Shown here: one piece after another, positions 1-64,000 of the stretch
Position numbering within the stretch: position 1 is the first letter of the stretch
How the letters are laid out: each line of letters opens with the position of its first letter
DNA from: Verrucomicrobiia bacterium
Lineage (GTDB): Bacteria > Verrucomicrobiota > Verrucomicrobiia > Verrucomicrobiales > Akkermansiaceae
Length of the DNA stretch: 64,000 bases
Assembly (NCBI GenBank): GCA_947462875.1
Contig: CANHQJ010000002.1
Coordinates: 248,001 to 312,000 of the forward strand
Direction of reading: 5' to 3'
Made by a program: the position numbers and the translations under genes
The notes under the pieces: generated by a model
What the model was told of the DNA's origin: nothing
Seen by the model: only the letters and a program-made list of their open reading frames with translations
Database searches by the model: none

Positions 1-558
1 GTGACCCCGGCAACTCCTACCGCATTCGAACCGCGCAACACCGGTGTGACCTTGGAAATCGAGCCGACCCTCGGTAACAACGATTCCGTGATCGACCTGC
101 GTTTCGCTCCGGAAATCGTCGAGTTCGAAGGATTCATCAACTACGGCAGCCCGATTCAATCACCTTCTTCGGACGCCCTGGGCAACCCGACCACGGTAAC
201 CATCACGGAAAACCGTATCGAAATGCCCGTGTTTTCGGTTCGTCGCGTATCCACAGCGCTTTCCATCTACGACGGCCACACCGTGGCAGTCGGTGGTCTG
301 ATGCGTGAAGACGTGCAGAACGTGGAAGACAAGGTGCCGATTCTCGGCGATATTCCGCTCATCGGCCGTCTGTTCCAGACCAAGGCGGAAAACCGCATCA
401 AGAGCAACCTGATCATCTTCGTGACCGCGCAAATCATTGATGCGACCGGTCGTGTGATGAAGGACAACTCCGCGCCAGTGGGTGGTGGTGATGTGATGCC
501 GGCCGGCGTTTCCGGCTTCGACGGATCGCCAAGCCTGCTGCCTCCTGTGGGCAACTGA
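1..558 (+). CDS. Secretin (type II secretion / type IV pilus outer-membrane channel), C-terminal part
   Basis: This is the 3' end of a gene that enters from the left edge; only the last 185 residues are visible. Secretins form the gated outer-membrane ring through which pili or type II substrates pass. The conserved secretin signature is present: a beta-strand-rich segment, then VGGLMREDVQNVEDKVPILG followed by DIPLIGRLF and a KSNLIIFVTAQI strand, as in the PilQ/GspD/PulD pore domain. A Pro/Gly-rich tail of about 35 residues follows. A strong terminator lies 22 bases after the stop. Pilus motor, platform and pilin genes sit about 3.4 kb downstream, separated from it by recA and two other genes, so it may belong to the same machine. 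A GspD versus PilQ assignment needs the missing N-domains. Confidence 0.9.
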   Translation: MTPATPTAFEPRNTGVTLEIEPTLGNNDSVIDLRFAPEIVEFEGFINYGSPIQSPSSDALGNPTTVTITENRIEMPVFSVRRVSTALSIYDGHTVAVGGLMREDVQNVEDKVPILGDIPLIGRLFQTKAENRIKSNLIIFVTAQIIDATGRVMKDNSAPVGGGDVMPAGVSGFDGSPSLLPPVGN

Positions 559-580
559 TCTTCGTTTTGTTTTTCGACCA

Positions 581-611
581 ACGGGTGGACGCGAGTCCAC
601 CCGTTTTTTTT
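581..611 (+). terminator. Intrinsic terminator of the secretin gene
   Basis: A perfect 10-bp stem, ACGGGTGGAC / GTCCACCCGT, with a GCGA tetraloop runs straight into a run of eight T residues. It starts 22 bases after the secretin stop codon. Confidence 0.93.
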
Positions 612-756
612 GTCAGGAAGGCTGGCCGCGATCGATGCGGAAGACCGCAGTCGTGGCATGCGTGCATTTGCCAGGAATCCATACCAGCCTTCACCCTGGA
701 CGCTGTCCGCAAACAAGGTGGAATGGTTCGGATGGTTGTGGGTGAGCAAACAAGGC

Positions 757-793
757 TTGCCCCGCCGGACGGCTCGGAGAGCCGTCCCTGCCT
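757..793. repeat. REP-like intergenic palindrome
   Basis: GGACGGCTC and GAGCCGTCC form a perfect 9-bp inverted repeat around GGA at 767-787, flanked by GCCCCGCC and CTGCC. It lies just downstream of recA but has no T-run on either side, so it is not a normal terminator. The rest of 612-799 shows only a 10-base direct repeat (GCAAACAAGG at about 708 and 746) and no gene. Confidence 0.5.
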
Positions 794-799
794 ATTTTC

Positions 800-1837
800 T
801 TATTTCTTCGGCTCGTTGAGCTTGGCCAGCACGGCGGCTTCGAGTTCGGCGTAGAGGGCGGAGTCGTTTTTCAGCATGTCCTTGGCCGCATCGCGGCCTT
901 GGGCGAGCTGGGTGCCGTTGTAGCTGAACCAACTGCCGCGCTTTTGCACGATCTCCATTTCCAGGGCCAGATCCAGAAGCGATCCGGTGGAGGAAATGCC
1001 CTCGTTGAACATGATGTCGAATTCCGCCTCGGCAAAGGGCGGCGCGACTTTGTTTTTCACGCATTTGATCTTGGTGCGATTGCCCATGACGGTGCCATCG
1101 GAGGCCTTGATCTGGCTGATGCGGCGGATGTCCACGCGGACGGAAGAGAAGAATTTCAGGGCGCGTCCGCCGGGGGTGGTCTCGGGGTTGCCGAACATGA
1201 CGCCGATTTTTTCGCGGATCTGGTTGGTGAAGACGCAGACGGTGCGCGCCTTCGAGATGAAGCTGGTGAGCTTGCGCATGGCGGCGCTCATCAAGCGGGC
1301 TTGAGCGCCGACGGTGGAATCGCCGATCTCGCCGTCGAGCTCTTGTTTCGTGACAAGGGCGGCGACGGAATCGAGCACGACGACGTCGATCGCGTTCGAG
1401 CGGACAAGTGCCTCGCAAATCTGCAGGGCCTCTTCGCCGGAGGAGGGTTGGGAGACCAGCAGGTCATCGAGATTGACGCCGAGGCGGCGGGCGTATTGGG
1501 GGTCGAGCGCGTGTTCCACGTCGATGAACGCTGCCAGACCGCCGCGTTTTTGTGCCTGGGCGATGAGCGTGAGGGTGAGAGTGGTTTTACCCGAGGATTC
1601 CGGGCCGAAGATTTCGACGATACGGCCGCGGGGGAAACCGCCGACGCCGAGGGCGCGGTCGATGAGCAAATTGCCCGTGGGGATGACCTCCACGTCCATG
1701 CGGGTGTTGTCGCCCATGCGCATGATGGCGGCTTCACCGAATTCTTTTTGGATGTGGGAAATTGCTGCGTCGAGATTGCGCTTGCGGGCATCGGCCAATT
1801 TTTCGGCCCCGGTATCAGTAGTGGTTTTCGCTGCCAT
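800..1837 (-). CDS. recA: Recombinase RecA
   Basis: RecA polymerises on single-stranded DNA, drives homologous pairing and strand exchange, and triggers LexA self-cleavage in the SOS response. The 345-residue protein has the full family length. Walker A GPESSGKT is at about residues 78-85, followed by the [12 protein letters not shown] and [13 protein letters not shown] segments, Walker B-type VVLDSVAAL, and the loop L2 region with [22 protein letters not shown]. The C-terminus is short and lysine-rich. The ATG start follows a weak leader without a Shine-Dalgarno sequence. A sigma70-like promoter and a LexA-type palindrome lie upstream, so SOS induction is expected. It is transcribed alone, divergently from the flavoprotein gene. 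Confidence 0.99.
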
Positions 1838-1899
1838 GAGATGTGTGTGGTTGACAGGGCTGACTTTGCCGGAAAAATCGCGATCGTCAACAAAAAAGA

Positions 1900-1913
1900 T
1901 GTTCGATTGAACA
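1900..1913 (-). promoter_or_regulatory. LexA operator (SOS box) of recA
   Basis: TGTTC-GATT-GAACA is a perfect 5-bp inverted repeat with a 4-base spacer. This is the TGTTC-N4-GAACA form that I recall being reported for verrucomicrobial LexA. It sits 63 bases before the recA start and just downstream of the predicted start of transcription, where bound LexA would block the polymerase. Confidence 0.8.
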
Positions 1914-1928
1914 AAAAAGTGCCTTTTT

Positions 1929-1955
1929 ATTGTAATTTCAAGGATTTTTTGTCAA
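1929..1955 (-). promoter_or_regulatory. recA promoter
   Basis: Read on the minus strand, a perfect -35 TTGACA (1955-1950) is followed after 15 bases by TACAAT (1934-1929). The predicted transcription start near 1922 places the LexA box at about +10 to +23. The spacer is somewhat short for sigma70, so the exact -10 could be shifted by one or two bases. Confidence 0.65.
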
Positions 1956-2015
1956 TGCGCGGGTTTGTGGCGAGGTGTGATTGACAGGGGCGGGTGGGGG
2001 ATTTAGGGAGAAGGC

Positions 2016-3251
2016 ATGATTTCCGAAACGGCACCGCACATCGTAGTGATCGGCGGGGGGCCGGCGGGCTTGTATGCGGCGGAAACGGCGGCGGGTCAGG
2101 GGGCGCGGGTGAGTTTGTATGAGGCGAAGGCCTCGGTGGGGAGGAAATTGTTAGTCGCTGGTCGGGGTGGGCTGAATCTGACCCATGCGGATGTGCCGGA
2201 GGTGTTTGTGACGCGCTACCGGGGACCGGAGATGCCGGAGGGTTGGTGGGAAAAATGCCTGGCGGAATTTTCGCCAGGCATGCTGCACGAGTGGGCGGCG
2301 GGGCTGGGTATTGAGACTTTTGTGCAGCGCACGGGGCGCGTCTATCCGCGCGAAATGAAAGCGGCGCCCTTGTTGCGGCGGTGGGTGGAGCGGCTCCGGG
2401 CGCTGGAGGTGAAGATGTTTGTGAAGCACCGGCTGGTGGCGATGCATCCGGGCGTGCCGACGGAGCTGGTGTTCCAAGCGCCTGCGGGCGAGGTGCGGGT
2501 GGTGGCGGATGCTGTCATTTTGGCGCTGGGCGGGGCCTCGTGGGCGATCACCGGATCCGATGGCAAGTGGACCGAGATGTTGGAAAACATCGGCGTGTCG
2601 GTGCGGCCATGGCAGGCGGCGAATTGTGGTTGGGAAGTGGCGTGGCCGGAGGAGCTGGTGCCGCGCATCGAGGGCATGCCGTTGAAAAATTGCGCGGCGC
2701 GTGCCGGGGATGAAAGTGTGACGGGCGAGCTCATGCTGACGCGCTACGGGCTGGAGGGTGGCATCATTTACCAACTGGGGCCGCAGTTGCGGGCGATGCG
2801 GTCCCCGGAGCTGCGCATCGATCTGAAGCCTGACCAGAGTGAGGAACAGTTGCGGCGGAAGATGGAATCGGTGAGAAAAAATCTTCTGCAGGAAACGGCG
2901 GTGCGCTGGCGGCTCTCGGCTGCGGCGCATGCGCTGCTGCTATGGCGGGCGGAGAGGGAAGGGGTGAGCGATCTAACGGATCTGACGCGTATCGTCAAAG
3001 ACCTGCGCGTCCCCTTGCTGCGACCGCGGCCCATCGATGAAGCCATTTCCTCGGCGGGCGGCGTGGCATGGCGTGAGGTGGAACATGATCTGTCACTGCT
3101 GCGCGCGCCTAACGTGTTTGTCGCGGGGGAAATGCTCGACTGGGAAGCGCCGACCGGCGGTTATCTGATGCAAGGGTGTTTCGCCTCGGCGCGATGGGCG
3201 GCGCGGGGCGCGCTTGCGTTTTGCGCGAAAGCCCGTAACATCGACTCCTGA
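2016..3251 (+). CDS. FAD-dependent oxidoreductase, HI0933/TIGR03862-type flavoprotein
   Basis: The protein opens with an FAD-binding Rossmann motif, HIVVIGGGPAGLYAAETAA (residues 8-26), then an E-K pair and GRKLLVAGRGGLNLTH, the second conserved block of the HI0933-like family. Near the C-terminus are SSAGGVAW and FVAGEMLDWEAPTGGYLMQG, the conserved FAD-closing motif. Its 411 residues fit the family. Members are poorly characterised; some relatives reduce bile-acid intermediates or act in unknown redox steps, so no substrate is assigned. A purine-rich GGGAGAAGG stands before the ATG, one of the few clear ribosome sites in this window. The next gene starts immediately after the stop, suggesting co-transcription. 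Confidence 0.85.
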   Translation: MISETAPHIVVIGGGPAGLYAAETAAGQGARVSLYEAKASVGRKLLVAGRGGLNLTHADVPEVFVTRYRGPEMPEGWWEKCLAEFSPGMLHEWAAGLGIETFVQRTGRVYPREMKAAPLLRRWVERLRALEVKMFVKHRLVAMHPGVPTELVFQAPAGEVRVVADAVILALGGASWAITGSDGKWTEMLENIGVSVRPWQAANCGWEVAWPEELVPRIEGMPLKNCAARAGDESVTGELMLTRYGLEGGIIYQLGPQLRAMRSPELRIDLKPDQSEEQLRRKMESVRKNLLQETAVRWRLSAAAHALLLWRAEREGVSDLTDLTRIVKDLRVPLLRPRPIDEAISSAGGVAWREVEHDLSLLRAPNVFVAGEMLDWEAPTGGYLMQGCFASARWAARGALAFCAKARNIDS

Positions 3252-3788
3252 ATGCCTTGGAAAATCATCATTCTGTTAGGAATCCTTCCTGTCGTCGCCT
3301 ACTGGTTGGGGTGTTATTTTTTCTATCAAAAATCGCAGCGGCAGATCGGCGCCGTGGACTGCCGGCTGACGGTGGAGGACTATGCGAAAAAAATTTCCTA
3401 CTCGGGAAAAATTCCCCGCTCTCTGGCCGGGCGTCGCACCGCAGCGGCCCTGGCGGAGATTTCCCTGGCAGCCGCGTATGAAGTGCTGAAGCCGGATCAC
3501 CCGCAGCCCGTGCGCATCCGCAACCGCGCCGATACCTGGGCGCAGATCGTGGCGCCGTTCAGCATTCTGATCGCGGTATTCGGCATACTGGTGGGTCGCC
3601 CTGCCACGATCTGCATCGCCGCCGCGGTGGTGGTGAATGCCGTGGTGGCGGTGATGAAATTCACCTCGCGCCCTGTCGCGAAACACGCGGCCGAACGCGC
3701 GGTTGTTTTGCTGCGCGGCGCGCGCATCCCCCGTGCGGAGGACGAGTCTTCCATCGAGCTCTGCATTCGCGCGCTGACGTGGAAGTGA
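3252..3788 (+). CDS. Membrane protein resembling YugP zinc peptidases but lacking HExxH
   Basis: A 178-residue membrane protein with an N-terminal transmembrane segment (residues 4-24) and a hydrophobic pair at about 98-135. By eye the layout follows the YugP-type neutral zinc metallopeptidases: a CRLTVEDYAKKI block where they have a TGAEVARRIL-like block, an alanine-rich helix, then an RIRN motif and two membrane segments before an LPVEFNASRRA-like stretch (here RPVAKHAAERAVVLL). At the position of the catalytic AAHExxH this protein reads AAAYEVLKPDH, so both zinc-binding histidines are missing. If the relationship holds, it is an inactive relative. It starts directly after the flavoprotein stop and is probably co-expressed. 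The family link is my inference. Confidence 0.6.
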   Translation: MPWKIIILLGILPVVAYWLGCYFFYQKSQRQIGAVDCRLTVEDYAKKISYSGKIPRSLAGRRTAAALAEISLAAAYEVLKPDHPQPVRIRNRADTWAQIVAPFSILIAVFGILVGRPATICIAAAVVVNAVVAVMKFTSRPVAKHAAERAVVLLRGARIPRAEDESSIELCIRALTWK

Positions 3789-3867
3789 GGGCAATGGCTC
3801 GGTCGCATGTATTTACAAAACCATTGATCTGACGGAAAATTTCCTGCGATTCTACCCTTCTCGTCAG

Positions 3868-3896
3868 TTGACATTTCCAGCCACAGCCATCAGACT
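3868..3896 (+). promoter_or_regulatory. Possible promoter of the pilus motor operon
   Basis: A perfect TTGACA (3868-3873) is followed, after 17 bases, by CAGACT (3891-3896), a weak -10. It precedes the first ATPase gene by about 60 bases, in a 170-base gap with nothing else visible. Confidence 0.35.
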
Positions 3897-3958
3897 CGGC
3901 GCCTCGACCGTGGAGAAGCTGTTTCTCCCGCCCACACATCAACCAAAAAACCATACCC

Positions 3959-5608
3959 GTGTTTTCCAACGAAGACTACCTTTTGCAATTGCTCACCGAA
4001 GCTGGATTGGTCAGCGAAGGAATCATTCATTCCGCGCGACTGTCCACCGGCGATGCCACCGTCATCGAAAAGCTGATCCAGTCCGGCCAGCTGAGTCAGG
4101 AGGAAATCGCCGGCGTGCTCGCCTCGAGCAACGCGCTGGAGTATTTCGATCTCGCCAATGCCTCGATCGCGCCGGAAGTGGCCAACTCCATCACGGATGA
4201 AGTGGCGCGCCGCTACAAGGCGATTCCCGTCTATGACGATGGCTACGCGCTCACCGTGGCGATAGCGGATCCGTTTGACTTCGAGACGCTCGATGCCCTG
4301 CCGCACGTGCTTTCGCGCGATGTGAATTTTGTCGTTTCCACACCCGATGCCATCCAGCAGATGCTGCGCAGCTTCTACGGTGCCTCGGAAATCACCGCAC
4401 AGGCGGCGGATGATTCGATCGAGAACACCGAGGGCGATGCTCCCATCATCAAGCTGGTGATCAATATGCTCGTCGAGGCTTTCAATCAGCGTGCGTCCGA
4501 CATTCACATCGAGCCGCTGGAGACCAGCGTGCGCGTGCGTTACCGCGTGGACGGCAAGCTGGTGGAAGTGGCGAATCATCCGAAAAAACTGCTGCCTGCC
4601 ATCATCGCGCGTTTGAAGGTGATGAGCACCAGCATGAGCATCGCGGAAAAACGTTTGCCGCAGGACGGACGTATCCAGATCAAGGTCGGTGGCAAGGAAG
4701 TGGACCTGCGTGTTTCCTCCGTGCCTTCGAACCACGGCGAGTCCATCGTCATGCGTATTCTCGACAAATCCGGTCTGGTGCTCGGCCTGCCGGAACTGGG
4801 ATTCTTCTCGGATGACCAGACGACCTTCGAACGCCTGCTGGCTCTGCCCGATGGCATTCTGCTCGTCACCGGCCCCACCGGTTCGGGCAAAACGACGACG
4901 CTCTACGGTTGCTTGAATGTCATCAACCGCCCGGACAAAAAGATCATCACGGTGGAAGACCCGGTCGAGTATGAAATGCCCGGCATCAACCAGGTGATGG
5001 TGAAGACGGACATCGGCATGACTTTCTCCAATGCCCTGCGCGCCATGTTGCGCCAGGCGCCGAACATCATCATGATCGGAGAGATCCGGGATGCGGAAAC
5101 GGCGAACATCGCGATCAATGCCTCGCTCACCGGTCACTTGGTTTTCTCCACACTCCACACTAACGATGCCCCCTCCGCCGTCGCGCGTCTCGCCGACATC
5201 GGCATCAAGCGCTTCCTCATCGCCTCGGCGGTGCGCGCGGTGCTGGCGCAACGTCTGGTCCGCAAGCTGTGCCCCGCCTGCAAGGAGGAAATGCCGATGA
5301 CCGACAAGGAGCTGCGCGCGCTGCGGCTCGATGCCTCGCGCATGGCGGATTCCACCATCTACGGCCCCGTCGGGTGCGACAAGTGCCGCAAAAAAGGCTA
5401 CCGCGGACGGATGGGCATCTTTGAGATTTTCGAAATCGACGACGAGGTGCGCCACCTGATCAATGCCGAACTCAGCTCCTCGCAACTGCGCAAGCGCGCT
5501 CGTGAAATGGGCATGCGCTCCATGCGCGAGGACGGCATCCGCAAGGTGCTCGCCGGCCTCACCACCGCTCAGGAAGTCATCCACGTCACCATGGCGGACT
5601 TCGATTGA
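3959..5608 (+). CDS. Type IV pilus / type II secretion assembly ATPase (PilB/GspE family), copy 1
   Basis: A hexameric cytoplasmic ATPase that powers pilin or pseudopilin assembly. The N-terminal 145 residues match the MshEN/T2SSE-N domain. The motor domain carries Walker A GPTGSGKTT (residues 305-313), the Asp box ITVEDPVEYE, Walker B IIMIGEIRDAETA and the His box TGHLVFSTLHTNDA. Near the C-terminus CPACKEEM and CDKCRKKGYRGRMG form the zinc-binding tetracysteine typical of PilB/GspE and absent from PilT. Length (549 aa) is normal. The GTG start has no Shine-Dalgarno sequence. A second, related ATPase follows 42 bases later, then PilC/GspF and a pilin, so this is the assembly operon of one machine. 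Confidence 0.95.
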   Translation: MFSNEDYLLQLLTEAGLVSEGIIHSARLSTGDATVIEKLIQSGQLSQEEIAGVLASSNALEYFDLANASIAPEVANSITDEVARRYKAIPVYDDGYALTVAIADPFDFETLDALPHVLSRDVNFVVSTPDAIQQMLRSFYGASEITAQAADDSIENTEGDAPIIKLVINMLVEAFNQRASDIHIEPLETSVRVRYRVDGKLVEVANHPKKLLPAIIARLKVMSTSMSIAEKRLPQDGRIQIKVGGKEVDLRVSSVPSNHGESIVMRILDKSGLVLGLPELGFFSDDQTTFERLLALPDGILLVTGPTGSGKTTTLYGCLNVINRPDKKIITVEDPVEYEMPGINQVMVKTDIGMTFSNALRAMLRQAPNIIMIGEIRDAETANIAINASLTGHLVFSTLHTNDAPSAVARLADIGIKRFLIASAVRAVLAQRLVRKLCPACKEEMPMTDKELRALRLDASRMADSTIYGPVGCDKCRKKGYRGRMGIFEIFEIDDEVRHLINAELSSSQLRKRAREMGMRSMREDGIRKVLAGLTTAQEVIHVTMADFD

Positions 5609-5650
5609 TTCCTTCCACTATTTTTCCTCAAGCAAAAAAAACTTCACATC

Positions 5651-7324
5651 ATGGACAACCAACAGGTTCTCGACCTATTCATCAATCGCGGCATGATCGA
5701 CCAGGCTCTCGCTGGCGATATTCTCGCGGAGATCGATCACAGCGGCAAGGAAATCGGCGAAATTCTCGCGGATTATCAAGTCATTCATCATCGCGATGAC
5801 ATCTGGCCGATGGTGGCCGCCGAGCTCTCCACCGAGATGGTGGATCTGAAAAACTGGACGCCACCGGAAGAAATTCTCGCGCTGGTCCCCGCCGGCATGG
5901 CGCGCCTGCACGGTGCCTTGCCCGTCAATCTCACCAATGAAGGACTTTTCGTTTGTTTGGTCGATCCGCTCAATCCGCAGACCGTGGAAGACCTGCGTTT
6001 CGCCCTGGGTCGTGAAATCCACGTCTTGGTCGCGCCGGACTATTTGGTGGAGGACCGCATCAGCGAGCTCTACGGCGGCGATGGCAAGGCGATGGAGGAC
6101 ATTCTTGGCCAGCTCGAATTCGGCGGTCCCTCGGACCCGAACGCGATGGACATCGAAGCCGAGGCGAACTCCGCGCCCATCATCCGCTATGTCGATCTGG
6201 TGCTCTATCAGGCGATCAAGGAAAAGGCGTCGGACATTCACTTCGAGCCCTTTGAAAAGGAATTCAAGATCCGCTACCGCATCGATGGCGCGCTTTACGA
6301 AATGGCACCACCGCCGGTACATCTGGCTCTGCCCATCATTTCCCGCGTCAAGGTCATGTCGAACATGAACATCGCCGAGCGCCGCATCCCGCAGGACGGC
6401 CGTATCGTCAAGCAGTTCGGCGAAAAACAAGTGGACATGCGCGTTTCCTCGCTGCCCACGCAGTACGGCGAGTCCGTGGTATTGCGGGTGCTCGACCGCT
6501 CCTCGGTCAATCTTTCGTTGGAAAACCTCGGCCTGCCGCCGCACATCTACGAATACATCGGCGAGACCATCGAAAAGCCGAACGGCATCTTCATCGTCAC
6601 GGGGCCCACCGGTGCGGGAAAAACCACCACGCTTTACGCGGCACTGCGCCGCATCAATACCATCGACTCGAAATTGCTCACGGCGGAAGACCCCGTCGAG
6701 TATGACATCGATGGCATCATCCAGATTCCCGTGCACGAAGGCATCGGCCTCGATTTCCCGCGCATCCTGCGCGCCTTCCTGCGTCAGGACCCGGACCGCA
6801 TCATGATCGGGGAAATGCGCGATATCGACACCGCGCAGATCGCGATCCAGGCGGCGCTCACGGGTCACCTTGTGCTCTCCACCCTGCACACCAACGATGC
6901 TCCCGGCGCTGTCACGCGTTTGATCGACATGGGCTGCGAACCGTTCCTTGTGGCGGCCTCGCTCGAAGGCGTGCTGGCCCAGCGTCTGGTGCGTACGATC
7001 TGTAAAGATTGCAAATCGCCCTACGAACCGAACGAAGCGATTTTGACCCAGCTCGGCGTTTCCTCGCACGAGATCGGCGACAAGAGCTTCTACACCGGGC
7101 GCGGCTGCGACTCCTGCGGTCAGTCCGGCTACCGCGGCCGACAAGGTCTCTACGAGCTGCTCGACATCACCGACCCCGTGCGCGACCTCATCATCGATCG
7201 CGCTCCTTCCGTCGTGATCAAACAAAAGGCCGTCGAGCTGGGCATGCAGACCCTGCGCGAGGACGGCTTGCGCAACATTTACCTCGGCAATACCACGATC
7301 GAGGAAGTGCTGAAATACACCTAA
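5651..7324 (+). CDS. Type IV pilus / type II secretion assembly ATPase (PilB/GspE family), copy 2
   Basis: A paralogue of the preceding ATPase with the same layout: MshEN-like N-terminal domain (about residues 1-145), Walker A GPTGAGKTT (318-326), Asp box LTAEDPVEYD, Walker B RIMIGEMRDIDTAQ, His box TGHLVLSTLHTNDA, and the tetracysteine CKDCKSPYE plus CDSCGQSGYRGRQG. All catalytic motifs are intact, so this is not a decayed copy. The conserved cysteines argue that it is a second extension-type motor rather than a PilT retraction ATPase. The two could form mixed hexamers or serve different pilins. It is followed after 117 bases by the platform protein gene. Confidence 0.94.
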   Translation: MDNQQVLDLFINRGMIDQALAGDILAEIDHSGKEIGEILADYQVIHHRDDIWPMVAAELSTEMVDLKNWTPPEEILALVPAGMARLHGALPVNLTNEGLFVCLVDPLNPQTVEDLRFALGREIHVLVAPDYLVEDRISELYGGDGKAMEDILGQLEFGGPSDPNAMDIEAEANSAPIIRYVDLVLYQAIKEKASDIHFEPFEKEFKIRYRIDGALYEMAPPPVHLALPIISRVKVMSNMNIAERRIPQDGRIVKQFGEKQVDMRVSSLPTQYGESVVLRVLDRSSVNLSLENLGLPPHIYEYIGETIEKPNGIFIVTGPTGAGKTTTLYAALRRINTIDSKLLTAEDPVEYDIDGIIQIPVHEGIGLDFPRILRAFLRQDPDRIMIGEMRDIDTAQIAIQAALTGHLVLSTLHTNDAPGAVTRLIDMGCEPFLVAASLEGVLAQRLVRTICKDCKSPYEPNEAILTQLGVSSHEIGDKSFYTGRGCDSCGQSGYRGRQGLYELLDITDPVRDLIIDRAPSVVIKQKAVELGMQTLREDGLRNIYLGNTTIEEVLKYT

Positions 7325-7441
7325 GCGGGAATTCAACCTAAAAAATAATCCACATTTCCCGTAAAAAATTCATCGCCATCCGCCAAGTTTTTGTCTTAAA
7401 TCGCCCTGTAAAATCATAACAATAAGCCCGAATCAAAACTC

Positions 7442-8710
7442 ATGCCGAATTTCCAATATCTAGCCATGGATGCCAAGGGGGAACAAACCTCCGGCACAAT
7501 CGATGCTGCCAATGAATCCGATGCTCTGGCAAAATTGCGTCAAAAAGGACTTTACCCCACGCAGATTGCCGTGGCTGGCCAGACCGCGAAAAAAAGCGCG
7601 AAAAAAAGCAGCGCCAAAGCCGGTCCGAAAGCGAAGACCGGTGGCCGTATCAAGCCCAAGGTATTGATGATTTTCACCCGCCAGTTGGCGACGCTGATCG
7701 ACTCCGGATTGCCGCTTCTGCGCGGTCTCACCGTGCTGGGCAAACAGGAGCCGAATCCCGTGCTGCGCGGCACCATCGATGCTCTCGGTGACTCGGTGCA
7801 GGGCGGTTCCACGTTTTCCGAATCGCTGGCACAGCATCCGCGGATTTTCAACAAGCTGTATGTGAACATGGTCAAGGCCGGTGAGCTCGGTGGTGTGCTC
7901 GAGGTGGTGCTGAACCGTCTCGCGGAATACCAGGAAAAGGCTCACAAGCTGAAAAACAAAATCGTTTCGGCGATGGTTTATCCGGTGATCGTGATGTTCA
8001 TCGCGGTCTCCATTCTGTTGTTCCTGATGATTTTCATCGTGCCGCGTTTCAAGGACATGTTCTCGGAAATGGGCGATGCGGAGCTGCCGCTGATCTCCCG
8101 CGTGGTCTTCGGTTTCTCGGATTTCCTGATCAAACCGACGGTCTGGATCATCCCGAACATCGTCTGGATTCTTCTTGCTGCGACTGGGATTTACCTGGGC
8201 TTCGCCGCATGGGGTCGCACGCCGAAGGGCCGTAACTTCGTGGACGCGCTGAAACTGCGCCTGCCCATCTTCGGTGACATCCAGCGCAAGAGCGCGGTGT
8301 CGCGTTTCTCCCGCACACTGGGAACGCTGGTGACTTCGGGTGTGCCGATTTTGCAAGCTCTCAACATCACCAAGGAAACGGCGGGCAACGTCGTGATCTC
8401 CCAAGCCATCGCCCAGGTGCATGAGGCGGTGAAGGAAGGGGAATCGATCGTGACCCCGCTCCAGGCTTCCGGTGTGTTCCCTAACATGGTGATTTCCATG
8501 GTGGACGTGGGTGAAGAAACCGGACAGTTGCCGGAAATGTTGCTCAAGGTTGCTGACGTCTACGACGATGAGGTTGACAACGCCGTTACCGCGCTTACCA
8601 GTATTCTGGAACCTATCATGATCGTGTTCCTCGCGTTGGTCGTCGGTTCGGTCGTGTTCGCCCTCTTCCTGCCACTGATCAAGATCATCAACACCATGGG
8701 TCAGCAATGA
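7442..8710 (+). CDS. Inner-membrane platform protein (PilC/GspF family)
   Basis: GspF/PilC proteins sit in the inner membrane, contact the ATPase and transmit its motion to the growing pilus. The 422-residue protein begins with the typical MPNFQYLAMDAKGEQTSGTI, contains a basic linker rich in Lys and Ala (about residues 50-70), and has two copies of the T2SSF domain (roughly 75-197 and 277-400). Each ends in membrane segments: VYPVIVMFIAVSILLFLMIF, the helices after it, and the C-terminal PIMIVFLALVVGSVVFALFL. The PxxxSGVP and EETG-type family motifs are present. Its stop overlaps the upstream ATG of the pilin reading frame, supporting one operon. Confidence 0.96.
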   Translation: MPNFQYLAMDAKGEQTSGTIDAANESDALAKLRQKGLYPTQIAVAGQTAKKSAKKSSAKAGPKAKTGGRIKPKVLMIFTRQLATLIDSGLPLLRGLTVLGKQEPNPVLRGTIDALGDSVQGGSTFSESLAQHPRIFNKLYVNMVKAGELGGVLEVVLNRLAEYQEKAHKLKNKIVSAMVYPVIVMFIAVSILLFLMIFIVPRFKDMFSEMGDAELPLISRVVFGFSDFLIKPTVWIIPNIVWILLAATGIYLGFAAWGRTPKGRNFVDALKLRLPIFGDIQRKSAVSRFSRTLGTLVTSGVPILQALNITKETAGNVVISQAIAQVHEAVKEGESIVTPLQASGVFPNMVISMVDVGEETGQLPEMLLKVADVYDDEVDNAVTALTSILEPIMIVFLALVVGSVVFALFLPLIKIINTMGQQ

Positions 8711-8742
8711 TCACTCTCCACACCACAAACAAACCCAATCAT

Positions 8743-9336
8743 ATGAAATCCCCCTCATATTCACGTCGTCGCCACCAGGCAGGTTTCACTCTCATGGAAC
8801 TGCTGGTGGTCATCACCATCATCGTTATCCTCGCCAGCCTCACCATGGGCGGGCTGGGATACATGCAGCGCAATCAGGCCGTGCAGAAATGCAAGGCGCA
8901 GATTGCCATGCTCGGAACGGGGCTGGAGGAATACAAACTCGACTTCGGTCGCTACCCGGTGGCGAATGATACGGGTGTCACGGGCGACCTTGGCTCGAAC
9001 GTGTTGTATCGCGCCCTTTACTGGGACAGTGACAATAACGGCTCCGGAGTTGGCGCGGATCAGAATCAGCGCGTCTACCTTGCCGAGCTCGATCCCGCCA
9101 GCACCAAACAAGGCTGGAGCAGTAACCCGGTGGCTTCGGCGCAAAACACGATCCGTGATCCCTGGGGTCTTGATTATCGCTATCGCTCCGGTGTGAATGC
9201 CACGGGCGCGGTCAATACCGAGTGCATCAATCCCGACTTTGATCTCTGGTCCTTCGGTCCCGATGGTGTCAATGGCAGCATTGCCCCCAACAGCACGGAC
9301 CCGCAGGCACAGGACAACATTTCAAACTGGAAGTAA
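8743..9336 (+). CDS. Type IV pilin / type II pseudopilin (GspG-like)
   Basis: A prepilin with the processing and N-methylation site: after a short basic leader comes G|FTLMELLVVITIIVILASLT, with cleavage expected between Gly and Phe and the conserved Glu at +5. The rest is a soluble domain of about 160 residues, including a KCKAQIAMLGTGLEEYKLD helix, PVANDTG, and C-terminal DPWGLDYRYRS and WSFGPDG blocks that resemble GspG major pseudopilins. I chose the ATG at 8743 because it gives a normal basic leader; the ATG at 8707, which overlaps the preceding stop, would add 12 residues. No prepilin peptidase is visible in the window. A terminator follows. Confidence 0.92.
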   Translation: MKSPSYSRRRHQAGFTLMELLVVITIIVILASLTMGGLGYMQRNQAVQKCKAQIAMLGTGLEEYKLDFGRYPVANDTGVTGDLGSNVLYRALYWDSDNNGSGVGADQNQRVYLAELDPASTKQGWSSNPVASAQNTIRDPWGLDYRYRSGVNATGAVNTECINPDFDLWSFGPDGVNGSIAPNSTDPQAQDNISNWK

Positions 9337-9359
9337 TTTCCGCGAAGAGAATTTCCAGA

Positions 9360-9390
9360 AGAGCCGCCCTCCCGGCGGCTCTTTTCGTTT
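9360..9390 (+). terminator. Terminator of the pilus operon
   Basis: A 9-bp perfect stem AGAGCCGCC / GGCGGCTCT with loop CTCCC is followed by TTTCGTTTGTT. It lies between the pilin gene and a convergent minus-strand gene ending at 9392. Confidence 0.88.
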
Positions 9391-9391
9391 G

Positions 9392-9820
9392 TTACCGTTT
9401 TTCCAACGATGTGAGGGCCTTTTTCTGGAAATCGCTGAGCAGGCGGTATTCCTTATCGGTAATCGGATACGGACCGGAGACTTCCATCGGTTTGCTCACC
9501 GAGCGGGTATCGTTGCGGAAGGAATAGGCCTCACGCTTTTTCAGGTAGTAGAGGATCAGGTAGTGTCGGCGATCCTGGGTGGACTCGGCGATGCAATCGG
9601 GTGTGCCGAGTTGTGCGAGAAATTCCTTAAACTCCGGGTGCAGCGTGGCGTGGTTTTGCAAGCGCCGCCAGCCGAGCGTGGGCGGATCGGCGATGACCAG
9701 CATGATGCTGTTGTTCGCCTCCTTTTCCGTCCATCCCGAGTTCCATGCGGCACGGTAGGGCGCGCACTGGGTGAGGGGAAGGGCGAGCAGAAGGCAGAGA
9801 ATCGAAGAACAACGGCGCAT
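9392..9820 (-). CDS. Hypothetical lipoprotein
   Basis: From the ATG at 9820 the protein has 142 residues and a lipoprotein signal peptide, MRRCSSILCLLLALPLTQC, with lipobox LTQC. An upstream ATG (9850) would add ten residues and overlap the next gene; the shorter start gives a proper signal peptide and a 7-base gap. The mature part (AWNSGWTEKEANNSIM, DRRHYLILYYLKKREAYSF, LLSDFQKKAL) matches no family I recognise. It follows the protease lipoprotein gene on the same strand and is probably co-transcribed with it. Confidence 0.7.
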   Translation of the reverse strand: MRRCSSILCLLLALPLTQCAPYRAAWNSGWTEKEANNSIMLVIADPPTLGWRRLQNHATLHPEFKEFLAQLGTPDCIAESTQDRRHYLILYYLKKREAYSFRNDTRSVSKPMEVSGPYPITDKEYRLLSDFQKKALTSLEKR

Positions 9821-9827
9821 GGTCGCT

Positions 9828-10577
9828 CTATCTACGGCGATCATTGGCAATGATTTTCATCACCTTGCCCACATTCGGCCGAACGCCGGAAGATTCGGTG
9901 AAAATCGGAGTCTCCATGGGAATGAGGAACTCGACGGAGGAGTTGATGCCGATGAGTTGCGCCCTCGCATCGAGTATGGGACCGCCGCTATCGCCGGGCT
10001 GCAAGGGGATATCGATGCGAAACCGTTTTGTGCCGGTGAACATCGATTGCGCGGGGATGGTGGTATTGAGAGCGCCGTAGAGCGGCTTCAATCCGGTGGT
10101 GAGGCCGCCATGAAATACCGTGGTGCCCTCGGGAATGGCCTGCCCGGGCGGCGTGAAGGCGTAGTAGGAGGGCGTGTCAAGCGGGGCGTGGAAGATCGCG
10201 ATGTCGTTGCGCGCGTCGCGCCAGACGATGCGGGCTTGCGCGATTTGCAGGCCACTGCCACGACCGTAAAGGACATGCACGGTGCTGGTGCGGGCGTTCT
10301 TGAGAACGTGATCGGCAGTGAGGAAGTAGCCATCCGGGCTGATCGGACAGGCCGTGCCGCCATCGGTGTCAGGCGGCGTTTGCGATTTCGGAAAACCGCG
10401 CCTGACCCACGCGCTGATATCGGCTTGTTTGGTGACGATCACCGCACTCATGCGCTGCTGCGCGAAATACAGCGATTCCGGGCTCGGCGGGCGCCGATCC
10501 ACCCGGGCAGGCGGCGGAGCCACGTAGCAACTGGTCAGTGGTAAAAAACAGAGCAGTGCAAAAAATACGCGCATCAT
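9828..10577 (-). CDS. Trypsin-like serine protease, lipoprotein
   Basis: A secreted chymotrypsin-fold protease, probably lipid-anchored: the signal peptide MMRVFFALLCFLPLTSC ends in lipobox LTSC. The catalytic triad is complete: His90 in LTADH, Asp125 in RNDIAIF, and Ser197 in GDSGGP. The mature protein is a single protease domain of about 230 residues with no PDZ domain, unlike HtrA/DegP. Its ATG overlaps the stop of the dus gene by four bases (ATGA), pointing to translational coupling. A second small lipoprotein gene follows. The substrate is unknown; cell-envelope quality control or nutrient proteolysis are both possible. Confidence 0.87.
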   Translation of the reverse strand: MMRVFFALLCFLPLTSCYVAPPPARVDRRPPSPESLYFAQQRMSAVIVTKQADISAWVRRGFPKSQTPPDTDGGTACPISPDGYFLTADHVLKNARTSTVHVLYGRGSGLQIAQARIVWRDARNDIAIFHAPLDTPSYYAFTPPGQAIPEGTTVFHGGLTTGLKPLYGALNTTIPAQSMFTGTKRFRIDIPLQPGDSGGPILDARAQLIGINSSVEFLIPMETPIFTESSGVRPNVGKVMKIIANDRRR

Positions 10578-11608
10578 GAGCTGACAGTGTGCAGGGTGGG
10601 GTGTTCGTGTTCTTCCTCGCCGGCAAGCTCGCGCGCGAGACCGAGCGCGGCGATGTCCTCCACGTGGGCGACGGATTCGACCTTGGCAAGCAGTTGCCGC
10701 AATTCCTTCGCCCCGGCGAAACCCTTGCAGTATGCGAGCAGGCGACCGCGCATCGCCATCATGGCATGGCGTTCATGGCCGTAGCGGGTGCTCTGCACGG
10801 CGAGGCGACAGTGACGTACGATCAGTGCCCAGCGTTCTTCGGGGCTGACCGGTGGCACGTTTTCCTCACCCTGGAGCCGGGCTTTCGTCTCGCGGAAAAT
10901 CCATGGGTGCTGCATCGCGGCGCGGCCGATCATGACGCCGGAAATGGCGGTGTGCGCGCGGCGGGCGATGACGTCATCGGCCGTGTGAATGTCGCCATTG
11001 CCAATCACGGGGATGCTGACCGCGCGGGCGCATTGATCGATGATCTCCCAATTCGCCAGACCCGAGTAGCCCTGCGCGCGGGTGCGACCGTGCACGGCGA
11101 TCGCTTGGATGCCGCTGTCTTCGAGGATGTGGCACACTTCCACCGCATTGATGGTTTGCTGATCCCAGCCGACACGGATTTTTGCCGTGACGGGCACGCT
11201 GGTGCCGGCGAGTGCCTTGACAACACCGGAGGCGACCGAGGCCAGCACCGGGCAGTCTTTCAGCAGGGACGAGCCGCCGTTTTTCGAAACAACCTTGTTG
11301 ACCGGGCAGCCGAAGTTGATGTCGATGAAGTCGGGTTGTTTCCAGTCGATGATTTTTCTCGCCGCCTCGCCCATGCGATCGCCATCGGCCCCGAAAAGCT
11401 GGATGCCCACCGGGCGCTGTTCATCGGTGAACTCGGTGTATTTCCGCGTGTAGTCATCGCGCTGCATGATGCCCTCGGCGGAAACGAACTCGGTGACCAT
11501 CACATCGGCACCCAGTTCCTTGCAGAGTTGGCGGAATACCACGTCCGTCACTCCCGCCATCGGCGCGAGATAGAGCGGGAAATTTCCGGATGTGAACCAA
11601 GGCAGCAC
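10574..11608 (-). CDS. dus: tRNA-dihydrouridine synthase (DusB-like)
   Basis: An FMN enzyme that reduces uridine to dihydrouridine in the D-loop of tRNA using NADPH. The TIM-barrel signatures are present: YLAPMAGVTDVVFRQLCKEL near the N-terminus for FMN binding, DINFGCPVNKV with the catalytic Cys101, KIRVGWD, IAVHGRTRAQGYSG, PVIGNGDI and GVMIGRAAMQHPWIF. The 344 residues match DusB/Dus families. A C-terminal acidic tail (EEEHEHPTLHTVSS) extends slightly beyond the core. It leads a minus-strand operon with the protease and lipoprotein genes downstream. The divergent amidohydrolase gene starts 109 bases upstream. Confidence 0.95.
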   Translation of the reverse strand: MLPWFTSGNFPLYLAPMAGVTDVVFRQLCKELGADVMVTEFVSAEGIMQRDDYTRKYTEFTDEQRPVGIQLFGADGDRMGEAARKIIDWKQPDFIDINFGCPVNKVVSKNGGSSLLKDCPVLASVASGVVKALAGTSVPVTAKIRVGWDQQTINAVEVCHILEDSGIQAIAVHGRTRAQGYSGLANWEIIDQCARAVSIPVIGNGDIHTADDVIARRAHTAISGVMIGRAAMQHPWIFRETKARLQGEENVPPVSPEERWALIVRHCRLAVQSTRYGHERHAMMAMRGRLLAYCKGFAGAKELRQLLAKVESVAHVEDIAALGLARELAGEEEHEHPTLHTVSS

Positions 11609-11717
11609 AGGCGCAGTCTATCATGACAACAAGCGCTGGCAAGCCGGCATAGTCGCGAATGTCAGCGCGGCGCATTGACTTTCCCTCGCGATTCGCTACT
11701 GACGAGCGAGAAAACTC

Positions 11718-12551
11718 ATGAAGATCGACAGCCATCAGCATTTCTGGAAATACAGCGCCATCGAGTATCCGTGGATGGGCGAGGAGCTCGCCTGCTGCCG
11801 CCGCGATTTGTTGCCCGATGACCTGGCTCCGCTGCTGGATGCCTCCGGGCTGGATGGCAGCATCGCGGTGCAAGCGCGGCAGATTCCCGAGGAGACGGAT
11901 TTCCTGCTCGACCTTGCGGAAAAACATCCGCGCGTGCTGGGCGTGGTCGGCTGGATTCCGCTATGTTCGCCGGATGTGGGCCGCTACCTGGAGCAATACG
12001 CCGCGCATCCGAAGATCGTGGGCTTCCGCCATGTGATCCAGGATGAGCCCGATGATGACTTCATCCTCCGGCCTGATTTCCAGGCCGGCATCCGCGAGCT
12101 GGGGCGCTACCCGCTGTGCTACGATGTGCTGATTTTCGAAAAACATCTGCCGCAGACGATCACCTTCGCCGATCAGCATCCGCAGATCTCCCTGGTGCTG
12201 GATCACATCGCCAAGCCGGAGATCCATGTGAACGAATTTTCCACCGCATGGGCGAAAAACATACGCCAACTCGCCGAGCGCGAACATGTCACCTGCAAGC
12301 TCTCGGGCATGGTGACGGAAGTGCGGGGCGGCGCATGGGATGCCGACATGCTGCGCCCCTATTTCGATACCGTGCTGGAGGCCTTCGGCCCGCAGCGTCT
12401 GATGTTCGGTTCGGACTGGCCGGTGTGCCTGATGCGCAGCAGCCACCGTCAGTGGGTGGAGACGGTCACCTCCTGGATCGCCCCGCTCAGCGCCGATGAA
12501 CAAGCCTCCATCATGGGCGGCACGGCGGCGCGGGTGTATGGGCTTGTCTGA
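11718..12551 (+). CDS. Amidohydrolase-fold lactonase (COG3618-like)
   Basis: A 277-residue member of the amidohydrolase superfamily. The metal-site motifs are DSHQHFW at residues 4-10, VLDHIAKP near the middle, and FGSDWPV near the C-terminus, the pattern of the COG3618 group that includes L-fuconolactonase and L-rhamnono-lactonase. These enzymes open sugar lactones to the aldonic acid. No signal peptide is visible, so it should be cytoplasmic. No sugar dehydrogenase or transporter gene lies nearby, so the natural lactone cannot be inferred from context. A secreted metallophosphoesterase follows after a short gap on the same strand. Confidence 0.86.
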   Translation: MKIDSHQHFWKYSAIEYPWMGEELACCRRDLLPDDLAPLLDASGLDGSIAVQARQIPEETDFLLDLAEKHPRVLGVVGWIPLCSPDVGRYLEQYAAHPKIVGFRHVIQDEPDDDFILRPDFQAGIRELGRYPLCYDVLIFEKHLPQTITFADQHPQISLVLDHIAKPEIHVNEFSTAWAKNIRQLAEREHVTCKLSGMVTEVRGGAWDADMLRPYFDTVLEAFGPQRLMFGSDWPVCLMRSSHRQWVETVTSWIAPLSADEQASIMGGTAARVYGLV

Positions 12552-12596
12552 TTTTTCCCGCAGGAAACGCTCGGTTGTCCGCGTATGCTCCCGATG

Positions 12597-13559
12597 ATGA
12601 AACGCCGACAATTTCTCACGACTTCCGCGCTGACGCTGGCCTTGCCCGCTTGGGCGGCGGACAGTGCGCGCAAGCCCTTGCGCTTTGGTGTGATCACGGA
12701 TGTGCACCAGGACATCATGCATGATGGCATCGCCCGCATCACGGCATTTGTCACCGCCATGCAAGAGGCCAAGGTGGATTTCATCATCCAGTTGGGTGAC
12801 TTTTGTGTGCCGCACGCGCGCAATCAGGCATTCATCGATGCCTGGAACCGATTCGAGGGGCCACGCTATCATGTGTTAGGGAATCACGATACCGATGGCG
12901 GCTACAAAAAAGAAGCGACGCGGGCGTTTTGGGGCATGCCTTCGAACTACTACGGCTTTGACCAAGGCGGCATCCGCTTTCTGGTGCTGGATGGCAATGA
13001 CCCCGGCGGCAAGAGCCGTGGGTATGCGCGCTTCATCGGCAAGGAACAGCAGGAGTGGTTGCGGCAGGAATTGAAAAACGCGGTGACTCCCGTGATCGTT
13101 TGCAGTCATCAGCCGCTGGAAAGCGCGGGCGGTGTGGAGAATCAGGAAGAGATCCGCGCGCTGCTCGGCTCGGCTCCGGAACAGGGCAGACGAAAAATCA
13201 TCGCCTGCCTCAGCGGTCACATGCATCAGGATTATGTGCGCATCATCCATGGCATCCCTCATGTGCAGTGCAATAGCGCTTCGTATGTCTGGCTGGAAGG
13301 GGCGAAAAAGGCCGAGGTTTATCCTGCCGCCGTTCACCAGGCCCATCCGCACCTGACCCGTGTCGCACCCTATCGGGATCCGTTGTGGGCCGTGGTGACG
13401 ATCGATCACCAGACCTCGACCATGAAACTGCAAGGAACCAAAACCGAGTGGGTCGGAGAAGATCCCTGGCAGCGCGGAGTAACGGAAACGCAGTATCCGC
13501 GCGACATCCAGAGGCCGGCGATTTCCGATCGCTCGGTGGTATGGAATGCCAAGATGTGA
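12597..13559 (+). CDS. Secreted metallophosphoesterase (calcineurin-like), probable Tat substrate
   Basis: The calcineurin-like motifs are all present: FGVITDVH (D and H ligands), IIQLGDF (GD), LGNHD (GNHD), VICSHQP and LSGHMH. From the ATG at 12597 the N-terminus is MKRRQFLTTSALTLALPAWA, a signal peptide whose KRRQFL resembles a twin-arginine motif, so export of a folded, metal-loaded enzyme is likely. ATGs at 12585 and 12594 would add a few residues before the arginines. The substrate (phosphomonoester, phosphodiester or nucleotide) cannot be told. The gene has no recognisable Shine-Dalgarno sequence. The 117 bases after it hold no terminator or gene that I can see. Confidence 0.88.
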   Translation: MKRRQFLTTSALTLALPAWAADSARKPLRFGVITDVHQDIMHDGIARITAFVTAMQEAKVDFIIQLGDFCVPHARNQAFIDAWNRFEGPRYHVLGNHDTDGGYKKEATRAFWGMPSNYYGFDQGGIRFLVLDGNDPGGKSRGYARFIGKEQQEWLRQELKNAVTPVIVCSHQPLESAGGVENQEEIRALLGSAPEQGRRKIIACLSGHMHQDYVRIIHGIPHVQCNSASYVWLEGAKKAEVYPAAVHQAHPHLTRVAPYRDPLWAVVTIDHQTSTMKLQGTKTEWVGEDPWQRGVTETQYPRDIQRPAISDRSVVWNAKM

Positions 13560-13676
13560 TGATGGATCATTGATCTGTTAGATGATCATTGCACGACAGC
13601 GGTGGAAACATTTGCCCATTTTGGAATTCACATCGCCTTGACTCTGGGAGAGTGAAGAGCGCATTCTTCCCGCGTT

Positions 13677-14444
13677 ATGAAAAAACACAGTGATCGCACG
13701 CGCATCCGTCCAGGCGGTATTTTGCATTGGTCCACCCTTTGTCTGCTCGCGGGGGGCAGTGTCGCGCTGACGTCCTGTGATTCGGAGAACACCTACACCG
13801 CCACGGCCCAGGATGAACAAATGGCCGCGTTGCAAAAAAAGCTCGATGACATCGATAGCCGCAAATCTCAGCTGCTGAATGGCTATGTAGAGCACAATTT
13901 CGAACTGCCCGGTGCCGGATTTTACCACGCCGATGCCCAGGACTTTTTCCCCTACTCCTACGGTCAGGAAAAAGATGGCAAATGGTATGCCAATGGCGAG
14001 TGGGTGGACACCAAGCCCGAGCCTCCGCGTTTGACCACCAGCCGCCCGTCAGAGGCTGCGCTGCGCAAAATTGAAATGATTCTGGCGCGCGAGCAGGAAT
14101 TGGTCGAGGAAAATGGCGGCGGCTCTACCACCACGCACCGCACCACTCATCATCACAGCAGTGGTGTCGGCAATATGCTGTTGATGTACTGGCTGCTTTC
14201 GGGAAACCGCAACAACTTCACACCCGGTGCCGGCTTCCAACAAGCGCAGGTCCGTCAACAGGGATGGCAACAAGCGCTGAACAACGATCGCAGCACCGTC
14301 AATGCCCATGCCGCCGCGAATCCCGGCTACCAACGCCTCGTCCAGCAGAGCAAACAAAGCGGCGCTCCGGTGACCGCAGGAAGATCCGTGCGCGGAGGCT
14401 TCGGCGGCAGCAGCTCGGGCAGTTCGTCGTCGTTCGGCAGTTGA
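13677..14444 (+). CDS. Lipoprotein of YgiB (DUF1190)-like architecture
   Basis: A 255-residue lipoprotein with signal ending in VALTSC. The mature protein has a short coiled-coil-like helix (EQMAALQKKLDDIDSRKSQL), an aromatic segment DFFPYSYGQEKDGKWYANGE, a His/Thr stretch, a hydrophobic GVGNMLLMYWLLSG and a C-terminal RSVRGGFGGSSSGSSSS tail. A central hydrophobic segment followed by a VTRGGFG-like tail is how E. coli YgiB is built. The next gene, 21 bases on, is a YgiC-like glutathionylspermidine synthase, the same pairing as ygiB-ygiC. I therefore infer a YgiB-type partner; overall identity looks low. Function of the pair is not established. Confidence 0.65.
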   Translation: MKKHSDRTRIRPGGILHWSTLCLLAGGSVALTSCDSENTYTATAQDEQMAALQKKLDDIDSRKSQLLNGYVEHNFELPGAGFYHADAQDFFPYSYGQEKDGKWYANGEWVDTKPEPPRLTTSRPSEAALRKIEMILAREQELVEENGGGSTTTHRTTHHHSSGVGNMLLMYWLLSGNRNNFTPGAGFQQAQVRQQGWQQALNNDRSTVNAHAAANPGYQRLVQQSKQSGAPVTAGRSVRGGFGGSSSGSSSSFGS

Positions 14445-14465
14445 GAGCGTTTTGTTTTTTCTCTC

Positions 14466-15623
14466 ATGAATTCCAATTTTTCTTTCGTCCCGATCCGTCT
14501 GGAAACCAGCCGTCCGCGACAGGACTGGGTCCGGCGCGTCGAGGAATCCGGGCTCGTTTGGCACGGTGCCGGAGCGGATTCGTACTGGAATGAAAACGAG
14601 CACCTCGTTTTTTCCCTGCAAGCCGCCGAGACTCTCGAAGCCGCCGCGAACGAGCTCCATGCCATGTGCCTCGATGCCTGTGAGCAAATCATTTGCCGCG
14701 GTTGGTGGGACAAGCTTTCCATCCCCGAGGATCTCGCCCGCCTCATCCAGGCCTCGTGGGTGGCGCAGGATTTTTCGCTCTACGGCCGCTTCGATCTCGC
14801 CTGGGACGGCATCGGCACGCCGAAACTTCTCGAATACAATGCGGACACGCCCACGTCTTTGTTAGAGGCTGCCGTCATCCAGTGGGACTGGCTCAAGGAT
14901 TGCCATCCTGACTCGGACCAGCTCAACTCCCTGCACGAGGCCCTCGTCGAACGCTGGAAAACCTTGTCCGACCCGCTCATCCATCTCGCCTGTGCCTGGG
15001 ACCTGCCGGAAGACCGGCAAACCATCGCCTACCTCGCCGAAACCGCCGAGCAGGCCGGAAAAGCCGTGCATCTCATGGACATGAGCGAGATCGGTTATTC
15101 GCCCGAAGGTCGCTTCACCGATACCATGGAGCGACCGATCGATCGGCTCTTCAAACTCTACCCGTGGGAGTGGCTGGCGAAGGAACCCTTCTTTGCCGAA
15201 ATCGGCACCGAGCGCTCCCGCTTCATCGAGCCCGCATGGAAAATGATGCTCTCCAACAAGGCGTTGTTGCCCATCTTGTGGGAACTCCACCCCAACCACC
15301 CCTTGCTCCTGCCCGCCACGCGCAGTCGTGAGGAAATGAGCCGCCTCGGTTTTTCCCAGTGGGTGGAAAAGCCCATCTACGGTCGCGAAGGCGGTGGCAT
15401 CTCGCTGTGTGAATTTGGCAAAGCCATCGCCCAAGGCACCGGCCAAGCCGAGTCCCCGCACATGATCTATCAAAAACGCACGCCCCTGTTTCAAGCGGGT
15501 GGCCGTCACTTCGTCTGGGGGCTGTGGATGGTGGATGACACCTGCTGCGCCCTCTCCGCCCGCGGCGACCAGTCTCCCATCACCGGCAACATGAGCCGCT
15601 TCCATCCGCACCGGATCGGGTGA
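14466..15623 (+). CDS. Glutathionylspermidine synthase-family ATP-grasp protein (YgiC-like)
   Basis: A 385-residue stand-alone synthetase-type protein without the N-terminal amidase domain of bifunctional Gss. Family motifs include YGRFDLAWDG, LLEYNADTPTSLLEA and VIQWDWL, then SRFIEPAWKMMLSNKALLPIL, KPIYGREGGGI and the C-terminal HFVWGLWMVDD. These are the ATP-grasp and substrate-binding blocks of the GSP_synth family. E. coli YgiC and YjfC have the same form but lack demonstrated glutathionylspermidine synthase activity, so a peptide or polyamine ligase role is possible and the product is unknown. It follows the YgiB-like lipoprotein gene in one operon. Confidence 0.87.
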   Translation: MNSNFSFVPIRLETSRPRQDWVRRVEESGLVWHGAGADSYWNENEHLVFSLQAAETLEAAANELHAMCLDACEQIICRGWWDKLSIPEDLARLIQASWVAQDFSLYGRFDLAWDGIGTPKLLEYNADTPTSLLEAAVIQWDWLKDCHPDSDQLNSLHEALVERWKTLSDPLIHLACAWDLPEDRQTIAYLAETAEQAGKAVHLMDMSEIGYSPEGRFTDTMERPIDRLFKLYPWEWLAKEPFFAEIGTERSRFIEPAWKMMLSNKALLPILWELHPNHPLLLPATRSREEMSRLGFSQWVEKPIYGREGGGISLCEFGKAIAQGTGQAESPHMIYQKRTPLFQAGGRHFVWGLWMVDDTCCALSARGDQSPITGNMSRFHPHRIG

Positions 15624-15641
15624 TGGGGTCCATCCGATAAA

Positions 15642-15660
15642 ACGCTCGCGTCGGGAGCGT
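15642..15660. repeat. Small inverted repeat between genes
   Basis: ACGCTC and GAGCGT form a 6-bp stem around GCGTCGG, preceded by AAA. It may be a weak terminator for the YgiC-like gene, but a T-run is missing and the next start codon is only 10 bases away. Confidence 0.35.
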
Positions 15661-15669
15661 ATCTCCGTA

Positions 15670-17643
15670 ATGCGAAATTCGGCAATCCATGGCATGTGGG
15701 GAGTGGTCTTCCTGATTCTAACAATTTCATCGCAGGCTGCGGAGTCACATGTGATCGCAGTGGGGGGAGATAAGGGCGTTTCACCTCATCAGGCGCTGGA
15801 GGAAATCGCACGTATCCGTCTCGCTCATCCCTTGGACCCCATCGAAGTCGTCGTTGCCGATGGTACCTATCTGTTGGACCGCCCGCTCGTGCTGGAAAGC
15901 AAGCATAGCGGCATGGGCAAGATGCCTGTGTATTGGAAAGCGGCAGCGGGAGCCAGGCCGGTCATGAGCGGCGGCGTGCGCTTGAAAGGCTTTGCGCCAG
16001 CGGACAAGGGCACCTGGCAACTGCGGCTTCCCGCGGACGTGCCGGTTTTTGATCAGCTGTGGATCAATGGCCGCCGCGCCCCGCGCGCCCGTCATCCGAA
16101 CCAGGGATTTTTGCTGATGAAATCGGTGACGGAAGTTCCGTTGGAAAAGGAACGCGCCCGCCAAACCGTGCAGATGTCGCCCCAGGATTTGGCGCTGCTC
16201 GGCTCGATCAGTCCCGCGGAGCAGGCATCGGTGCAAATGCTGGCCTATCACAAGTGGGACAATACCCGTCGTTTTTTGGAAAGCATGGATCCCGCGAACG
16301 GTCGGTTGACGACAGTGGGCAAGGCGATGAAACCATGGAACCGCTGGGACGCGCACACCGGAGTGGTGTTCGAAAATTTCCACGCCGCGCTCGATCAGCC
16401 GGGGGAATGGTTTGTGGATGACAAGCGCGTGTTGCATTACCTTCCTCTTGCGGGTGAGACTCCGGACAGCGTGGAGGTCATCGCGCCGCGGCTTTCGCAA
16501 TTGCTGCGCATCCAGGGGACGCCCGAGAAACCGGTCACCGATCATTACTGGAACGGGATTCGTTTTCTCCATGCCGGTTGGGTATGCCCTCCCGCGGGTT
16601 TCGAACCGCAACAGGCGGCGGCTTCGATCGAGGCGGTGATTCAGGTCGATCACGCCGCGCGCCTTCGTTTCGAGAATTGTGAGATCGCGCACACCGGTCT
16701 ATATGGCATCTGGTTTCGCCAGAACTGCCAGCACAATGTGGTGCGGCACTGCGAGCTTCACGATCTGGGTGCGGGCGGCCTGCGCACGGGGACGATGGAC
16801 CTTCCCGCGATGCCGCAGCAGGTGAGTGCGTTCCAGACGTTTGATAACAACATCATCACGCGCACCGGTAACAATTTCCCCTGTGCCGTGGGCGTATGGA
16901 TCGGCCACAGCGGCGATAACACGATCAGCCACAATGAAGTCAGCCACATGCCCTACACCGGCATCTCCGTCGGCTGGCGTTGGGGCTATGATCGCAGCGA
17001 GGCGAAACGCAATCGCATCGAGGGCAACCACATCCACCACATCGGCGATGGTCTGTTGAGCGACATGGGTGCCGTTTATACCCTCGGCCCTTCCGAGGGC
17101 ACCATCATCACCGGCAACCACATCCACCATGTGGTCTCCTACACCTACGGCGGATGGGGGCTTTACAACGATGAGGGCAGCACCGGCATCGTCATGGAAA
17201 ACAATCTCGTTCATCATACCAAGAGCGGCGGTTACCACCAGCACTACGGCAAGGAAAACATCATCCGCAATAACATCCTCGCCTTTGCCAGCGAACAACA
17301 GGTGCAGTACACCCGCGCGGAAAAACACCTGTCGTTCCGCTTCACCGGCAACATCGTGCTATGGGAAAAAGGCCCGCTTATCGGCGGCGGCGGTTGGAAG
17401 CAAGGCCTCATTGACGCAAGCAAAAATCTCTACTGGCGCATGGATGGCAAAGATCCCGGTCCGCTTCCCGGCGAAAAAGAGTCTCGTTTTGCCAATCCTC
17501 ATTTCACCGACGCCGCCGGTGGTGACTGGACTCTAACAGATGATTCGCCGGCGCGGGCCATCGGCTTCGCGCCCTTCGATTGGCGGAAAGCGGGCGTGTA
17601 TGGCACGGAGGAATGGAAACAGCGGGCGGGGCGGCAGCGATGA
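15670..17643 (+). CDS. Secreted right-handed parallel beta-helix protein
   Basis: A 657-residue exported protein with signal peptide MRNSAIHGMWGVVFLILTISSQA. It starts with VVVADGTYLLDRPLVLES, the usual opening of polysaccharide-lyase-like beta helices. From about residue 300 it shows repeated short coils with aligned Asn and His residues, such as LRFENCEIAHTGLYGI, NVVRHCELHDLGAGGL, NTISHNEVSHMPYTGI, NRIEGNHIHHIG, TIITGNHIHHVVSYTYGG and GIVMENNLVHHTKSGG, as in the Beta_helix/PbH1 families. Such proteins bind or cleave polysaccharides such as alginate, pectin or chondroitin. Catalytic residues and substrate cannot be assigned. No other polysaccharide-utilisation gene lies next to it. Confidence 0.82.
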   Translation: MRNSAIHGMWGVVFLILTISSQAAESHVIAVGGDKGVSPHQALEEIARIRLAHPLDPIEVVVADGTYLLDRPLVLESKHSGMGKMPVYWKAAAGARPVMSGGVRLKGFAPADKGTWQLRLPADVPVFDQLWINGRRAPRARHPNQGFLLMKSVTEVPLEKERARQTVQMSPQDLALLGSISPAEQASVQMLAYHKWDNTRRFLESMDPANGRLTTVGKAMKPWNRWDAHTGVVFENFHAALDQPGEWFVDDKRVLHYLPLAGETPDSVEVIAPRLSQLLRIQGTPEKPVTDHYWNGIRFLHAGWVCPPAGFEPQQAAASIEAVIQVDHAARLRFENCEIAHTGLYGIWFRQNCQHNVVRHCELHDLGAGGLRTGTMDLPAMPQQVSAFQTFDNNIITRTGNNFPCAVGVWIGHSGDNTISHNEVSHMPYTGISVGWRWGYDRSEAKRNRIEGNHIHHIGDGLLSDMGAVYTLGPSEGTIITGNHIHHVVSYTYGGWGLYNDEGSTGIVMENNLVHHTKSGGYHQHYGKENIIRNNILAFASEQQVQYTRAEKHLSFRFTGNIVLWEKGPLIGGGGWKQGLIDASKNLYWRMDGKDPGPLPGEKESRFANPHFTDAAGGDWTLTDDSPARAIGFAPFDWRKAGVYGTEEWKQRAGRQR

Positions 17644-17697
17644 GGCACGCGGAAAAAACTTGTGCCGGGCTGCGAGTGCTGGCAGCGTGTCGGCGTC

Positions 17698-18195
17698 ATG
17701 GAAAGTTACGAAATGCTGCGCAAGGTCTTTGAAAAAGTCAGCCCCAAGGCCATCGCCGCGGAGATGGGCATTTCCCTATCGCTTGTGTACAAGTGGGCGG
17801 AGAAGCCGAATGCCGACGGCACCGGCAGCCGCAATCCACTCGATCGCCTCGTGACCTTGATGGAACTGAGCCAGGATGAGGCGATTGTCGAATGGCTGTG
17901 CCAGCGCGCGGGCGGATGTTTCCTGCGCAATCCCGATAGCTCGTGCAAACAGGGCTTCGAGGTGCTGCCCGCCACGCATGAAATCATCAGCCAGTTCTCG
18001 CAGATGCTCAGCATGATTTCCATGGCGGCGCTGGACAATTCCATCACCAGCAAGGAAGCCTCCGAGATCCGCGATTCGTGGGACAAACTGAAAAGCTATG
18101 CCGAGGGCTTCGTGCGCTGCTGCGAGGAGGGCGACTTCGATCAGTTGCGCCAGATCCCCAAACCCTCCGAGGGGCCGAAGCGCCTCCTGCGCTGA
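17698..18195 (+). CDS. Helix-turn-helix protein of unknown function
   Basis: From the ATG at 17698 the protein has 165 residues; a GTG at 17662 would add 12. The N-terminus ESYEMLRKVFEKVSPKAIAAEMGISLSLVYKWAEKP is a clear helix-turn-helix of the kind found in small phage-type regulators. It is followed by DRLVTLMELSQDEAIVEWLC and a C-terminal helical part (EIISQFSQMLSMISMAALDN, DSWDKLKSYAEGFVRCCEEG). Six cysteines are spread over the protein without an obvious metal motif. I do not recognise a named family. It stands alone after the beta-helix gene. Confidence 0.7.
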   Translation: MESYEMLRKVFEKVSPKAIAAEMGISLSLVYKWAEKPNADGTGSRNPLDRLVTLMELSQDEAIVEWLCQRAGGCFLRNPDSSCKQGFEVLPATHEIISQFSQMLSMISMAALDNSITSKEASEIRDSWDKLKSYAEGFVRCCEEGDFDQLRQIPKPSEGPKRLLR

Positions 18196-18229
18196 TCGCC
18201 ACAAATCTCCGCGAAAACATGCTCGGGAG

Positions 18230-18259
18230 TTGACAGATGCCCGGCTCTGCCGCAGTAAT
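18230..18259 (+). promoter_or_regulatory. Promoter of the cytochrome b562-like gene
   Basis: TTGACA (18230-18235), an 18-base spacer, and AGTAAT (18254-18259). The predicted transcription start is within a few bases of the ATG at 18269, so the mRNA would be nearly leaderless. Confidence 0.45.
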
Positions 18260-18268
18260 CATGCCGCT

Positions 18269-18685
18269 ATGAAATTGCTCACGATTTGGACAGTACTATT
18301 GATGATGGTGGGAACCATGATGCCGATGCAGGCGGATGAGGAAACCCCGCTGGGTAAGGAAATGGAGTCGATCAACGATTCCTTCAAGGCTCTTACCAAA
18401 GAAAAAGATGGTGCCAAAGGTGCCGCACTCGCCCGCAAAGCGCAGGAAGGCACGCTCAAAGGGCTGACCATGGTGCCGGATTTCATCGCCGACATGATTC
18501 CGGATCCCAAGGAAAAGGAAAAAGCTCTCGCGGATTATCGCCGCCTGATGGGCGAAGCCTACGTGGTGTTCTGCAAAATCGAAATCGCCTTCCTCGAAGG
18601 CAAGATGGATGAGGTGACGAAGCTGGCGGATGCCGCCAAGGCTCTCAAAAAAGAAGGCCACAAAAAATACATCGAAGAGGAATAA
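18269..18685 (+). CDS. Cytochrome b562-family periplasmic protein
   Basis: A 138-residue protein with signal peptide MKLLTIWTVLLMMVGTMMPMQA. The mature four-helix protein begins LGKEMESINDSFKAL, which lines up with the cytochrome b562 N-terminus (LEDNMETLNDNLK), keeping the axial Met. It ends KKEGHKKYIEEE, where b562 has YHQKYR, keeping the axial His. Both heme ligands therefore look present. Members are small periplasmic electron carriers or heme proteins of unclear role. Longer in-frame starts upstream run through the previous gene and lack a signal peptide, so the ATG at 18269 is preferred. A strong terminator follows. Confidence 0.72.
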   Translation: MKLLTIWTVLLMMVGTMMPMQADEETPLGKEMESINDSFKALTKEKDGAKGAALARKAQEGTLKGLTMVPDFIADMIPDPKEKEKALADYRRLMGEAYVVFCKIEIAFLEGKMDEVTKLADAAKALKKEGHKKYIEEE

Positions 18686-18713
18686 GGCTTCTTGCTGATT
18701 CTCTCGACACAAA

Positions 18714-18740
18714 ACGCTCCCGCAATCCGGGAGCGTTTTT
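18714..18740. terminator. Bidirectional terminator
   Basis: ACGCTCCCG / CGGGAGCGT is a perfect 9-bp stem with loop CAATC, with AAAA on the left and TTTTT on the right. It serves the b562-like gene on plus and the convergent aat gene on minus. Confidence 0.92.
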
Positions 18741-18746
18741 CTTTTG

Positions 18747-19379
18747 TCAAAAGGTGCACTTCCTCCACATCGCCTCACGCAAGCGATACAGATACTCTTT
18801 GCGCGGAATGCTGATCGCTCCCAGCGACTCAGTGTGGTGATTGGTGACCTGCACATCGAACAAATGAAAACCGCGAGCTTGCAGATGCCCGACCAGATGG
18901 GTGAGCGCCATTTTCGAGCCATCGCTCACGCGGGAAAACATCGATTCGCCCGCAAAAAAACCGCCAATTGCCACGCCGTAAATGCCACCGACCAGTTCGC
19001 CCTCGCACCAGCACTCGACGCTGTGCGCATGGCCCAACGAATGCAGTCGGTTATAGGCATTCATCAACCTCGGCCCCAGCCAGGCGGCATCGCCTTCCGA
19101 GCGGGGTATCGCACAGGCGCGGATTACTTCCCCAAATGCCTGATCGTGCGTGAACGTGAATTTTCCCTGCCGCATTTTCCGCAACAGGCGCCGCGAGGGG
19201 GAAAACTCATGGAGCTCGAAGATCCCCCGCGGATCCGGCGACCACCAGGTGATGGGCTTTTCCGTCCACGGAAAAATCCCCTGGCTATAGGCCGAGAGCA
19301 AGGTCTCCGGCCGCAGATCGCCTCCCACGGCCAGGAGTCCGTCTTCGTCCGCTTCCGAGGGATGAGGGAATTCGATCAT
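18747..19379 (-). CDS. aat: Leucyl/phenylalanyl-tRNA-protein transferase
   Basis: Aat adds Leu or Phe from aminoacyl-tRNA to proteins with N-terminal Arg or Lys, marking them for ClpS/ClpAP degradation (N-end rule). The 210-residue protein has the family hallmarks: FPHPSEADEDGLLAVGGDL, LLSAYSQGIFPW, ITWWSPDPRGIF, SVECWCEGELVGGIYGVAIG, FFAGESMFS and DVQVTNHHTESLGA. The length fits a slightly short family member. It is the last gene of a minus-strand series after hipBA, 33 bases from the hipA stop. The shared terminator lies between it and the b562-like gene. Confidence 0.97.
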   Translation of the reverse strand: MIEFPHPSEADEDGLLAVGGDLRPETLLSAYSQGIFPWTEKPITWWSPDPRGIFELHEFSPSRRLLRKMRQGKFTFTHDQAFGEVIRACAIPRSEGDAAWLGPRLMNAYNRLHSLGHAHSVECWCEGELVGGIYGVAIGGFFAGESMFSRVSDGSKMALTHLVGHLQARGFHLFDVQVTNHHTESLGAISIPRKEYLYRLREAMWRKCTF

Positions 19380-19412
19380 GGCATGCGGTGAAATGTTTGA
19401 TGATACCTCGTG

Positions 19413-20645
19413 TCATTTGGGAGGGAAAAATGAATCCATGCGGTGCATGGCTTTCACACTCGCCGCATTGCTTTTGCTGATGCCGCACTCCTCGGCGATT
19501 CGCGGCCAATCCGCGATGCTATCCAGCACTCTTGCGATGATGGCCTCGGGCTCGCGAATCTCATGCTCTTTCGCCAAACGCATGAGATCCTTGCGAGTGA
19601 TGTCCGATGCTTTTCCCATGACGCGTCCGGCACGGAATCCGCCGGCGAGAGGGTAGCTGGCGCACGTGACGTCATAGGCAGGTGCCACGCTCCACACGCC
19701 CTCATCATCCATCAAAAACGCGTGATTGCGGCCATGATCATCATCGTTGGCGGCGAGGACATGGAAGACCGCGCGGCGGAACATTTCCTCAGCCGCATGC
19801 TGTTGTCCGGTGAGGGTGCGTGCCAGCGTGATGAGATCGCCGTATTCCAGACCATCGCGCAAGGGCGTATGGGTGAGTCCTGAATAGGAATGGAGATGCA
19901 AGCGATTTTGTTGCGCATCGCGATCGAATCGACGACTCACGAAATGCGCCACGCCATCACACTCTAACAAACTCGTTTCCGCCATGTGGATGCCTGCCAT
20001 CCGCGCCATTTGTGCGTAGGCGGCCTCGATCCTGGCCTCCTGGAGCACCGGTTCCATCTCGAACTTGATCAGCCAATGTCCATACTCCGGCGGCGCCTCG
20101 TCATCTAACGAAATATGGCGAAAATCGGGAGAGATTGCCAGCAATGCCTTGGGCTGGGCACCACCGGGCGACATGCCGTAGCGAATGAGCGAATCCAGCA
20201 CGGCAGTGGCTTCGCCGCGCATGATGCCTCTCGCCGCCTCCACGAGTTCACTGATTTCCAGAAACATCTGATCGGCGAACACATCGTCATCGAGGCTGGG
20301 CAAAAACTGCAAGGCGCCCATTTTTCTGGTTCCCTGACAGGCCAGCTTGCGCAGAGTGCTCACACGATTCCAGGGAATGCCGCGCTCTTCGAAAAACTTT
20401 TGCATCAATCGCTCGCCCCACCAGTCCGGCAAGGCATCCTGAAACAGCCCGTGAAGTTCGCCGAAATGCGGCGTGCTGCTGCGCACCGCCCCGCTCAGGG
20501 AGAGCGGCAGATACAGGGGCGAAAGCTCTCGTTGTCCGGCTTGCCATGCGGCATCGTATGCAAAAAAGATCGCGCCGCCCGCATCCTGAAACAGGCGGCC
20601 GATTCGTGACGGTTCATGGCCCGCCCATTGCACTTCCAGTTCCAT
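19413..20645 (-). CDS. hipA: HipA-family serine/threonine kinase toxin
   Basis: HipA toxins phosphorylate a host target (glutamyl-tRNA synthetase in E. coli HipA) and push cells into dormancy; HipB neutralises them. The 410-residue protein has the N-terminal HipA subdomain (LYLPLSL and HFGELHGLFQDALPDWWGERLM) and the kinase core, with GMSPGGAQPKALL as the glycine-rich loop, HWLIKFEM, VSRRFDRD, the catalytic loop ANDDDHGRNHAFL and the metal-binding APAYDVT. All key residues appear intact. The antitoxin gene lies 3 bases upstream. The target in this organism is unknown. This is a stand-alone full-length HipA, not a split HipS/HipT type. Confidence 0.9.
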   Translation of the reverse strand: MELEVQWAGHEPSRIGRLFQDAGGAIFFAYDAAWQAGQRELSPLYLPLSLSGAVRSSTPHFGELHGLFQDALPDWWGERLMQKFFEERGIPWNRVSTLRKLACQGTRKMGALQFLPSLDDDVFADQMFLEISELVEAARGIMRGEATAVLDSLIRYGMSPGGAQPKALLAISPDFRHISLDDEAPPEYGHWLIKFEMEPVLQEARIEAAYAQMARMAGIHMAETSLLECDGVAHFVSRRFDRDAQQNRLHLHSYSGLTHTPLRDGLEYGDLITLARTLTGQQHAAEEMFRRAVFHVLAANDDDHGRNHAFLMDDEGVWSVAPAYDVTCASYPLAGGFRAGRVMGKASDITRKDLMRLAKEHEIREPEAIIARVLDSIADWPRIAEECGISKSNAASVKAMHRMDSFFPPK

Positions 20646-20648
20646 CGG

Positions 20649-20987
20649 TTAGATTGTTTTGTGTGATCGGTTGTTCGTTTTTTTGCGCGGCGCGCGCTGG
20701 CGTTCGCTGCGTTTGATGGCCTCGATCGATTCCATCACCAGTGGTCGGGAAAACAACTCGCGCAGCTCGCCATCCACATCGAGAATCACCGCGACGCGCA
20801 CGAGCCGGAGAAAGGAGATCTGCCCTTTCGATTCGAGCAATTTCAGCGTGGAAAGCGCAATGCCCGCCCGCTTCGCAAGCTCCTCCTGCGTCCAGCCCTT
20901 GGCCAGACGAAACTTCCGCATCCGCCGCCCGATGTCCCGTGCGATGCTGACGGGATTCCGCTGCGTAAAAGTTGCTATTTTGTCCAC
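20649..20987 (-). CDS. hipB: HipB-like XRE-family antitoxin
   Basis: A 112-residue DNA-binding protein with a canonical XRE helix-turn-helix (IGRRMRKFRLAKGWTQEELAKRAGIALSTLKLLESKG, residues about 19-54). A FLRLVRVAVILDVDGELRELF helix pair follows, then a basic tail (SERQRAPRKKTNNRSHK). It should bind HipA and repress its own operon. The start is GTG. A pair of nested palindromes overlaps the promoter and the first codons. The predicted transcription start lies at or next to the start codon, so the operon mRNA may be leaderless. HipA follows 3 bases later. Confidence 0.88.
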   Translation of the reverse strand: MDKIATFTQRNPVSIARDIGRRMRKFRLAKGWTQEELAKRAGIALSTLKLLESKGQISFLRLVRVAVILDVDGELRELFSRPLVMESIEAIKRSERQRAPRKKTNNRSHKTI

Positions 20988-21024
20988 AAAGACGAAATTA
21001 GCGTATAATCGCTAAAATAGCAAC
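20971..21024. promoter_or_regulatory. hipBA operator-promoter with nested palindromes
   Basis: The outer arms GTTGCTATTT (20971-20980) and AAATAGCAAC (21015-21024) are perfect 10-bp inverted copies. Inside lies TTAGCG-TATAAT-CGCTAA (20998-21015), another perfect palindrome. On the minus strand TTGCTA (21023-21018) and TAATTT (21000-20995) form a 17-base-spaced promoter for hipBA. On the plus strand TTGTCC and TATAAT form an opposing one. Binding by HipB would cover both. Confidence 0.68.
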
Positions 21025-21028
21025 GATT

Positions 21029-21099
21029 AAAAAAGGGGAGAGAGCTTGAGTCCGCTCGAATGACGAGAAGAAGCGGACGGAAGTCCGCGCTCCCTTTTT
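21029..21099 (-). terminator. Terminator downstream of the polyprenyl synthase gene
   Basis: A-tract plus GGGGAGAGAGC at 21029-21046 can pair with GCTCCCTTTTT at 21089-21099, giving a stem with A/T tails usable on both strands. Inside it a GCGGAC-GGAA-GTCCGC hairpin (21073-21088) resembles REP elements. Confidence 0.65.
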
Positions 21100-21101
21100 G
21101 A

Positions 21102-21992
21102 TCAATACTCGCGGACGACGAGGAAGTCGGCGATCTGGTGGAGGTGGTCGGCTTTTTTGCCGAAGACCTCCAACGCGGCCATCGCTTTTTTCGTGAGCGC
21201 GGCGGCTTCCTTGCGGGATTTTTCGAGGCCGATGATCGCGGGGTAGGTGGCCTTGGCGACGTTGGCATCCTTGCCGGCGGTCTTGCCCAGCACTTCGGTG
21301 CTTTGGGTGACGTCGAGGATGTCATCGATGATCTGAAACGCCAGGCCGAGGCATTGGCCGAAGGTGGTGAGGGCCTCTAGCTTGGCGGGTGTGGCGTTGA
21401 CGGCCATCGCTCCGAGACGCAGCGAGGTGGTGAGCAGCGCGGCGGTTTTGGCTTTGTGGATGAGGATCAACTGCGCTTTGGTGAGGGATTTCCCTTCGCC
21501 TTCGAGGTCCATGACTTGTCCGCCGATGAGGTGACGGCTCCCGCTGGTGAGGGCGAGTTCCTTGATCATGGCATCCACTTTGTAGCGTGGTGTGGCGGCG
21601 GTTTGTGCGAGGATGAGAAAGGCCTCGGTCAGCAGGGCATCGCCGCAAAGGACCGCCATGCCATCGCCGAAAACCTTGTGGCAGGTCGGGCGACCGCGGC
21701 GCAGGTCATCGTCATCCATGCAGGGAAGGTCATCGTGGACCAGCGAATACGTGTGCAGCACCTCCACCGCGCAGGCGGCGGGCATGGCCTTTTGCGGATC
21801 GCCACCGCAGGCCTCGGCGGCGGCGAGGCAGAGGATGGGGCGCAGGCGTTTGCCACCGGCGAAAATCGAGTAGCGCATCGCCTTGTGAATCGTCTGTGGC
21901 GCGACTTTTTCTTTCGGCAAAAATCCATCCAGCGCGCGGTCCACGCGGGCTGCTGATTCACGGAGATACCGGGTAAAGGCTGGATCGACCAT
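21102..21992 (-). CDS. ispA: Polyprenyl (farnesyl/geranylgeranyl) diphosphate synthase
   Basis: A trans-isoprenyl diphosphate synthase that condenses IPP with allylic diphosphates, feeding quinone, lipid-carrier and carotenoid synthesis. The 296-residue protein has GGKRLRPIL, the first aspartate-rich motif HDDLPCMDDDDLRRG (residues 86-100), GQVMDLEGEG, and the second aspartate motif QIIDDILD. Length and motifs fit IspA-type FPP synthases; chain length is not certain. I placed the start at the ATG at 21992. An open frame continues further upstream, but only through the asd gene in another frame. It follows asd by 13 bases and ends at a terminator. Confidence 0.93.
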   Translation of the reverse strand: MVDPAFTRYLRESAARVDRALDGFLPKEKVAPQTIHKAMRYSIFAGGKRLRPILCLAAAEACGGDPQKAMPAACAVEVLHTYSLVHDDLPCMDDDDLRRGRPTCHKVFGDGMAVLCGDALLTEAFLILAQTAATPRYKVDAMIKELALTSGSRHLIGGQVMDLEGEGKSLTKAQLILIHKAKTAALLTTSLRLGAMAVNATPAKLEALTTFGQCLGLAFQIIDDILDVTQSTEVLGKTAGKDANVAKATYPAIIGLEKSRKEAAALTKKAMAALEVFGKKADHLHQIADFLVVREY

Positions 21993-22005
21993 AGAGAAAT
22001 AGCTG

Positions 22006-23007
22006 TTAGAGAAGTTCGGCGATCTGCACGGCATTGAGCGCCGCGCCTTTGCGCACCTGGTCGCCCACCACCCAGAGATCGAGCGCGTTGTCGAGCACGA
22101 GGTTCTTGCGGATGCGGCCGACGAGGCAATCGTCCTTGCCGGTGGTATCGAGCGGCACGGGGAACACGCCGTTGGCGGGATCGTCCTTGAGCTGCACGCC
22201 GGGCTTGCCGGCATAGACCGCGCGTGCGGCCTCGGCGGTGATGGGTTTTTCAAAGACCGCGGTGATCGAGACCGAGTGCGAGCGGTAGACCGGCACGCGC
22301 ACGCAGGTACAGGAAACTTTCAGCTCGGGCAGCGAGAGGATTTTCCGTCCTTCGTGGAGCATTTTCAGCTCTTCCTTGGTGTAGCCGTTGTCGGTGAAAA
22401 CATCCACTTGCGGAATCACATTGAAAGCGATCTGGCGCGAATAGACTTTTTGTTCCAACGGCAGTCCGTGGGTGAGCGCGTGGACCTGTTGCTCCAGCTC
22501 GGCGATGCCTTGCGCGCCACTGCCGGATACGGCTTGGTAGGACGAGGCGATGATGGACTTCAGACCGAAAGCCGCATGCAAGGGGGCGAGTGCCATCAGC
22601 GAAATGATGGTGGTGCAGTTTGGATTCGCGATGATGTTTTTCGGATGATCCAGCGCGGCTTGCGGATTGATTTCCGGCACCACGAGAGGCACGCCGTCAT
22701 CCATGCGGAAGGCGGAGGAATTGTCGATCACCACACAGCCTGCCGCCGCTGCCGAGGGGCCGAATTCTTTCGAAATCGAGCCGCCTGCGCTGAACAGGGC
22801 GATGTCGATGCCGGCGAAGCTATCGTGCGTCAGTTCCTCCACCGCGATCATCTCGCCGCGAAACGGAAAGGTTTTTCCCACCGAACGTTTGGAAGCCAGC
22901 AAGGTCAACTTGCTCACCGGGAAATTCCGTTGCTCCAGACACAGACGCATTTCCTCACCAACAGCACCCGTGGCGCCGACGATCGCTACATGTTTCATTT
23001 CGCTCAT
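22006..23007 (-). CDS. asd: Aspartate-semialdehyde dehydrogenase
   Basis: Asd reduces aspartyl phosphate to aspartate semialdehyde with NADPH, the branch point to lysine, diaminopimelate, threonine and methionine. The 333-residue protein begins with MKHVAIVGATGAVGEEM (NADP-binding). It contains LFSAGGSISKEF, VIDNSSAFRMDDGVPLVVPE, the active-site NPNCTTI with the nucleophilic Cys, SSYQAVSGSGAQGI and CVRVPVYRSHS. A start three codons later (22998) is possible. Promoter elements were not resolved in the gap to the divergent gene at 23241. The polyprenyl synthase gene follows on the same strand. Confidence 0.97.
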   Translation of the reverse strand: MSEMKHVAIVGATGAVGEEMRLCLEQRNFPVSKLTLLASKRSVGKTFPFRGEMIAVEELTHDSFAGIDIALFSAGGSISKEFGPSAAAAGCVVIDNSSAFRMDDGVPLVVPEINPQAALDHPKNIIANPNCTTIISLMALAPLHAAFGLKSIIASSYQAVSGSGAQGIAELEQQVHALTHGLPLEQKVYSRQIAFNVIPQVDVFTDNGYTKEELKMLHEGRKILSLPELKVSCTCVRVPVYRSHSVSITAVFEKPITAEAARAVYAGKPGVQLKDDPANGVFPVPLDTTGKDDCLVGRIRKNLVLDNALDLWVVGDQVRKGAALNAVQIAELL

Positions 23008-23240
23008 AATTTTGGGGTAGGAGGGAGGGGCATCCTAGCGCTTTCGCCACCGCTGGCAAATGAATTCCACCAAAACATGACAGGAGCACAGCGGGGGAGT
23101 TCCACCTAACCGGTGAGCATCAGATCTCGCAGGATTCATCATTTTGCGTGCGTCATTTTGCAACGTGGCGAATGTGATGGACGGAAGCTAGGAATTCGGA
23201 TATGAGGTTTTCATTGTAAAAGCACAAACCTCCTATCTTT
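23008..23240. other. Intergenic region between divergent genes
   Basis: No gene is seen here. Just before the plus-strand gene GAGGTTT (23204-23210) and AAACCTC (23226-23232) form a 7-bp inverted repeat with a 15-base loop. It could be a leader hairpin or operator. A recognisable Shine-Dalgarno sequence is missing from the plus strand. Confidence 0.4.
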
Positions 23241-23630
23241 ATGGCCAACATATCAAACGACTACAACCGCTGTGAACTCTTCAACGTCGGCAGTGCGCCC
23301 AATGGACGCGGGCCTTTTTTCATCCGTCAGCTCGGCACATCGCCGGGAAACGTTTCCTTCAGCAATGACCCGTATCTGTTGCGCAAGGATGGCGTGTGGG
23401 TGCTGACGCTGCGGGTCTACACGCTCAGTGAAGTGGAACGGGAGCAGTTCATGTATGCGAGCGCGGCGGAAGTGATGCAGGTGCTCGATGGTCTGGATGG
23501 GCCTCCCGTGATCGAGGATCAGCTTCCCGAAGGCCTCTCGCGACAGGAAATTCTCAGCAAAGCGGAAACCGCCATTTCCCGCCTGATGGATGCGATGAAG
23601 CAGGCCAAGCAATGTTCCATGCCCGGATGA
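23241..23630 (+). CDS. Hypothetical protein
   Basis: A 129-residue soluble protein without signal peptide. It contains RCELFNVGSAPNGRGPFFIRQ, an aromatic/charged KDGVWVLTLRVYTLSEVEREQF and a C-terminal helix (SRQEILSKAETAISRLMDAM). No family is recognised. Codon use and start context fit the neighbours, and it lies 21 bases before the PPK2 gene on the same strand, so it may be co-expressed with polyphosphate metabolism. That link is from position only. Confidence 0.6.
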   Translation: MANISNDYNRCELFNVGSAPNGRGPFFIRQLGTSPGNVSFSNDPYLLRKDGVWVLTLRVYTLSEVEREQFMYASAAEVMQVLDGLDGPPVIEDQLPEGLSRQEILSKAETAISRLMDAMKQAKQCSMPG

Positions 23631-23651
23631 TCAAACCAACCCACCTTACCT

Positions 23652-24554
23652 ATGAAGAAAGAACTGATGAAAAAAGTCCGCATGTTCACCGATCCCTTCC
23701 GGGTGACGAACGGGAAAAAATTCCGCCTGCGCGATTACGATCCGGCCGACACCTTGCACCTCGGCTCGGAGGACAAGCCCCGCGCCAAGGAGGGCCTTCA
23801 AATCGGCGTGCAGGCTCTGGCGGAATTGCAGGACGTGCTCTATGCCCAGGACAAGTGGGCGGTATTGCTCATTTTCCAGGCCATGGATGCCGCGGGCAAG
23901 GATGGCGCGATCAAGCACGTGATGTCCGGTGTGAATCCGCAAGGCTGCCAGGTGTATTCGTTCAAGGCGCCCACCAGCGATGATCTCGATCACGATTATC
24001 TCTGGCGCTGCATGAAATGCCTGCCGGAGCGCGGTCGCATCGGCATTTTCAATCGCAGCTACTACGAGGAAACGCTGGTGTGCCAGGTGCATCCGGAACT
24101 GTTGCAAAAACAAAAACTGCCGCCCGAACTCATCACCAAGCACATCTGGCAACAGCGCTACGAGGACATCAACGCCTTCGAGCGCTACCTCAGCCGCAAT
24201 GGCGTGATCGTGCGTAAATTTTTCCTCCATGTCTCGGAGGAGGAGCAGAAGAAACGCTTTTTGGAGCGGATCGACAACAAACAGAAAAACTGGAAATTAT
24301 CGTCCGCCGATGCCAAGGAACGCGCCTACTGGAAGGACTACATGAAGGCCTATGAGGAAACCATCCGGCATACCGGGACAAAGGAATCGCCCTGGTATGT
24401 GGTGCCTGCCGATAACAAATGGTTCACCCGGTTGGTCGTGGCGGCGGCGGTCATCGAGGCTCTGGACTCGCTCAATCTGCACTACCCCAAAGTCAGCGCT
24501 CAGCAGAAAGCCGAGCTTGCGGCCGTGAAAAAGGCTCTGACGGCAGATGACTGA
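23652..24554 (+). CDS. ppk2: Polyphosphate kinase 2 (PPK2) family
   Basis: PPK2 enzymes transfer phosphate between polyphosphate and nucleotides. The 300-residue protein has Walker A FQAMDAAGKDGAIKHV (residues 75-90), GCQVYSFKAPTSDDLDHDYLWR, Walker B-type RIGIFNRSYYEETLV and the lid segment FFLHVSEEEQKKRFLERI. The single PPK2 domain and the FNRSYYEE sequence are typical of class III enzymes that phosphorylate AMP and ADP; this subclass is inferred. It follows a hypothetical gene and precedes a SulP transporter gene. The Pst phosphate-uptake locus begins about 1.8 kb downstream, which fits a phosphate-storage context. Confidence 0.92.
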   Translation: MKKELMKKVRMFTDPFRVTNGKKFRLRDYDPADTLHLGSEDKPRAKEGLQIGVQALAELQDVLYAQDKWAVLLIFQAMDAAGKDGAIKHVMSGVNPQGCQVYSFKAPTSDDLDHDYLWRCMKCLPERGRIGIFNRSYYEETLVCQVHPELLQKQKLPPELITKHIWQQRYEDINAFERYLSRNGVIVRKFFLHVSEEEQKKRFLERIDNKQKNWKLSSADAKERAYWKDYMKAYEETIRHTGTKESPWYVVPADNKWFTRLVVAAAVIEALDSLNLHYPKVSAQQKAELAAVKKALTADD

Positions 24555-24561
24555 GCGCGCT

Positions 24562-26274
24562 ATGAAGAACCAGCGTCGCACCTCACCACTCATGAGAAAA
24601 CTCCAGCAATGGATTCCAGCGCTCGCCTGGCTCAGGACCTATCGCCTTGATTTCCTGCGGGCCGATGTGTTGGCTTCCATCACGTTGGCGGCCTACATGA
24701 TTCCCGCGGCCATAGGCGATGCCTCGCTGGCGGGCTTGCAGCCGGAGGCCGGGCTCTACGCCTGTCTTTTCGGCGGCTTGTTTTTTTGGTTGTTCAGCGC
24801 CTCACGGCACACGGCGATCACGGTCACGTCTGCCATTTCGCTGCTGGTCGGCGCCTCGCTGGGCCCCATGGCGGGCGGGGATCCCGTGCGATTTGCCGCG
24901 CTTGCCTCGCTTACGGCCTTGCTGGTGGCCATCATGGCGTTGATCGGCTGGCTGGTGAATGCCGGAACGATCGTGAACTTCGTTTCGGAATCGGTGCTCG
25001 ATGGCTGGAAAACGGGCGTGGCGTTGTATTTGGGCAGCACGCAGTTGCCCAAGCTCTTCGGATTCAGCGGTTCGCATGGCGATTTCTGGGAGCGCAGCGG
25101 ACACTTTTTTTCGCACCTTTCGCAAACAAACCATTACGCGCTGGCATTCGGCGTCGTGGCTTTGGCGGCATTGATCCTTGGGAAAAAATTTCTCAAACAC
25201 AAGCCGGTCGCGTTGTTTGTCGTCATCGGCGGCATCATCGCGGCGACGTTTCTCTCTGCCGAATCCCATGGCGTGAAAATTCTCGGCTCGGTGCCGCAGG
25301 GCTTGCCGTATCTGGGCATGACCCCGTTCACCCGCGAGGACATCAACGAACTGCTGCCACTGGCCTTCGCGTGTTTTCTGTTAGGCACGGTGGAGTCCGC
25401 CGCGATCGGCCGGATGTTTGCCAGCAAGCATCAGTATCGCTTCGAGGCGAATCAGGAATTGCTGGCACTGGCGGGTGCCAATCTCGGTGCCGCGCTGGGA
25501 CAGGGCTATCCGATCAGCGGCGGCATGTCGCAGTCGCTGGTCAATGAATCCGGCGGTGCCAAAACGCCACTATCGGGTTTTTTCGCGGCGCTCCTTTTGA
25601 TGATCGTCGTTCTCTTTCTCTCGCCATTGCTGGCCAATCTGCCGCAGTGCGTGCTGGCGGCGATCGTGCTGGTGGCCGTGGGCGGCTTGTTCAAGGCGAA
25701 ACAGCTCAAGCATTTGTGGCATGCCAGTCGACCGGAGTTTTTTGTGGCCGTCGCGGCGGCGCTGGGGGTGCTCGGTTCCGGCATGCTGCGTGGCGTCATG
25801 ATCGGTGCGGTTCTCTCGTTGGTTTTGATGATTCGCAAGGCCTCCCTGCCGCATGTCGCCCTGCTTGGTCGCATTCCTGGCACGAACCGCTTCAGTGATC
25901 TGGAACGGCACACGGACAATGAATCGATCGATCAGGTGATGATTTTCCGTCCGGAGGCCAGCCTGATCTATTTCAATATCGATCACGTCTGCACCTCCAT
26001 CCGCCATCGGGTCACCGATGCCGGTGACGCTGTCCGTCTGGTCATCATCGATCTTTCGGCGGCACCTATCGTGGACGTACAGGGAGCACGCGAGCTGGCG
26101 GATTTGGCCCACCAGCTCAGCACTAAAGGAAAAACCGTGCGGGTGGTCGAGGCTCTCGCCAGCGTGCGCGACCGCCTGCGCCTGGAAGGCGTGGATGCCC
26201 AACTGGGCGGCGTCAATCGCTTTACCACCATCGCAGAGGCTATTGCGGAGTTTCAGGCAGCTAACAAGGCCTGA
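24562..26274 (+). CDS. SulP-family anion transporter with STAS domain
   Basis: A 570-residue membrane protein. The SulP signatures are ADVLASITLAAYMIPAAIGDASLAGLQPEAGLYA near the N-terminus, QGYPISGGMSQSLVNESGGAKTPLSG in the core, and about a dozen hydrophobic segments. The C-terminal ~120 residues form a STAS domain (RLVIIDLSAAPIVDVQGARELADLA). SulP proteins carry sulfate, bicarbonate, molybdate or dicarboxylates, often by sodium or proton coupling; the substrate here is not predictable. The ATG at 24562 avoids overlap with the PPK2 gene; an ATG at 24547 would overlap it by eight bases. Confidence 0.92.
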   Translation: MKNQRRTSPLMRKLQQWIPALAWLRTYRLDFLRADVLASITLAAYMIPAAIGDASLAGLQPEAGLYACLFGGLFFWLFSASRHTAITVTSAISLLVGASLGPMAGGDPVRFAALASLTALLVAIMALIGWLVNAGTIVNFVSESVLDGWKTGVALYLGSTQLPKLFGFSGSHGDFWERSGHFFSHLSQTNHYALAFGVVALAALILGKKFLKHKPVALFVVIGGIIAATFLSAESHGVKILGSVPQGLPYLGMTPFTREDINELLPLAFACFLLGTVESAAIGRMFASKHQYRFEANQELLALAGANLGAALGQGYPISGGMSQSLVNESGGAKTPLSGFFAALLLMIVVLFLSPLLANLPQCVLAAIVLVAVGGLFKAKQLKHLWHASRPEFFVAVAAALGVLGSGMLRGVMIGAVLSLVLMIRKASLPHVALLGRIPGTNRFSDLERHTDNESIDQVMIFRPEASLIYFNIDHVCTSIRHRVTDAGDAVRLVIIDLSAAPIVDVQGARELADLAHQLSTKGKTVRVVEALASVRDRLRLEGVDAQLGGVNRFTTIAEAIAEFQAANKA

Positions 26275-26337
26275 AATCCCTTGAATCTGCGTCAAATATC
26301 CGACTTTCCGCGCTCGATTCCATGCCTCATTGTCCTG

Positions 26338-26355
26338 TGTGACGAAATCGTCACA
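26338..26355. promoter_or_regulatory. Palindromic operator upstream of pstS (site 1)
   Basis: TGTGACGA-AA-TCGTCACA, a perfect 8-bp inverted repeat with a 2-base spacer, 50 bases upstream of the pstS start. The same arms recur upstream of pstC. It differs from the direct-repeat Pho box of enterobacteria, although each arm contains a GTCA core. Confidence 0.75.
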
Positions 26356-26404
26356 TTTCCTGATTCGCCCTCGACACAATTTTTTTACCAAACTCCGCCG
26401 TTCT

Positions 26405-27208
26405 ATGAAATCACTACTGACACTTCTGAGCGCCCTCACGGTCGCGAACTTCGCCCTGGCACAAAACATCAGCCTGAAGGGGAGCGATACCCTCGGAGCC
26501 AAGCTGATCCCGCAAATCGCCGAAAAATACAAAGCGGAAGGGCATGCCGATGCCAAGTTCGAGATCGCCGCAGAGGGATCCTCGACAGCGTTTCCGGCCC
26601 TCGCCAACGGCACGGCGGATATCGGCATGTCATCGCGCAAAGCCAAGGATGAGGAACTCACCGATTGCAAAACCAAGGGTGTGACGCTCGTGGAGCATGC
26701 GGTTTGCTTCGATATGCTGTGCGTGATCGTGAACAAAAATTCGCCCATCACGAACCTGACGAAAGCGCAAGTCGCGAAGATTTTCACGGGTCAAGTCAAG
26801 GACTGGTCGGAAGTCGGAGGCACTCCCGGACCGATCTCGATCTACACGCGCAATACTTCCTCCGGCACCTACAAAGACTGGCAGAAGCTGGCCATGGACG
26901 GCCGCGACTACCCCTCCAGTTCGCTGAAAATGGCGGGCAATGAGCAAATCGCCCAGGAAGTTGCCAAAAACAAGGGTGGCATCGGCTATGTCGGTCTCGC
27001 CTACTCGAAAACCCGCGGTGTGAAAGCCTTGCAAATCGACGGTATCGCTCCGGTGGCGGATAACAAAAAATCTTATTCCTACTCGCGCGAATGCTACCTT
27101 TACATCCCGGAAAATGCCAAACCGGAGGCCAAGGCGTTTGTGGACTTCGTGCATTCGCCTGCTGGCCAGGCACTGGTGGAAAGCACCGGCTTCATTCACG
27201 CAAAATAA
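26405..27208 (+). CDS. pstS: Phosphate ABC transporter substrate-binding protein PstS
   Basis: A periplasmic phosphate-binding protein of 267 residues with signal peptide MKSLLTLLSALTVANFALA. PstS/PBP-like motifs include KGSDTLGAKLIPQIAEKY, AEGSSTAFPALANGTADIGMSSR, KAQVAKIFTGQVKDWSEVGG, YTRNTSSGTYKDWQKL and GIGYVGLAYSKTRGVKAL. I placed the start at the ATG at 26405; an ATG at 26330 would put the signal peptide 25 residues in and include the palindrome. An intrinsic terminator follows, and pstC-A-B begin after a second copy of the palindrome. PstS can therefore be made in excess over the membrane parts, as is usual. Confidence 0.93.
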   Translation: MKSLLTLLSALTVANFALAQNISLKGSDTLGAKLIPQIAEKYKAEGHADAKFEIAAEGSSTAFPALANGTADIGMSSRKAKDEELTDCKTKGVTLVEHAVCFDMLCVIVNKNSPITNLTKAQVAKIFTGQVKDWSEVGGTPGPISIYTRNTSSGTYKDWQKLAMDGRDYPSSSLKMAGNEQIAQEVAKNKGGIGYVGLAYSKTRGVKALQIDGIAPVADNKKSYSYSRECYLYIPENAKPEAKAFVDFVHSPAGQALVESTGFIHAK

Positions 27209-27224
27209 TCATTGCTTCGTAGAG

Positions 27225-27258
27225 AACAGCGCCGATCCCATTCGGAGCTGTTTTTTTT
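27225..27258 (+). terminator. Terminator between pstS and pstC
   Basis: AACAGC-G-CCGA pairs with TCGG-A-GCTGTT (one mismatch, five- to six-base loop), followed by eight T residues. It lies 16 bases after the pstS stop. Confidence 0.85.
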
Positions 27259-27270
27259 GCTCGTCAAAGA

Positions 27271-27303
27271 TGTGACGATTTCGTCACATTCGCGCTTTAT
27301 TAT
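27271..27303 (+). promoter_or_regulatory. Palindromic operator (site 2) and -10 of the pstCAB promoter
   Basis: TGTGACGA-TT-TCGTCACA (27271-27288) has the same arms as site 1, with centre TT instead of AA. A further TCGTCA lies 20 bases before its second arm. A good -10 hexamer TATTAT (27298-27303) starts 9 bases after the palindrome, so the palindrome covers the -35 region, as expected for an OmpR/PhoB-type activator. Confidence 0.7.
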
Positions 27304-27377
27304 TCGATTGAGCATTTCCCAGCCGGCTCCTAGGCTGGATGTGCCCGCCGTTTTTCCCCAACATTGCCCGATTTTCC

Positions 27378-29279
27378 ATGTCTGTCGTCTCTTCTTCCGA
27401 GATCTCGCGTCCGCCAATCCAACGAAAGGGCTTTTCCTATGATCGCCTGATCCGGTATTTTTTCGCATCGAATGCCGGGCTCACGATCGTCATCCTCCTG
27501 CTCATCATCGCGTTCTTGCTGAAAGAAGGTCTGGGATTCTTTCCGGGATACCGACGGGAGTTGGAAATTTACCGGATCACGGGCATGGAGTTCGTCGATC
27601 TCTCCCGCACCAATCTTACGTCGCACGAGCAGCTGACTTCTCTGCTCAACCGCGCCTATTTCGCCGAGATCAATGGCCAGGCCGACCGCGAATTGAAGCG
27701 CTCGACGGAAGCGGCGGCACTGGTCGCGGACATTGATGATTTCACCGCCAGCGTGCGCGATTCGTACTTTTCCGCCACGGAGGAAGCCGCGCCGGCCGCG
27801 GAGGTGATCGCGCGGTTGAAGGCGCAGTATGCTGCGCTTTTGTCCCTGGCGATCAAGGATCTGCCGCCCAGCCCGCACCTCACGGAAGAGGAGCGAAAGG
27901 GGATCATCGATGCCATGATGCAGCGTCCCATCGACAATGAGGATACGCCGGAATTCGTCACAAAGCTGGCCGGCGAATACGCGACGGCCCGTCAGAAATT
28001 TGCCGCGCCCCTCGAAGAAGCGCGCACGCGCATCGATGCCTTTGAAGCCGCGGGCAGTGAGCTGAACTCGTTGGTGGGTGAAATGACCTCCCTGGTGAGA
28101 GTCTCGAAAGACGCGCTCAACAAGTCGGACATTCTCGAACGCGAACGCAAGAGTTTGTTAGCCGCCGCCGCGTCCGCGAAAGATCCGGCCACGCGCGAGC
28201 GACTGCAGCAGGAGGCGAAAACCGCTCTCGCCGAGGTGCCGGACATCCGTGAGACCACCGAGAAGGTGTTGGCGAAAAAGTCCCAATGCAGTGAGGCCCA
28301 TCAAAAGCTCCATCAATCCATCACCGGGCTCACAGCGCAACTGACGTTTTCCTATCAGCAAGCCGAGTCCGTAAAACTCCAGCGCGCGGCCCTCGCCGCC
28401 ATGCCGGCTTTCCTGAAGGAACTCGAAGCGGCTCCGGCAAAAATCGAGGCGTGGAATGCCGCGGAACCGGTACACCTCTCGGCAGCGATCCACTCGTTTC
28501 TAACGGGGAAATCCTGGGTCACCGGCGGCGAATGGCAGGACTTTTACGGCATCCTGCCGCTGCTCACCGGTTCGCTGATGATCGCGATCGTCGCGCTGCT
28601 GATCGCCATTCCCGTGGGCATTGGTGCGGCGATCTATACGAACCAATTCGCCAGCCTGCGGGAACAAAAACTGATCAAGCCCATCATCGAGTTCATCCAG
28701 GCGATTCCTTCGGTCGTGCTCGGATTCATCGGTATTTTCATCCTCGGCGAGGCGCTGCGCACGCTCTCGACCAGTCCCGCGCTCGCGTGGTTCCCTGGTT
28801 TCCCCATGGACGAGCGGCTCAATATTTTCACCGCCGGCTGCCTGCTGGCGCTGATGAGCATACCGACGATTTTTTCTCTCGCCGAGGATGCGATCAACAA
28901 CGTGCCCGCGGCCTACTCGGAGGCCTCCGAGGCACTGGGGGCCTCGAAACTCCAAACCACTTTCCGCGTGGTGGTGCCTGCCGCGTTTTCGGGCATTCTG
29001 GCGGCGGTTCTGTTAGGATTCGGTCGCGTGATCGGCGAGACGATGGTGGTGCTGCTGGTCGCCGGAAATCGCATCAAGATTCCCGACTTCAGCGCGGGCG
29101 TGGGAGCTTTTTTCCAACCCGCCCATACCATGACGGGCATCATCGCCCAGGAACTCGGCGAGGTCCCCGTGGGCAGCGTGCATTACCGCGCCTTGTTCGT
29201 CGTCGGCATCCTGCTGTTCGCGATCGTCCTGGGCATCAATGCCACGGCGCACCATTTCACCCGGAAAATGAAACACTGA
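27378..29279 (+). CDS. pstC: Phosphate ABC transporter permease PstC with large extracytoplasmic insertion
   Basis: The C-terminal 240 residues are a normal PstC permease (LLTGSLMIAIVALLIAIPVG, FIQAIPSVVLGFIGIFILGE, SEALGASKLQTTFRVVVPAA with the EAA-type loop, GRVIGETMVVLLVAG). The first transmembrane helix (AGLTIVILLLIIAFLLKEGLG) is separated from the second by about 330 residues of charged, helical sequence (for example ALNKSDILERERKSLLAAAA, SQCSEAHQKLHQSITG), where ordinary PstC has a few dozen. This part should lie outside the cytoplasmic membrane, perhaps as a sensor or docking domain. Start at ATG 27378; an ATG at 27339 would add 13 residues. pstA follows one base later. Confidence 0.92.
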   Translation: MSVVSSSEISRPPIQRKGFSYDRLIRYFFASNAGLTIVILLLIIAFLLKEGLGFFPGYRRELEIYRITGMEFVDLSRTNLTSHEQLTSLLNRAYFAEINGQADRELKRSTEAAALVADIDDFTASVRDSYFSATEEAAPAAEVIARLKAQYAALLSLAIKDLPPSPHLTEEERKGIIDAMMQRPIDNEDTPEFVTKLAGEYATARQKFAAPLEEARTRIDAFEAAGSELNSLVGEMTSLVRVSKDALNKSDILERERKSLLAAAASAKDPATRERLQQEAKTALAEVPDIRETTEKVLAKKSQCSEAHQKLHQSITGLTAQLTFSYQQAESVKLQRAALAAMPAFLKELEAAPAKIEAWNAAEPVHLSAAIHSFLTGKSWVTGGEWQDFYGILPLLTGSLMIAIVALLIAIPVGIGAAIYTNQFASLREQKLIKPIIEFIQAIPSVVLGFIGIFILGEALRTLSTSPALAWFPGFPMDERLNIFTAGCLLALMSIPTIFSLAEDAINNVPAAYSEASEALGASKLQTTFRVVVPAAFSGILAAVLLGFGRVIGETMVVLLVAGNRIKIPDFSAGVGAFFQPAHTMTGIIAQELGEVPVGSVHYRALFVVGILLFAIVLGINATAHHFTRKMKH

Positions 29280-29280
29280 C

Positions 29281-30408
29281 ATGATTTCAGAAGAAACTCT
29301 CATTCGCAAAGGCACACCGAAGGGCAAAGGTCTCGATCTGGGGATCCGCACCATGTTTGCCGGGCTCACCTATCTGATTTTGTTCGTCGCGGTGCTGCTT
29401 TTCTGCAAAATCTGTTGGGATGGCGCGCCTACCCTTTTCAGCACGAAGGCTCCCTTTGTGAATGTCTCGTTCCTGCTCGATAAGAACCAGACGCTTCACG
29501 TCTTCGATAACCCGCAAGGGGAGCGCCTGCAGCTTCCGGCATCGGAATACATGGCTTACGTCAAAACCAACGGCGAGGCATCGGTGTTCAATCATCAGAG
29601 TTTTTCCTATTCGGGCGGCGGCATCATCGGCCCCATCGTCGGCACGCTGCTGCTGACGGTTGGCTCTATCATCATCGCCTTGTTTTTCGGTGTCAGCGCG
29701 GCGATATATCTATCGGAATACGCCAAGGACAGCCCATTCATTCACGTGGTGCGGCTGGCCATCCTGAACCTGGCAGGTGTGCCTTCCATCGTCTTCGGCC
29801 TCTTCGGCTTTTCGGTGTTCGTGTTGGCGGTGCCCATCATCACCGATGAGCCCTCCAGTCGCTCATTGTTCACGTTGCCCTTGTTCGCGAGCGACTATGT
29901 CATCAGTTTCCAGGGCTGGAATTCTTCTCTCATGGCTGGCTGCGCGACGCTGGCCTGCATGATCCTGCCGGTGATCATCACCGCCTCGGAGGAGTCGCTG
30001 AAGTCGGTGCCGCAAGGCTTTCGCGATGCCTCCCTGGCGCTCGGAGCCACGCGTTGGCAGACCATACGCCGCAGCGTGCTACCCTTTTCTCTGCCGGGCA
30101 TTCTCACTTCGTCCTTGCTGGCGATCACCCGCGTGGCGGGTGAAACGGCACCCATCATGTTCACCGCGGCGGTGGCCGCAAAGGATGATTTGCCCTGGGA
30201 AGGCATGTCGAATCCTCTGGACATTCTTTCCTCGCAGGTGCAGGCCTTGCCCTATCACATTTACACTCTCGCCGCCCGCATCCCGAACTCCGAATACACG
30301 CAGCGCGCCCAGTACGGCTCGGTGTTCGTGTTCCTCCTCCTGGTCGCGCTGATGTCTTTCAGTTCGATGTACTTGCGCGCCAAGGTGCGTGCCAAGCTCA
30401 AATGGTAA
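29281..30408 (+). CDS. pstA: Phosphate ABC transporter permease PstA
   Basis: The partner permease of PstC. Typical PstA blocks are [85 protein letters not shown] (EAA loop) and [14 protein letters not shown]. Like PstC it has an extra extracytoplasmic stretch of about 60 residues after the first helix ([20 protein letters not shown] onward), giving 375 residues against roughly 280-300 in common homologues. The ATG follows the pstC stop by one base, so the two are translationally linked. pstB comes 13 bases after the stop. Confidence 0.94.
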
Positions 30409-30421
30409 ACAGCCGCTTTTC

Positions 30422-31180
30422 ATGAATTCCGCCATTCAAATTGAACACCTCGATTTTTGCTACGGTGCCAAGCAGGCGCTGTTTGATGTGTCGATGGAGA
30501 TTCCCGCCCTGCAAGTGACCGCGTTGATCGGTCCCTCCGGCTGTGGCAAGTCAACGTTGCTGCGTTGCTTCAATCGTATCAACGACCGCATCGCCGGCGC
30601 CCGCGTGACGGGTGGCTCGATCAGGATCCATGACATCGACATCATGCGCCCCGATATCGATCTGTTGGAACTGCGCCGTCACGTCGGCATGGTGTTTCAG
30701 AAATACAATCCCTTCGCCAAGTCGATCTACGAAAATGTCGCCTACAGCTCGCGCATCGCCGGGATCAAGGACAAGGCGCGGCTGGATGAAATCGTGGAAA
30801 GTTCCTTGCGCGACGCCGCGCTGTGGGACGAGGTGAAGGATCGGGTGCACGATAGCGCCTTCGGCCTGTCCGGCGGACAACAGCAACGCCTCTGCATCGC
30901 CCGTGCGATTGCGAACCGCCCGGAAATTTTGCTGATGGATGAACCCTGCGCCGCCCTTGACCCGTTGGCCACTCTGAAAATCGAGGAGCTGATCCAGCAG
31001 TTGAAAAAACAATTCACCATCGTGATTGTCACCCACAACATGGCGCAGGCGAGCCGCTGCTCCGACAAAACGGCCTTCATGTATCTCGGGAAATTGATCG
31101 AGTTTGACGATACCAAAAAGATTTTCACCAATCCCCGGGAAAAACAGACCGAGCAATACATCACTGGCAGCTTCGGTTGA
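30422..31180 (+). CDS. pstB: Phosphate ABC transporter ATP-binding protein PstB
   Basis: The ATPase of the Pst transporter, 252 residues. Walker [11 protein letters not shown]-loop [18 protein letters not shown], signature [16 protein letters not shown], Walker [14 protein letters not shown] and the H-loop [12 protein letters not shown] are all intact; the NPF after the Q-loop and the MAQA are PstB-specific. An in-frame ATG at 30389 lies inside pstA and gives a non-conserved N-terminus, so the ATG at 30422 is used. No phoU follows; instead a two-component system begins 70 bases later. Confidence 0.96.
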
Positions 31181-31250
31181 TCCACGCGGAAATTTTTTGA
31201 TTCACCCGCGCGCGGCCACGATGCATACTGCCGGTGCCATTCCCGCGCCG

Positions 31251-31946
31251 ATGAAAATTCTGATCATTGAAGACGAAGTCAAGATTGCGACGGCGATTCG
31301 CGATTGCCTCGCTTCGGCATCGTATCAGGCCGATGTGGCGCACACGGGAAACGGGGGAATCGCATTTCTCACGGAGCGGAAATACGATGCCGTCATTCTG
31401 GATTGGATGCTGCCGGGCTGCGATGGCATCGGGGTGCTGCAATGGCTGCGCCATCGCGGGGCGAAGCCGCCGGTGCTTTTGCTCACCGCGAAAGATTCGG
31501 TGGAAGATCGCGTGACGGGGCTGGATAGCGGCGCGGATGATTACCTCGTGAAACCTTTCGCCTTTGCCGAGCTGCTTGCGAGGCTGCGCGCCCTCACGCG
31601 TCGCACCGCCGCCGTGGATCCCTTTCAATTGCAAACCGCCGACCTCATTCTCGATCTCAACACGCGCTGGGCCAGCCGTGCGAAAGCGGAGATCATCCTC
31701 ACCCCTCGCGAATTCGATCTGCTTGCCTTCATGCTTCGCCACAAGGGAGATATTGTTTCGCGCGGCATGATCGCGCAGGAGGTGTGGCGGGAGACGAACC
31801 GCTCGACACCGCTCGACAACGTCATCGATGTGCACATCGCGCGCCTGCGCCGCAAGGTGGACAGCGGCCATGCCACCCGCCTGATTCACACCGTGCGCGG
31901 TGTCGGATTTTTCTGCGGCGAATCCTCACCCACCGTGCCGTCATGA
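31251..31946 (+). CDS. OmpR-family response regulator next to pst genes
   Basis: A 231-residue response regulator with a receiver domain (IIEDE acid pocket, phosphoacceptor Asp51 in VILDWMLPG, TAK switch Thr/Lys) and an OmpR/PhoB winged-helix DNA-binding domain (ILTPREFDLLAFMLRHKGDI, NVIDVHIARLRRKVD, IHTVRGVGFF). The sequence style (RKYDAVILDWMLPGCDGI, RLIHTVRGVGF) is closer to CusR/CopR-type regulators than to classic PhoB. Position right after pstB makes it the best candidate in the window to act at the two palindromes. Its stop overlaps the kinase start (ATGA). An ATG at 31221 is an alternative start. Confidence 0.9.
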   Translation: MKILIIEDEVKIATAIRDCLASASYQADVAHTGNGGIAFLTERKYDAVILDWMLPGCDGIGVLQWLRHRGAKPPVLLLTAKDSVEDRVTGLDSGADDYLVKPFAFAELLARLRALTRRTAAVDPFQLQTADLILDLNTRWASRAKAEIILTPREFDLLAFMLRHKGDIVSRGMIAQEVWRETNRSTPLDNVIDVHIARLRRKVDSGHATRLIHTVRGVGFFCGESSPTVPS

Positions 31947-33370
31947 GTCATCAAAATTCGTCAGAAAAACCGGCATCACGGCTCTCGGCGTGGTGGCAGC
32001 GGCAAAGTTTGCGCCTGCGTTTCGCCGTCTCGTTTTCCCTCGTCACCACCCTCATCCTGCTGACATTGCTGCCCTTTGTCTATCAACTCATTCGCGGGCA
32101 AATGACGGCCGATATTGACCGGCAGCTGCGCATCGACTGGGCGCTCATCGAGGCGCACTTGGAGAGCGATGGCAACAGCGGCATCCAGTGGCGCAAAAGC
32201 AGCCCCGCCACACCGCAGAGCCCGGGCTATGCGAACAGCTGGTTCGATGTTTGGGATCGCGATCGATCTCTCCTGACGCACTGGCCCGAGCATGGTGCCG
32301 CGGCCTTGCAGCCACCACCGCCGATTGCCGGGCAGGGACACTTCGTTTCCGTTCCGCTGAGCGATGGCCGCCCCGCCAGAACCTATCAGATGAACTCCGT
32401 CATCGACGCGCAGCCCTTCATGCTGCGCGTCTTCCGCGATGAATCCGCGCATCGCGCCACCCTGCGGCGCATCGTCCTCGGCCTGAGCCTCGGCATGCCC
32501 ATCGCCGTGCTGCTCGCCGCCTGGGGCGGTCACGCCATGGCCGGGCGCGCGCTGCGTCCCGTCGGCGACATGGCCGCCGCCGCGCGGCGCATCACCTCGG
32601 ATTCGTTAGGCAGCCGCTTGCCGAATCCGAACCCGCACGACGAACTCGGCCAACTCGCCACCGTGCTCAACGATACGCTGCATCGACTGGAGTCATCGTT
32701 CGATGCCCTCAAGCGTTTCACCGCCGATGCCTCGCACGAGCTCCGCACCCCGCTCACCGCCTTGCGCAGCGTGGGCGAGGCATCCCTGCGCGAAGCCAAG
32801 TCGCCCGAGGAGCTGCGCGAAACCATAGGCAGCATGTTGGAGGAAGCCCAGCGCCTGCACGACCTAGCCGACACCTTGTTGCTGCTCGCCCGCGCCGGCA
32901 GCGGACGCATGCCCGTGCAGCGCGAAACCTTTTCCCTCGACTCGCTGGCCCGCGATGCCTGTGAGCGTTTGGAAGTGCTGGCTGCGGAAAAAAACCAACG
33001 CATCGAGATCACCGTCGCGCCTGACATTTCCCTGCTCGCCGATCCCGTTTTGCTGCGCCAAGCTTTCACCAATCTCCTTCACAACGCCATCCGCTACAGC
33101 CCGACGGATTCCCTGATCCGCGTGACAGCGGGCAAGCGCGACGGAGGGATTTTCATCGAAATCACCGACCAAGGCCCCGGCATCCCGGAAGAGCATCGGC
33201 AAAAAATCTTCGATCGCTTCCATCGCATCGACAAAGCCCGCTCGCGGGCCGATGGCGGCACCGGCCTCGGCCTCGCCATCGCGAAACTTTTCGTCGAACA
33301 ACACGGTGGCCGTATCGAACTCGATTGCCCTTCGAATGGCGGCAGCACCTTCCGCATTGTCCTGCCATAG
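31943..33370 (+). CDS. Sensor histidine kinase paired with the pst-linked regulator
   Basis: A 475-residue membrane kinase: transmembrane helix 1 at about 27-50, a periplasmic domain of about 125 residues, transmembrane helix 2 at about 176-195, HAMP (197-255), HisKA with His265 in ADASHELRTPLTALRS, and HATPase motifs NLLHNAIRYSP (N box), DQGPGIPEEHR (G1), FDRFHR (F box) and GGTGLGLAIAK (G2). Two helices with a periplasmic loop and HAMP is CusS-type. PhoR kinases usually have a PAS domain and little periplasmic part, so this may sense an external signal or PstS/PstC state directly. Translationally coupled to the regulator. Confidence 0.92.
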   Translation: MSHQNSSEKPASRLSAWWQRQSLRLRFAVSFSLVTTLILLTLLPFVYQLIRGQMTADIDRQLRIDWALIEAHLESDGNSGIQWRKSSPATPQSPGYANSWFDVWDRDRSLLTHWPEHGAAALQPPPPIAGQGHFVSVPLSDGRPARTYQMNSVIDAQPFMLRVFRDESAHRATLRRIVLGLSLGMPIAVLLAAWGGHAMAGRALRPVGDMAAAARRITSDSLGSRLPNPNPHDELGQLATVLNDTLHRLESSFDALKRFTADASHELRTPLTALRSVGEASLREAKSPEELRETIGSMLEEAQRLHDLADTLLLLARAGSGRMPVQRETFSLDSLARDACERLEVLAAEKNQRIEITVAPDISLLADPVLLRQAFTNLLHNAIRYSPTDSLIRVTAGKRDGGIFIEITDQGPGIPEEHRQKIFDRFHRIDKARSRADGGTGLGLAIAKLFVEQHGGRIELDCPSNGGSTFRIVLP

Positions 33371-33439
33371 GAAATCGCAATCCTGCGAAATGTTGTTTTG
33401 ATGCGTTGCGCGGTAAAAAATCCGTGCCATTTTTGAGCC

Positions 33440-33820
33440 TTGCAAGAAGCCCGCACATGCCGACGTTGTGGCCGCACGATCGAGTGGCGGCGGAAATGGA
33501 AAGACGTATGGGAGTCGATCCAGTATTGCTCCGATGCCTGCCGCCGCGCACGAGTGACGTCGCGGGATAGGGAGCTGGAAACCATCATCGTGCGGATGTT
33601 AGACCAGCGCGCAGGTGGCGGCACGATGTGCCCGAGCGAAGCCGCGCGCGAGATCTTTCCTGCGGACTGGCGCGAGCAAATGGAGACCGTGCGACAGGCG
33701 GCGCGGCGCTTGGTGACGCGGGAAATCATCGAGATCACGCAGCAAGGCCGTGTCGTGGATCCCTCCACGGCGAAGGGACCGATTCGTTTGCGAAAAGGCA
33801 GAAATTTTCCGCCATCATGA
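33440..33820 (+). CDS. DUF2256-DUF3253 fusion protein
   Basis: A 126-residue protein with two small domains. Residues 7-38 (CRRCGRTIEWRRKWKDVWES ... YCSDACRR) match the DUF2256 zinc-ribbon-like pattern, with two CxxC-type pairs. Residues 48-115 (IIVRMLDQRAGGGTMCPSEAARE ... VRQAARRLVTREIIEITQQG) match DUF3253, a winged-helix-like domain. Each occurs separately in many bacteria; the fusion also occurs in some lineages. The start appears to be TTG (33440), leaving a short N-terminus before the first Cys. Its stop overlaps the radical SAM start by four bases, so the two are translated together. Function is unknown. Confidence 0.72.
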   Translation: MQEARTCRRCGRTIEWRRKWKDVWESIQYCSDACRRARVTSRDRELETIIVRMLDQRAGGGTMCPSEAAREIFPADWREQMETVRQAARRLVTREIIEITQQGRVVDPSTAKGPIRLRKGRNFPPS

Positions 33821-34863
33821 ATGCGAAAGGAAGAGGCGCTGACGAGAACCCGAAGAACCGCTTTGAGGCGTTTCACGTCGAGGTGGATGAAGATGCGTGG
33901 GTGGAGGAGGATCCGCGCCCGCTGAAAACAACGTTTCTGCGCGATGCATCGCAGTCGATTCTCAGCGCGAACGACTCGGAGGATCTGAGTTTTGCCTATG
34001 GCCTCAATCCCTACCGTGGCTGCGAGCACGGCTGCGCCTATTGTTATGCGCGGACCTATCACGAATATCTCGGTTATTCGGCAGGACTGGACTTCGAATC
34101 GAAAATCATCATCAAGCCGGATGCTCCGGATTTGTTAGAAAAAACCTTTGCCAAGCCCGGCTATCGCCCCGGCCTGATCAGCCTCTCGGGAGTGACGGAT
34201 TGTTATCAACCGATCGAGCGCAAACTCGGGATCACGCGGCGGTGCCTGGAGGTGCTGGCACGGCATCGTCATCCGGTGGTGGTCATCACGAAAAACGCGC
34301 TGGTGAGTCGCGACATCGATCATTTATCCGAGCTGGCGCGGCATCAGGCGGTGGCGGTGTATCTATCGATCACCACGCTGGACCCGGCGCTGTCCCGCAT
34401 ACTCGAGCCGCGCGCATCATCGCCGCGCGCGCGTTTGGAGACGATGCGTTTGCTCGCCGATCACGGCATTCCCACAGGTGTGAGCGCGGCGCCGATGATC
34501 CCGGGGCTGAACGATTCGGAACTGCCAGCCATCCTCGAAGCCGCCGCCGCGCATGGGGCGAGTTTTGCGGCGTATTCCATCGTGCGGCTGCCGGGGGCGG
34601 TGGCCGAGGTGTTTGATGGCTGGCTGAAACGGCACAAGCCGCAGGCGAGGGAGAAAATCATGGGCCGCATCCGCGCGATGCACGATGGCGCTCTGAACAG
34701 CCAGGTCGCCGTGGCGCGCATGCGCGGCACCGGCGCGGCGGCAGGGCAGTGGAAGGCCCTGTTTCAGGCGTGCTGTCGCAGAAATGGCCTGTCACAAGGC
34801 ACACCGAAGATGAGCATGGAGAGTTTCCGCAAACTCCTGCCCGGGCAGGGGGAGTTGTTTTGA
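33817..34863 (+). CDS. Radical SAM protein, PA0069 family
   Basis: A 348-residue radical SAM enzyme. The CxxxCxxC motif is CEHGCAYC inside GLNPYRGCEHGCAYCYAR, the iron-sulfur site, followed by GLISLSGVTDCYQPIERKLG, VVVITKNALVSRDID and SITTLDPALSRILEPRASSP. This pattern is the PA0069/SplB-like (COG1533) group. Members are often annotated as DNA-repair related but the reaction of PA0069 proteins is not established. The N-terminus has RFEAFHVEVDEDAW and TTFLRDASQSILSANDSEDL, typical of the family. Start ATG 33817 overlaps the DUF2256/DUF3253 stop. Confidence 0.9.
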   Translation: MNAKGRGADENPKNRFEAFHVEVDEDAWVEEDPRPLKTTFLRDASQSILSANDSEDLSFAYGLNPYRGCEHGCAYCYARTYHEYLGYSAGLDFESKIIIKPDAPDLLEKTFAKPGYRPGLISLSGVTDCYQPIERKLGITRRCLEVLARHRHPVVVITKNALVSRDIDHLSELARHQAVAVYLSITTLDPALSRILEPRASSPRARLETMRLLADHGIPTGVSAAPMIPGLNDSELPAILEAAAAHGASFAAYSIVRLPGAVAEVFDGWLKRHKPQAREKIMGRIRAMHDGALNSQVAVARMRGTGAAAGQWKALFQACCRRNGLSQGTPKMSMESFRKLLPGQGELF

Positions 34864-34922
34864 GGAAAGGTCGCTTCGTTTTCCCGCTTGGCGGTGGGGG
34901 GCATCTGGTATAAGCAGGGCGC

Positions 34923-35720
34923 GTGAATAACAGCGCCTTGGGCATTTTTGATTCGGGGGTAGGGGGATTGACGGTGGTGCGCGCCGTGCAAGAACTGCTG
35001 CCTGCGGAAAACATCGTGTATCTCGGCGATACCGCGCGGGTGCCCTATGGCTCGAAGTCGCCGGAGACGATTCGCCGGTTTTCCGATGAAGACGTGCGCT
35101 ACCTTCTCACGCAACAGGTCAAGGCCATCGTGGTCGCCTGCAACACCGCCACGGCCCATGCGCTGCCGATGTTACAGGAGCGCTATCAGATTCCCATCGT
35201 CGGCGTGATTGAGGCCGGGGTGGAGGCGGTGTTGGCCGATCCTCAGGCGCAGCGTGTGGGCATCATCGCCACGCGCGGCACCATCGCCTCGCACGCCTAC
35301 CAACACGCACTCGCGCTGCGCCGCACGGGCATGGTGATCGTGGAGCAGGCCACGCCTTTGCTCGTGCCTCTGATCGAGGAAAACTGGATCGAGCACGCGG
35401 CGACGCGGCAGGTGCTGGAGACATACTTGAAGCCTTTGTTAGAGAAACAGATCGACACGCTCTTGTTGGCCTGCACGCATTACCCGCTGCTGGTGCCGAT
35501 CCTGCAGGGAATGATCGGCGATCGCGTGCGCATTGTCGATTCCGCCAGCACCTGCGCCCTGCACTTGCAGCAGGAACTGACGCGGCGTGAAATGCTGGCG
35601 GAGCCGGAGCGCGCGGGCACGCTTTCCATCGCCCTTACCGATCTCTCCGAGCAATTCGAAGTGCTGGCGAAGCGCTTCCTGCGCAAATGCCCGCCGCGCA
35701 TCACACGGGTGGAACTGTGA
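34923..35720 (+). CDS. murI: Glutamate racemase
   Basis: MurI converts L- to D-glutamate for peptidoglycan. The 265-residue protein has the family motifs IGIFDSGVGGLTV-like (here LGIFDSGVGGLTVVRAV), YLGDTARVPYGSKS, VVACNTATAHAL with the first catalytic Cys, GVIEAGVEAVL, TRGTIAS and LLACTHYPLLVP with the second catalytic Cys. The start is GTG. It begins 59 bases after the radical SAM gene and is followed, on the same strand, by proS. Confidence 0.97.
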   Translation: MNNSALGIFDSGVGGLTVVRAVQELLPAENIVYLGDTARVPYGSKSPETIRRFSDEDVRYLLTQQVKAIVVACNTATAHALPMLQERYQIPIVGVIEAGVEAVLADPQAQRVGIIATRGTIASHAYQHALALRRTGMVIVEQATPLLVPLIEENWIEHAATRQVLETYLKPLLEKQIDTLLLACTHYPLLVPILQGMIGDRVRIVDSASTCALHLQQELTRREMLAEPERAGTLSIALTDLSEQFEVLAKRFLRKCPPRITRVEL

Positions 35721-35802
35721 GGGCAATCGGCAGCCGCGTGACAAGCCTGCAAAAAAAGCCGTGATTTTTATCGCAACAAGTGATATCATCCGTCCCCGCA
35801 CC

Positions 35803-37332
35803 ATGTCCGACGCCAAAACCGCCATCACACCCACCCGCCGCGAAAACTTTCCTGAATGGTATCAGCAAGTCATCCGCGGAGCCGACCTAGCGGAAAATTC
35901 CGAGACGCGCGGCTGCATGGTCATCAAGCCCTGGGGCTACGGCATTTGGGAGCTCATCCAGCAACAGCTCGACCGCCGATTCAAGGCCACCGGTCACCAG
36001 AACGCCTATTTCCCGCTGCTGATTCCGCTCTCCTACCTCGAAAAAGAAGCCGAGCACGCCGAGGGCTTTGCCACCGAGTGCGCCGTCGTGACACACCATC
36101 GTCTGGAAGCCCACAAGGATCCGGAGACGGGCAAAACACGCATGATACCCACCGGGAAACTCGATGAGCCCTACGTCATCCGCCCTACCTCCGAGACCAT
36201 CATCGGCGCTGCCTTTGCGCGCTGGGTGAATTCCTATCGCGATCTGCCGCTTCTCATCAATCAGTGGGCGAACGTCATGCGTTGGGAAATGCGTCCGCGC
36301 ATGTTCCTGCGCACCGCCGAATTCCTCTGGCAGGAAGGCCACACCGCGCACGAGACGCGCGACGAAGCGATCGAGGAAACGCGCCTCATGCATCGCGAAT
36401 ACGAGGCTTTCCTGCGCGATCACCTTGCCATCCCTGTGATCCCCGGCGAAAAAACCGAAAACGAGCGGTTCCCCGGTGCCGAGATGACACTCACGGTGGA
36501 AGCCATGGTGCAGGATCTCAAAGCGATCCAGGCAGGCACCTCGCACTACCTGGGACAGAATTTCTCGAAAGCCCAGGACATCAAGTTCACCGGGCGCGAT
36601 GGCTCGATCCAGCATGTCCACACCACTTCCTGGGGCGTCTCCACCCGCATGATCGGCACGCTGATCATGGCGCACTCGGACGATGACGGTCTCGTGTTGC
36701 CCCCGCGCGTGGCCACGCAACAAATCGTCATCATTCCGGTCACGCCCAAGGAAGACAGCAAACAGGCGGTGATCGATGCCTGCCAAGCCCTTGCCACCAC
36801 GCTGCGCAATCAATGCTACCACGGCGATCCGCTGCGCGTGCATGTTGATACCCGCGATCTCGGCGGTGGCGTGAAAAAGTGGGACTGGGTGAAAAAAGGC
36901 GTGCCCATCCGCATCGAGATCGGCCCCCGTGATTTGGAATCGCGCAAAGTCGCCCTCTCCCGCCGCGACCAGGCATCGAGCGAAAAGTCATTCCTCGACA
37001 AAGAAGAATTCCTCCGCAACGCCGTGGAAATTCTGGCGTCCATTCACCAAACGCTGCTCGCCCGCGCCACGACATTGCGCGATGAAAACATCCATTACTG
37101 CGATAACATCGATGCCTTCCACGCCCACTGGAGCAAGGAAAATCCGGGTTGGTTGCTGACCCCCTGGGACGGCAGCGCGGAGCAGGAGGAGACCATCGCC
37201 AAACAACACAAAATCACCATCCGCTGCCTGCCATTGGCCGATGTGCCCTTGCCTCAGAAACCCGCCAGCGCCGCCTGCATCCTCACCGGACAAAGCACCA
37301 CGCGTTTTGCGATCTGGGGCCGCAGCTACTAA
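35803..37332 (+). CDS. proS: Prolyl-tRNA synthetase, short (archaeal/eukaryote-like) type
   Basis: ProS charges tRNA-Pro. The 509-residue protein has class II motifs: motif 1 region GCMVIKPWGYGIWELIQQQL, motif 2 in RWEMRPRMFLRTAEFLWQEGHTAH, motif 3 in the IMAHSDDDGLVLPPRVA region, then an anticodon-binding domain (IVIIPVTPKEDS) and a C-terminal zinc-binding-like domain ending in Tyr (FAIWGRSY). It lacks the large INS editing insertion of the bacterial long type, so it belongs to the archaeal/eukaryote-like form found in several bacterial phyla. The ATG at 35803 is chosen; upstream sequence in frame overlaps murI. Confidence 0.96.
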   Translation: MSDAKTAITPTRRENFPEWYQQVIRGADLAENSETRGCMVIKPWGYGIWELIQQQLDRRFKATGHQNAYFPLLIPLSYLEKEAEHAEGFATECAVVTHHRLEAHKDPETGKTRMIPTGKLDEPYVIRPTSETIIGAAFARWVNSYRDLPLLINQWANVMRWEMRPRMFLRTAEFLWQEGHTAHETRDEAIEETRLMHREYEAFLRDHLAIPVIPGEKTENERFPGAEMTLTVEAMVQDLKAIQAGTSHYLGQNFSKAQDIKFTGRDGSIQHVHTTSWGVSTRMIGTLIMAHSDDDGLVLPPRVATQQIVIIPVTPKEDSKQAVIDACQALATTLRNQCYHGDPLRVHVDTRDLGGGVKKWDWVKKGVPIRIEIGPRDLESRKVALSRRDQASSEKSFLDKEEFLRNAVEILASIHQTLLARATTLRDENIHYCDNIDAFHAHWSKENPGWLLTPWDGSAEQEETIAKQHKITIRCLPLADVPLPQKPASAACILTGQSTTRFAIWGRSY

Positions 37333-37341
37333 CCAGATCCT

Positions 37342-37611
37342 ATGTCACGCGCCCGCCAGCTCTGGAACTCCTTTCTGATCATCAGCGCGATTATCGGCAC
37401 GGTCGTGGGTCTGTGGGCGGGGCGTTTCCTCCCGGGCAAGGCCGGCGAACTGTGCGCGCGGGTGTTTCACATCCTCACCACGCCCATCATTCTGGAGATC
37501 AGCTTCGGTGCGCTCGGCATCATCATCGTTCTGGCACTCGCCCACTATCACGAAAAAAACGCGAACGAGTGGGTGGAGATGGACATCCCTGATGAACCGA
37601 AAGACCACTGA
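37342..37611 (+). CDS. Small hypothetical membrane protein
   Basis: 89 residues with two hydrophobic helices (FLIISAIIGTVVGLWAGRFL and PIIEISFGALGIIIVLAL-like, residues about 11-30 and 47-66) and an acidic C-terminal tail (NEWVEMDIPDEPKDH). No family recognised. It begins 10 bases after proS and is probably in the same transcript. Confidence 0.55.
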   Translation: MSRARQLWNSFLIISAIIGTVVGLWAGRFLPGKAGELCARVFHILTTPIILEISFGALGIIIVLALAHYHEKNANEWVEMDIPDEPKDH

Positions 37612-37689
37612 GCGGGATCCGGTTATCTTCTTGCCTCCCTGCTGCGGTGAGTTTATCAATCTGTGGCTTTCCTTTTCCCCTTGCCGCTC

Positions 37690-38520
37690 ATGAAACGCAT
37701 CCTCCTGTCACCTATGCCATGGGCGGTGCTCGCGTTGATTGCTTTTTGCATTGTGTCGTATTTTCAGGATCGTACGGAAAATCATACGGATCATTTTCGC
37801 GTGTGGTCCCTGGAACCATCTCCCGGTCAAGAGGCCGACTACGCCTTGTTGCGCGCATTCGTTTCGCCGCAGGGCATGTACGGCATTGCGTTGGAAGGAG
37901 GACGGCAGCCGATCTTCGCCTATGAAGTGCCCTCCGTCACACTGGGTGCGGCGTCCGATTGCCCCTTGCAGATTCTTCTCCTGGCCGACTGGGACGGGCA
38001 GGGCACCCGCGGTCTGTATCAGCAGATCGAAAAACTCTATCAGGCCGATCTGTCGCTCCCGCCGCTGAAGCTGTCCTTTTTGCCCAGCCGCACGGGCGGT
38101 GCCAGCGGCCATTTCATGGAGTGGATCATGGCCGTGCATTTCGTGGCAAACGATGGGAAGACGATGCCGGCGTTTCTCGGTGATATCAGCGCCGGTGAGA
38201 TCCCTGCGGACAAGGCCAGCATCCGGAAACGATTGGAAGAAATCGAACCGCGGATCGTCGAGCGCATCGATCTTTTTTTGCAGTCCCGGAAAGATATTGT
38301 GGAAAAAGCCTATCGCATCGCACAGGCACAGCTCAGGCTCCATGAAAAGGCCTTGCCATGCAAGGAAACCACGCAGCTCGTCTCCATGAAACAAATCCTC
38401 ACCGGCAGCCCCGGCGAGGAGCACATCAAGGCCTTCCTGCTCCATGCCAAAGTGCAGCAGGATGCATTTCTCGCTTCGCCTACGGGCCAGATTCCATTAG
38501 AACCGAAACGTCCCCGTTGA
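37690..38520 (+). CDS. Hypothetical exported or membrane-anchored protein, possibly thioredoxin-fold without CxxC
   Basis: 276 residues from ATG 37690, with an N-terminal anchor or signal segment MKRILLSPMPWAVLALIAFCIVSYF. The CPLQILLLADWDGQGTRGLY stretch and later FMEWIMAVHFVANDGKTMP faintly recall the first strand/helix and the inserted helices of DsbA-like proteins, but no CxxC is present, so this is only a guess. Two long helices follow (IVERIDLFLQSRKDIVEKAY; AQLRLHEKALPC). It precedes DUF1573, rhodanese and MauE-like genes on the same strand, and its stop is next to the DUF1573 gene, so an envelope role is likely. Confidence 0.55.
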   Translation: MKRILLSPMPWAVLALIAFCIVSYFQDRTENHTDHFRVWSLEPSPGQEADYALLRAFVSPQGMYGIALEGGRQPIFAYEVPSVTLGAASDCPLQILLLADWDGQGTRGLYQQIEKLYQADLSLPPLKLSFLPSRTGGASGHFMEWIMAVHFVANDGKTMPAFLGDISAGEIPADKASIRKRLEEIEPRIVERIDLFLQSRKDIVEKAYRIAQAQLRLHEKALPCKETTQLVSMKQILTGSPGEEHIKAFLLHAKVQQDAFLASPTGQIPLEPKRPR

Positions 38521-38529
38521 TTGCCACGT

Positions 38530-39579
38530 ATGAAACACATCATGAACGCATTTTCCCGATCGCTCGGCCTGCTTGCCTGCCTCCTCTTCGGTCTGATGCC
38601 GTTGTCGTCGCTGGCGCAACTAGCCCCGCCGCCCCCCGCGCCGCAAATCAAGTTCGATGAAATGATCCACGACTTCGGTCGCGTGCGTTCGGGGGCCATC
38701 ATGAAGCATGCCTTTGCCTTCACCAATGCCGGCAACGCCGATTTGATCATCGACAATGTCCTGCCCGCCTGCGGCTGCACCACCATCACCGAGTTCACCC
38801 GCGTCATCCCGCCCGGCGGCAAGGCGAGTCTGACATTGGAGTTCAATAGTTTCAGCCTGCAAGGTGAGCAAATCAAAACCATGCTCGTCAAAAGCAACGA
38901 TCCCGTGCAGCCGAACCTGGTGCTCCAGCTCAAGGGGGTCTACTGGAGCCCCATCGAGATCTATCCGCTCACGGCATTGCTCTTCCTGCCGCCCCACACC
39001 GATCAGAAACTCTCCACCACCGTGCGCATCGTCAATCAAATGGAGCAGCCGCTCAAGCTGGAGGCTCCCGTTTCCAGTGTTCCGCAATTGACCGCCCGGA
39101 TCATTGAGGCCAAAGCGGGGAAGGAATTCCACGTCGTCGTCGATACCGTGCCGCCTTTTGCGCACAAGGACATTCAGGCCACCATCAGGCTCGCCACCAA
39201 TTCGAAAGAAGCGCCCGGCATCGAGCTCAATGTCGTCGTCATCGCCCAGCCGGAATTACTCATCACGCCGCCGCACATGTTTTTACCCGTCGAGCTGCCG
39301 CCTGTCACCGAACCTTACACCATCAGCATACGCAATCAGTCCAAGGATGCGATCACCCTCAAAGACGCCGCGTGCAATGCTCCCGGTGCCAAAGTCGAGA
39401 TCCGCGAAATCAACGCTGGCAAGGACTTCGAGCTGGTCGTGCGATTTTCCCAGGAAATGGCGAAGGATGCCACGCAGTCGTTTCAAATTACCGTCAACAC
39501 CTCTCTCCCCAGCCAACCGCAAATCAGCATCCCCGTGCAATTCGTCCGTCCACCCTCAGCATTGCCCCACAAGCGCTGA
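38530..39579 (+). CDS. DUF1573-containing periplasmic protein
   Basis: About 349 residues with signal peptide (MNAFSRSLGLLACLLFGLMP from an ATG at 38542; ATG 38530 and TTG 38521 are earlier options). The DUF1573 domain shows FDEMIHDFGRVRSGAIMKHA, FTNAGNADLIIDNVLPACGC and a TTI strand, and the conserved GKASLTLEFNS. It is an immunoglobulin-like (ASH/MSP-type) fold. Further Ig-like domains follow to the C-terminus. Members are common in Bacteroidetes, Planctomycetes and Verrucomicrobia, with unknown function. Here it begins a tight three-gene set with a rhodanese and a MauE-like protein. Confidence 0.87.
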   Translation: MKHIMNAFSRSLGLLACLLFGLMPLSSLAQLAPPPPAPQIKFDEMIHDFGRVRSGAIMKHAFAFTNAGNADLIIDNVLPACGCTTITEFTRVIPPGGKASLTLEFNSFSLQGEQIKTMLVKSNDPVQPNLVLQLKGVYWSPIEIYPLTALLFLPPHTDQKLSTTVRIVNQMEQPLKLEAPVSSVPQLTARIIEAKAGKEFHVVVDTVPPFAHKDIQATIRLATNSKEAPGIELNVVVIAQPELLITPPHMFLPVELPPVTEPYTISIRNQSKDAITLKDAACNAPGAKVEIREINAGKDFELVVRFSQEMAKDATQSFQITVNTSLPSQPQISIPVQFVRPPSALPHKR

Positions 39580-39582
39580 GTT

Positions 39583-40149
39583 ATGTCCGCGTCTCCTTCA
39601 TCGACCCGTTCGCCCGCCCGCGCCACCCTGTTGCAAGCGGCCATGGTGTCAGGCATCGGCTTGTGCCTTGCTCTCATCGCGAACTTCCTCTCGCCGCGCG
39701 GGCTTTCGCTCGGTCGTGATTATTTTCCCGCTGCCATTCCCGACCAAGCGCCGAAGCCAACTGTCGTCGTGGAGAACCCCACGCCTAAACCCACCCACGA
39801 ATTCGCCACGGCCACCCGCGCCGAGGTCGAGGCCTTCACCCGCGATCCGCGATTCATCACGCAGAAGTATCTTCTCATCGATGCCCGTAACGTCGCCACC
39901 TACCAAGCCGGGCACATTCCCGGTGCCTTGCAGTACGATCACTTCCGCCCCACCGATAACATCGCCCAAATCGCCCCCGCCTGCCTCGCCGCCGAAAAAA
40001 TCATCCTCTACTGCCACGGCGGCACCTGCGAGGACAGCATCTTCGCCGCGCGATTGTTAGTCGGTTACGGCGTCCCAGCCGCCCGCATCGCGATCTACGA
40101 AAAAGGCATCGAAGACTGGCGCGCCGCCGGTTTGCCTCTTCAGCACTGA
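39583..40149 (+). CDS. Membrane-anchored rhodanese-like protein
   Basis: 188 residues: an N-terminal membrane segment (GIGLCLALIANFL, about residues 25-40) then a single rhodanese domain facing the periplasm (YLLIDARNVATYQAGHIPGALQ ... IILYCHGGTCEDSIFAARLL ... IAIYEKGIEDWRAAGLP). The active-site loop is CHGGTCEDS, with the catalytic Cys first and a second Cys four residues on, so a redox-active or sulfur-transfer role is plausible. It starts three bases after the DUF1573 stop. The MauE-like gene follows 85 bases later. Confidence 0.88.
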   Translation: MSASPSSTRSPARATLLQAAMVSGIGLCLALIANFLSPRGLSLGRDYFPAAIPDQAPKPTVVVENPTPKPTHEFATATRAEVEAFTRDPRFITQKYLLIDARNVATYQAGHIPGALQYDHFRPTDNIAQIAPACLAAEKIILYCHGGTCEDSIFAARLLVGYGVPAARIAIYEKGIEDWRAAGLPLQH

Positions 40150-40156
40150 CCGTGGC

Positions 40157-40173
40157 GGAGGCGTCCCGCCTCC
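40157..40173. repeat. Small GC-rich hairpin (REP-like)
   Basis: GGAGGC-GTCCC-GCCTCC: a perfect 6-bp stem, seven bases after the rhodanese stop. No T-run follows, so a terminator role is unlikely. Confidence 0.4.
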
Positions 40174-40234
40174 ATGCCGAAATCAACACTCATTTCAAGC
40201 CTTTCAGTTTTTCAACATTTCAGCTTTTTTCCCA

Positions 40235-40696
40235 ATGCCCCTCCGCCTCGTTCACCACATCGCGCGTTACCTGCTGGGCACCTATCTCATTTACATGGGT
40301 GCGGTCAAGGCGATGGACCCCGTGAATTTCCTCAAGCTCCTGCGCGCCTACGAATTCCTTGCCTCACCTTTCCCTCTGAATACCGTCGCCGCCCTCTTGC
40401 CGTGGTTGGAAATTTGTTGCGGCCTGTTTTTCCTGCTCAATGCCGCCGTGCGTGGCACCGCGCTCATCGTGTCGATGATGTTTCTCACCTTTTCCGCCGC
40501 GATCCTGCATCGCGCCCTGGCCGACCAGCTCGCGTTGCCGTTTTGCGCCGTGAATTTCGATTGTGGCTGCGGGGCAGGGGAGGTCTTCGTCTGCACCAAA
40601 CTAGCGGAAAATGCCGCTTGGTTCCTGTTTTCCCTGTGGATTCTTTTCAGCCGCCACTCGCGAACCTCCTGCATCAAGGTTGCAAGGATCGGTTAA
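40235..40696 (+). CDS. MauE/DoxX-family redox-associated membrane protein
   Basis: 153 residues with four hydrophobic helices, as in MauE/DoxX: YLLGTYLIYMGAVKAMDP, LLPWLEICCGLFFLLNAA, ALIVSMMFLTFSAAILHRAL and AWFLFSLWILF. Between helices 3 and 4 lies a cysteine-rich loop, FCAVNFDCGCGAGEVFVC, the usual place for the redox-active or quinone-facing cysteines of this family (MauE helps form disulfides in methylamine dehydrogenase). With the rhodanese and DUF1573 genes it makes a set I associate with verrucomicrobial and planctomycete genomes. A partner oxidoreductase is not present here. Confidence 0.8.
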   Translation: MPLRLVHHIARYLLGTYLIYMGAVKAMDPVNFLKLLRAYEFLASPFPLNTVAALLPWLEICCGLFFLLNAAVRGTALIVSMMFLTFSAAILHRALADQLALPFCAVNFDCGCGAGEVFVCTKLAENAAWFLFSLWILFSRHSRTSCIKVARIG

Positions 40697-40995
40697 CGGT
40701 CTCACGGAAGGCATCCCCCTAGGAAACGTCCCCGCCAAAAAAACTGGAGTCTGCAAGACGCGATTCCTCCTTACTGTCAACCGTTTTCCTTGATTTTTCA
40801 ACATAACAAAAAATTTTAATAAAATTTATAAGGTAACATTTAAGATAGCAAATCATTGCAATATCAAGGAAAATTGAACATTAGAATCTCGAAATGGCAA
40901 CTACTTTGTAAATTTATGATAACTTTTTGGAAATATTTTCTGGACAAAGTGCGCATTTTTTCCTATTTCTCAGATCACGCCGCAAAATTTTCTCC
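40697..40995 (+). promoter_or_regulatory. AT-rich leader and promoter region of the surface-protein operon
   Basis: About 300 bases without a gene. From about 40790 it is strikingly AT-rich, with A and T runs and a TTTATGATAA element at 40913-40922. A similar ATTATGATAT occurs before the second surface-protein unit (56013-56022). I cannot place a convincing -35. The GC-rich part (40697-40790) shows no riboswitch or terminator that I recognise. Confidence 0.5.
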
Positions 40996-43900
40996 ATGAA
41001 CGCCCCCACCCCCATAGCCAGAGTGCTAAAAGTTTTACTGATCAAATTTTCTAACAATTTTGCCATGAATGCTCCACTCATCCCCACAGTACAAGGATCC
41101 GCGCCCATGACACAGGTGAATTACGATACACAAAGTAGTGACGCCGCAACGGTTTCCGAGAGTCGATTCGCAACGACTTCGCTCCTCTCACGGGCGATGG
41201 CTTTTCTGACCGTGTTGCTGATCGCATTGTTCGCGAGCCCTGCCAAAGCTGACATTGAGACCCTGCCCTCCGGTACCTACATCATCCCGATGGACAATAC
41301 CCTGCAAATCGGTGGCACGTTTAATCTCAAGTCTTATGGTCTGGCCGTTCGTCTTCTGCACGCCAATGTGCCGCTCAAGTGGATCATCAATCCTTCGAAG
41401 GGTAAAGATGGTGTGGACTTCACCGCCTCGGCCTCACGGATCAAACCGACAGCCCTTGCCGCTTCGACACTTTCGTTCCGCGCTGGTCCGCTGGCGGTCT
41501 ATCCGGGTTTCGAGGCACAGGCTCTTGCCGTGATCAACGCCTACGGCAACAATGTGGCGGTATACCAATTGAACGGTGCCGCGAGTGTGCCCGTCTATTC
41601 CAATATTCTCCACAAGCCCAAAGTGGCTGTTTTCAACCAAGGCGGTAATGCCGCCATCCACACTGCCATCCTTGCGGAAGCGGGGCTTACCAGCGGCACC
41701 CACTACCAGGTTTTCACCAACGCCACGCAGATCGGTATTGACACCTGCTTCACTGTGGCTACCGAGCCGCATGCCGGCGTCGAAAAAGTTTCGGCTGCCG
41801 CGACAAGCGCATTGTTGGCATTCCTGCGCTCCGGAGGAAATTTCCTCGGACAGTGCGAAGCCGTGGAGGCCTACACCACGCGCGGGCTGCTGGCGAATTT
41901 CCAATCGAAGCAGGACCTGGGTGGAACGATGCAGTTCGATAATTTCTTCGATCCCATGGCACAGTTTCAAGGGGGCTTGAATGACGAAGGCGGCTCTGTC
42001 GTCTCTTTCAACCTCACTTCAAATCCCGGTTATCGCATCGCTTATTCCTCTGCAAATGGCAGTCGCTACAAGGCCTACGTGGGCAGGGTTACCGGTGTCA
42101 CCACTACCAACGGCGGTTGGGTGCATTACCTCGCCGGTCACAGCTATGACAAAGGTACTGGCGTCGGTGCCATCAATGGCAAACGTATGCTGCTCAACGC
42201 CGTGCTCCGTCCTTCCGACCGCCCCCCGAATTGCGGACTCTCTCTCGCCAGCGACATTGCCGTCACCAAGATTGTCAATAACAGCACGCCCCAGGTCGGC
42301 TCGACTGTGACTTTCACCATCGTCGCCATCAACAATGGTCCGCTCGGTGCCACCGGAGTTGTCGTGAATGACATTTTGCCCACCGGTCTCACTTACGTTT
42401 CCCACACCGTCTCGACAGGCACTTACACTCCCGGCACGGGTGTGTGGTCCATCGGCACGCTTGCGAATGGAGCCAGCCGGACCATGACCATCACGGCTAC
42501 GGTCACTCCCGATGCCATCCCCAGCCGCACCAACACGGCTGTGGTGTCCGGCAATGAGCCTGATTCCAATCCGAACAACAATACCGCCAGTGCCACCGTC
42601 AATCCGCTCTATGCCAACCTCGCGGTGGTGAAAACGGTAAACAACAGCACGCAGACCGTTGGCCAGAATGTGGTCTTCACGATTCTTGTGTCGAACCTCG
42701 GACCCTCGAACGCCACGGGCGTGGTGTTGAATGACTTGCTGCCTGCAGGCCTCGTCTACGTTTCTCACACCGCCAGCGCCGGTATCTACAATCCCGGCAC
42801 CGGTGTCTGGACCATTGGTTCGTTGGCGAACGGAGCCAGCCGCACGCTCACCATCACGGCCACCGTGACCTCGGCCGGTCTGCCACAGGTGACCAACGTC
42901 GCCACCATCACCGGCAATGAGTACGATCCCTTCTTGCAGAACAATACATCTCTGGTGACGGTGACACCCCAGCTCTCCGATCTTGTGGTGATCAAGACCG
43001 TGGACAACGGTGCGCAGCAAGTGGGCAGCAACGTGGTGTTCACCATCGTGGCCCGCAATGACGGCCCCACCGCGAACACGGGCGTGGTGGTCAATGACGC
43101 GCTGCCAGCCGGTTTGAACTACGTTTCCCACACGACCTCCACCGGCACCTACACCCCTGGTTCGGGTGTGTGGACCATTGGCAGTCTGTCCGTGGGCCAG
43201 CAGGAGACCCTCACCATCACCGCCACGGTGACCGGCGCGGCCGTTCCCACGGTGGTCAACACCGCCACCATCGGTGGCAACGTCTTCGACCCGAATCTCT
43301 CCAACAACACCTCCAGCATTTCGGTATCGCCCAATCTGGCTGTGGACCTCGGTATCGTGAAAACGGCCAACAACACCACGCCGTTGCTGGGTGCGAATAT
43401 CACCTTCTCGCTCGTGGTAACCAACTACGGACCGCAAAACGGCACGGGGGTCGTCGCTCAGGACTTGCTGCCCGCGGGCTTGATCTATGTCAGCCACTCC
43501 ACGGCCACTGGCACCTATACCCCCGGAACTGGCGTCTGGGCCATCGGCAATCTGGCCAACGGTGGCACTGCCACGCTCACCATTACCGCTACAGTCACCC
43601 AGGCTGCGGTGCCTAGCGTGACCAACGTCGGCATCGTTTCCGGCAATGAGTCGGATCCGAATCTTACCAACAATACCGATCCGGAAACCATCACGCCGAA
43701 TGTCGTGACGGACCTGCGCATCGTCAAAACGGTCGATAACTCGACTCCGGTGGTCGGCAACAACGTCACCTTCACCGTGGTGGTGCACAATGACGGTCCT
43801 TCGAACGCGACAGGTGTTCTCGCCTATGACTTGCTTCCTCCCGGTTTGGTCTATCTGAGCCACACGACTTCCACCGGTATTTACATCCCCATCACGGGAC

Positions 43901-44343
43901 TCTGGACCATCGGCAACATTCCCAATGGCGGCTCGCGCACCTTGACCATTACCGCTGCTACCACGTTGACCGCAGGTGCCAATGTCATCAACGTGGCCAC
44001 CGTGGAGGGGATCGAAAACGATCCGAACCTGACCAACAACGTTGACCAGGAACCCATCACCATCCGCAGCGGTGCCGACCTCCAGATCGTCAAAACGGTG
44101 AATAAAACGACTCCCAAAATCGGCGAGGTGATCACCTTCACCCTGGTTGCGACCAACAACGGACCGGAAAATGCCAACGGTGTGGTCATTACGGACGAAT
44201 TGCCCATCGGTTTCGCCAATCCGACCAATATCAGCAATGGCGGCACCTTCGCTGGCAACACCATCACCTGGCCACCCTTTAACATGGTCGTCGGGCAGTC
44301 CATCACTCTGACCCTCCAAGCCACCGTAGTTCCTGCCAACTAA
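40996..44343 (+). CDS. Giant secreted protein 1: glutamine-amidotransferase-like domain plus six DUF11 repeats
   Basis: About 1,115 residues. The hydrophobic signal core (MAFLTVLLIALFASPAKA) follows an unusually long polar N-terminus, so the true start (ATG 40996, 41065, 41107 or 41197) is uncertain. Residues about 200-330 look like a class I glutamine-amidotransferase/BPL-N fold: KPKVAVFNQGGNAAIHTAIL, then FLRSGGNFLGQCEAVEAY with a candidate nucleophile Cys287. Six DUF11 repeats follow from 42250 (for example ADLQIVKTVNKTTP and VGSNVVFTIV), each 121-122 residues. There is no sorting tail. Likely a secreted or surface adhesin-like protein; the function of the first domain is inferred. Confidence 0.8.
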   Translation: MNAPTPIARVLKVLLIKFSNNFAMNAPLIPTVQGSAPMTQVNYDTQSSDAATVSESRFATTSLLSRAMAFLTVLLIALFASPAKADIETLPSGTYIIPMDNTLQIGGTFNLKSYGLAVRLLHANVPLKWIINPSKGKDGVDFTASASRIKPTALAASTLSFRAGPLAVYPGFEAQALAVINAYGNNVAVYQLNGAASVPVYSNILHKPKVAVFNQGGNAAIHTAILAEAGLTSGTHYQVFTNATQIGIDTCFTVATEPHAGVEKVSAAATSALLAFLRSGGNFLGQCEAVEAYTTRGLLANFQSKQDLGGTMQFDNFFDPMAQFQGGLNDEGGSVVSFNLTSNPGYRIAYSSANGSRYKAYVGRVTGVTTTNGGWVHYLAGHSYDKGTGVGAINGKRMLLNAVLRPSDRPPNCGLSLASDIAVTKIVNNSTPQVGSTVTFTIVAINNGPLGATGVVVNDILPTGLTYVSHTVSTGTYTPGTGVWSIGTLANGASRTMTITATVTPDAIPSRTNTAVVSGNEPDSNPNNNTASATVNPLYANLAVVKTVNNSTQTVGQNVVFTILVSNLGPSNATGVVLNDLLPAGLVYVSHTASAGIYNPGTGVWTIGSLANGASRTLTITATVTSAGLPQVTNVATITGNEYDPFLQNNTSLVTVTPQLSDLVVIKTVDNGAQQVGSNVVFTIVARNDGPTANTGVVVNDALPAGLNYVSHTTSTGTYTPGSGVWTIGSLSVGQQETLTITATVTGAAVPTVVNTATIGGNVFDPNLSNNTSSISVSPNLAVDLGIVKTANNTTPLLGANITFSLVVTNYGPQNGTGVVAQDLLPAGLIYVSHSTATGTYTPGTGVWAIGNLANGGTATLTITATVTQAAVPSVTNVGIVSGNESDPNLTNNTDPETITPNVVTDLRIVKTVDNSTPVVGNNVTFTVVVHNDGPSNATGVLAYDLLPPGLVYLSHTTSTGIYIPITGLWTIGNIPNGGSRTLTITAATTLTAGANVINVATVEGIENDPNLTNNVDQEPITIRSGADLQIVKTVNKTTPKIGEVITFTLVATNNGPENANGVVITDELPIGFANPTNISNGGTFAGNTITWPPFNMVVGQSITLTLQATVVPAN
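42250..44343 (+). repeat. Tandem DUF11 repeats (six units)
   Basis: Units start at 42250, 42613, 42976, 43342, 43708 and 44074, a period of 363-366 bases that keeps frame. Each has the pattern xDLxIVKTVNNSTPxVG, a GPxNATGVVVxDxLPxGLxYVSHT block, WxIGxLANG and LTITATVT. The DNA copies have diverged clearly, so the array is not a very recent expansion. Confidence 0.9.
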
Positions 44344-44390
44344 GCCCCGAGTTTTTCCCATATTTTTTGCACCAATCCATCCCCACCACC

Positions 44391-47300
44391 ATGAACTCTC
44401 ATTTAGCTCGTGCCCCTCATACCAAGAACCTCCCTCCCGTTCTTGCCGCTGTGCTACGCACCGTCTCACCATTGCGCAAGTGGCTTTCCACGCCTCTGGC
44501 CGTACTAAGCATGCTGTTTTTTGTGGGCTCCCAGGCACAGGCGCTCATCACGCATGTGGATAGCAAAACCGCTATCGTTACCGGTCCGGACACCATCACC
44601 ATTACCAAGCCGACTGGTCTTCAGGTGGGGGACTTGATGATCGCCAACATCAATATCAGAGAGGGGGCCACGACCCCTAGTCCGATGCCGACAGGGTGGG
44701 TGACACGCCTAACATACAATCACGCCACGCCTAACAGATTTGTTTGGATCGGTTATAAAGTGGCCGTCGCCGCCGATCTCTCCGCTACGAATTATTCTTT
44801 CAACTTTGCCGGAACATCGGATCTTGCAGGCGGTATTACGGCTTTCCGCGGTGTTGATGTGGCATCGTCAAACGGTGGCATTCAGGTGACGGGTACACCG
44901 TATGCTGCCGATGACGGCAATCCATTGGCTCCATCATCCATCACCACCCTCAGCGCAAACTCCATGGTGGTGTTCTTGGGACAGGTGCAGGCGATCAACT
45001 TCAACGTTTCAAACTGGTTATTGGGTGGCTCGACGGGGAGCGTCATGACGCAGCTTTACCAGGTCAACCCGACAAGTATCGCAGGTGTCGGCGCTGCGGC
45101 TTTGATCAAAACGACGGCAGGTGCCACGGGATCTGGTTACAAGCTCACGGCGAATGGCCGCAAGGCGGGTGTTTTATTGGCCTTGAAAGAGGGATGCACT
45201 GGCACCACGGGAGGTGATACCGTCGTCTGCGCGGGCAGCACGGCCAACGTCACGCCTGCCACGGGCGGAACCTGGAGCAGCAGTAACTCGGCTGTCGCCA
45301 CTGTCACGAATGGCGGCGTTGTGACTGGTGTCAGCGGTGGCACGGTGACCCTGACCTTTACCGAGACATCCACGGGCTGCCAATACACGCGCACCATGAC
45401 AGTGAATCCGAGGCCTGTGCTGGGTGGTGGGACACTGGGAACGGGCACGAACTCCGTGAATTATGAAATCTACAATAGCGCTCCCGCAGGCGACACCGTG
45501 GACAATATCCCCACGACGGGTGCCTCAAGCACGGGAACGGTTGCTACCATTGGTGTTGCTTCGGTAAGCACTCCAGTTTCGTATCGCTACACGGGCTTTA
45601 TCAATATCGCCACCTCGGGTAGTTACACTTTTTACACAAATTCCGATGATGGCAGCAAGCTTTTCATCAACGGCTCACTGGTAGTGAATAATGATGGTGC
45701 TCATGCGCCGCAAGAAGTGTCAGGCACCGTTTCCCTGTCTCCAGGTTGGTATCCGATTACGGTTCTGTTTTTTAACAACGTGGGTAACGGAACGTTGTCC
45801 GCATCCTATCAGGGACCATCGATTGCCAAGCAGGCTATCCCCTCGAGCATTCTGAGCGCCACGCAGCCTTCGAGCGCCGGTCTCTCTCTCTGTGCTGGAG
45901 CTACCGCCAACGTCACGCCCTCCACGGGCGGCACATGGTCCAGCAGCAACAACGCCATTGCCACTGTCACCAATGCCGGTGTCGTCAGTGGTGTCGCAGC
46001 GGGTTCGGCTACGCTCACCTTTACCGATACTGTGACCGGTTGCAGCAATACGATGACTGTCACCGTCACCGCGGGTCCCTCGCTCGGTGGTGCGACTTCC
46101 ACATGCGTCGGCCAAACGGCCAATGTGACTCCCAACACGGGTGGCACTTGGACGAGCAGCAACAATGCGATTGCCACGGTAACGAATGGCGGCGTGGTAT
46201 CCGGTGTAAGCGCTGGCACGGTGACCCTCACCTTCACCAACACATCCACGGGATGCATCAGCACAGCCAGCTTCACCGTCACCGCTCCGCCCACACTTGG
46301 TGGTGCTTCGGTTGTCTGCCCCGGCCAGACCGCCAATGTCACTCCGGCCACGGGCGGCACCTGGGCCAGCAGCAATCCCGCCATCGCCACTGTGACCAAC
46401 GGCGGCGTTGTGACTGGCGTTAGCGCTGGCACGGTAACCTTGACCTTTACCAATACCACAACGGGATGCTCGAACACTCGCAGCTTCACGGTCAATGCAC
46501 AGGTTGCGCTCGGCGGTGCCAGTTCCACTTGCGTAGGAACCGCAGCGCTGGTCACGCCCAATGTCGGCGGCACATGGGCCAGTAGCAATCCTGCCATAGC
46601 GACAGTCACCAATGGTGGCGTGGTCACCGGTGTCAGTGGTGGCTCGGTCACCCTCAGCTTCACGAACGCGACCACTGGTTGCGTTTCCACCAAGCCATTC
46701 TCTGTCAGCGTCCCCTTCGGCGGCGGCGGCGGTTCCGGCATCGGCGGCGCCACGACGGTTTGCGCCGGTTTCCAAGCCAATGTGACTCCCGCCACGGGTG
46801 GCATCTGGACCACCAGTGATCCCTCCATCGCTACGGTGACGAATGCCGGTGTGGTCACGGGCTTCAGCCCGGGCGTAGTGGTGCTGACCTACACGGAAAC
46901 TCTCTCCGGTTGCGTATCCACAGTGGATTTCACCGTTTACCCGAACGTGACGGCCGGTGGTGCCAACTCGGTTTGCCAAGGCGCGATCGCGAATGTCACT
47001 CCCACCACGAGCGGCACCTGGGTCAGCAGTGACCCCGCCATCGCATTCATCAACAATTCCGGTTTTGTCACCGGTCTTCAGCCCGGCACGGTGACCCTCA
47101 CCTTCACCTCGCTCGGAGGTTGCACGACTTCGAAATCGTTTACCGTTCATCCCAAGCCGATCGCTCTGGGTGCCGCTGCCGTGCAAGTGGGCCAGACGGC
47201 CAATGTGACCCCCGATGCCGGAGGCACATGGACCAGCAGCAATCCCGCCGTGGCCACCGTCACAAATGCCGGTCTGGTCACCGGTTTGACAGAAGGTTCC

Positions 47301-50300
47301 GTCACCCTCACGTTCACCGATTCGGTCACCGGTTGCTCCGGCACCAAGTCGCTCACGGTCATCGACCCCGGTTTCTACAAAAACCAATCCTTCACCGATA
47401 GCGGTGACAAGGTGGACCCCGATCCGGAAAACAACGATGATCCGGAAGTGGTTTATCCGCAGAGCTTCACGGCTCTCATTGTGACGGTGTTCCAGGACCT
47501 GGACGGCGACACCGATGGCGACCAGCCGGTCAATGCCGTTACCATCACCGTCCGCGATAGCCAAGGCACTGTTGTCGCGGTCGTGACCACGGGTGTCGAT
47601 GGTTCCTATACCTTCAACGACCTGCCTCCCGGTTTCTACACGGTCACACAAACGGTGCCTAACGGCAACTTCACCTACAACACGAATCCTGAGTCCGTAT
47701 CGGTCGTGGAAAATGACACGGTGCGTGTGGACTTCGTGAACTCGCAGCTCGGTCAAATTTCCGGCACCATCCTCGCCGATGCGGGCGATGAGCCGATGCC
47801 CAATGTCCTGGTGAGCCTGCTCGATCAAAACGGCAACCCCGTGCTGGATAGCAACAGCCAGCCCATCACCACCACCACCAACAGCGGTGGTTTCTACCTT
47901 TTCGACCGTGTGCCTCCCGGCACCTACCAAGTCCAACAAACGGTTCCCAGCGGCTACACCGCTGTGGACGATGTGGACGGCGGCAATCTCACCAAGAACG
48001 GCGATATCACCCCGATTGTCATTCTGCCCGGCACGGTCATCACCAATCAGGACTTTGTGAACTTCCTGCCTGGCAGCATCACCGGTAACGTCTCCATCGA
48101 TACCGATATCAACCTCACCGGAGATGTGCCCCACGTCGGCGTCTCCGTCTCGCTCTTCCGCCCTGGTTTTGGTCCGGATGGCATCGCCGGCAATACCGAT
48201 GACAACAACGCTCTCAGCTCCCAGCTCACGGATGCATCAGGAAATTTCAGCTTCACCAATCTCACTCCTGGCGACTATCGCGTCGGACAAACGGTTCCCT
48301 CCGGTTACACGGCGGTGGCTGACAGCGATGGTGGCAGCTTAACCGTCGTGGGCGATGTGAACGTGCTCTCGGTGGCAGCCGGTCAGAATGAAATCGCCAA
48401 CTTTGTCAACCAACCACAGACCGACATCGCTGTGATCAAGACTGTCAACAACAGCACTCCCGTGGTCGGCACGAACGTCACTTTCACCGTGGTGGTCACC
48501 AACAACGGTCCGCAAAATGCCGCTGATGTGAAAGTGGATGATGTCGCCCTCGGGATGCTCTACGTGAGCAGCTCTGCCACCAAGGGCTCCTTCGCCAACG
48601 ATCCGGGTGCGCCGTCCAACACGTTTTCGGGTCTTTGGACGGTAGGTGCCCTGAATGTGGGAGAGTCCGCGACTCTCACCGTCGTGGCCACCGTGACACC
48701 AAACGCCATCGTCAGCACTTACAACAACTACGTCAACGCCTATTCGGAACTGGGTGATCCGAACCTCACCAACAACGAGGACGATGTCACGCTCAACCCG
48801 ATTCTCGGCACCATCAGCGGCACGGTGCGCCGCGATACCACCGGTGATAACTTGGGCGATGTCGTCGTGCCAGGAGTCGCAGTCGCTCTTTTGTATCAGA
48901 ACGGCACCCCCGTTCTCGGAGCGAACAACCTGCCTCTCACTGCGGTAACTGATCCCAGTGGCAACTACAGCTTTACCGGTTTGCCTCCCGGCAGCTATCG
49001 TGTGGTGGAAACCGTGCCCACTGGTGATGTGGCCGTCAACGACGTGGATGGAGGAAACAAAGCCATCAACGGTGACGTGACTCCGATTGCCCTCGCCGCA
49101 GGCCAAACCATCGCCAACCAGAACTTTGTCATCGCTCAAGTAGGCAGCATTGCCGGTACCATCACCAATGACACCACCGGCGACGCGGTGGGTGACAGCC
49201 CATTGTCCGGTGTGGTTGTGGTTCTCTTGCAGACCAATGGCAACCCGGTGCTCGATGGCAACGGCGACCCGATTACCACCACGACCAATGCTTCGGGCAA
49301 CTACCTCTTTGCGAACCTTCCCCCTGGCAACTACCGCGTTGCCCACGTGCCACCGGGCGGATTGACCGCAGTGGACGATGTCGATGGCGGCCTGCTCACC
49401 ATCAACGGTGACATCACCCCCATCACGGTTCTGCCCGGCTCAAACGTGACTGGTCAAAACTTCGTGGATTCCGCCCTCGGGACGATCAGCGGCGATGTGC
49501 TCGCGGATGCTGACAATGATGGGGATGGCGATTCCGGCATCTCCGGCGTCACGGTCGCCCTGGTGAACAGCAGCAATGTCACGGTCGCCACCACCACGAC
49601 CAACAGTCTTGGCGGATACATCTTCAGCAATGTTCCTCCCGGCGTCTACACCGTGGTGGAAACACAACCGGCGGGCTATACCAGCGTGTCCGACGTGGAC
49701 GGCGGCAACCTCAACATCAACGGCGATGTGACTCCCATCACGTTGCTGCCCGGAGGCAATGTGACCAACCAGAACTTCGTGGAAATTCTCAATGCCACCA
49801 TCACTGGTATCGTCCAAGCTGATACGAACAATGATGACACGGGCGACACGCCGCTTTCCGGAGTTACCGTTACCCTGCGCGATGGCAGCAACAACGTGGT
49901 CGCCACCACCACGACAGCTCCGAACGGCACCTTCAGTTTCCTCAATGTCGTCCCCGGAACTTACACCGTCGTCGAGACGAACCCAAGCGGTTATGCTTCG
50001 CTTACGCCCGACACCGTGCCCGTGACGCTACTGCCTGGCGGAAGTGCCTTCGTTCCCTTCGTCGATGAGCAACTGGGCAGCATCAGCGGTATCGTGAATG
50101 CCGACACCAACGGGGACAACACCGGTGACACCGTTCTTCCGGGAGTAACCGTAACGTTGCGTGACGGCGGCAACAATGTGATCGCCACCACCACCACCGA
50201 TTCTAACGGATACTACAATTTCCCGAATTTGCCACCGGGTAGCTACACCGTGGTAGAGACCGATCTGCCGAATTACATTTCGCTGACACCGAACAGTGTC

Positions 50301-51185
50301 CCGGTATCGCTGGCTTCGGGCGAAAACGAAATTGTCAACTTCACCGATGCGCAGTTCGCCTCGATCACGGGCAATGTCTTCAACGACACCAACCGACTGA
50401 CCGACGGAATTGTGAACGGCACCGGCACGAATGCGGGCGGCATTTACATCAATCTGGTCAATCCGATCACGAACCTGGTGATCGCAAGCATCCCCGTGAA
50501 TGTGGATGGCACCTACAGCTTCACACAAGCGAACGGTGTGCAGATCAACAGCAACTACGTTCTGATCCTCACACCCGCACAGGTGACCGTCGGCAATGCC
50601 TTGACCACCTCCACGCTGCCCACGCCATGGCTGAGCACGGGTGAAAACCTGGGCGCTGGTGCCGGCAATGACGGAGTTGTCAATGGCAAGCTCTCCGTAT
50701 CGACCACGGTAGGTGCCCTGACCCAGGCGAACTTCGGAATTGTCGAAGTGCCGGACGTGACTCCCGTCATCACCGCCCAACCGAACGTGATGAACGGTCC
50801 CACCGACTTCAACATCCGCGTGCAGGTCATCGAACTCAATCAGGTGAATACCGAAGGGACGATTGTGGTGCGCATTCCGAAAGACACCCGTTGGACGCTG
50901 CGCGAGCCGTATGATCCGAACCTGGCAATCCTCGACGGTGTGCCGATGGAAAACAACAAGTGGGCTTACACGCAAAATGCGACCCACCACATCTTCACGA
51001 CGGTCAATCCATCCATCGTGATTCCCGGAGGCGACTTCTCCTACTTCGGCATCAAGGCCCGCTGGTCCACGGTGGCGCAGGAGGGGATTTACACCATCAC
51101 ATCGCAGATTGATTCCGGTTCGGGCAATGAAAACCGCATTGATAACAATTCTGATGCAGAAAAACTTGACTTTTTTGATAACTAA
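44391..51185 (+). CDS. Giant secreted protein 2: Ig-like repeats, PA14, SdrD/Cna-B repeats
   Basis: 2,264 residues from ATG 44391. A long signal peptide of about 51 residues ends SQAQA. Next comes a jelly-roll-like domain (to about 45,195), one Ig-like repeat (VCAGSTANVTPATGGTW), a PA14-like domain (SGSYTFYTNSDDGSKLFING, about 45,420-45,870), then seven more Ig-like repeats of about 70 residues. After these are nine SdrD/Cna-B-type domains (TISGTV ... PPGSYRVVETVP) interrupted by one DUF11 repeat near 48,420. A unique C-terminal domain of about 150 residues has no LPxTG, PEP-CTERM or T9SS-type tail. No catalytic domain is seen; adhesion or matrix function is likely. It starts 47 bases after giant protein 1. 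Confidence 0.83.
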   Translation: MNSHLARAPHTKNLPPVLAAVLRTVSPLRKWLSTPLAVLSMLFFVGSQAQALITHVDSKTAIVTGPDTITITKPTGLQVGDLMIANINIREGATTPSPMPTGWVTRLTYNHATPNRFVWIGYKVAVAADLSATNYSFNFAGTSDLAGGITAFRGVDVASSNGGIQVTGTPYAADDGNPLAPSSITTLSANSMVVFLGQVQAINFNVSNWLLGGSTGSVMTQLYQVNPTSIAGVGAAALIKTTAGATGSGYKLTANGRKAGVLLALKEGCTGTTGGDTVVCAGSTANVTPATGGTWSSSNSAVATVTNGGVVTGVSGGTVTLTFTETSTGCQYTRTMTVNPRPVLGGGTLGTGTNSVNYEIYNSAPAGDTVDNIPTTGASSTGTVATIGVASVSTPVSYRYTGFINIATSGSYTFYTNSDDGSKLFINGSLVVNNDGAHAPQEVSGTVSLSPGWYPITVLFFNNVGNGTLSASYQGPSIAKQAIPSSILSATQPSSAGLSLCAGATANVTPSTGGTWSSSNNAIATVTNAGVVSGVAAGSATLTFTDTVTGCSNTMTVTVTAGPSLGGATSTCVGQTANVTPNTGGTWTSSNNAIATVTNGGVVSGVSAGTVTLTFTNTSTGCISTASFTVTAPPTLGGASVVCPGQTANVTPATGGTWASSNPAIATVTNGGVVTGVSAGTVTLTFTNTTTGCSNTRSFTVNAQVALGGASSTCVGTAALVTPNVGGTWASSNPAIATVTNGGVVTGVSGGSVTLSFTNATTGCVSTKPFSVSVPFGGGGGSGIGGATTVCAGFQANVTPATGGIWTTSDPSIATVTNAGVVTGFSPGVVVLTYTETLSGCVSTVDFTVYPNVTAGGANSVCQGAIANVTPTTSGTWVSSDPAIAFINNSGFVTGLQPGTVTLTFTSLGGCTTSKSFTVHPKPIALGAAAVQVGQTANVTPDAGGTWTSSNPAVATVTNAGLVTGLTEGSVTLTFTDSVTGCSGTKSLTVIDPGFYKNQSFTDSGDKVDPDPENNDDPEVVYPQSFTALIVTVFQDLDGDTDGDQPVNAVTITVRDSQGTVVAVVTTGVDGSYTFNDLPPGFYTVTQTVPNGNFTYNTNPESVSVVENDTVRVDFVNSQLGQISGTILADAGDEPMPNVLVSLLDQNGNPVLDSNSQPITTTTNSGGFYLFDRVPPGTYQVQQTVPSGYTAVDDVDGGNLTKNGDITPIVILPGTVITNQDFVNFLPGSITGNVSIDTDINLTGDVPHVGVSVSLFRPGFGPDGIAGNTDDNNALSSQLTDASGNFSFTNLTPGDYRVGQTVPSGYTAVADSDGGSLTVVGDVNVLSVAAGQNEIANFVNQPQTDIAVIKTVNNSTPVVGTNVTFTVVVTNNGPQNAADVKVDDVALGMLYVSSSATKGSFANDPGAPSNTFSGLWTVGALNVGESATLTVVATVTPNAIVSTYNNYVNAYSELGDPNLTNNEDDVTLNPILGTISGTVRRDTTGDNLGDVVVPGVAVALLYQNGTPVLGANNLPLTAVTDPSGNYSFTGLPPGSYRVVETVPTGDVAVNDVDGGNKAINGDVTPIALAAGQTIANQNFVIAQVGSIAGTITNDTTGDAVGDSPLSGVVVVLLQTNGNPVLDGNGDPITTTTNASGNYLFANLPPGNYRVAHVPPGGLTAVDDVDGGLLTINGDITPITVLPGSNVTGQNFVDSALGTISGDVLADADNDGDGDSGISGVTVALVNSSNVTVATTTTNSLGGYIFSNVPPGVYTVVETQPAGYTSVSDVDGGNLNINGDVTPITLLPGGNVTNQNFVEILNATITGIVQADTNNDDTGDTPLSGVTVTLRDGSNNVVATTTTAPNGTFSFLNVVPGTYTVVETNPSGYASLTPDTVPVTLLPGGSAFVPFVDEQLGSISGIVNADTNGDNTGDTVLPGVTVTLRDGGNNVIATTTTDSNGYYNFPNLPPGSYTVVETDLPNYISLTPNSVPVSLASGENEIVNFTDAQFASITGNVFNDTNRLTDGIVNGTGTNAGGIYINLVNPITNLVIASIPVNVDGTYSFTQANGVQINSNYVLILTPAQVTVGNALTTSTLPTPWLSTGENLGAGAGNDGVVNGKLSVSTTVGALTQANFGIVEVPDVTPVITAQPNVMNGPTDFNIRVQVIELNQVNTEGTIVVRIPKDTRWTLREPYDPNLAILDGVPMENNKWAYTQNATHHIFTTVNPSIVIPGGDFSYFGIKARWSTVAQEGIYTITSQIDSGSGNENRIDNNSDAEKLDFFDN
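45205..47375 (+). repeat. Ig-like (BIG2-type) repeats split by a PA14 domain
   Basis: Eight copies of about 210 bases (70 residues) with the pattern VCxGxTANVTPxTGGTWxSSN, AIATVTNGGVVTGVSxGTVTLTFTxTxTGC. The first lies at about 45,205. The other seven start near 45,886, 46,096, 46,306, 46,519, 46,746, 46,960 and 47,173, after the PA14 domain. Confidence 0.85.
47470..50740 (+). repeat. SdrD/Cna-B-type repeat array
   Basis: Nine related domains of about 90-115 residues, starting near 47,470, 47,751, 48,069, 48,806, 49,141, 49,479, 49,792, 50,071 and 50,356. One DUF11 unit (about 48,418-48,805) is inserted between the third and fourth. Typical blocks: GTISGxVxxDTxGDNxGD, GVxVxLLxxNGxPVL, SGNYxFxNLPPGxYRV and VDGGNxxxNGDVTPI. 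Confidence 0.85.
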
Positions 51186-51229
51186 TCACATCCTCCCCAA
51201 CATCAACCGCTAACGATCAATAGTTTCTC

Positions 51230-54200
51230 ATGAAAAAGATCCTCCTCACCACGGCACTGTATGGCTTGAGTCTGCTCCTGGCTCAGTCGCAACAAGCCAA
51301 TCCGCCCCCCCCTGGTGGTAGTTACAATCCCTATCTGATTCAGGGTTTCGTCTCCCCCGCGCCCATGCTGCCCGCGGAGTTCAATGGCACGGGAACGCTC
51401 ACCTTTGACGTCGGCAACACCGGCAGCAGCGACATTGTCTGGGTGACGGGTCAGGAAATGCTGGTGACCTTGTCGTTGTCGTATGGTGTTCCGAATGTGG
51501 CGAATCCGAACGATCCCGTGCAGGCCATCACGGCTGTGACGGGGCCTGGCGCGGCATGGTTCAACTGGGAATATTTCCCGGCGCAAAAGACCTTCCGCGG
51601 CACGCAGAAAGCGACAATCCCCGGTGGTGCCCGCCAGACGATCAACATCGCTTATAAAGTGGTGCAAAACTCGTTTCAGACGGAGTCCTACAAGAACGGC
51701 TTCAATACCAACATTTCGCCTCCCGGCTACACCAACCCGCAACCAACGGACGACGACACCGTGGCCGCCTACACCTATGTGCAGGCGTTTGATTACGGTG
51801 ATGCGCCGGCGGCTTACGCGGCTGTTTCGCATGAGGTGAGCTTGGTCAGAGGTCCTATCAGTAATTTGTATCTCGCCTACATGGCCCTGGGCACTGTGGT
51901 TGATCCGGAGGCTGCGAACCAGGCATCTTCGGGTGCCACCGCTGACGATACGAATCAAACCGGCGGTCTCGCCGTGGACGACGAAGATGGTGTGGTATTC
52001 CCTGTGATGACTCCGGGTGCCACCGTCAATGTTCCTGTGACCGTGACTCTCTGGGACTGGGATCCGGCTAGCCCGACAGCAACGGCTACCGTCCGTGGCT
52101 GGATCGACTGGAACAATGATAATGTTTACACCAACACTGCGACGCCCGGCGGCGAGCGGATTTTCAGCTTGGATGTGAGCGGCTATCTTGACGATTTGGG
52201 AGAAACGGCATGGACCGGTCCGCGCACCTTTACGATTCCATTTCCTGTCACAGTTCCGGCGAATGCGACTGGCACCTACAATGCCCGTTTCCGTTTCGGA
52301 CCCAGCGTGACGCCTACTCTGGGGCTTGCTGCCCACGGTGAGGTGGAAGATTACCAATTCCAAGCCGGAGCGCAAACCGGCACGATCACTGGCAAACTCT
52401 ATATCGATACCAATGGCGACGGCAACCAGGACGTGGGTGAGCCCAACCTGCCCAACGTCGATGTCCTGATCACTGACGCCAACAACAACACGCAAACCGT
52501 TACCACCGACAGCAATGGCAACTGGACGGCCACGGTTCCTCCGGGCACGGCCACCGTGGACATCGTCAATAGCGATCCGCAATACCCCACGGGCTACACG
52601 CAGACCGAGGGAACGGATCCATCCACTGTCGTAGCCGTTTCCGCTACCTCGGTTAACGCTGGCAATGACGGCTTCTATCTGCCCGGCACGCTGACGGGCC
52701 ACCTCTACTTCGATAGCAATGGTGATGGCAACCAGGATGCGGGTGAGCCGAATCTGCCCAACATCGATGTTATCATCACGGATTCCAACGGGAATACACA
52801 AACCGTTTCCACCGATAGCAATGGTGACTGGACCGCCAGTGTGCCACCCGGCAGCACGAGCATCGATGTCAACAACAGCGATCCACAGTTCCCCGCGGGG
52901 GGCGTGCAAACCGAGGGGACAGATCCTACGGTAGTCACGGCGGTGGCAGGTGTTTCCACCAATGGCGGCATCGATGGTTTCTACATCCCCGGCATTCTCA
53001 CCGGTCATCTCTACATCGATACCAATGGTGATGGCAATCAGGATGTGGGTGAGCCCAATCTTCCCAACATCAACGTGATCATCACGGACTCGAATGGCAA
53101 TCTTCAGACCGTGGTCACCGACAGCAACGGTGACTGGACCGCCAATGTTCCCGCCGGTAGCACCAGCATCAATGTGGACAACAGCGATCCTGATTTCCCG
53201 CCGGGCGCTCTGCAGACTGAGGGTACTGACCCGACCGTCGTTACGGCGGTGACCAATACCACCGTGAATGGTGGCGTGGATGGTTTCTTCCTTCCGGGCA
53301 GCATCTCCGGCATCACGCAAGTGGATACGAACGGCGACGACATCGGTGATCTTACCATCAATGACGTGACCTATCGTCTGCTCAACTATGTGGGTGGCAC
53401 TCCCGTGGACAATCCAAACATCGCCGGCAACCAGCCCTATGTGATCGTTTCCACCAACGGCTCCTATAACTTCACCAACCTGCCACCGGGCCAATACACC
53501 GTGGTGCAAGATCAGCCTGCCGGTTTCATCTCGCAGCGCGATTGGGACAGCACGTCCGATACCGCCGGTTCACCGGCAGATCCAACCAACACCAGCCCCA
53601 CGGACAACCAAATCCCCGTGGATCTGGCATCCGGTGAGAGCGATACGGGCAATAACTTCGTGGAATTCCGCTGCCCAACACGGTTTACCGCTTGGGAACT
53701 GATTCACCCCACCGCTGGCGGCACAGGTGATAATCCTGATGGTGACATTTTCCGCAACCTCGTGGAATACGCCTTCTGCATGCCTCCGAACAGTGGTGAC
53801 AACACCCCCTATTGCATCGTGCCCAGCATCACTCAGGCTGGCAACTATGATCTTGTGTTCAATCGTGTTCTCGGTGGCAAAGATGATACCGGCTTCTTCC
53901 TCCGCTACACCGATGTCCTCTCCACTCCCTCGAACTCGTGGATAGAGGTCGATATTGACAGCATGGTCAATGTGACCGTTACTACGAACCCCGGCGGTTT
54001 CTCCGAGCAAGTGCGCATCGCCAACATCAAGTCTCTGCTGCCCGGCGGCAGCGAGCGTGGTTTCTATCAAATCGCGCTGAAGCTCGATTATAACCTCGAT
54101 TCCACCGTCGACGTAGTGGATTACACCTACGTGGAAGGTTGGCAAACCGTCACCATCGAAGCAAACGAGTGCGAAACCTACTCCACTCCGTTCCTTCCCT

Positions 54201-55162
54201 GCCCGCAGTTCACAGGTGTCGTCACCAGCGTCAGCGGTCTTACCCTGAACCTCAGCGGTTCCGCTCCTGGCGTCGATTTCACTCCCGGCAATGGCGAACT
54301 CGAAGCAGCACCTGCATTGTATCGCATCGAAGTGATGAGTGGTCCGCTCAATGGCCATCGTTTCGATGTCCTTACCGGCGGTGTTGCCAGCCTTACCCTG
54401 GAGCCTGAGACGAACGTCTTCACCGGTCCTCCGTTCGGTTCGCTTGACACCGCGGCCGCGGCGGCGACTCTGGCCAGTCAGTTGACCGGCGCACAGATCA
54501 TGTTGGTGAAATATCTGACGGTGGATGAATTGGTGCCGGTCACCTCCGTGAACGCCACAGGGAGCGCCACGACTGCCGACCGTGTCTTGTATAACGACGG
54601 TGTATCCGGTTGGCGCACCTACTGGGCTTACTCGAATGGTGGCGTGCCGCACTGGGCTCTGATCGGTTCCGGTTTTACCGATCGCAAAACCGACGTGGTG
54701 GCTCCTCACCAGGGTTTCTTCATTCACCCCAAAGCGCAGGCGGAAACCATCAGCAGTTACGGTATGGTTCGCCAGAGCAATTTCGCCCAACCGATCAGCA
54801 CATCGTATCCGATGTTTGGCTCGCCCTATCCGATGCACCTCAGCCCCACCCAGATGGCCTACCTGCCTGCGAACTTCACCGGCTCGCGTGATCCGGCCGT
54901 TTCCGACCAGGTGCTGCACTGGACCAGCGACGAGGTTCTGCCAGCGGACAAGGACGGCTATTCCGCCTATTGGCTGAACAAGGTGGGCACTCGCCAGCAA
55001 TGGACCGCTCTGCTCGACACCACCCTGGCCAACCAGAACAGCACAGATTTCATCCGTGCCGGAAGAGCCTATTGGTTCTCGACAACCGCTGCCAAACCCG
55101 GTCATGTGGTGCCTGTGCCCTGGACCTTGCCTGCCAGAATCGACAATGGAGTTGCTCCCTAA
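51230..55162 (+). CDS. Giant secreted protein 3: GEVED domain, three SdrD-type repeats, C-terminal domain
   Basis: 1,310 residues with signal peptide MKKILLTTALYGLSLLLAQS. Domains in order: an N-terminal beta-rich part, a GEVED domain (DYGDAPAAY ... DDEDGVVFP ... GWIDWNNDN ... HGEVEDYQF, about 51,790-52,370), three 102-residue repeats with Ca-binding-like DTNGDGNQD (52,379-53,296), another SdrD-type domain with GSYNFTNLPPGQYTVVQDQP, and a C-terminal part of about 490 residues. The last 330 (from TGVVTSVSG; SGWRTYWAY, HQGFFIHPKA, RAYWFST) recall an uncharacterised verrucomicrobial paralogue family (TIGR02597-like, from memory). Probably surface or extracellular. It lies 44 bases after giant protein 2. 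Confidence 0.82.
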   Translation: MKKILLTTALYGLSLLLAQSQQANPPPPGGSYNPYLIQGFVSPAPMLPAEFNGTGTLTFDVGNTGSSDIVWVTGQEMLVTLSLSYGVPNVANPNDPVQAITAVTGPGAAWFNWEYFPAQKTFRGTQKATIPGGARQTINIAYKVVQNSFQTESYKNGFNTNISPPGYTNPQPTDDDTVAAYTYVQAFDYGDAPAAYAAVSHEVSLVRGPISNLYLAYMALGTVVDPEAANQASSGATADDTNQTGGLAVDDEDGVVFPVMTPGATVNVPVTVTLWDWDPASPTATATVRGWIDWNNDNVYTNTATPGGERIFSLDVSGYLDDLGETAWTGPRTFTIPFPVTVPANATGTYNARFRFGPSVTPTLGLAAHGEVEDYQFQAGAQTGTITGKLYIDTNGDGNQDVGEPNLPNVDVLITDANNNTQTVTTDSNGNWTATVPPGTATVDIVNSDPQYPTGYTQTEGTDPSTVVAVSATSVNAGNDGFYLPGTLTGHLYFDSNGDGNQDAGEPNLPNIDVIITDSNGNTQTVSTDSNGDWTASVPPGSTSIDVNNSDPQFPAGGVQTEGTDPTVVTAVAGVSTNGGIDGFYIPGILTGHLYIDTNGDGNQDVGEPNLPNINVIITDSNGNLQTVVTDSNGDWTANVPAGSTSINVDNSDPDFPPGALQTEGTDPTVVTAVTNTTVNGGVDGFFLPGSISGITQVDTNGDDIGDLTINDVTYRLLNYVGGTPVDNPNIAGNQPYVIVSTNGSYNFTNLPPGQYTVVQDQPAGFISQRDWDSTSDTAGSPADPTNTSPTDNQIPVDLASGESDTGNNFVEFRCPTRFTAWELIHPTAGGTGDNPDGDIFRNLVEYAFCMPPNSGDNTPYCIVPSITQAGNYDLVFNRVLGGKDDTGFFLRYTDVLSTPSNSWIEVDIDSMVNVTVTTNPGGFSEQVRIANIKSLLPGGSERGFYQIALKLDYNLDSTVDVVDYTYVEGWQTVTIEANECETYSTPFLPCPQFTGVVTSVSGLTLNLSGSAPGVDFTPGNGELEAAPALYRIEVMSGPLNGHRFDVLTGGVASLTLEPETNVFTGPPFGSLDTAAAAATLASQLTGAQIMLVKYLTVDELVPVTSVNATGSATTADRVLYNDGVSGWRTYWAYSNGGVPHWALIGSGFTDRKTDVVAPHQGFFIHPKAQAETISSYGMVRQSNFAQPISTSYPMFGSPYPMHLSPTQMAYLPANFTGSRDPAVSDQVLHWTSDEVLPADKDGYSAYWLNKVGTRQQWTALLDTTLANQNSTDFIRAGRAYWFSTTAAKPGHVVPVPWTLPARIDNGVAP
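52379..53296 (+). repeat. Three tandem 306-bp DNTNGDGNQD-type modules
   Basis: Units start at 52379, 52685 and 52991, each exactly 306 bases (102 residues), reading GxLTGHLYIDTNGDGNQD, GEPNLPNxxVxITD, TVxTDSNGxWTAxVPPG and GTDPTVVTAV. The same module, with the same 306-base period, appears twice in giant protein 4 (from 63136 and 63442). Confidence 0.92.
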
Positions 55163-55195
55163 CACCCCCTAACACTAACCAACTACAAATTTTTT

Positions 55196-55903
55196 ATGAA
55201 AATGAAACAAGCACTGATCGGTTTTGGATCACTTCTGTGCGCCTTTTCTTCCCTGGAGGCCCGCACGGTATTCTGGGGTGGCCCTACGGAATCTGTTCTC
55301 TATCAGAGCGATGGTGTCACGCCTGTGGATAGCTCCTTCACGTTCCTTTTGGGTTCCTTCGATGTGGGCTACGATCCGCTCACCAGTCCGATCGAGACAT
55401 GGGCAAGCAACTTCAACACGTTTGACCAAGCCTATTACAACGACACCACGGACTTTTTCAGCAGTTCCGCCAATTTGCTCGATACCGGTCTGTCCGACGG
55501 AGTGAACGCGGATCCCACCTTCGATTTCCGCAACAAGCGTTTGTATTTGTGGGTGTTCGACAGCAATACCTTCAATCCGCTCGTTCCCACCACCACGGAA
55601 TCCGCTTTGTTTACCGGTGATACCTGGGTGCTGCCTCCCGAGGGGAATTGCGGTTGCGGCGAAGACAACCTGCCCTTGGAATTCTACGTCAGCAACATGA
55701 CGGCGGCGGTGATTGGCAACGTGGATCCGGACTACTCCGGCAGCAATCCTCCGATCGACGGTCCCCTGGGGGAATTCACCCGTCCGACGGGAGCCTACGA
55801 TTTCCAAACGCACTCGTTCACGGTTGTGCCTGAGCCATCCGTAGCACTTCTGGGTTCGCTCGGATTGCTCGGTCTCGCCCTGCGCCGCAAGCGCAGTGTG
55901 TGA
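55196..55903 (+). CDS. PEP-CTERM sorting-signal protein
   Basis: 235 residues with signal peptide MKMKQALIGFGSLLCAFSSL and a C-terminal PEP-CTERM tail: VPEP, a hydrophobic segment ALLGSLGLLGLAL, then RRKR. This tail marks proteins for exosortase (EpsH/XrtA-type) cleavage and surface display, usually tied to exopolysaccharide export. The body has a WVFDSNTFNPL block and a short CGCG motif (GNCGCGEDNLP) but no known catalytic domain. It is the last gene of the four-gene surface operon, 33 bases after giant protein 3. No exosortase gene is present in this window. A strong terminator follows. Confidence 0.88.
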   Translation: MKMKQALIGFGSLLCAFSSLEARTVFWGGPTESVLYQSDGVTPVDSSFTFLLGSFDVGYDPLTSPIETWASNFNTFDQAYYNDTTDFFSSSANLLDTGLSDGVNADPTFDFRNKRLYLWVFDSNTFNPLVPTTTESALFTGDTWVLPPEGNCGCGEDNLPLEFYVSNMTAAVIGNVDPDYSGSNPPIDGPLGEFTRPTGAYDFQTHSFTVVPEPSVALLGSLGLLGLALRRKRSV

Positions 55904-55924
55904 TCTAGGATTTCTGTATTTTAC

Positions 55925-55960
55925 ATGGCAACAAGCCTCGTGCTTGTTGCCATTTTTTTT
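55925..55960 (+). terminator. Terminator ending the surface-protein operon
   Basis: ATGGCAACAAGC / GCTTGTTGCCAT, a perfect 12-bp stem with loop CTCGT, followed by eight T residues. It starts 21 bases after the PEP-CTERM gene stop. Confidence 0.96.
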
Positions 55961-56139
55961 GGTGCGCCCGGCAATTTAATTTTTTTGTAATTTTTATTGT
56001 CAATCCTAATAATTATGATATTTCGCGCGCGGCAGTAAAATCCCTCCAATCATTCGACGACACGGACAAGCGTCAAACTGGTCCGATCGAGCGCTTGTTT
56101 TTTACAGTCACAGGAAAAATCATCCAGAGATTGACGCGT
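55961..56139 (+). promoter_or_regulatory. AT-rich promoter and leader of giant protein 4
   Basis: An AT-rich stretch (about 55976-56021) with TTATGATA resembles the region before giant protein 1. Within the leader, ACAAGCG (56066-56072) pairs with CGCTTGT (56092-56098), followed by six T residues, 36 bases before the start. This could act as an attenuator. A convincing -35/-10 pair was not found. Confidence 0.5.
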
Positions 56140-59100
56140 ATGACTGAGGGAAAATCTGTAATTGGCAAGCTTTTCAGCGGTGCCGCTATCGTTCTTGCCA
56201 CCACTGTTATCCAGGCCATTCCAGTGGTCCAGGAATGGTATGTGCCGCAGCCGGAAGCGCAAATCCGGCAGGACTACCTGGTGCTGGCACCGAATACCAA
56301 CACGATCACTGAGTCCGTCATCGCCATCACCGTACCGATTCCCGGCACTCGCATCGTGCTCGACCATTGGGAAAACGGTTACGAGGTCGATTTGAGCAAT
56401 CCGGTGCAGTCCAACACCCAGATCTGGGGAGACGGCAATGATGCCAACGGCAAGCCTCCCGGGTATGCCAACGACCCGGTTTCGTTCAATGCCGGTTCCG
56501 TCATCATCATGCGGAACCAGGTGCCGCTGCCGCGAAACGCCGCTACGATCCTGTTTGACGGTCGCGACCGTTTCGGTTCCAGCAACGCCATCGTGATGAC
56601 ACGTGGTGCCTGGTTCACCACACCCGGGCCGCTGCTTGCCAATTCGGTGGAAGTGCGTGCCGTGCCCGACTGGGGCACCTCTTTCGTCCTCCCTGTGGGT
56701 GAGGATGTGATTTTCCCCACTCCGCTGACAAGTTCGATGTTCGAGCATTGCTCCGCCTACATCATGGCGGCGGCAAACGGCACGGTTGTGACAGTCGATG
56801 TGGATGGAGCGGGGCCTGCCGCTGCCACGAATGTCACGCTGAACCAGGGCGAGTCGCATCTCATCAATGCGGGAATCAAACGGGGCGCCACCATCGTCTC
56901 GACGAAAGGCGTTCAGGTGATGCAGTTCTACGGCGACATAGGGGCCAACTACGAGGCTCGCGGCGCGAACATCCCACCGCTCAACAAGTGGTCGGACCAT
57001 TACTTCGCTCCGGTGGGCACGGCGAGTGACGGCGATGAGACTTATGTCTATCTGTACAACAATGATGCCGCAGCGACGACGGTGAATTTCACCACCAGAC
57101 TGGGTTCCGGATCCATTTCTATCCCGGCAAAAAGCACCTATCAGTATCTGATGCCGATCAATTCCGCGGCGCGATTCACCAGCGTCGGTGGCAAACCCTT
57201 CTGGGGTGTCGGCTTGGTCGGTGCCCGTCCCACTGCCAATAATGTGCACGACTGGGGCTACTCTCTGGTTCCACAGGATTTCCTTTCCACGGAGATCGTG
57301 GTCGGATGGGGTGCGGGCAGTCGTGACGGCACGCAGAATGGCAACCCGGTGTGGATCACCTCGGTGGCGGCCACGCGGCTTTATGTGGATTACAACGGTG
57401 ACCGCCTGGGGCCGAACACCGATCCGAACGGGCGTAAGTATGACGTTGCCATCGATGTGATTCCGCTGGCGGCGACCCGGATTTTCGAGCCGGACAGGGA
57501 CCAGACCGGCATGCGCGTGTACACGCTCGACGGCACGCAACTCACGGGTGCGTGGGGTCAGGATCCCGCGACCGCCGGACCCGGGGAGCCATATCTGGAC
57601 CTGGGCAACACCACGCCCAACCTTCCGGTTCCCGTGTTGAAAAAGACCTCCTCGATTTTTGTGGATAACACGCCGTCCGGTCTGAGTGTCAACGATGTTG
57701 TCCAATACAAGATCACGTTGGACAACCGTTCGCTGTTTTCGCTTTCATCCGTGTCGCTCGTCGATGTACTGCCAGCCGGTGTGACATATGTAGCCAACAG
57801 CACGGTACGCGATGGATCTGCTGTAGCCGATGCGGGCACGACCGCGTTTCCGATGGATGAAGGCGGCCTGGTGGTTCCCATTCTGCAATCGCAATCCTCC
57901 ACAACCATCACCTTCCGGGTCACGGTTAACACAAGCGGCACCAAAGTGAACACGGTTTCGGCGCTCGGGTATCCCGGGGTAGAGGCGAAGGACACGATCA
58001 TCGTGCCCTCCGGCGGTGTTACTTCCTGCACCTTGCGCCTGACCAACAATGTCGGCACGGAGGTGAATTTCCAGCCGGGTGATGGCATTTACGTCACGGT
58101 CACGGATGCCAGCTCGAACACCAACACTTCGGCGATCGAAAGCATTCTCGCCACGGTGAGCAACCCCGCGACGGGTGACATTGAGGTGCTCACGCTTGCG
58201 GAAACCACAGCGAACAGCGGTGTCTTCCGCAACAACGCCGCTTTGCCCTCATCGACATCGGCCGGTTTGGCTGAAACGGACGGTACGTTGAATGTTCAGG
58301 TGGGGAACACGATTTCGGCCACCCATGTCAGCCCGCAATTCGGGCACTCCTGCCCCGATACGGCGACGATCAACGCCGCGAGTCTTCTCAAACAACTCTA
58401 TCTCGATACCGATGGCACTGATGGAGACAACACAGGCGATCTGGATCGGGTTTCGCCCGCCGGTGTGTCGCCCGCGGATACAACGACATCACAGTCTGCT
58501 GTCATCTCAGCTCCCGGTACAACTGCGAATACCTACTCGACAGCGGGCTCTAGCACTTGGACGGTGCCTGCTGGTGTCACCAGCGTCACGGTTGCCGCAT
58601 GGGGTGCTGGTGGTGCGGGTGGGGGAAGCACCGATGCCGGTTTCGGTTCGGCGCGTGGAGGTGCCGGAGGAGGTGGCGGTGCCTATGCGTCTTCCACATT
58701 GAGCGTAACGCCGGGCCAGCAATTGACCATTGTCGTCCCTGGAGAAGTGTCAGGTGCATTGGGTGCCGCAGGGGCCAATGGCAACCCGGCCTTTGTCGGT
58801 CCGGATGGCAATGCCGCTAACGCACTCGTTCGCGCGGCAGGAGGTTCGGGAGGTGCTGGCAACACGAGTGGAGGTGCTCCCACGGGCGGGGCTGGGGGCG
58901 CGGTTGCAAATTCCGTGGGCACCACAAGGGTTGCCGGAGTGAATGGCGGCAATGGTGCGTCAGGTATAGGAATCAGTTCCGGAGCTGGTGGTGCCGGTGC
59001 TCAAGGTGGCGGTGCCGGTGGGGCTATAATCGATTCCCAAGGCACCTCATCTAACGGAAACTCTGGCAATGCTCCGGGTGGAGCCGGTGGCGGTTCGAGA

Positions 59101-62100
59101 ACCTCTCAAAGCAATGGCTCCCGAACAGGAGGTAATGGCGGACCCGGCCGGATTCAGATCAGTTACAGCACCCCGGGTGGCAGTGCCACGTGGACCCAGG
59201 CTCCGGCCTTCGCGGAAACATTCAATGTCACCAGCACCCCCGGAGTCACGGCACATTACACCGTCAGCACCGGCACCATGCCCGGCAGTCCCAACATCAG
59301 CGCGGTGCTGCGCAAGAACGGTGTGGCGTTTGCCACCAGCAGCAGTGTTTCCGCATCGGCTGCGACCGGAGCCGGAGTCTTCACCTTCAGTTTCCCCGCT
59401 CTGGGCAGTGCCGTGAACTTCGCTGCGGGCGATGTGATGTCGCTGGTCATCAGCAACAACCAGTCCGGCGTCACTTTCACCGTGGACTATGACAGCAACA
59501 ACAAACCTTCTCTGGTCACATTGCCGACCGATACGGTCATCCATCTGGACACGCTCGGCATTTACGATGCGCCCTATCCGGGCGGATCGCCGGTGACCGC
59601 CGCGACGGCAGGACAGACCCTGTATGTCCGCGCCATGGCCGCCGATCCCTTCGGCGCCTATGATGTCACCAGCATGCCGTTGGTCATCGATGGTCCGGGC
59701 ACCGCCGGAGACGTCTCCACCACGCTCGGCGCTTCCCAGGTGGTCGCCACCACCGGCAATGCCAAAACCTACGAATACGCGTGGATGACCGGTGCCACGG
59801 AGGGGAATTTCAATATCACCGCGACAGCAAAAGAAGGCTTTGAAAACACGATTTCCTCGGCCAAATCGACGGTGGTCAATATCAGTTCGCTCGATCTGGG
59901 AACCCCCAGCACCACGGAGTTCACCACGGGCAACAACGGTCCCCACACTTTGGTCTATGCCCCGAATGAAACGGTGTTTGCCAGGGTCTCCGACTTGGAT
60001 GAAAACACGAATCCGCTGGTTGCCGAGACCATTCTGGTAACGATCATCGGCAGCGGGGGCGACACCGAGATTGTCACGCTGACCGAAACAGGTCCGAACA
60101 CCGGTATTTTCACGGGTGGCATTCCGGCCAGCAGCACGGTGACCGGCAGCAGTGGCAACGGGACGCTTTATGCCTTGCCGGGTTCGGTTCCGGTGGTGCA
60201 TTACGTTGACAATGATGATGCCACGGACGTCGGATCCGACACAGCCACCATTCCCAACGCCGTGCCCAGCGTTGCGGTTGTGAAAACACTCACGTCTCCC
60301 GCGGATGGACAGATTCTCGTGGGCGAGACCGCTGGTTTCCGCATTCGAGTCACCAACAACGGCAATACCACCTTGAACACCGTGCAGGTGGTTGACACAT
60401 TCGCCAACGCGGAATTGACCTACGTCGCCGCCTCGCCTGCGCCCAGCTCCACGACCTCCAACACGCTCACATGGGCGAACGTGGGTCCGTTGGCAGCGGG
60501 ACAAAGCATTGATCTCAACGTCACTTTCACCGGAGCGGCGGCGGCCAATCCATCGATCAATACGGTGAACGTCACCACGGGTGGCGGGCCGACAGCGAAC
60601 GACACCGAGCCTGTGATCGTCACCCGCCCCGCTGTCACAGTGACAAAAACCCTGCTCAGTCCGGATCCCGGCCCCGCCAACAAGGGTGACCAGGTGGTAT
60701 TCAACATCAGCGTCCAGAATACCGGCACTACCGCTTTACAAACGGTGCCGCTCGAAGATGTCTTCAGTGATGCCTTTTATGAATTTGTGAGTGCTTCGGT
60801 GGCACCCGACGGCGTGGGGGCCGGCAGTTTGCTCTGGAACGACGTCACGGGTGCGGGCATCCTCGCGGTGAACGCCACGTTCCAAGTGTCGGTGACACTG
60901 GAAGCGAAAGGGGCATCTGCCTTCGCTCTCAACACCGCCGCGGTGAATTACGCCATTGACGCTAACGGGGATCCTGTGCCTCCGTCATCGGACGATGCCG
61001 GGGTAGCGACAAGCGCCGCGTCCATTTCGGGCACCGTGTTTGAAGATGAAGGGGTGGTTGGTTTCGGCGGGGACGTGCCCTTGCGCCTGGTCACCGTCCG
61101 ACTTTATACCGATCCTAATGGCGATGGCGATCCGGTGGACGGTGAACTGGTGGGACTGACGATTACAAACGACAATGGTTCCTATGAATTCCTCAACCTG
61201 GCTCTGGGCAATTATGTGATCACCCAGGAAGACTTGCTCGGTTATTTCAGTGTCGCGGACACGGCCGTCACGAATGATAACCTGGTTCCATTGTCCGTGA
61301 CGGCGTTCACAGCCTACCCCAACAACAACTTCCTCGATGACGTGGTGTCGGCTGGGGATTTGGCGTTCATCAGCGGCCAGGTGCGCAACGATAGCGATGG
61401 GGATGGCAACCTTGCTGACGCGGAAGCTGGTCTCGCCGGTGCCGTGGTGACTCTTTTCAGTGATCCGAATGGAGATGGAAATCCATCGGACGGCGTGCCG
61501 TTCGGACTTCCGATCACGACAACATCCACCGGACTTTACACCTTCTCCAATTTGCCTCCGGGCAATTATGTGGTCGTCGAGACGGACCCCGCGGGCTTCG
61601 TCAGTACGGCGGACATCACCAACCCGAATGACAACTGGATCTCTGTCACTCTGGTGGCTGACACCGACTCTTCGGGTAATGATTTCATCGACACCAACAA
61701 CCTCGCCGTGCTTGCCACGGTCGGGGACCGTATCTGGCAGGACACGAACAACAACGGTCTCCGCGATGGAGGGGAGGCCGGCATCGATGGCGTTGTCGTG
61801 CATCTCTATCGATCGGGACAAACACCGGGCGTGGACGCTCCCTATGTGACCACCACCTCGGGCAGCGGCGGTTTCTATGGTTTCGGCAATGTGCCCGCCG
61901 GCCAGTATGTGATTTACCTGCCCGCCGGGAACTTTGGCAGCGGTGTCTTGTTCAATCAGCCGCTTTCCAGCGCTAGCAGCGCGTCCGCGGATGACCTCAT
62001 TGACAACAATGACGATGGTAGCCAGGCGGGCGGAACAGGCACCGCCGTATCCAGCCCGCTCGTGACCCTGAGCACCGGCGAGATCGATCAAACCAAGGAT

Positions 62101-64000
62101 TTCGGATTCGTGCCGAACAGCAGCCTCTCCGCCCTCGATGGTTATCTTTATGTGGATGCGGATGGCGACGGCAACAAGGAAGCCAGCGAGTTTCCTCTTG
62201 AAAACGTGAGGGTATTCATCGACCAGAACAATGACGGGGTGTGGCAAGCGGGCGAACCTTCCGATATCACCGACGGTACCGGCTTCTACTCGATCGGTAA
62301 TCTGCCTCCCGGGGATCATCTCGTCACTGTTGTCACATCGACGATCCCTTCGGGCGTCACGCAAACTGGCGACCCTGATGTGACATTGGATCACAAGAGT
62401 ATTGTCACCCTGCCTGTCGCGCAGACGGTCAGCAACGTCAATTTCGGCTACCAAGGCAACGCGAGCATAGGAGACTATGTCTGGAACGATCGCAACGGCG
62501 ACGGACTGCAAGGTGCCACCGAGGCTCCCCTGGCGGGCGTGCGCGTCTTCATCGATCGTGATAACGACGGAACTTACGACGCGGACGAGCCATTTGCCAC
62601 CACATCCGCCAGCGGCAGCTACTCGCTGGCGGGACTGATCGCCGGCACCTATGGGGTGGCGGTGGACGCCACAACCCTGCCCGCGGGTGTGGCCCAGACC
62701 GCCGATCCCGACGGACCGGTCATGGACGGCATAACCAGCGTTGTGCTGGCTGCCGCGCAAAATTTCGCGCTGGCCGATTTCGGTTACCAAGGCAACTCCG
62801 GCATCGGCGACTACGTCTGGTATGATGTGGATGGCGATGGTGTGCAAGACGCGGGTGAACCCCCGTTGGAAAATGTGAGGGTGTATCTCGACTCCGATGA
62901 CGATGGTGTGTGGGATGCCAACGAACCCTCGGCTCTCACCACCATAGCGGGTGCCTACAGTTTCGATGGGTTGATTCCCGGCACCTTCTTGCTGCGCGTG
63001 GATGCAGCGACTATTCCGGCGGGCATGACCGCCTCCTTCGACCAGGACGGCATCGCGACCGCGAACCGCACGTCCGTGGTGCTGGCGGTTGCGACCACGC
63101 GCACCGACATAGACTTTGGCTACGAAGCCACCGTAGAGTTGGCGGGCAATCTGTATATCGACACCAACGGCAACGGAGATCAGGACGGCGGTGAACCGAA
63201 CCTGCCCGACGTCGATGTGCTGATCACGGACGCTCTGGGCGTCGAACGCACCGTGACGACCGACAGCAACGGCAACTGGTCCGTGATGGTGGTGGCGGGG
63301 AACACCACCGCCGATATTGACGAAACGGATCCCGATTATCCCACCGGCTTCGTCCGGACCGAGGGCAACGACCCGACTGTCACCAACGCGCTCGTGGGCA
63401 CCACGAACAATGGCGGCATCGATGGTTTCTATCAGCCCGCGACCCTGACCGGCCATCTCTATATCGACACCAACGGCGACGGCAATCAAGATGTCGGTGA
63501 ACCAAATCTTGCCAACGTCAATGTACTCATCACCGACGTGAACAGCAATGTGCAAACCGTCACCACCGACAGCAATGGCGACTGGACCGCCATCGTGCCG
63601 CCGGGGAGCACCATCGCGAATATCGATGAATCCGATCCGGAGTATCCCACCGGTTACACTCAAACCGAAGGCACGGATCCGACCAACGTCCTGGCCGTGG
63701 CCGGAACCAGCACCAGTGCGGGCAATGACGGATTTTTCCTGCCCGCATCGATCAAAGGTTTCGTGAGAATCGACACCGATGGCAATGCCACGGGGGATGC
63801 CCCGCAGGTGGGGGTATTGGTCGAATTGTTCACGAACGCCGGTGTTTTGGTTTCATCGGTTCTCACCGGAACTGATGGCAGATTTTCCTTCCCCAACCTT
63901 GCGCCGGGCAGCTACAAAAAGGTGCAAACCGTGCCTAACAACTACATCGCCGTCAACGATGCCGACGGCGGGGACTTCACGGTGATCGGCAATCTGGCTC
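56140..64000 (+). CDS. Giant secreted protein 4 (partial): IgGFc-binding-like, glycine-rich, DUF11 and SdrD domains
   Basis: An open frame of at least 2,620 residues from ATG 56140 that continues past the window end; I read it by eye in this frame and saw no stop. Signal peptide MTEGKSVIGKLFSGAAIVLA ends near TTVIQA. Residues about 30-490 resemble the IgGFc-binding protein N-terminal domain (VMQFYGDIGANYEARGANIP, YLYNNDAAATTV). A DUF11-like unit follows near 57,630, then a glycine-rich domain (58,558-59,166), two DUF11-like units near 60,270-60,960, and from about 61,020 many SdrD-type repeats with DxDGDG motifs, ending in the 306-bp module. Likely an extracellular filament or adhesin; function not assignable. 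Confidence 0.85.
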   Translation, partial: MTEGKSVIGKLFSGAAIVLATTVIQAIPVVQEWYVPQPEAQIRQDYLVLAPNTNTITESVIAITVPIPGTRIVLDHWENGYEVDLSNPVQSNTQIWGDGNDANGKPPGYANDPVSFNAGSVIIMRNQVPLPRNAATILFDGRDRFGSSNAIVMTRGAWFTTPGPLLANSVEVRAVPDWGTSFVLPVGEDVIFPTPLTSSMFEHCSAYIMAAANGTVVTVDVDGAGPAAATNVTLNQGESHLINAGIKRGATIVSTKGVQVMQFYGDIGANYEARGANIPPLNKWSDHYFAPVGTASDGDETYVYLYNNDAAATTVNFTTRLGSGSISIPAKSTYQYLMPINSAARFTSVGGKPFWGVGLVGARPTANNVHDWGYSLVPQDFLSTEIVVGWGAGSRDGTQNGNPVWITSVAATRLYVDYNGDRLGPNTDPNGRKYDVAIDVIPLAATRIFEPDRDQTGMRVYTLDGTQLTGAWGQDPATAGPGEPYLDLGNTTPNLPVPVLKKTSSIFVDNTPSGLSVNDVVQYKITLDNRSLFSLSSVSLVDVLPAGVTYVANSTVRDGSAVADAGTTAFPMDEGGLVVPILQSQSSTTITFRVTVNTSGTKVNTVSALGYPGVEAKDTIIVPSGGVTSCTLRLTNNVGTEVNFQPGDGIYVTVTDASSNTNTSAIESILATVSNPATGDIEVLTLAETTANSGVFRNNAALPSSTSAGLAETDGTLNVQVGNTISATHVSPQFGHSCPDTATINAASLLKQLYLDTDGTDGDNTGDLDRVSPAGVSPADTTTSQSAVISAPGTTANTYSTAGSSTWTVPAGVTSVTVAAWGAGGAGGGSTDAGFGSARGGAGGGGGAYASSTLSVTPGQQLTIVVPGEVSGALGAAGANGNPAFVGPDGNAANALVRAAGGSGGAGNTSGGAPTGGAGGAVANSVGTTRVAGVNGGNGASGIGISSGAGGAGAQGGGAGGAIIDSQGTSSNGNSGNAPGGAGGGSRTSQSNGSRTGGNGGPGRIQISYSTPGGSATWTQAPAFAETFNVTSTPGVTAHYTVSTGTMPGSPNISAVLRKNGVAFATSSSVSASAATGAGVFTFSFPALGSAVNFAAGDVMSLVISNNQSGVTFTVDYDSNNKPSLVTLPTDTVIHLDTLGIYDAPYPGGSPVTAATAGQTLYVRAMAADPFGAYDVTSMPLVIDGPGTAGDVSTTLGASQVVATTGNAKTYEYAWMTGATEGNFNITATAKEGFENTISSAKSTVVNISSLDLGTPSTTEFTTGNNGPHTLVYAPNETVFARVSDLDENTNPLVAETILVTIIGSGGDTEIVTLTETGPNTGIFTGGIPASSTVTGSSGNGTLYALPGSVPVVHYVDNDDATDVGSDTATIPNAVPSVAVVKTLTSPADGQILVGETAGFRIRVTNNGNTTLNTVQVVDTFANAELTYVAASPAPSSTTSNTLTWANVGPLAAGQSIDLNVTFTGAAAANPSINTVNVTTGGGPTANDTEPVIVTRPAVTVTKTLLSPDPGPANKGDQVVFNISVQNTGTTALQTVPLEDVFSDAFYEFVSASVAPDGVGAGSLLWNDVTGAGILAVNATFQVSVTLEAKGASAFALNTAAVNYAIDANGDPVPPSSDDAGVATSAASISGTVFEDEGVVGFGGDVPLRLVTVRLYTDPNGDGDPVDGELVGLTITNDNGSYEFLNLALGNYVITQEDLLGYFSVADTAVTNDNLVPLSVTAFTAYPNNNFLDDVVSAGDLAFISGQVRNDSDGDGNLADAEAGLAGAVVTLFSDPNGDGNPSDGVPFGLPITTTSTGLYTFSNLPPGNYVVVETDPAGFVSTADITNPNDNWISVTLVADTDSSGNDFIDTNNLAVLATVGDRIWQDTNNNGLRDGGEAGIDGVVVHLYRSGQTPGVDAPYVTTTSGSGGFYGFGNVPAGQYVIYLPAGNFGSGVLFNQPLSSASSASADDLIDNNDDGSQAGGTGTAVSSPLVTLSTGEIDQTKDFGFVPNSSLSALDGYLYVDADGDGNKEASEFPLENVRVFIDQNNDGVWQAGEPSDITDGTGFYSIGNLPPGDHLVTVVTSTIPSGVTQTGDPDVTLDHKSIVTLPVAQTVSNVNFGYQGNASIGDYVWNDRNGDGLQGATEAPLAGVRVFIDRDNDGTYDADEPFATTSASGSYSLAGLIAGTYGVAVDATTLPAGVAQTADPDGPVMDGITSVVLAAAQNFALADFGYQGNSGIGDYVWYDVDGDGVQDAGEPPLENVRVYLDSDDDGVWDANEPSALTTIAGAYSFDGLIPGTFLLRVDAATIPAGMTASFDQDGIATANRTSVVLAVATTRTDIDFGYEATVELAGNLYIDTNGNGDQDGGEPNLPDVDVLITDALGVERTVTTDSNGNWSVMVVAGNTTADIDETDPDYPTGFVRTEGNDPTVTNALVGTTNNGGIDGFYQPATLTGHLYIDTNGDGNQDVGEPNLANVNVLITDVNSNVQTVTTDSNGDWTAIVPPGSTIANIDESDPEYPTGYTQTEGTDPTNVLAVAGTSTSAGNDGFFLPASIKGFVRIDTDGNATGDAPQVGVLVELFTNAGVLVSSVLTGTDGRFSFPNLAPGSYKKVQTVPNNYIAVNDADGGDFTVIGNLA
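58558..59166 (+). other. Glycine-rich domain inside giant protein 4
   Basis: About 203 residues starting WTVPAGVTSVTVAAWGAGGA, then GGAGGGGGAYA, TPGQQLTIVVP and many GG/GA/GN steps (GGSGGAGNTSGG, GGAGAQGGGAGG) and ending GGNGGPGRIQISY. This is the pattern of glycine-rich domains in bacterial surface proteins and phage tail or receptor-binding proteins, with a WxVPxGVxxVxV lead strand. Confidence 0.8.
61018..63990 (+). repeat. SdrD-type repeats in giant protein 4, including two 306-bp modules
   Basis: Repeats carry the DxDxDG calcium-binding style motif, for example IGDYVWNDRNGDGLQG, GDYVWYDVDGDGVQDAGEPPL, NLYIDTNGNGDQDGGEPNLP and HLYIDTNGDGNQDVGEPNLA. Two adjacent copies (63136 and 63442) have the exact 306-base period seen in giant protein 3. 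The array continues beyond the window end. Confidence 0.85.

Follow-up and report, generated by a model that had tools for sequence, protein, structure and literature searches.

An inverted-repeat operator upstream of pstS and pstC as a probable Pho box of the order Verrucomicrobiales

The E. coli Pho box consists of tandem direct repeats and replaces the -35 element, with the -10 element about 10 bp downstream. The excerpts of PMC3960148 and PMC4832192 describe PhoB on tandem repeats and present most or all known sites of the family as direct repeats. Exceptions appear in excerpts of three further papers, on RegX3 (PMC7525159), HP1043 (PMC8345958) and CmrR (PMC12548384). HP1043 of Helicobacter pylori, for which a head-to-head model is given (PMC8345958), and CmrR of Clostridioides difficile, which has an inverted-repeat site (PMC12548384), belong to the same family as PhoB, but they are atypical or unrelated regulators with other recognition sequences and do not control phosphate regulons. 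A related described system is RegX3 of Mycobacterium tuberculosis, a phosphate-responsive OmpR/PhoB-family regulator whose operator is an inverted repeat with GTGA arms; however, the excerpt gives GTGAAC arms with 5-7 bp between them (PMC7525159), whereas the site described here reads GTGAC-N6-GTCAC, and RegX3 belongs to another lineage while the regulator here is of PhoB type. Among 60 upstream regions that we compared, GTGAAC was found only in the left arm of phoB sites from one genus (g3). The GlnR motif of Streptomyces, given as GTnAC-n6-GTnAC in the part of PMC3087709 consulted, has an identical spacing and half-site skeleton, but GlnR is a nitrogen regulator and the middle base is free there, while it is mostly G and then C here.

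The window, i.e., the whole stretch of DNA analyzed, covers 64,000 nucleotides (G000:C2:248001-312000) of the 3.95-Mb genome of a Verrucomicrobiales bacterium, probably a member of Akkermansiaceae. The following features are considered, with coordinates counted within the window.

26338-26355, no strand: predicted Pho operator 1, TGTGACGA-AA-TCGTCACA, 49 bp upstream of the pstS start codon
26364-26391, plus strand: tentative pstS promoter, TTCGCC (26364-26369), 16 bp, TACCAA (26386-26391)
26405-27208, plus strand: pstS, phosphate-binding protein (TIGR02136 at 210.2 bits, exceeding the cut-off of 206.6; PF12849)
27221-27256, plus strand: intrinsic terminator in the pstS-pstC gap (fold -19.7 kcal/mol, z -4.66), followed by T's
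27271-27288, no strand: predicted Pho operator 2, TGTGACGA-TT-TCGTCACA, upstream of pstC and after the terminator
27308-27336, plus strand: probable pstC promoter, TTGAGC (27308-27313), 17 bp, TAGGCT (27331-27336)
27378-29279, plus strand: pstC (TIGR02138 at 235.2 bits, above cut-off)
29281-30408, plus strand: pstA, named by reading and position
30389-31180, plus strand: pstB copy 1, open reading frame as listed and named by reading, with the true start probably downstream
31251-31946, plus strand: response regulator of heavy-metal type (best family match TIGR01387)

The initial annotation had reported twin palindromes with identical arms beside pstS and pstC and a terminator between the two genes, and both observations hold. 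The first site reads TGTGACGAAATCGTCACA and the second TGTGACGATTTCGTCACA; each is a perfect 8+8 palindrome, and the two are mutual reverse complements. They are the only matches in the window at up to three mismatches, both with none, while shuffled sequences gave a mean of 0.38 at the same threshold. The terminator hairpin was missed by a simple terminator scan and became apparent from its fold energy and z-score. PstC is roughly double its normal size: the PstC model matches no more than residues 383-644 in a reading frame of 646 residues, so the protein has a long extra N-terminal part. Polyphosphate-kinase-2-like and SulP-transporter-like genes (by reading) lie just 5' of pstS on the same strand (23652-26274). 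Further upstream, a HipA-like gene is preceded by a small helix-turn-helix gene (19413-20987, by reading); the two may form a toxin-antitoxin pair of the hipBA type.

The whole genome holds three perfect copies of the palindrome, and five copies at up to one mismatch as compared to none for a reversed control pattern. The perfect copies precede pstS, pstC and a gene for a glycosyltransferase-metallophosphoesterase fusion, the latter at 61 bp. This gene (L054:1266-3197, G000:C2:91265-93196) encodes 643 residues with a GT4 glycosyltransferase and a calcineurin-like phosphoesterase part, and resembles the Agt/PlcP lipid-remodeling pair merged into a single protein. The Agt and PlcP activities together replace phospholipids during phosphate starvation. 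One copy with a single mismatch lies upstream of a second pstB, the first gene of a pstB2-phoU-phoB-phoR cluster, and on the 12-base pattern TGTGAC-N6-GTCACA a site with one mismatch precedes a porin of the phosphate-selective OprO/P family. PlcP in Verrucomicrobia is mentioned in the excerpt of PMC4796936. A degenerate copy, TGAAACGAATTTGTCACA, with two mismatches on the 12-base pattern, is located 32 bp upstream of the genome's own phoB. At up to two mismatches the 12-base pattern occurs 83 times in the genome, barely above the 60 of the control, and the weak sites are therefore mostly due to chance. Two sites 78 bp apart (G000:C2:165937-165954 and 166015-166032) precede a TonB-dependent-receptor-like gene, and a site matching 12 of 12 bases (G000:C14:20165-20182) precedes pseudopilin-like genes; both sets of genes are possible further members of the regulon.

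Within the family, 31 of 97 genomes carry a copy at up to one mismatch, and the reversed control was found in none. Among 30 loci from relatives (one per genome), 16 sites are upstream of phosphate genes, namely five Na/Pi cotransporters, three phoB, three pstB2, two glycosyltransferase-PlcP genes, and one each of pstS, pstC and a porin, the last with a divergent pstS-like gene alongside. Six of these 16 assignments were checked with Pfam and the remainder made by reading. The other 14 loci have neighbors without a recognizable phosphate link or without an assignment, and some of these sites lie inside open reading frames. For the order, a protein search of 112 genomes gave a phoB match in 103 and a pstS match in 43, and the regions upstream of 30 genes of each kind were fetched as loci and scanned for TGTGAC-N6-GTCACA. 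At up to two mismatches, the pattern was present upstream of 27/30 phoB genes (five without mismatch; shuffles 0.6) and 27/30 pstS genes (15 without mismatch; shuffles 0.7). It was found at the same threshold in 28 of 40 further phoB upstream regions; the 12 lacking it include divergent members of genus g3 (L239-L242). L239-L241 (G084, G136, G002) form a divergent PhoB-like group without an operator upstream at up to four mismatches, and in an alignment without L241, the VWGY that usually precedes the recognition helix is replaced by LLGY in both L239 and L240. Outside the order but within the class, a site preceded two of the 20 phoB-like genes scanned, and both sites were of the direct type on inspection.

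Motif discovery by expectation maximization without symmetry constraint gave TGTGACGAATTCGTCACA from 58 phoB upstream regions and TGTGACGCTTTCGTCACA from 29 pstS upstream regions, near-duplicates having been removed from both sets. The pattern was counted 733 times in the 103 genomes with a phoB match, compared to 372 for the control, and showed no excess in the nine genomes without one (21 against 24), a set that is small, related and not phylogenetically independent. G143 has four matches at up to one mismatch, of which the one at phoB precedes a Pho gene and the other three are in or beside unrelated genes. A separate case is L285 (G028:C1:1807300-1809700), where TGTGAAAAAGTCGTCACA lies upstream of a periplasmic binding protein, phosphonate-type by reading; the same site is found in G164 and G178. 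Collectively, the shuffles, the reversed control and the counts for genome, family and order rule out a chance origin of the palindromes. Random scatter of the motif over the genome, which the initial annotation had named as grounds for abandoning its idea of a phosphate operator, did not occur, and the genome-wide and comparative searches it had proposed place the site ahead of phoB, pstS and further phosphate genes far beyond this genome. TGTGAC-N6-GTCACA is thus very probably the Pho operator of the order Verrucomicrobiales, read by PhoB, as judged from sequence comparison.

The resemblance to the E. coli Pho box is partial. Both sites are found upstream of phosphate-starvation genes including phoB, and both consist of two half-sites 11 bp apart, but the halves are direct repeats in E. 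coli and inverted here (GTGAC..GTCAC). Since a change of the middle base alone turns GTGAC into GTCAC, and the two lie 11 bp apart, the palindrome could also be read as a direct repeat whose middle base is free, and the orientation search was therefore carried out with the middle bases masked. Distinct sites upstream of Verrucomicrobiales phoB then had G..C in 36/56 cases and equal middle bases in 6/56, and those upstream of pstS had G..C in 15/19 and equal bases in 0/19. In sister orders, one of nine sites at up to two mismatches was complementary and seven were equal (shuffles gave 8), and in other phyla none of 19 was complementary and 11 were equal (shuffles gave 9). Both of these sets are small, with counts close to those of the shuffles, so the contrast relies mainly on the strong result for Verrucomicrobiales. 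The direct reading for sister orders relies on good matches (L200, L206, L208, L210, L211, L213, L216) and not on number, and motif discovery in 20 sister-order phoB upstream regions gave a weak result. As read from the DNA, the operator code of Verrucomicrobiales is inverted, whereas sister orders and other phyla appear to have mostly direct repeats.

How PhoB is seated on the site is a separate matter from its role as a Pho operator. The protein may bind head-to-tail as in E. coli, on an ordinary direct Pho box of TGTNAC halves in which a free middle base happens to be G on the left and C on the right; this agrees with the 11-bp distance between half-sites, with the period-11 self-correlation of the two discovered motifs (0.66 and 0.55), and with the few direct phoB sites within the order. 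However, the palindromic self-correlation of the same motifs is higher (0.85 and 0.71), the masked middle bases are predominantly G..C and seldom equal, and the symmetry extends to the outer T/A and inner R/Y positions, although the 71 sites showing this were chosen with the palindrome and are biased towards it. We regard head-to-tail seating as a serious possibility that nevertheless falls somewhat short of an even chance. The alternative, to which we do give an even chance, is that the Pho operator flipped from direct to inverted in the Verrucomicrobiales line within an unchanged 11-bp frame, that PhoB there would bind as a head-to-head, two-fold symmetric dimer, and that its recognition helix changed from TVDTHxRRLR to TLDTHxKRLR at the same split, with sister orders still direct. 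For the code itself, the initial annotation had proposed something other than a Pho box. The inverted halves are indeed unlike the E. coli direct repeats, but the 11-bp Pho-box frame is kept and sister orders have direct repeats in that same frame, so the site does not lie outside the Pho-box scheme altogether. Inverted sites in the OmpR/PhoB family were already known; what is new here is a Pho box in which one of the halves is reversed, a form kept through most of the order. No account of this operator in Verrucomicrobia was found in the open-licence PMC literature, and none of the matches listed there contained exact TGTGAC-N6-GTCACA strings; they had either GlnR-type GTNAC-N6-GTNAC or only TGTGACGA.

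The most suitable regulator in the genome is its own PhoB (G000:C5:119326-120021), encoded next to pstB2, phoU and the gene of a PhoR-like kinase. It scores 224 bits on the PhoB model (TIGR02154), which is below the curated cut-off of 296.2 but the best of the seven regulators matching. It is of the same regulator type as E. coli PhoB, and the recognition helices of the two can be aligned. Across 62 Verrucomicrobiales proteins this helix is mostly TLDTHxKRLR, and position 203 is lysine in 62/62 of them and arginine in 17/17 sister-order proteins. Lysine 203 was considered as an explanation for the inverted code and rejected: a myxococcal PhoB (L120) has lysine together with a direct-type site, thus lysine is not sufficient, and SAR86 proteins also have it. 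The residue is at most a mark of the lineage.

Two other regulators have to be weighed against PhoB. The initial annotation had put forward the response regulator at 31251-31946 as the candidate binder, and its position adjoining the pst genes speaks for it. However, its best match is TIGR01387 (223.6 bits, cut-off 279.2) and it reaches 174.1 bits on the PhoB model, on which the PhoB encoded elsewhere in the genome scores better; the neighboring kinase matches TIGR01386, and the operator recurs upstream of phoB genes across the order. We therefore dropped it as main candidate, being of heavy-metal type by best family match, and consider it very improbable that it is the specific regulator of the palindromes. 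The two-component pair to which it belongs (31251-33370) directly follows pstB, and both best matches, TIGR01387 and TIGR01386, are below cut-off. Binding by a CRP/FNR-type regulator would account for the TGTGA and TCACA halves, which resemble the CRP consensus. CRP operators have the spacing TGTGA-N6-TCACA, whereas the spacing here is N8, and in an offset scan the partner half peaked at 11 bp (58 of 102 GTCAC anchors had it at -11, with a median of 1 across offsets). A CRP-type site was rejected on this spacing. The position of the site upstream of phoB itself and other phosphate genes, and the absence of enrichment in genomes that lack a phoB match, likewise leave a CRP/FNR-type regulator hardly any probability.

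The promoter layout appears to differ from that of E. coli in that a -35-like TTTTG is conserved downstream of the operator. Over 71 distinct sites, the TTTTG block is found 8-12 bp past the operator, with an A/T-rich block (ATAAT) at 33-37 bp. The two blocks suggest that a -35 element is present downstream of the operator, and their placement fits an operator center about 54 bp before the transcription start. The tentative pstS promoter was placed with this order-wide logo, to which it is a weak match. At pstC in this genus, the predicted -35 begins 20 bp after operator 2, one helical turn further than in the usual layout, and an arrangement of operator, 19 bp, TTG[AT]G[CG], 16-17 bp and TAGNCT is shared (by eye) with the pstC promoters of three relatives (L266, L267, L270). 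The TATTAT proposed earlier as the pstC -10 element is present at 27298-27303, nine bases past site 2, but it is not conserved in these three relatives and is therefore probably not the -10; it occupies the place of the -35 in other promoters. A pstC start at 27378 is favored over 27339 because the latter is located at or before the predicted transcription start, and pstC of L270 begins at the place equivalent to 27378.

Taken together, it is highly likely that the palindromes serve this bacterium as Pho operators and are bound by phosphorylated PhoB under phosphate starvation. Starvation would lead to phosphorylated PhoB (G000:C5:119326-120021) binding both palindromes. PhoB would then activate from a position immediately 5' of a retained -35, in the order operator, 7-10 bp, TTTTG, about 20 bp, ATAAT, while at pstC it would sit one turn further up from the -35. 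Twin pstS/pstC operators are also found in two congeners (L266, L267); their recurrence and the terminator suggest that the binding protein and the transporter are induced separately, and the two operators would allow this for pstS and pstC-pstA-pstB across the terminator.

The order Verrucomicrobiales includes the gut genus Akkermansia, and our results give this order a predicted phosphate regulon whose operator can be searched for. They also point to a natural experiment, in which one regulator family in sister orders would use direct or inverted sites, so that the determinants of head-to-tail and head-to-head binding might be testable through a few residues or half-sites.

Follow-up and report, generated by a model that had tools for sequence, protein, structure and literature searches.

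We describe a locus of six genes, most of them for very long secreted proteins, that begins at position 40,996 of a 64,000-nucleotide window of an Akkermansiaceae genome (the window is the whole stretch of DNA analysed, contig C2:248001-312000; the genome comprises 3.95 Mb in 39 contigs). On balance, we favour reading it as a divided surface-fibre locus of the fibrillar-adhesin type, whose pieces would dock to one another outside the cell; that the proteins touch, adhere and assemble in this way is inferred from domain content, from the layout of homologous loci and from the co-occurrence of terminal modules.

Five long plus-strand frames occupy the window from position 40,927 to its edge, and the genome sequence beyond that edge supplied the rest of gene 5 (Table 1). 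Genes 1 to 4 are separated by 47, 44 and 33 bp and gene 5 follows after a further 236 bp, beyond the only strong terminator of the locus, as a separate transcription unit; other terminator-like sites occur at chance level. A consensus scan found no convincing promoter at the locus, so we call genes 1 to 4 an operon on their spacing and terminator only. Their order is P1N-DUF11 (gene 1), P2N-Big_2-PA14-SdrD-PNVM (gene 2), SYNPYL-GEVED-SdrD-tail (gene 3) and PEP4 (gene 4), followed past the terminator by HEAD-Gly-DUF11-SdrD-PNVM (gene 5) and the companion gene COMP7. Pfam models matched at the locus are DUF11, Big_2, PA14, GEVED, SdrD_B, Gly_rich_2, PEP-CTERM and IgGFc_binding, and PA14 in gene 2 and the IgGFc_binding-like head of gene 5 are candidate adhesive domains. 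Every chain has its own signal-like N-terminus and the frames stay open for hundreds to thousands of codons. The genome has ten DUF11 domains, every one of them in this locus, and long paralogous blocks link genes 2 and 5 (908 aa at 43%) and genes 3 and 5 (469 aa at 43%). An Rfam search of 40.7-56.2 kb gave zero matches. Downstream of COMP7 lie other kinds of gene, including a TPM-domain protein, a DUF1573 protein and, identified by eye, a Maf-like protein; two DUF1573 paralogues that share 39% identity over 350 aa bracket the whole locus in inverted orientation (window 38521-39579, plus strand; L002:12304-13380, minus strand).

An earlier note on this DNA had described secreted genes 33-47 bases apart that end at one strong terminator and are built of DUF11, Ig-like, PA14, GEVED, SdrD, glycine-rich, PEP-CTERM and IgGFc-like modules, and the gaps, the terminator and the Pfam matches bear this out. 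Its fourth giant, given as at least 2,620 aa and as its own unit, is indeed separate and is now complete at 2,915 aa. The lack of an anchor that it reported for three giants holds and extends to the complete gene 5, so that no recognisable anchor is found on any of the four giants and the anchor motif is confined to gene 4. The five genes of its set are all present, but the set was incomplete, as COMP7 belongs to it as the sixth.

Table 1 Features of the locus, in window positions unless a contig (C2) or locus (L002) prefix is given.
Feature	Position	Strand	Description	Basis
Gene 1	40996-44343	+	ORF opens at 40927; about 1,115 aa, secreted	ORF, translation
P1N domain	41251-42249	+	Gene 1, N-terminal
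Five complete DUF11 domains	42250-44070	+	Gene 1	Pfam DUF11 E=1e-192
Sixth DUF11, truncated	44074-44340	+	Gene 1, C-terminal end
Gene 2	44391-51185	+	About 2,264 aa	ORF, Pfam
P2N	44541-45200	+	Gene 2, N-terminal
Big_2 and PA14	45207-47360	+	Gene 2
Orphan DUF11 C-terminal strand DPGFYKNQSFTDSGDKVDPDPENNDDPEVVYPQ	47364-47462	+	Mid-gene 2, between Ig-like and SdrD blocks
SdrD_B/DUF11/SdrD_B		+	Gene 2, between orphan strand and PNVM
PNVM module	50751-51182	+	Gene 2, C-terminal; also ends gene 5
Gene 3	51230-55162	+	1,310 aa	ORF, Pfam
SYNPYL module	51311-51829	+	Gene 3, N-terminal
GEVED	52040-52381	+	Gene 3
SdrD_B	52382-53665	+	Gene 3
TSP3-like/TIGR02597-like tail	53672-55159	+	Gene 3, C-terminal, last 496 aa
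Gene 4	55196-55903	+	235 aa, PEP-CTERM protein (PEP4 family)	ORF, Pfam
Intrinsic terminator	55925-55953	+	Closes genes 1-4; 12-bp stem, loop of 5, then T run
Gene 5	56140-64000, on to C2:312887	+	2,915 aa; 887 bp lie beyond the window
IgGFc-like HEAD	56218-57609	+	Gene 5, N-terminal	IgGFc_binding E=4.7e-9
Glycine-rich region	58522-59199	+	Gene 5; then DUF11, SdrD_B
PNVM module	L002:8553-8984		Gene 5, C-terminal; outside window
COMP7 (sixth gene)	C2:313004-313903		299 aa, follows gene 5; outside window

A module map of some 30 loci puts these genes into context. Relatives in other genera and families have one gene of 2,400-6,400 aa that carries both a gene 5-type head and a gene 3-type tail, laid out as head, DUF11, SdrD_B repeats and tail on one chain (families f1, f2, f12 and f28). 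PEP4 is adjacent to the tail and usually a COMP7 relative is present too, in the order giant, PEP-CTERM gene, COMP7 relative. The gene 3-type tail is matched strongly in other genera, where it stands at the end of frames as long as 6,400 aa, and many of these start with a head. Here, head and tail are separated, on gene 5 and gene 3 respectively, and the relatives' chain is thus broken over these two genes, with gene 5 positioned between gene 4 and COMP7. In the head tree (rooted at the midpoint, for drawing only), the head of gene 5 is sister (97/91) to six single-chain giants, and the single-chain giant of genome G358 falls outside this group; nested among single-chain giants in this way, the split looks derived and is probably the derived state. 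The tail of gene 3 sits on a long branch (1.32).

The relatives' loci also vary among themselves. At L040 (G024:C1), two tandem copies of the PEP4-COMP7 pair lie next to the giant, and at L081-L082 (G176:C22) a frame of 7,424 aa bears a head but has neither a tail nor a PEP-CTERM neighbour. In four loci (L031, L032, L038 and L039, of genomes G097, G116, G039 and G013), a gene identified by eye as vitamin K epoxide reductase-like follows the companion, which hints that the cassette involves disulfide formation; beside COMP7 here no such gene was seen.

The anchor of the proposed fibre would be supplied by gene 4. Its PEP-CTERM match (PF07589) scores 21.5 bits, over the cut-off of 20.7, its C-terminus has the PEP motif, hydrophobic stretch and basic end, and the genome encodes one exosortase (PF09721, E=6.6e-46, at C4:34939-35721). 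Gene 4 starts 33 bp past the tail-bearing gene 3, and, over the loci compared, a PEP4 homologue directly adjoins the gene with the tail in 19 of 19 cases and adjoins none of the nine tail-less head-bearing giants with enough flanking sequence (Fisher p=1.4e-7, a guide only, because the loci are related and the counts are not phylogenetically independent). This coupling lends support, for gene 3 in particular, to the idea of an anchored base, and it is most simply read as a sign that the tail would be what meets the anchored PEP-CTERM protein. The tail itself, at 22 bits against a curated cut-off of 50 (E=6.8e-5), is by this score only a remote relative of TIGR02597. COMP7 is homologous to gene 4 (34% over 71 aa) but has no PEP-CTERM tail.

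A second set of connections comes from two end modules. PNVM is a C-terminal module of 144 aa common to genes 2 and 5, which are 73% identical over their last 150 aa, and SYNPYL opens gene 3; the genome holds two PNVM ends and two SYNPYL starts, the second SYNPYL start belonging to a protein on contig C10. That protein has 609 aa and a module 83% identical (L050:16022-16558, minus strand, equal to G000:C10:106021-106557), and stands alone, with no adjacent PNVM gene, PEP4 or tail. A scan of genome contigs for PNVM, short in reach because it used strict peptide patterns, found one locus (L046), in a Kiritimatiellae MAG, with a module 66% identical, and the gene that starts 18 bp after the PNVM gene there opens with SYNPYL. 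Among 388 genomes of the phylum, SYNPYL occurs in two (our genome and G378) and PNVM in the same two, with a chance probability of about 1.3e-5. Searching 72 genomes of the family of G378 added only G512, which by position and frame length is the same genome as the L046 MAG. The pair is thus known from three genomes in all, two of them of one genus, and its genes are adjacent in three of three.

Both modules are conserved (PNVM at 55-73%, SYNPYL at 48-83%) while the sequence between them differs. As they co-occur and adjoin despite this difference in the remainder of the proteins, we regard PNVM and SYNPYL as a candidate docking pair. An AlphaFold model of the two modules, built as an L046 read-through with three stops read as residues, had a pLDDT of 44 and a pTM of 0.34. 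Neither module was found on plasmids, nor PNVM in viral contigs; PNVM-like ends are presumably also present in Bacteroidota surface proteins. That PNVM and SYNPYL might be divergent DUF11 domains found no support in profile comparisons.

Judged by its closest matches, the locus is a mosaic of a verrucomicrobial cassette (head, tail, PEP4 and companion) and parts that match family f39: the P1N-DUF11 protein is 44% identical to one in genome G234, and the PNVM, SYNPYL and GEVED parts are 66-69% identical to L046, both of that family. P1N and PNVM occur in none of the other genomes of its own family (117-145 searched, nine congeners included), and P2N has zero relatives in 81 genomes of f39. The exact gene order was not found in the nine congeners, which were tested for a full-length tail, P1N and PNVM, so the whole locus is a mosaic private to this genome. 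The AlphaFold model of P1N (from four sequences) has a pLDDT of 47, the first 120 residues alone being reasonable, and a Foldseek search with it returned nothing at E <0.2. P1N, here and in L094 and L095, has an invariant C166, H174 and C202 (A4 numbering), and its GGNFLxQC motif resembles a nucleophile elbow. A class I glutamine-amidotransferase-like enzyme, suggested by the form GGNFLGQC, stays a guess, as searches of Pfam, NCBIfam and PDB sequences turned up nothing in its favour.

We propose that the source cassette encoded a single giant secreted chain together with a companion and a PEP-CTERM protein anchored by exosortase, and that the giant became divided here, gene 5 keeping the IgGFc-like head and stalk and gene 3 keeping stalk and conserved tail. 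Exosortase would fix gene 4 to the envelope, and the tail of gene 3 would most likely dock on gene 4, given their strict genomic coupling. The PNVM ends of genes 2 and 5 would most likely dock on the SYNPYL start of gene 3, standing in for the covalent link of the relatives, and gene 3 would thereby become a common base for either outer chain, gene 2 with its PA14 and Ig-like parts or gene 5 with its head. Gene 1 is proposed to be a stalk protein that arrived together with foreign modules and had its last DUF11 cut by the insertion of the 5' half of gene 2. Weighing against the proposal are the low scores of the AlphaFold model of PNVM with SYNPYL, the SYNPYL protein that stands alone on C10, the small number of genomes with the pair, the long branch of the gene 3 tail, the position of gene 5 behind a terminator and the relatedness of the loci in the PEP4 counts. 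The suggestion of the earlier note that the set builds one structure on a PEP-CTERM base fares differently from gene to gene: a joint structure is likely where genes 3, 4 and 5 and the companion are concerned, for which the relatives' fused chain beside a gene 4 homologue and the exosortase speak; plausible for gene 2, linked through the PNVM/SYNPYL pair; and weak for gene 1, linked by adjacency and the split DUF11. Conservation of gene order, which that note had offered as a check, is divided in the same manner, the exact order being absent from nine congeners and the order of the core cassette being kept in other genera and families.

How the cut in gene 1 is read bears on the alternatives. 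The sixth DUF11 of gene 1 stops at position 87 of 114 of the model (88 of 121 in our own), and joining to it the orphan strand from gene 2 raises the score from 64.4 to 85.4 bits, the top value among control windows outside gene 1, level with a genuine DUF11 tail (85.1 bits) and modestly over the next unrelated window (81.3 bits). DUF11 (CLIPPER) is an isopeptide domain that forms a Lys-Asn bond with the help of an Asp (PMC12617251); Lys, Asp and Asn (K6, D40 and N94) are invariant across the six complete DUF11 domains aligned, and after the split gene 1 retains Lys and Asp while an Asn (YKN) is carried by gene 2. The division is most likely the scar of the insertion that created the 5' half of gene 2. 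A repeat search and inspection by eye found no flanking repeats of the kind that would mark such an event between these two genes as recent. A working covalent joint, in which the DUF11 of gene 1 captures the strand of gene 2 and bonds the two proteins, is possible in principle, and the divided residues and the joined score are what it would predict; yet a recent gene break would give the same picture, the strand lies in the middle of the gene 2 protein and the arrangement is seen in one genome only, and we consider such a joint very improbable. We give as little credence to a segmented giant that rejoins extracellularly through both PNVM-SYNPYL docking and a covalent split-DUF11 link between gene products 1 and 2.

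The same cut, together with the long paralogous blocks in genes 2, 3 and 5 and the congeners without the arrangement, would also follow from neutral break-up, in which repeat-rich giant genes recombined into independent secreted proteins or fragments, separately used or decaying, and share their ends by duplication rather than docking. This account sits poorly with chains that each have a signal-like N-terminus and a frame open over so many codons, with end modules that are conserved while the intervening proteins differ, and with the strict co-occurrence of PNVM and SYNPYL, and we judge it rather unlikely. Less probable again is that the giants form the fibres of a matrix and bind nothing specifically, made for flocculation or biofilm with a PepA-like gene 4. 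The best NCBIfam match of gene 4 is indeed floc_PepA (NF033554, E=3.6e-7), but its 30.2 bits against a cut-off of 80 amount to low-level similarity, and the candidate ligand modules, PA14 and the IgGFc-like head, argue against fibres of this kind. A divided fibre whose pieces dock outside the cell stays our preferred reading.

To our knowledge, no attachment or assembly logic has been worked out for the giant proteins of this superphylum. A C-terminal end coupled to one PEP-CTERM protein offers a direct anchoring hypothesis for the whole giant family, and the split version names candidate joints, PNVM/SYNPYL and the split DUF11; a natural catcher/tag pair, if true, would be of wide practical interest.

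The protein class itself is already known, as fibrillar adhesins and giant DUF11 proteins, and giant proteins occur commonly across this superphylum (PMC11573180). Fibrillar adhesins likewise are very long secreted chains with tandem Ig-like or isopeptide-type stalk domains, among them DUF11 and SdrD_B, and candidate binding domains (PMC9210967, PMC12617251), but here the anchor belongs to a small, separate PEP-CTERM protein and to none of the giant chains, and several genes that have end modules in common each encode part of the chain. The single-chain cassette, from head to TIGR02597-like tail, has a homologous head, stalk, tail, PEP-CTERM protein and companion, yet is built on one polypeptide where this genome uses genes 5 and 3, the former between gene 4 and the companion. 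The PNVM/SYNPYL pair of the Kiritimatiellae genus (L046/G512 and G378) shares the end modules (66-69% in L046, about 50% in G378) and the same two-gene order, 18-38 bp apart, whereas outside the end module its first protein is unlike the one here, and the pair was not seen to have a tail, PEP4 or head as a neighbour. In the P1N-DUF11 proteins of G234, of the same family f39 as G378, the N-terminal domain (44%) is also followed by DUF11 repeats, but 15 of these stand in an intact frame of 2,735 aa, and gene 1 is cut in its sixth. Engineered catcher/tag pairs also divide an isopeptide domain so that the reactive residues lie on two chains (PMC5487036, PMC6539128); there the split was engineered, and here it would be a natural one, as read from the sequence.
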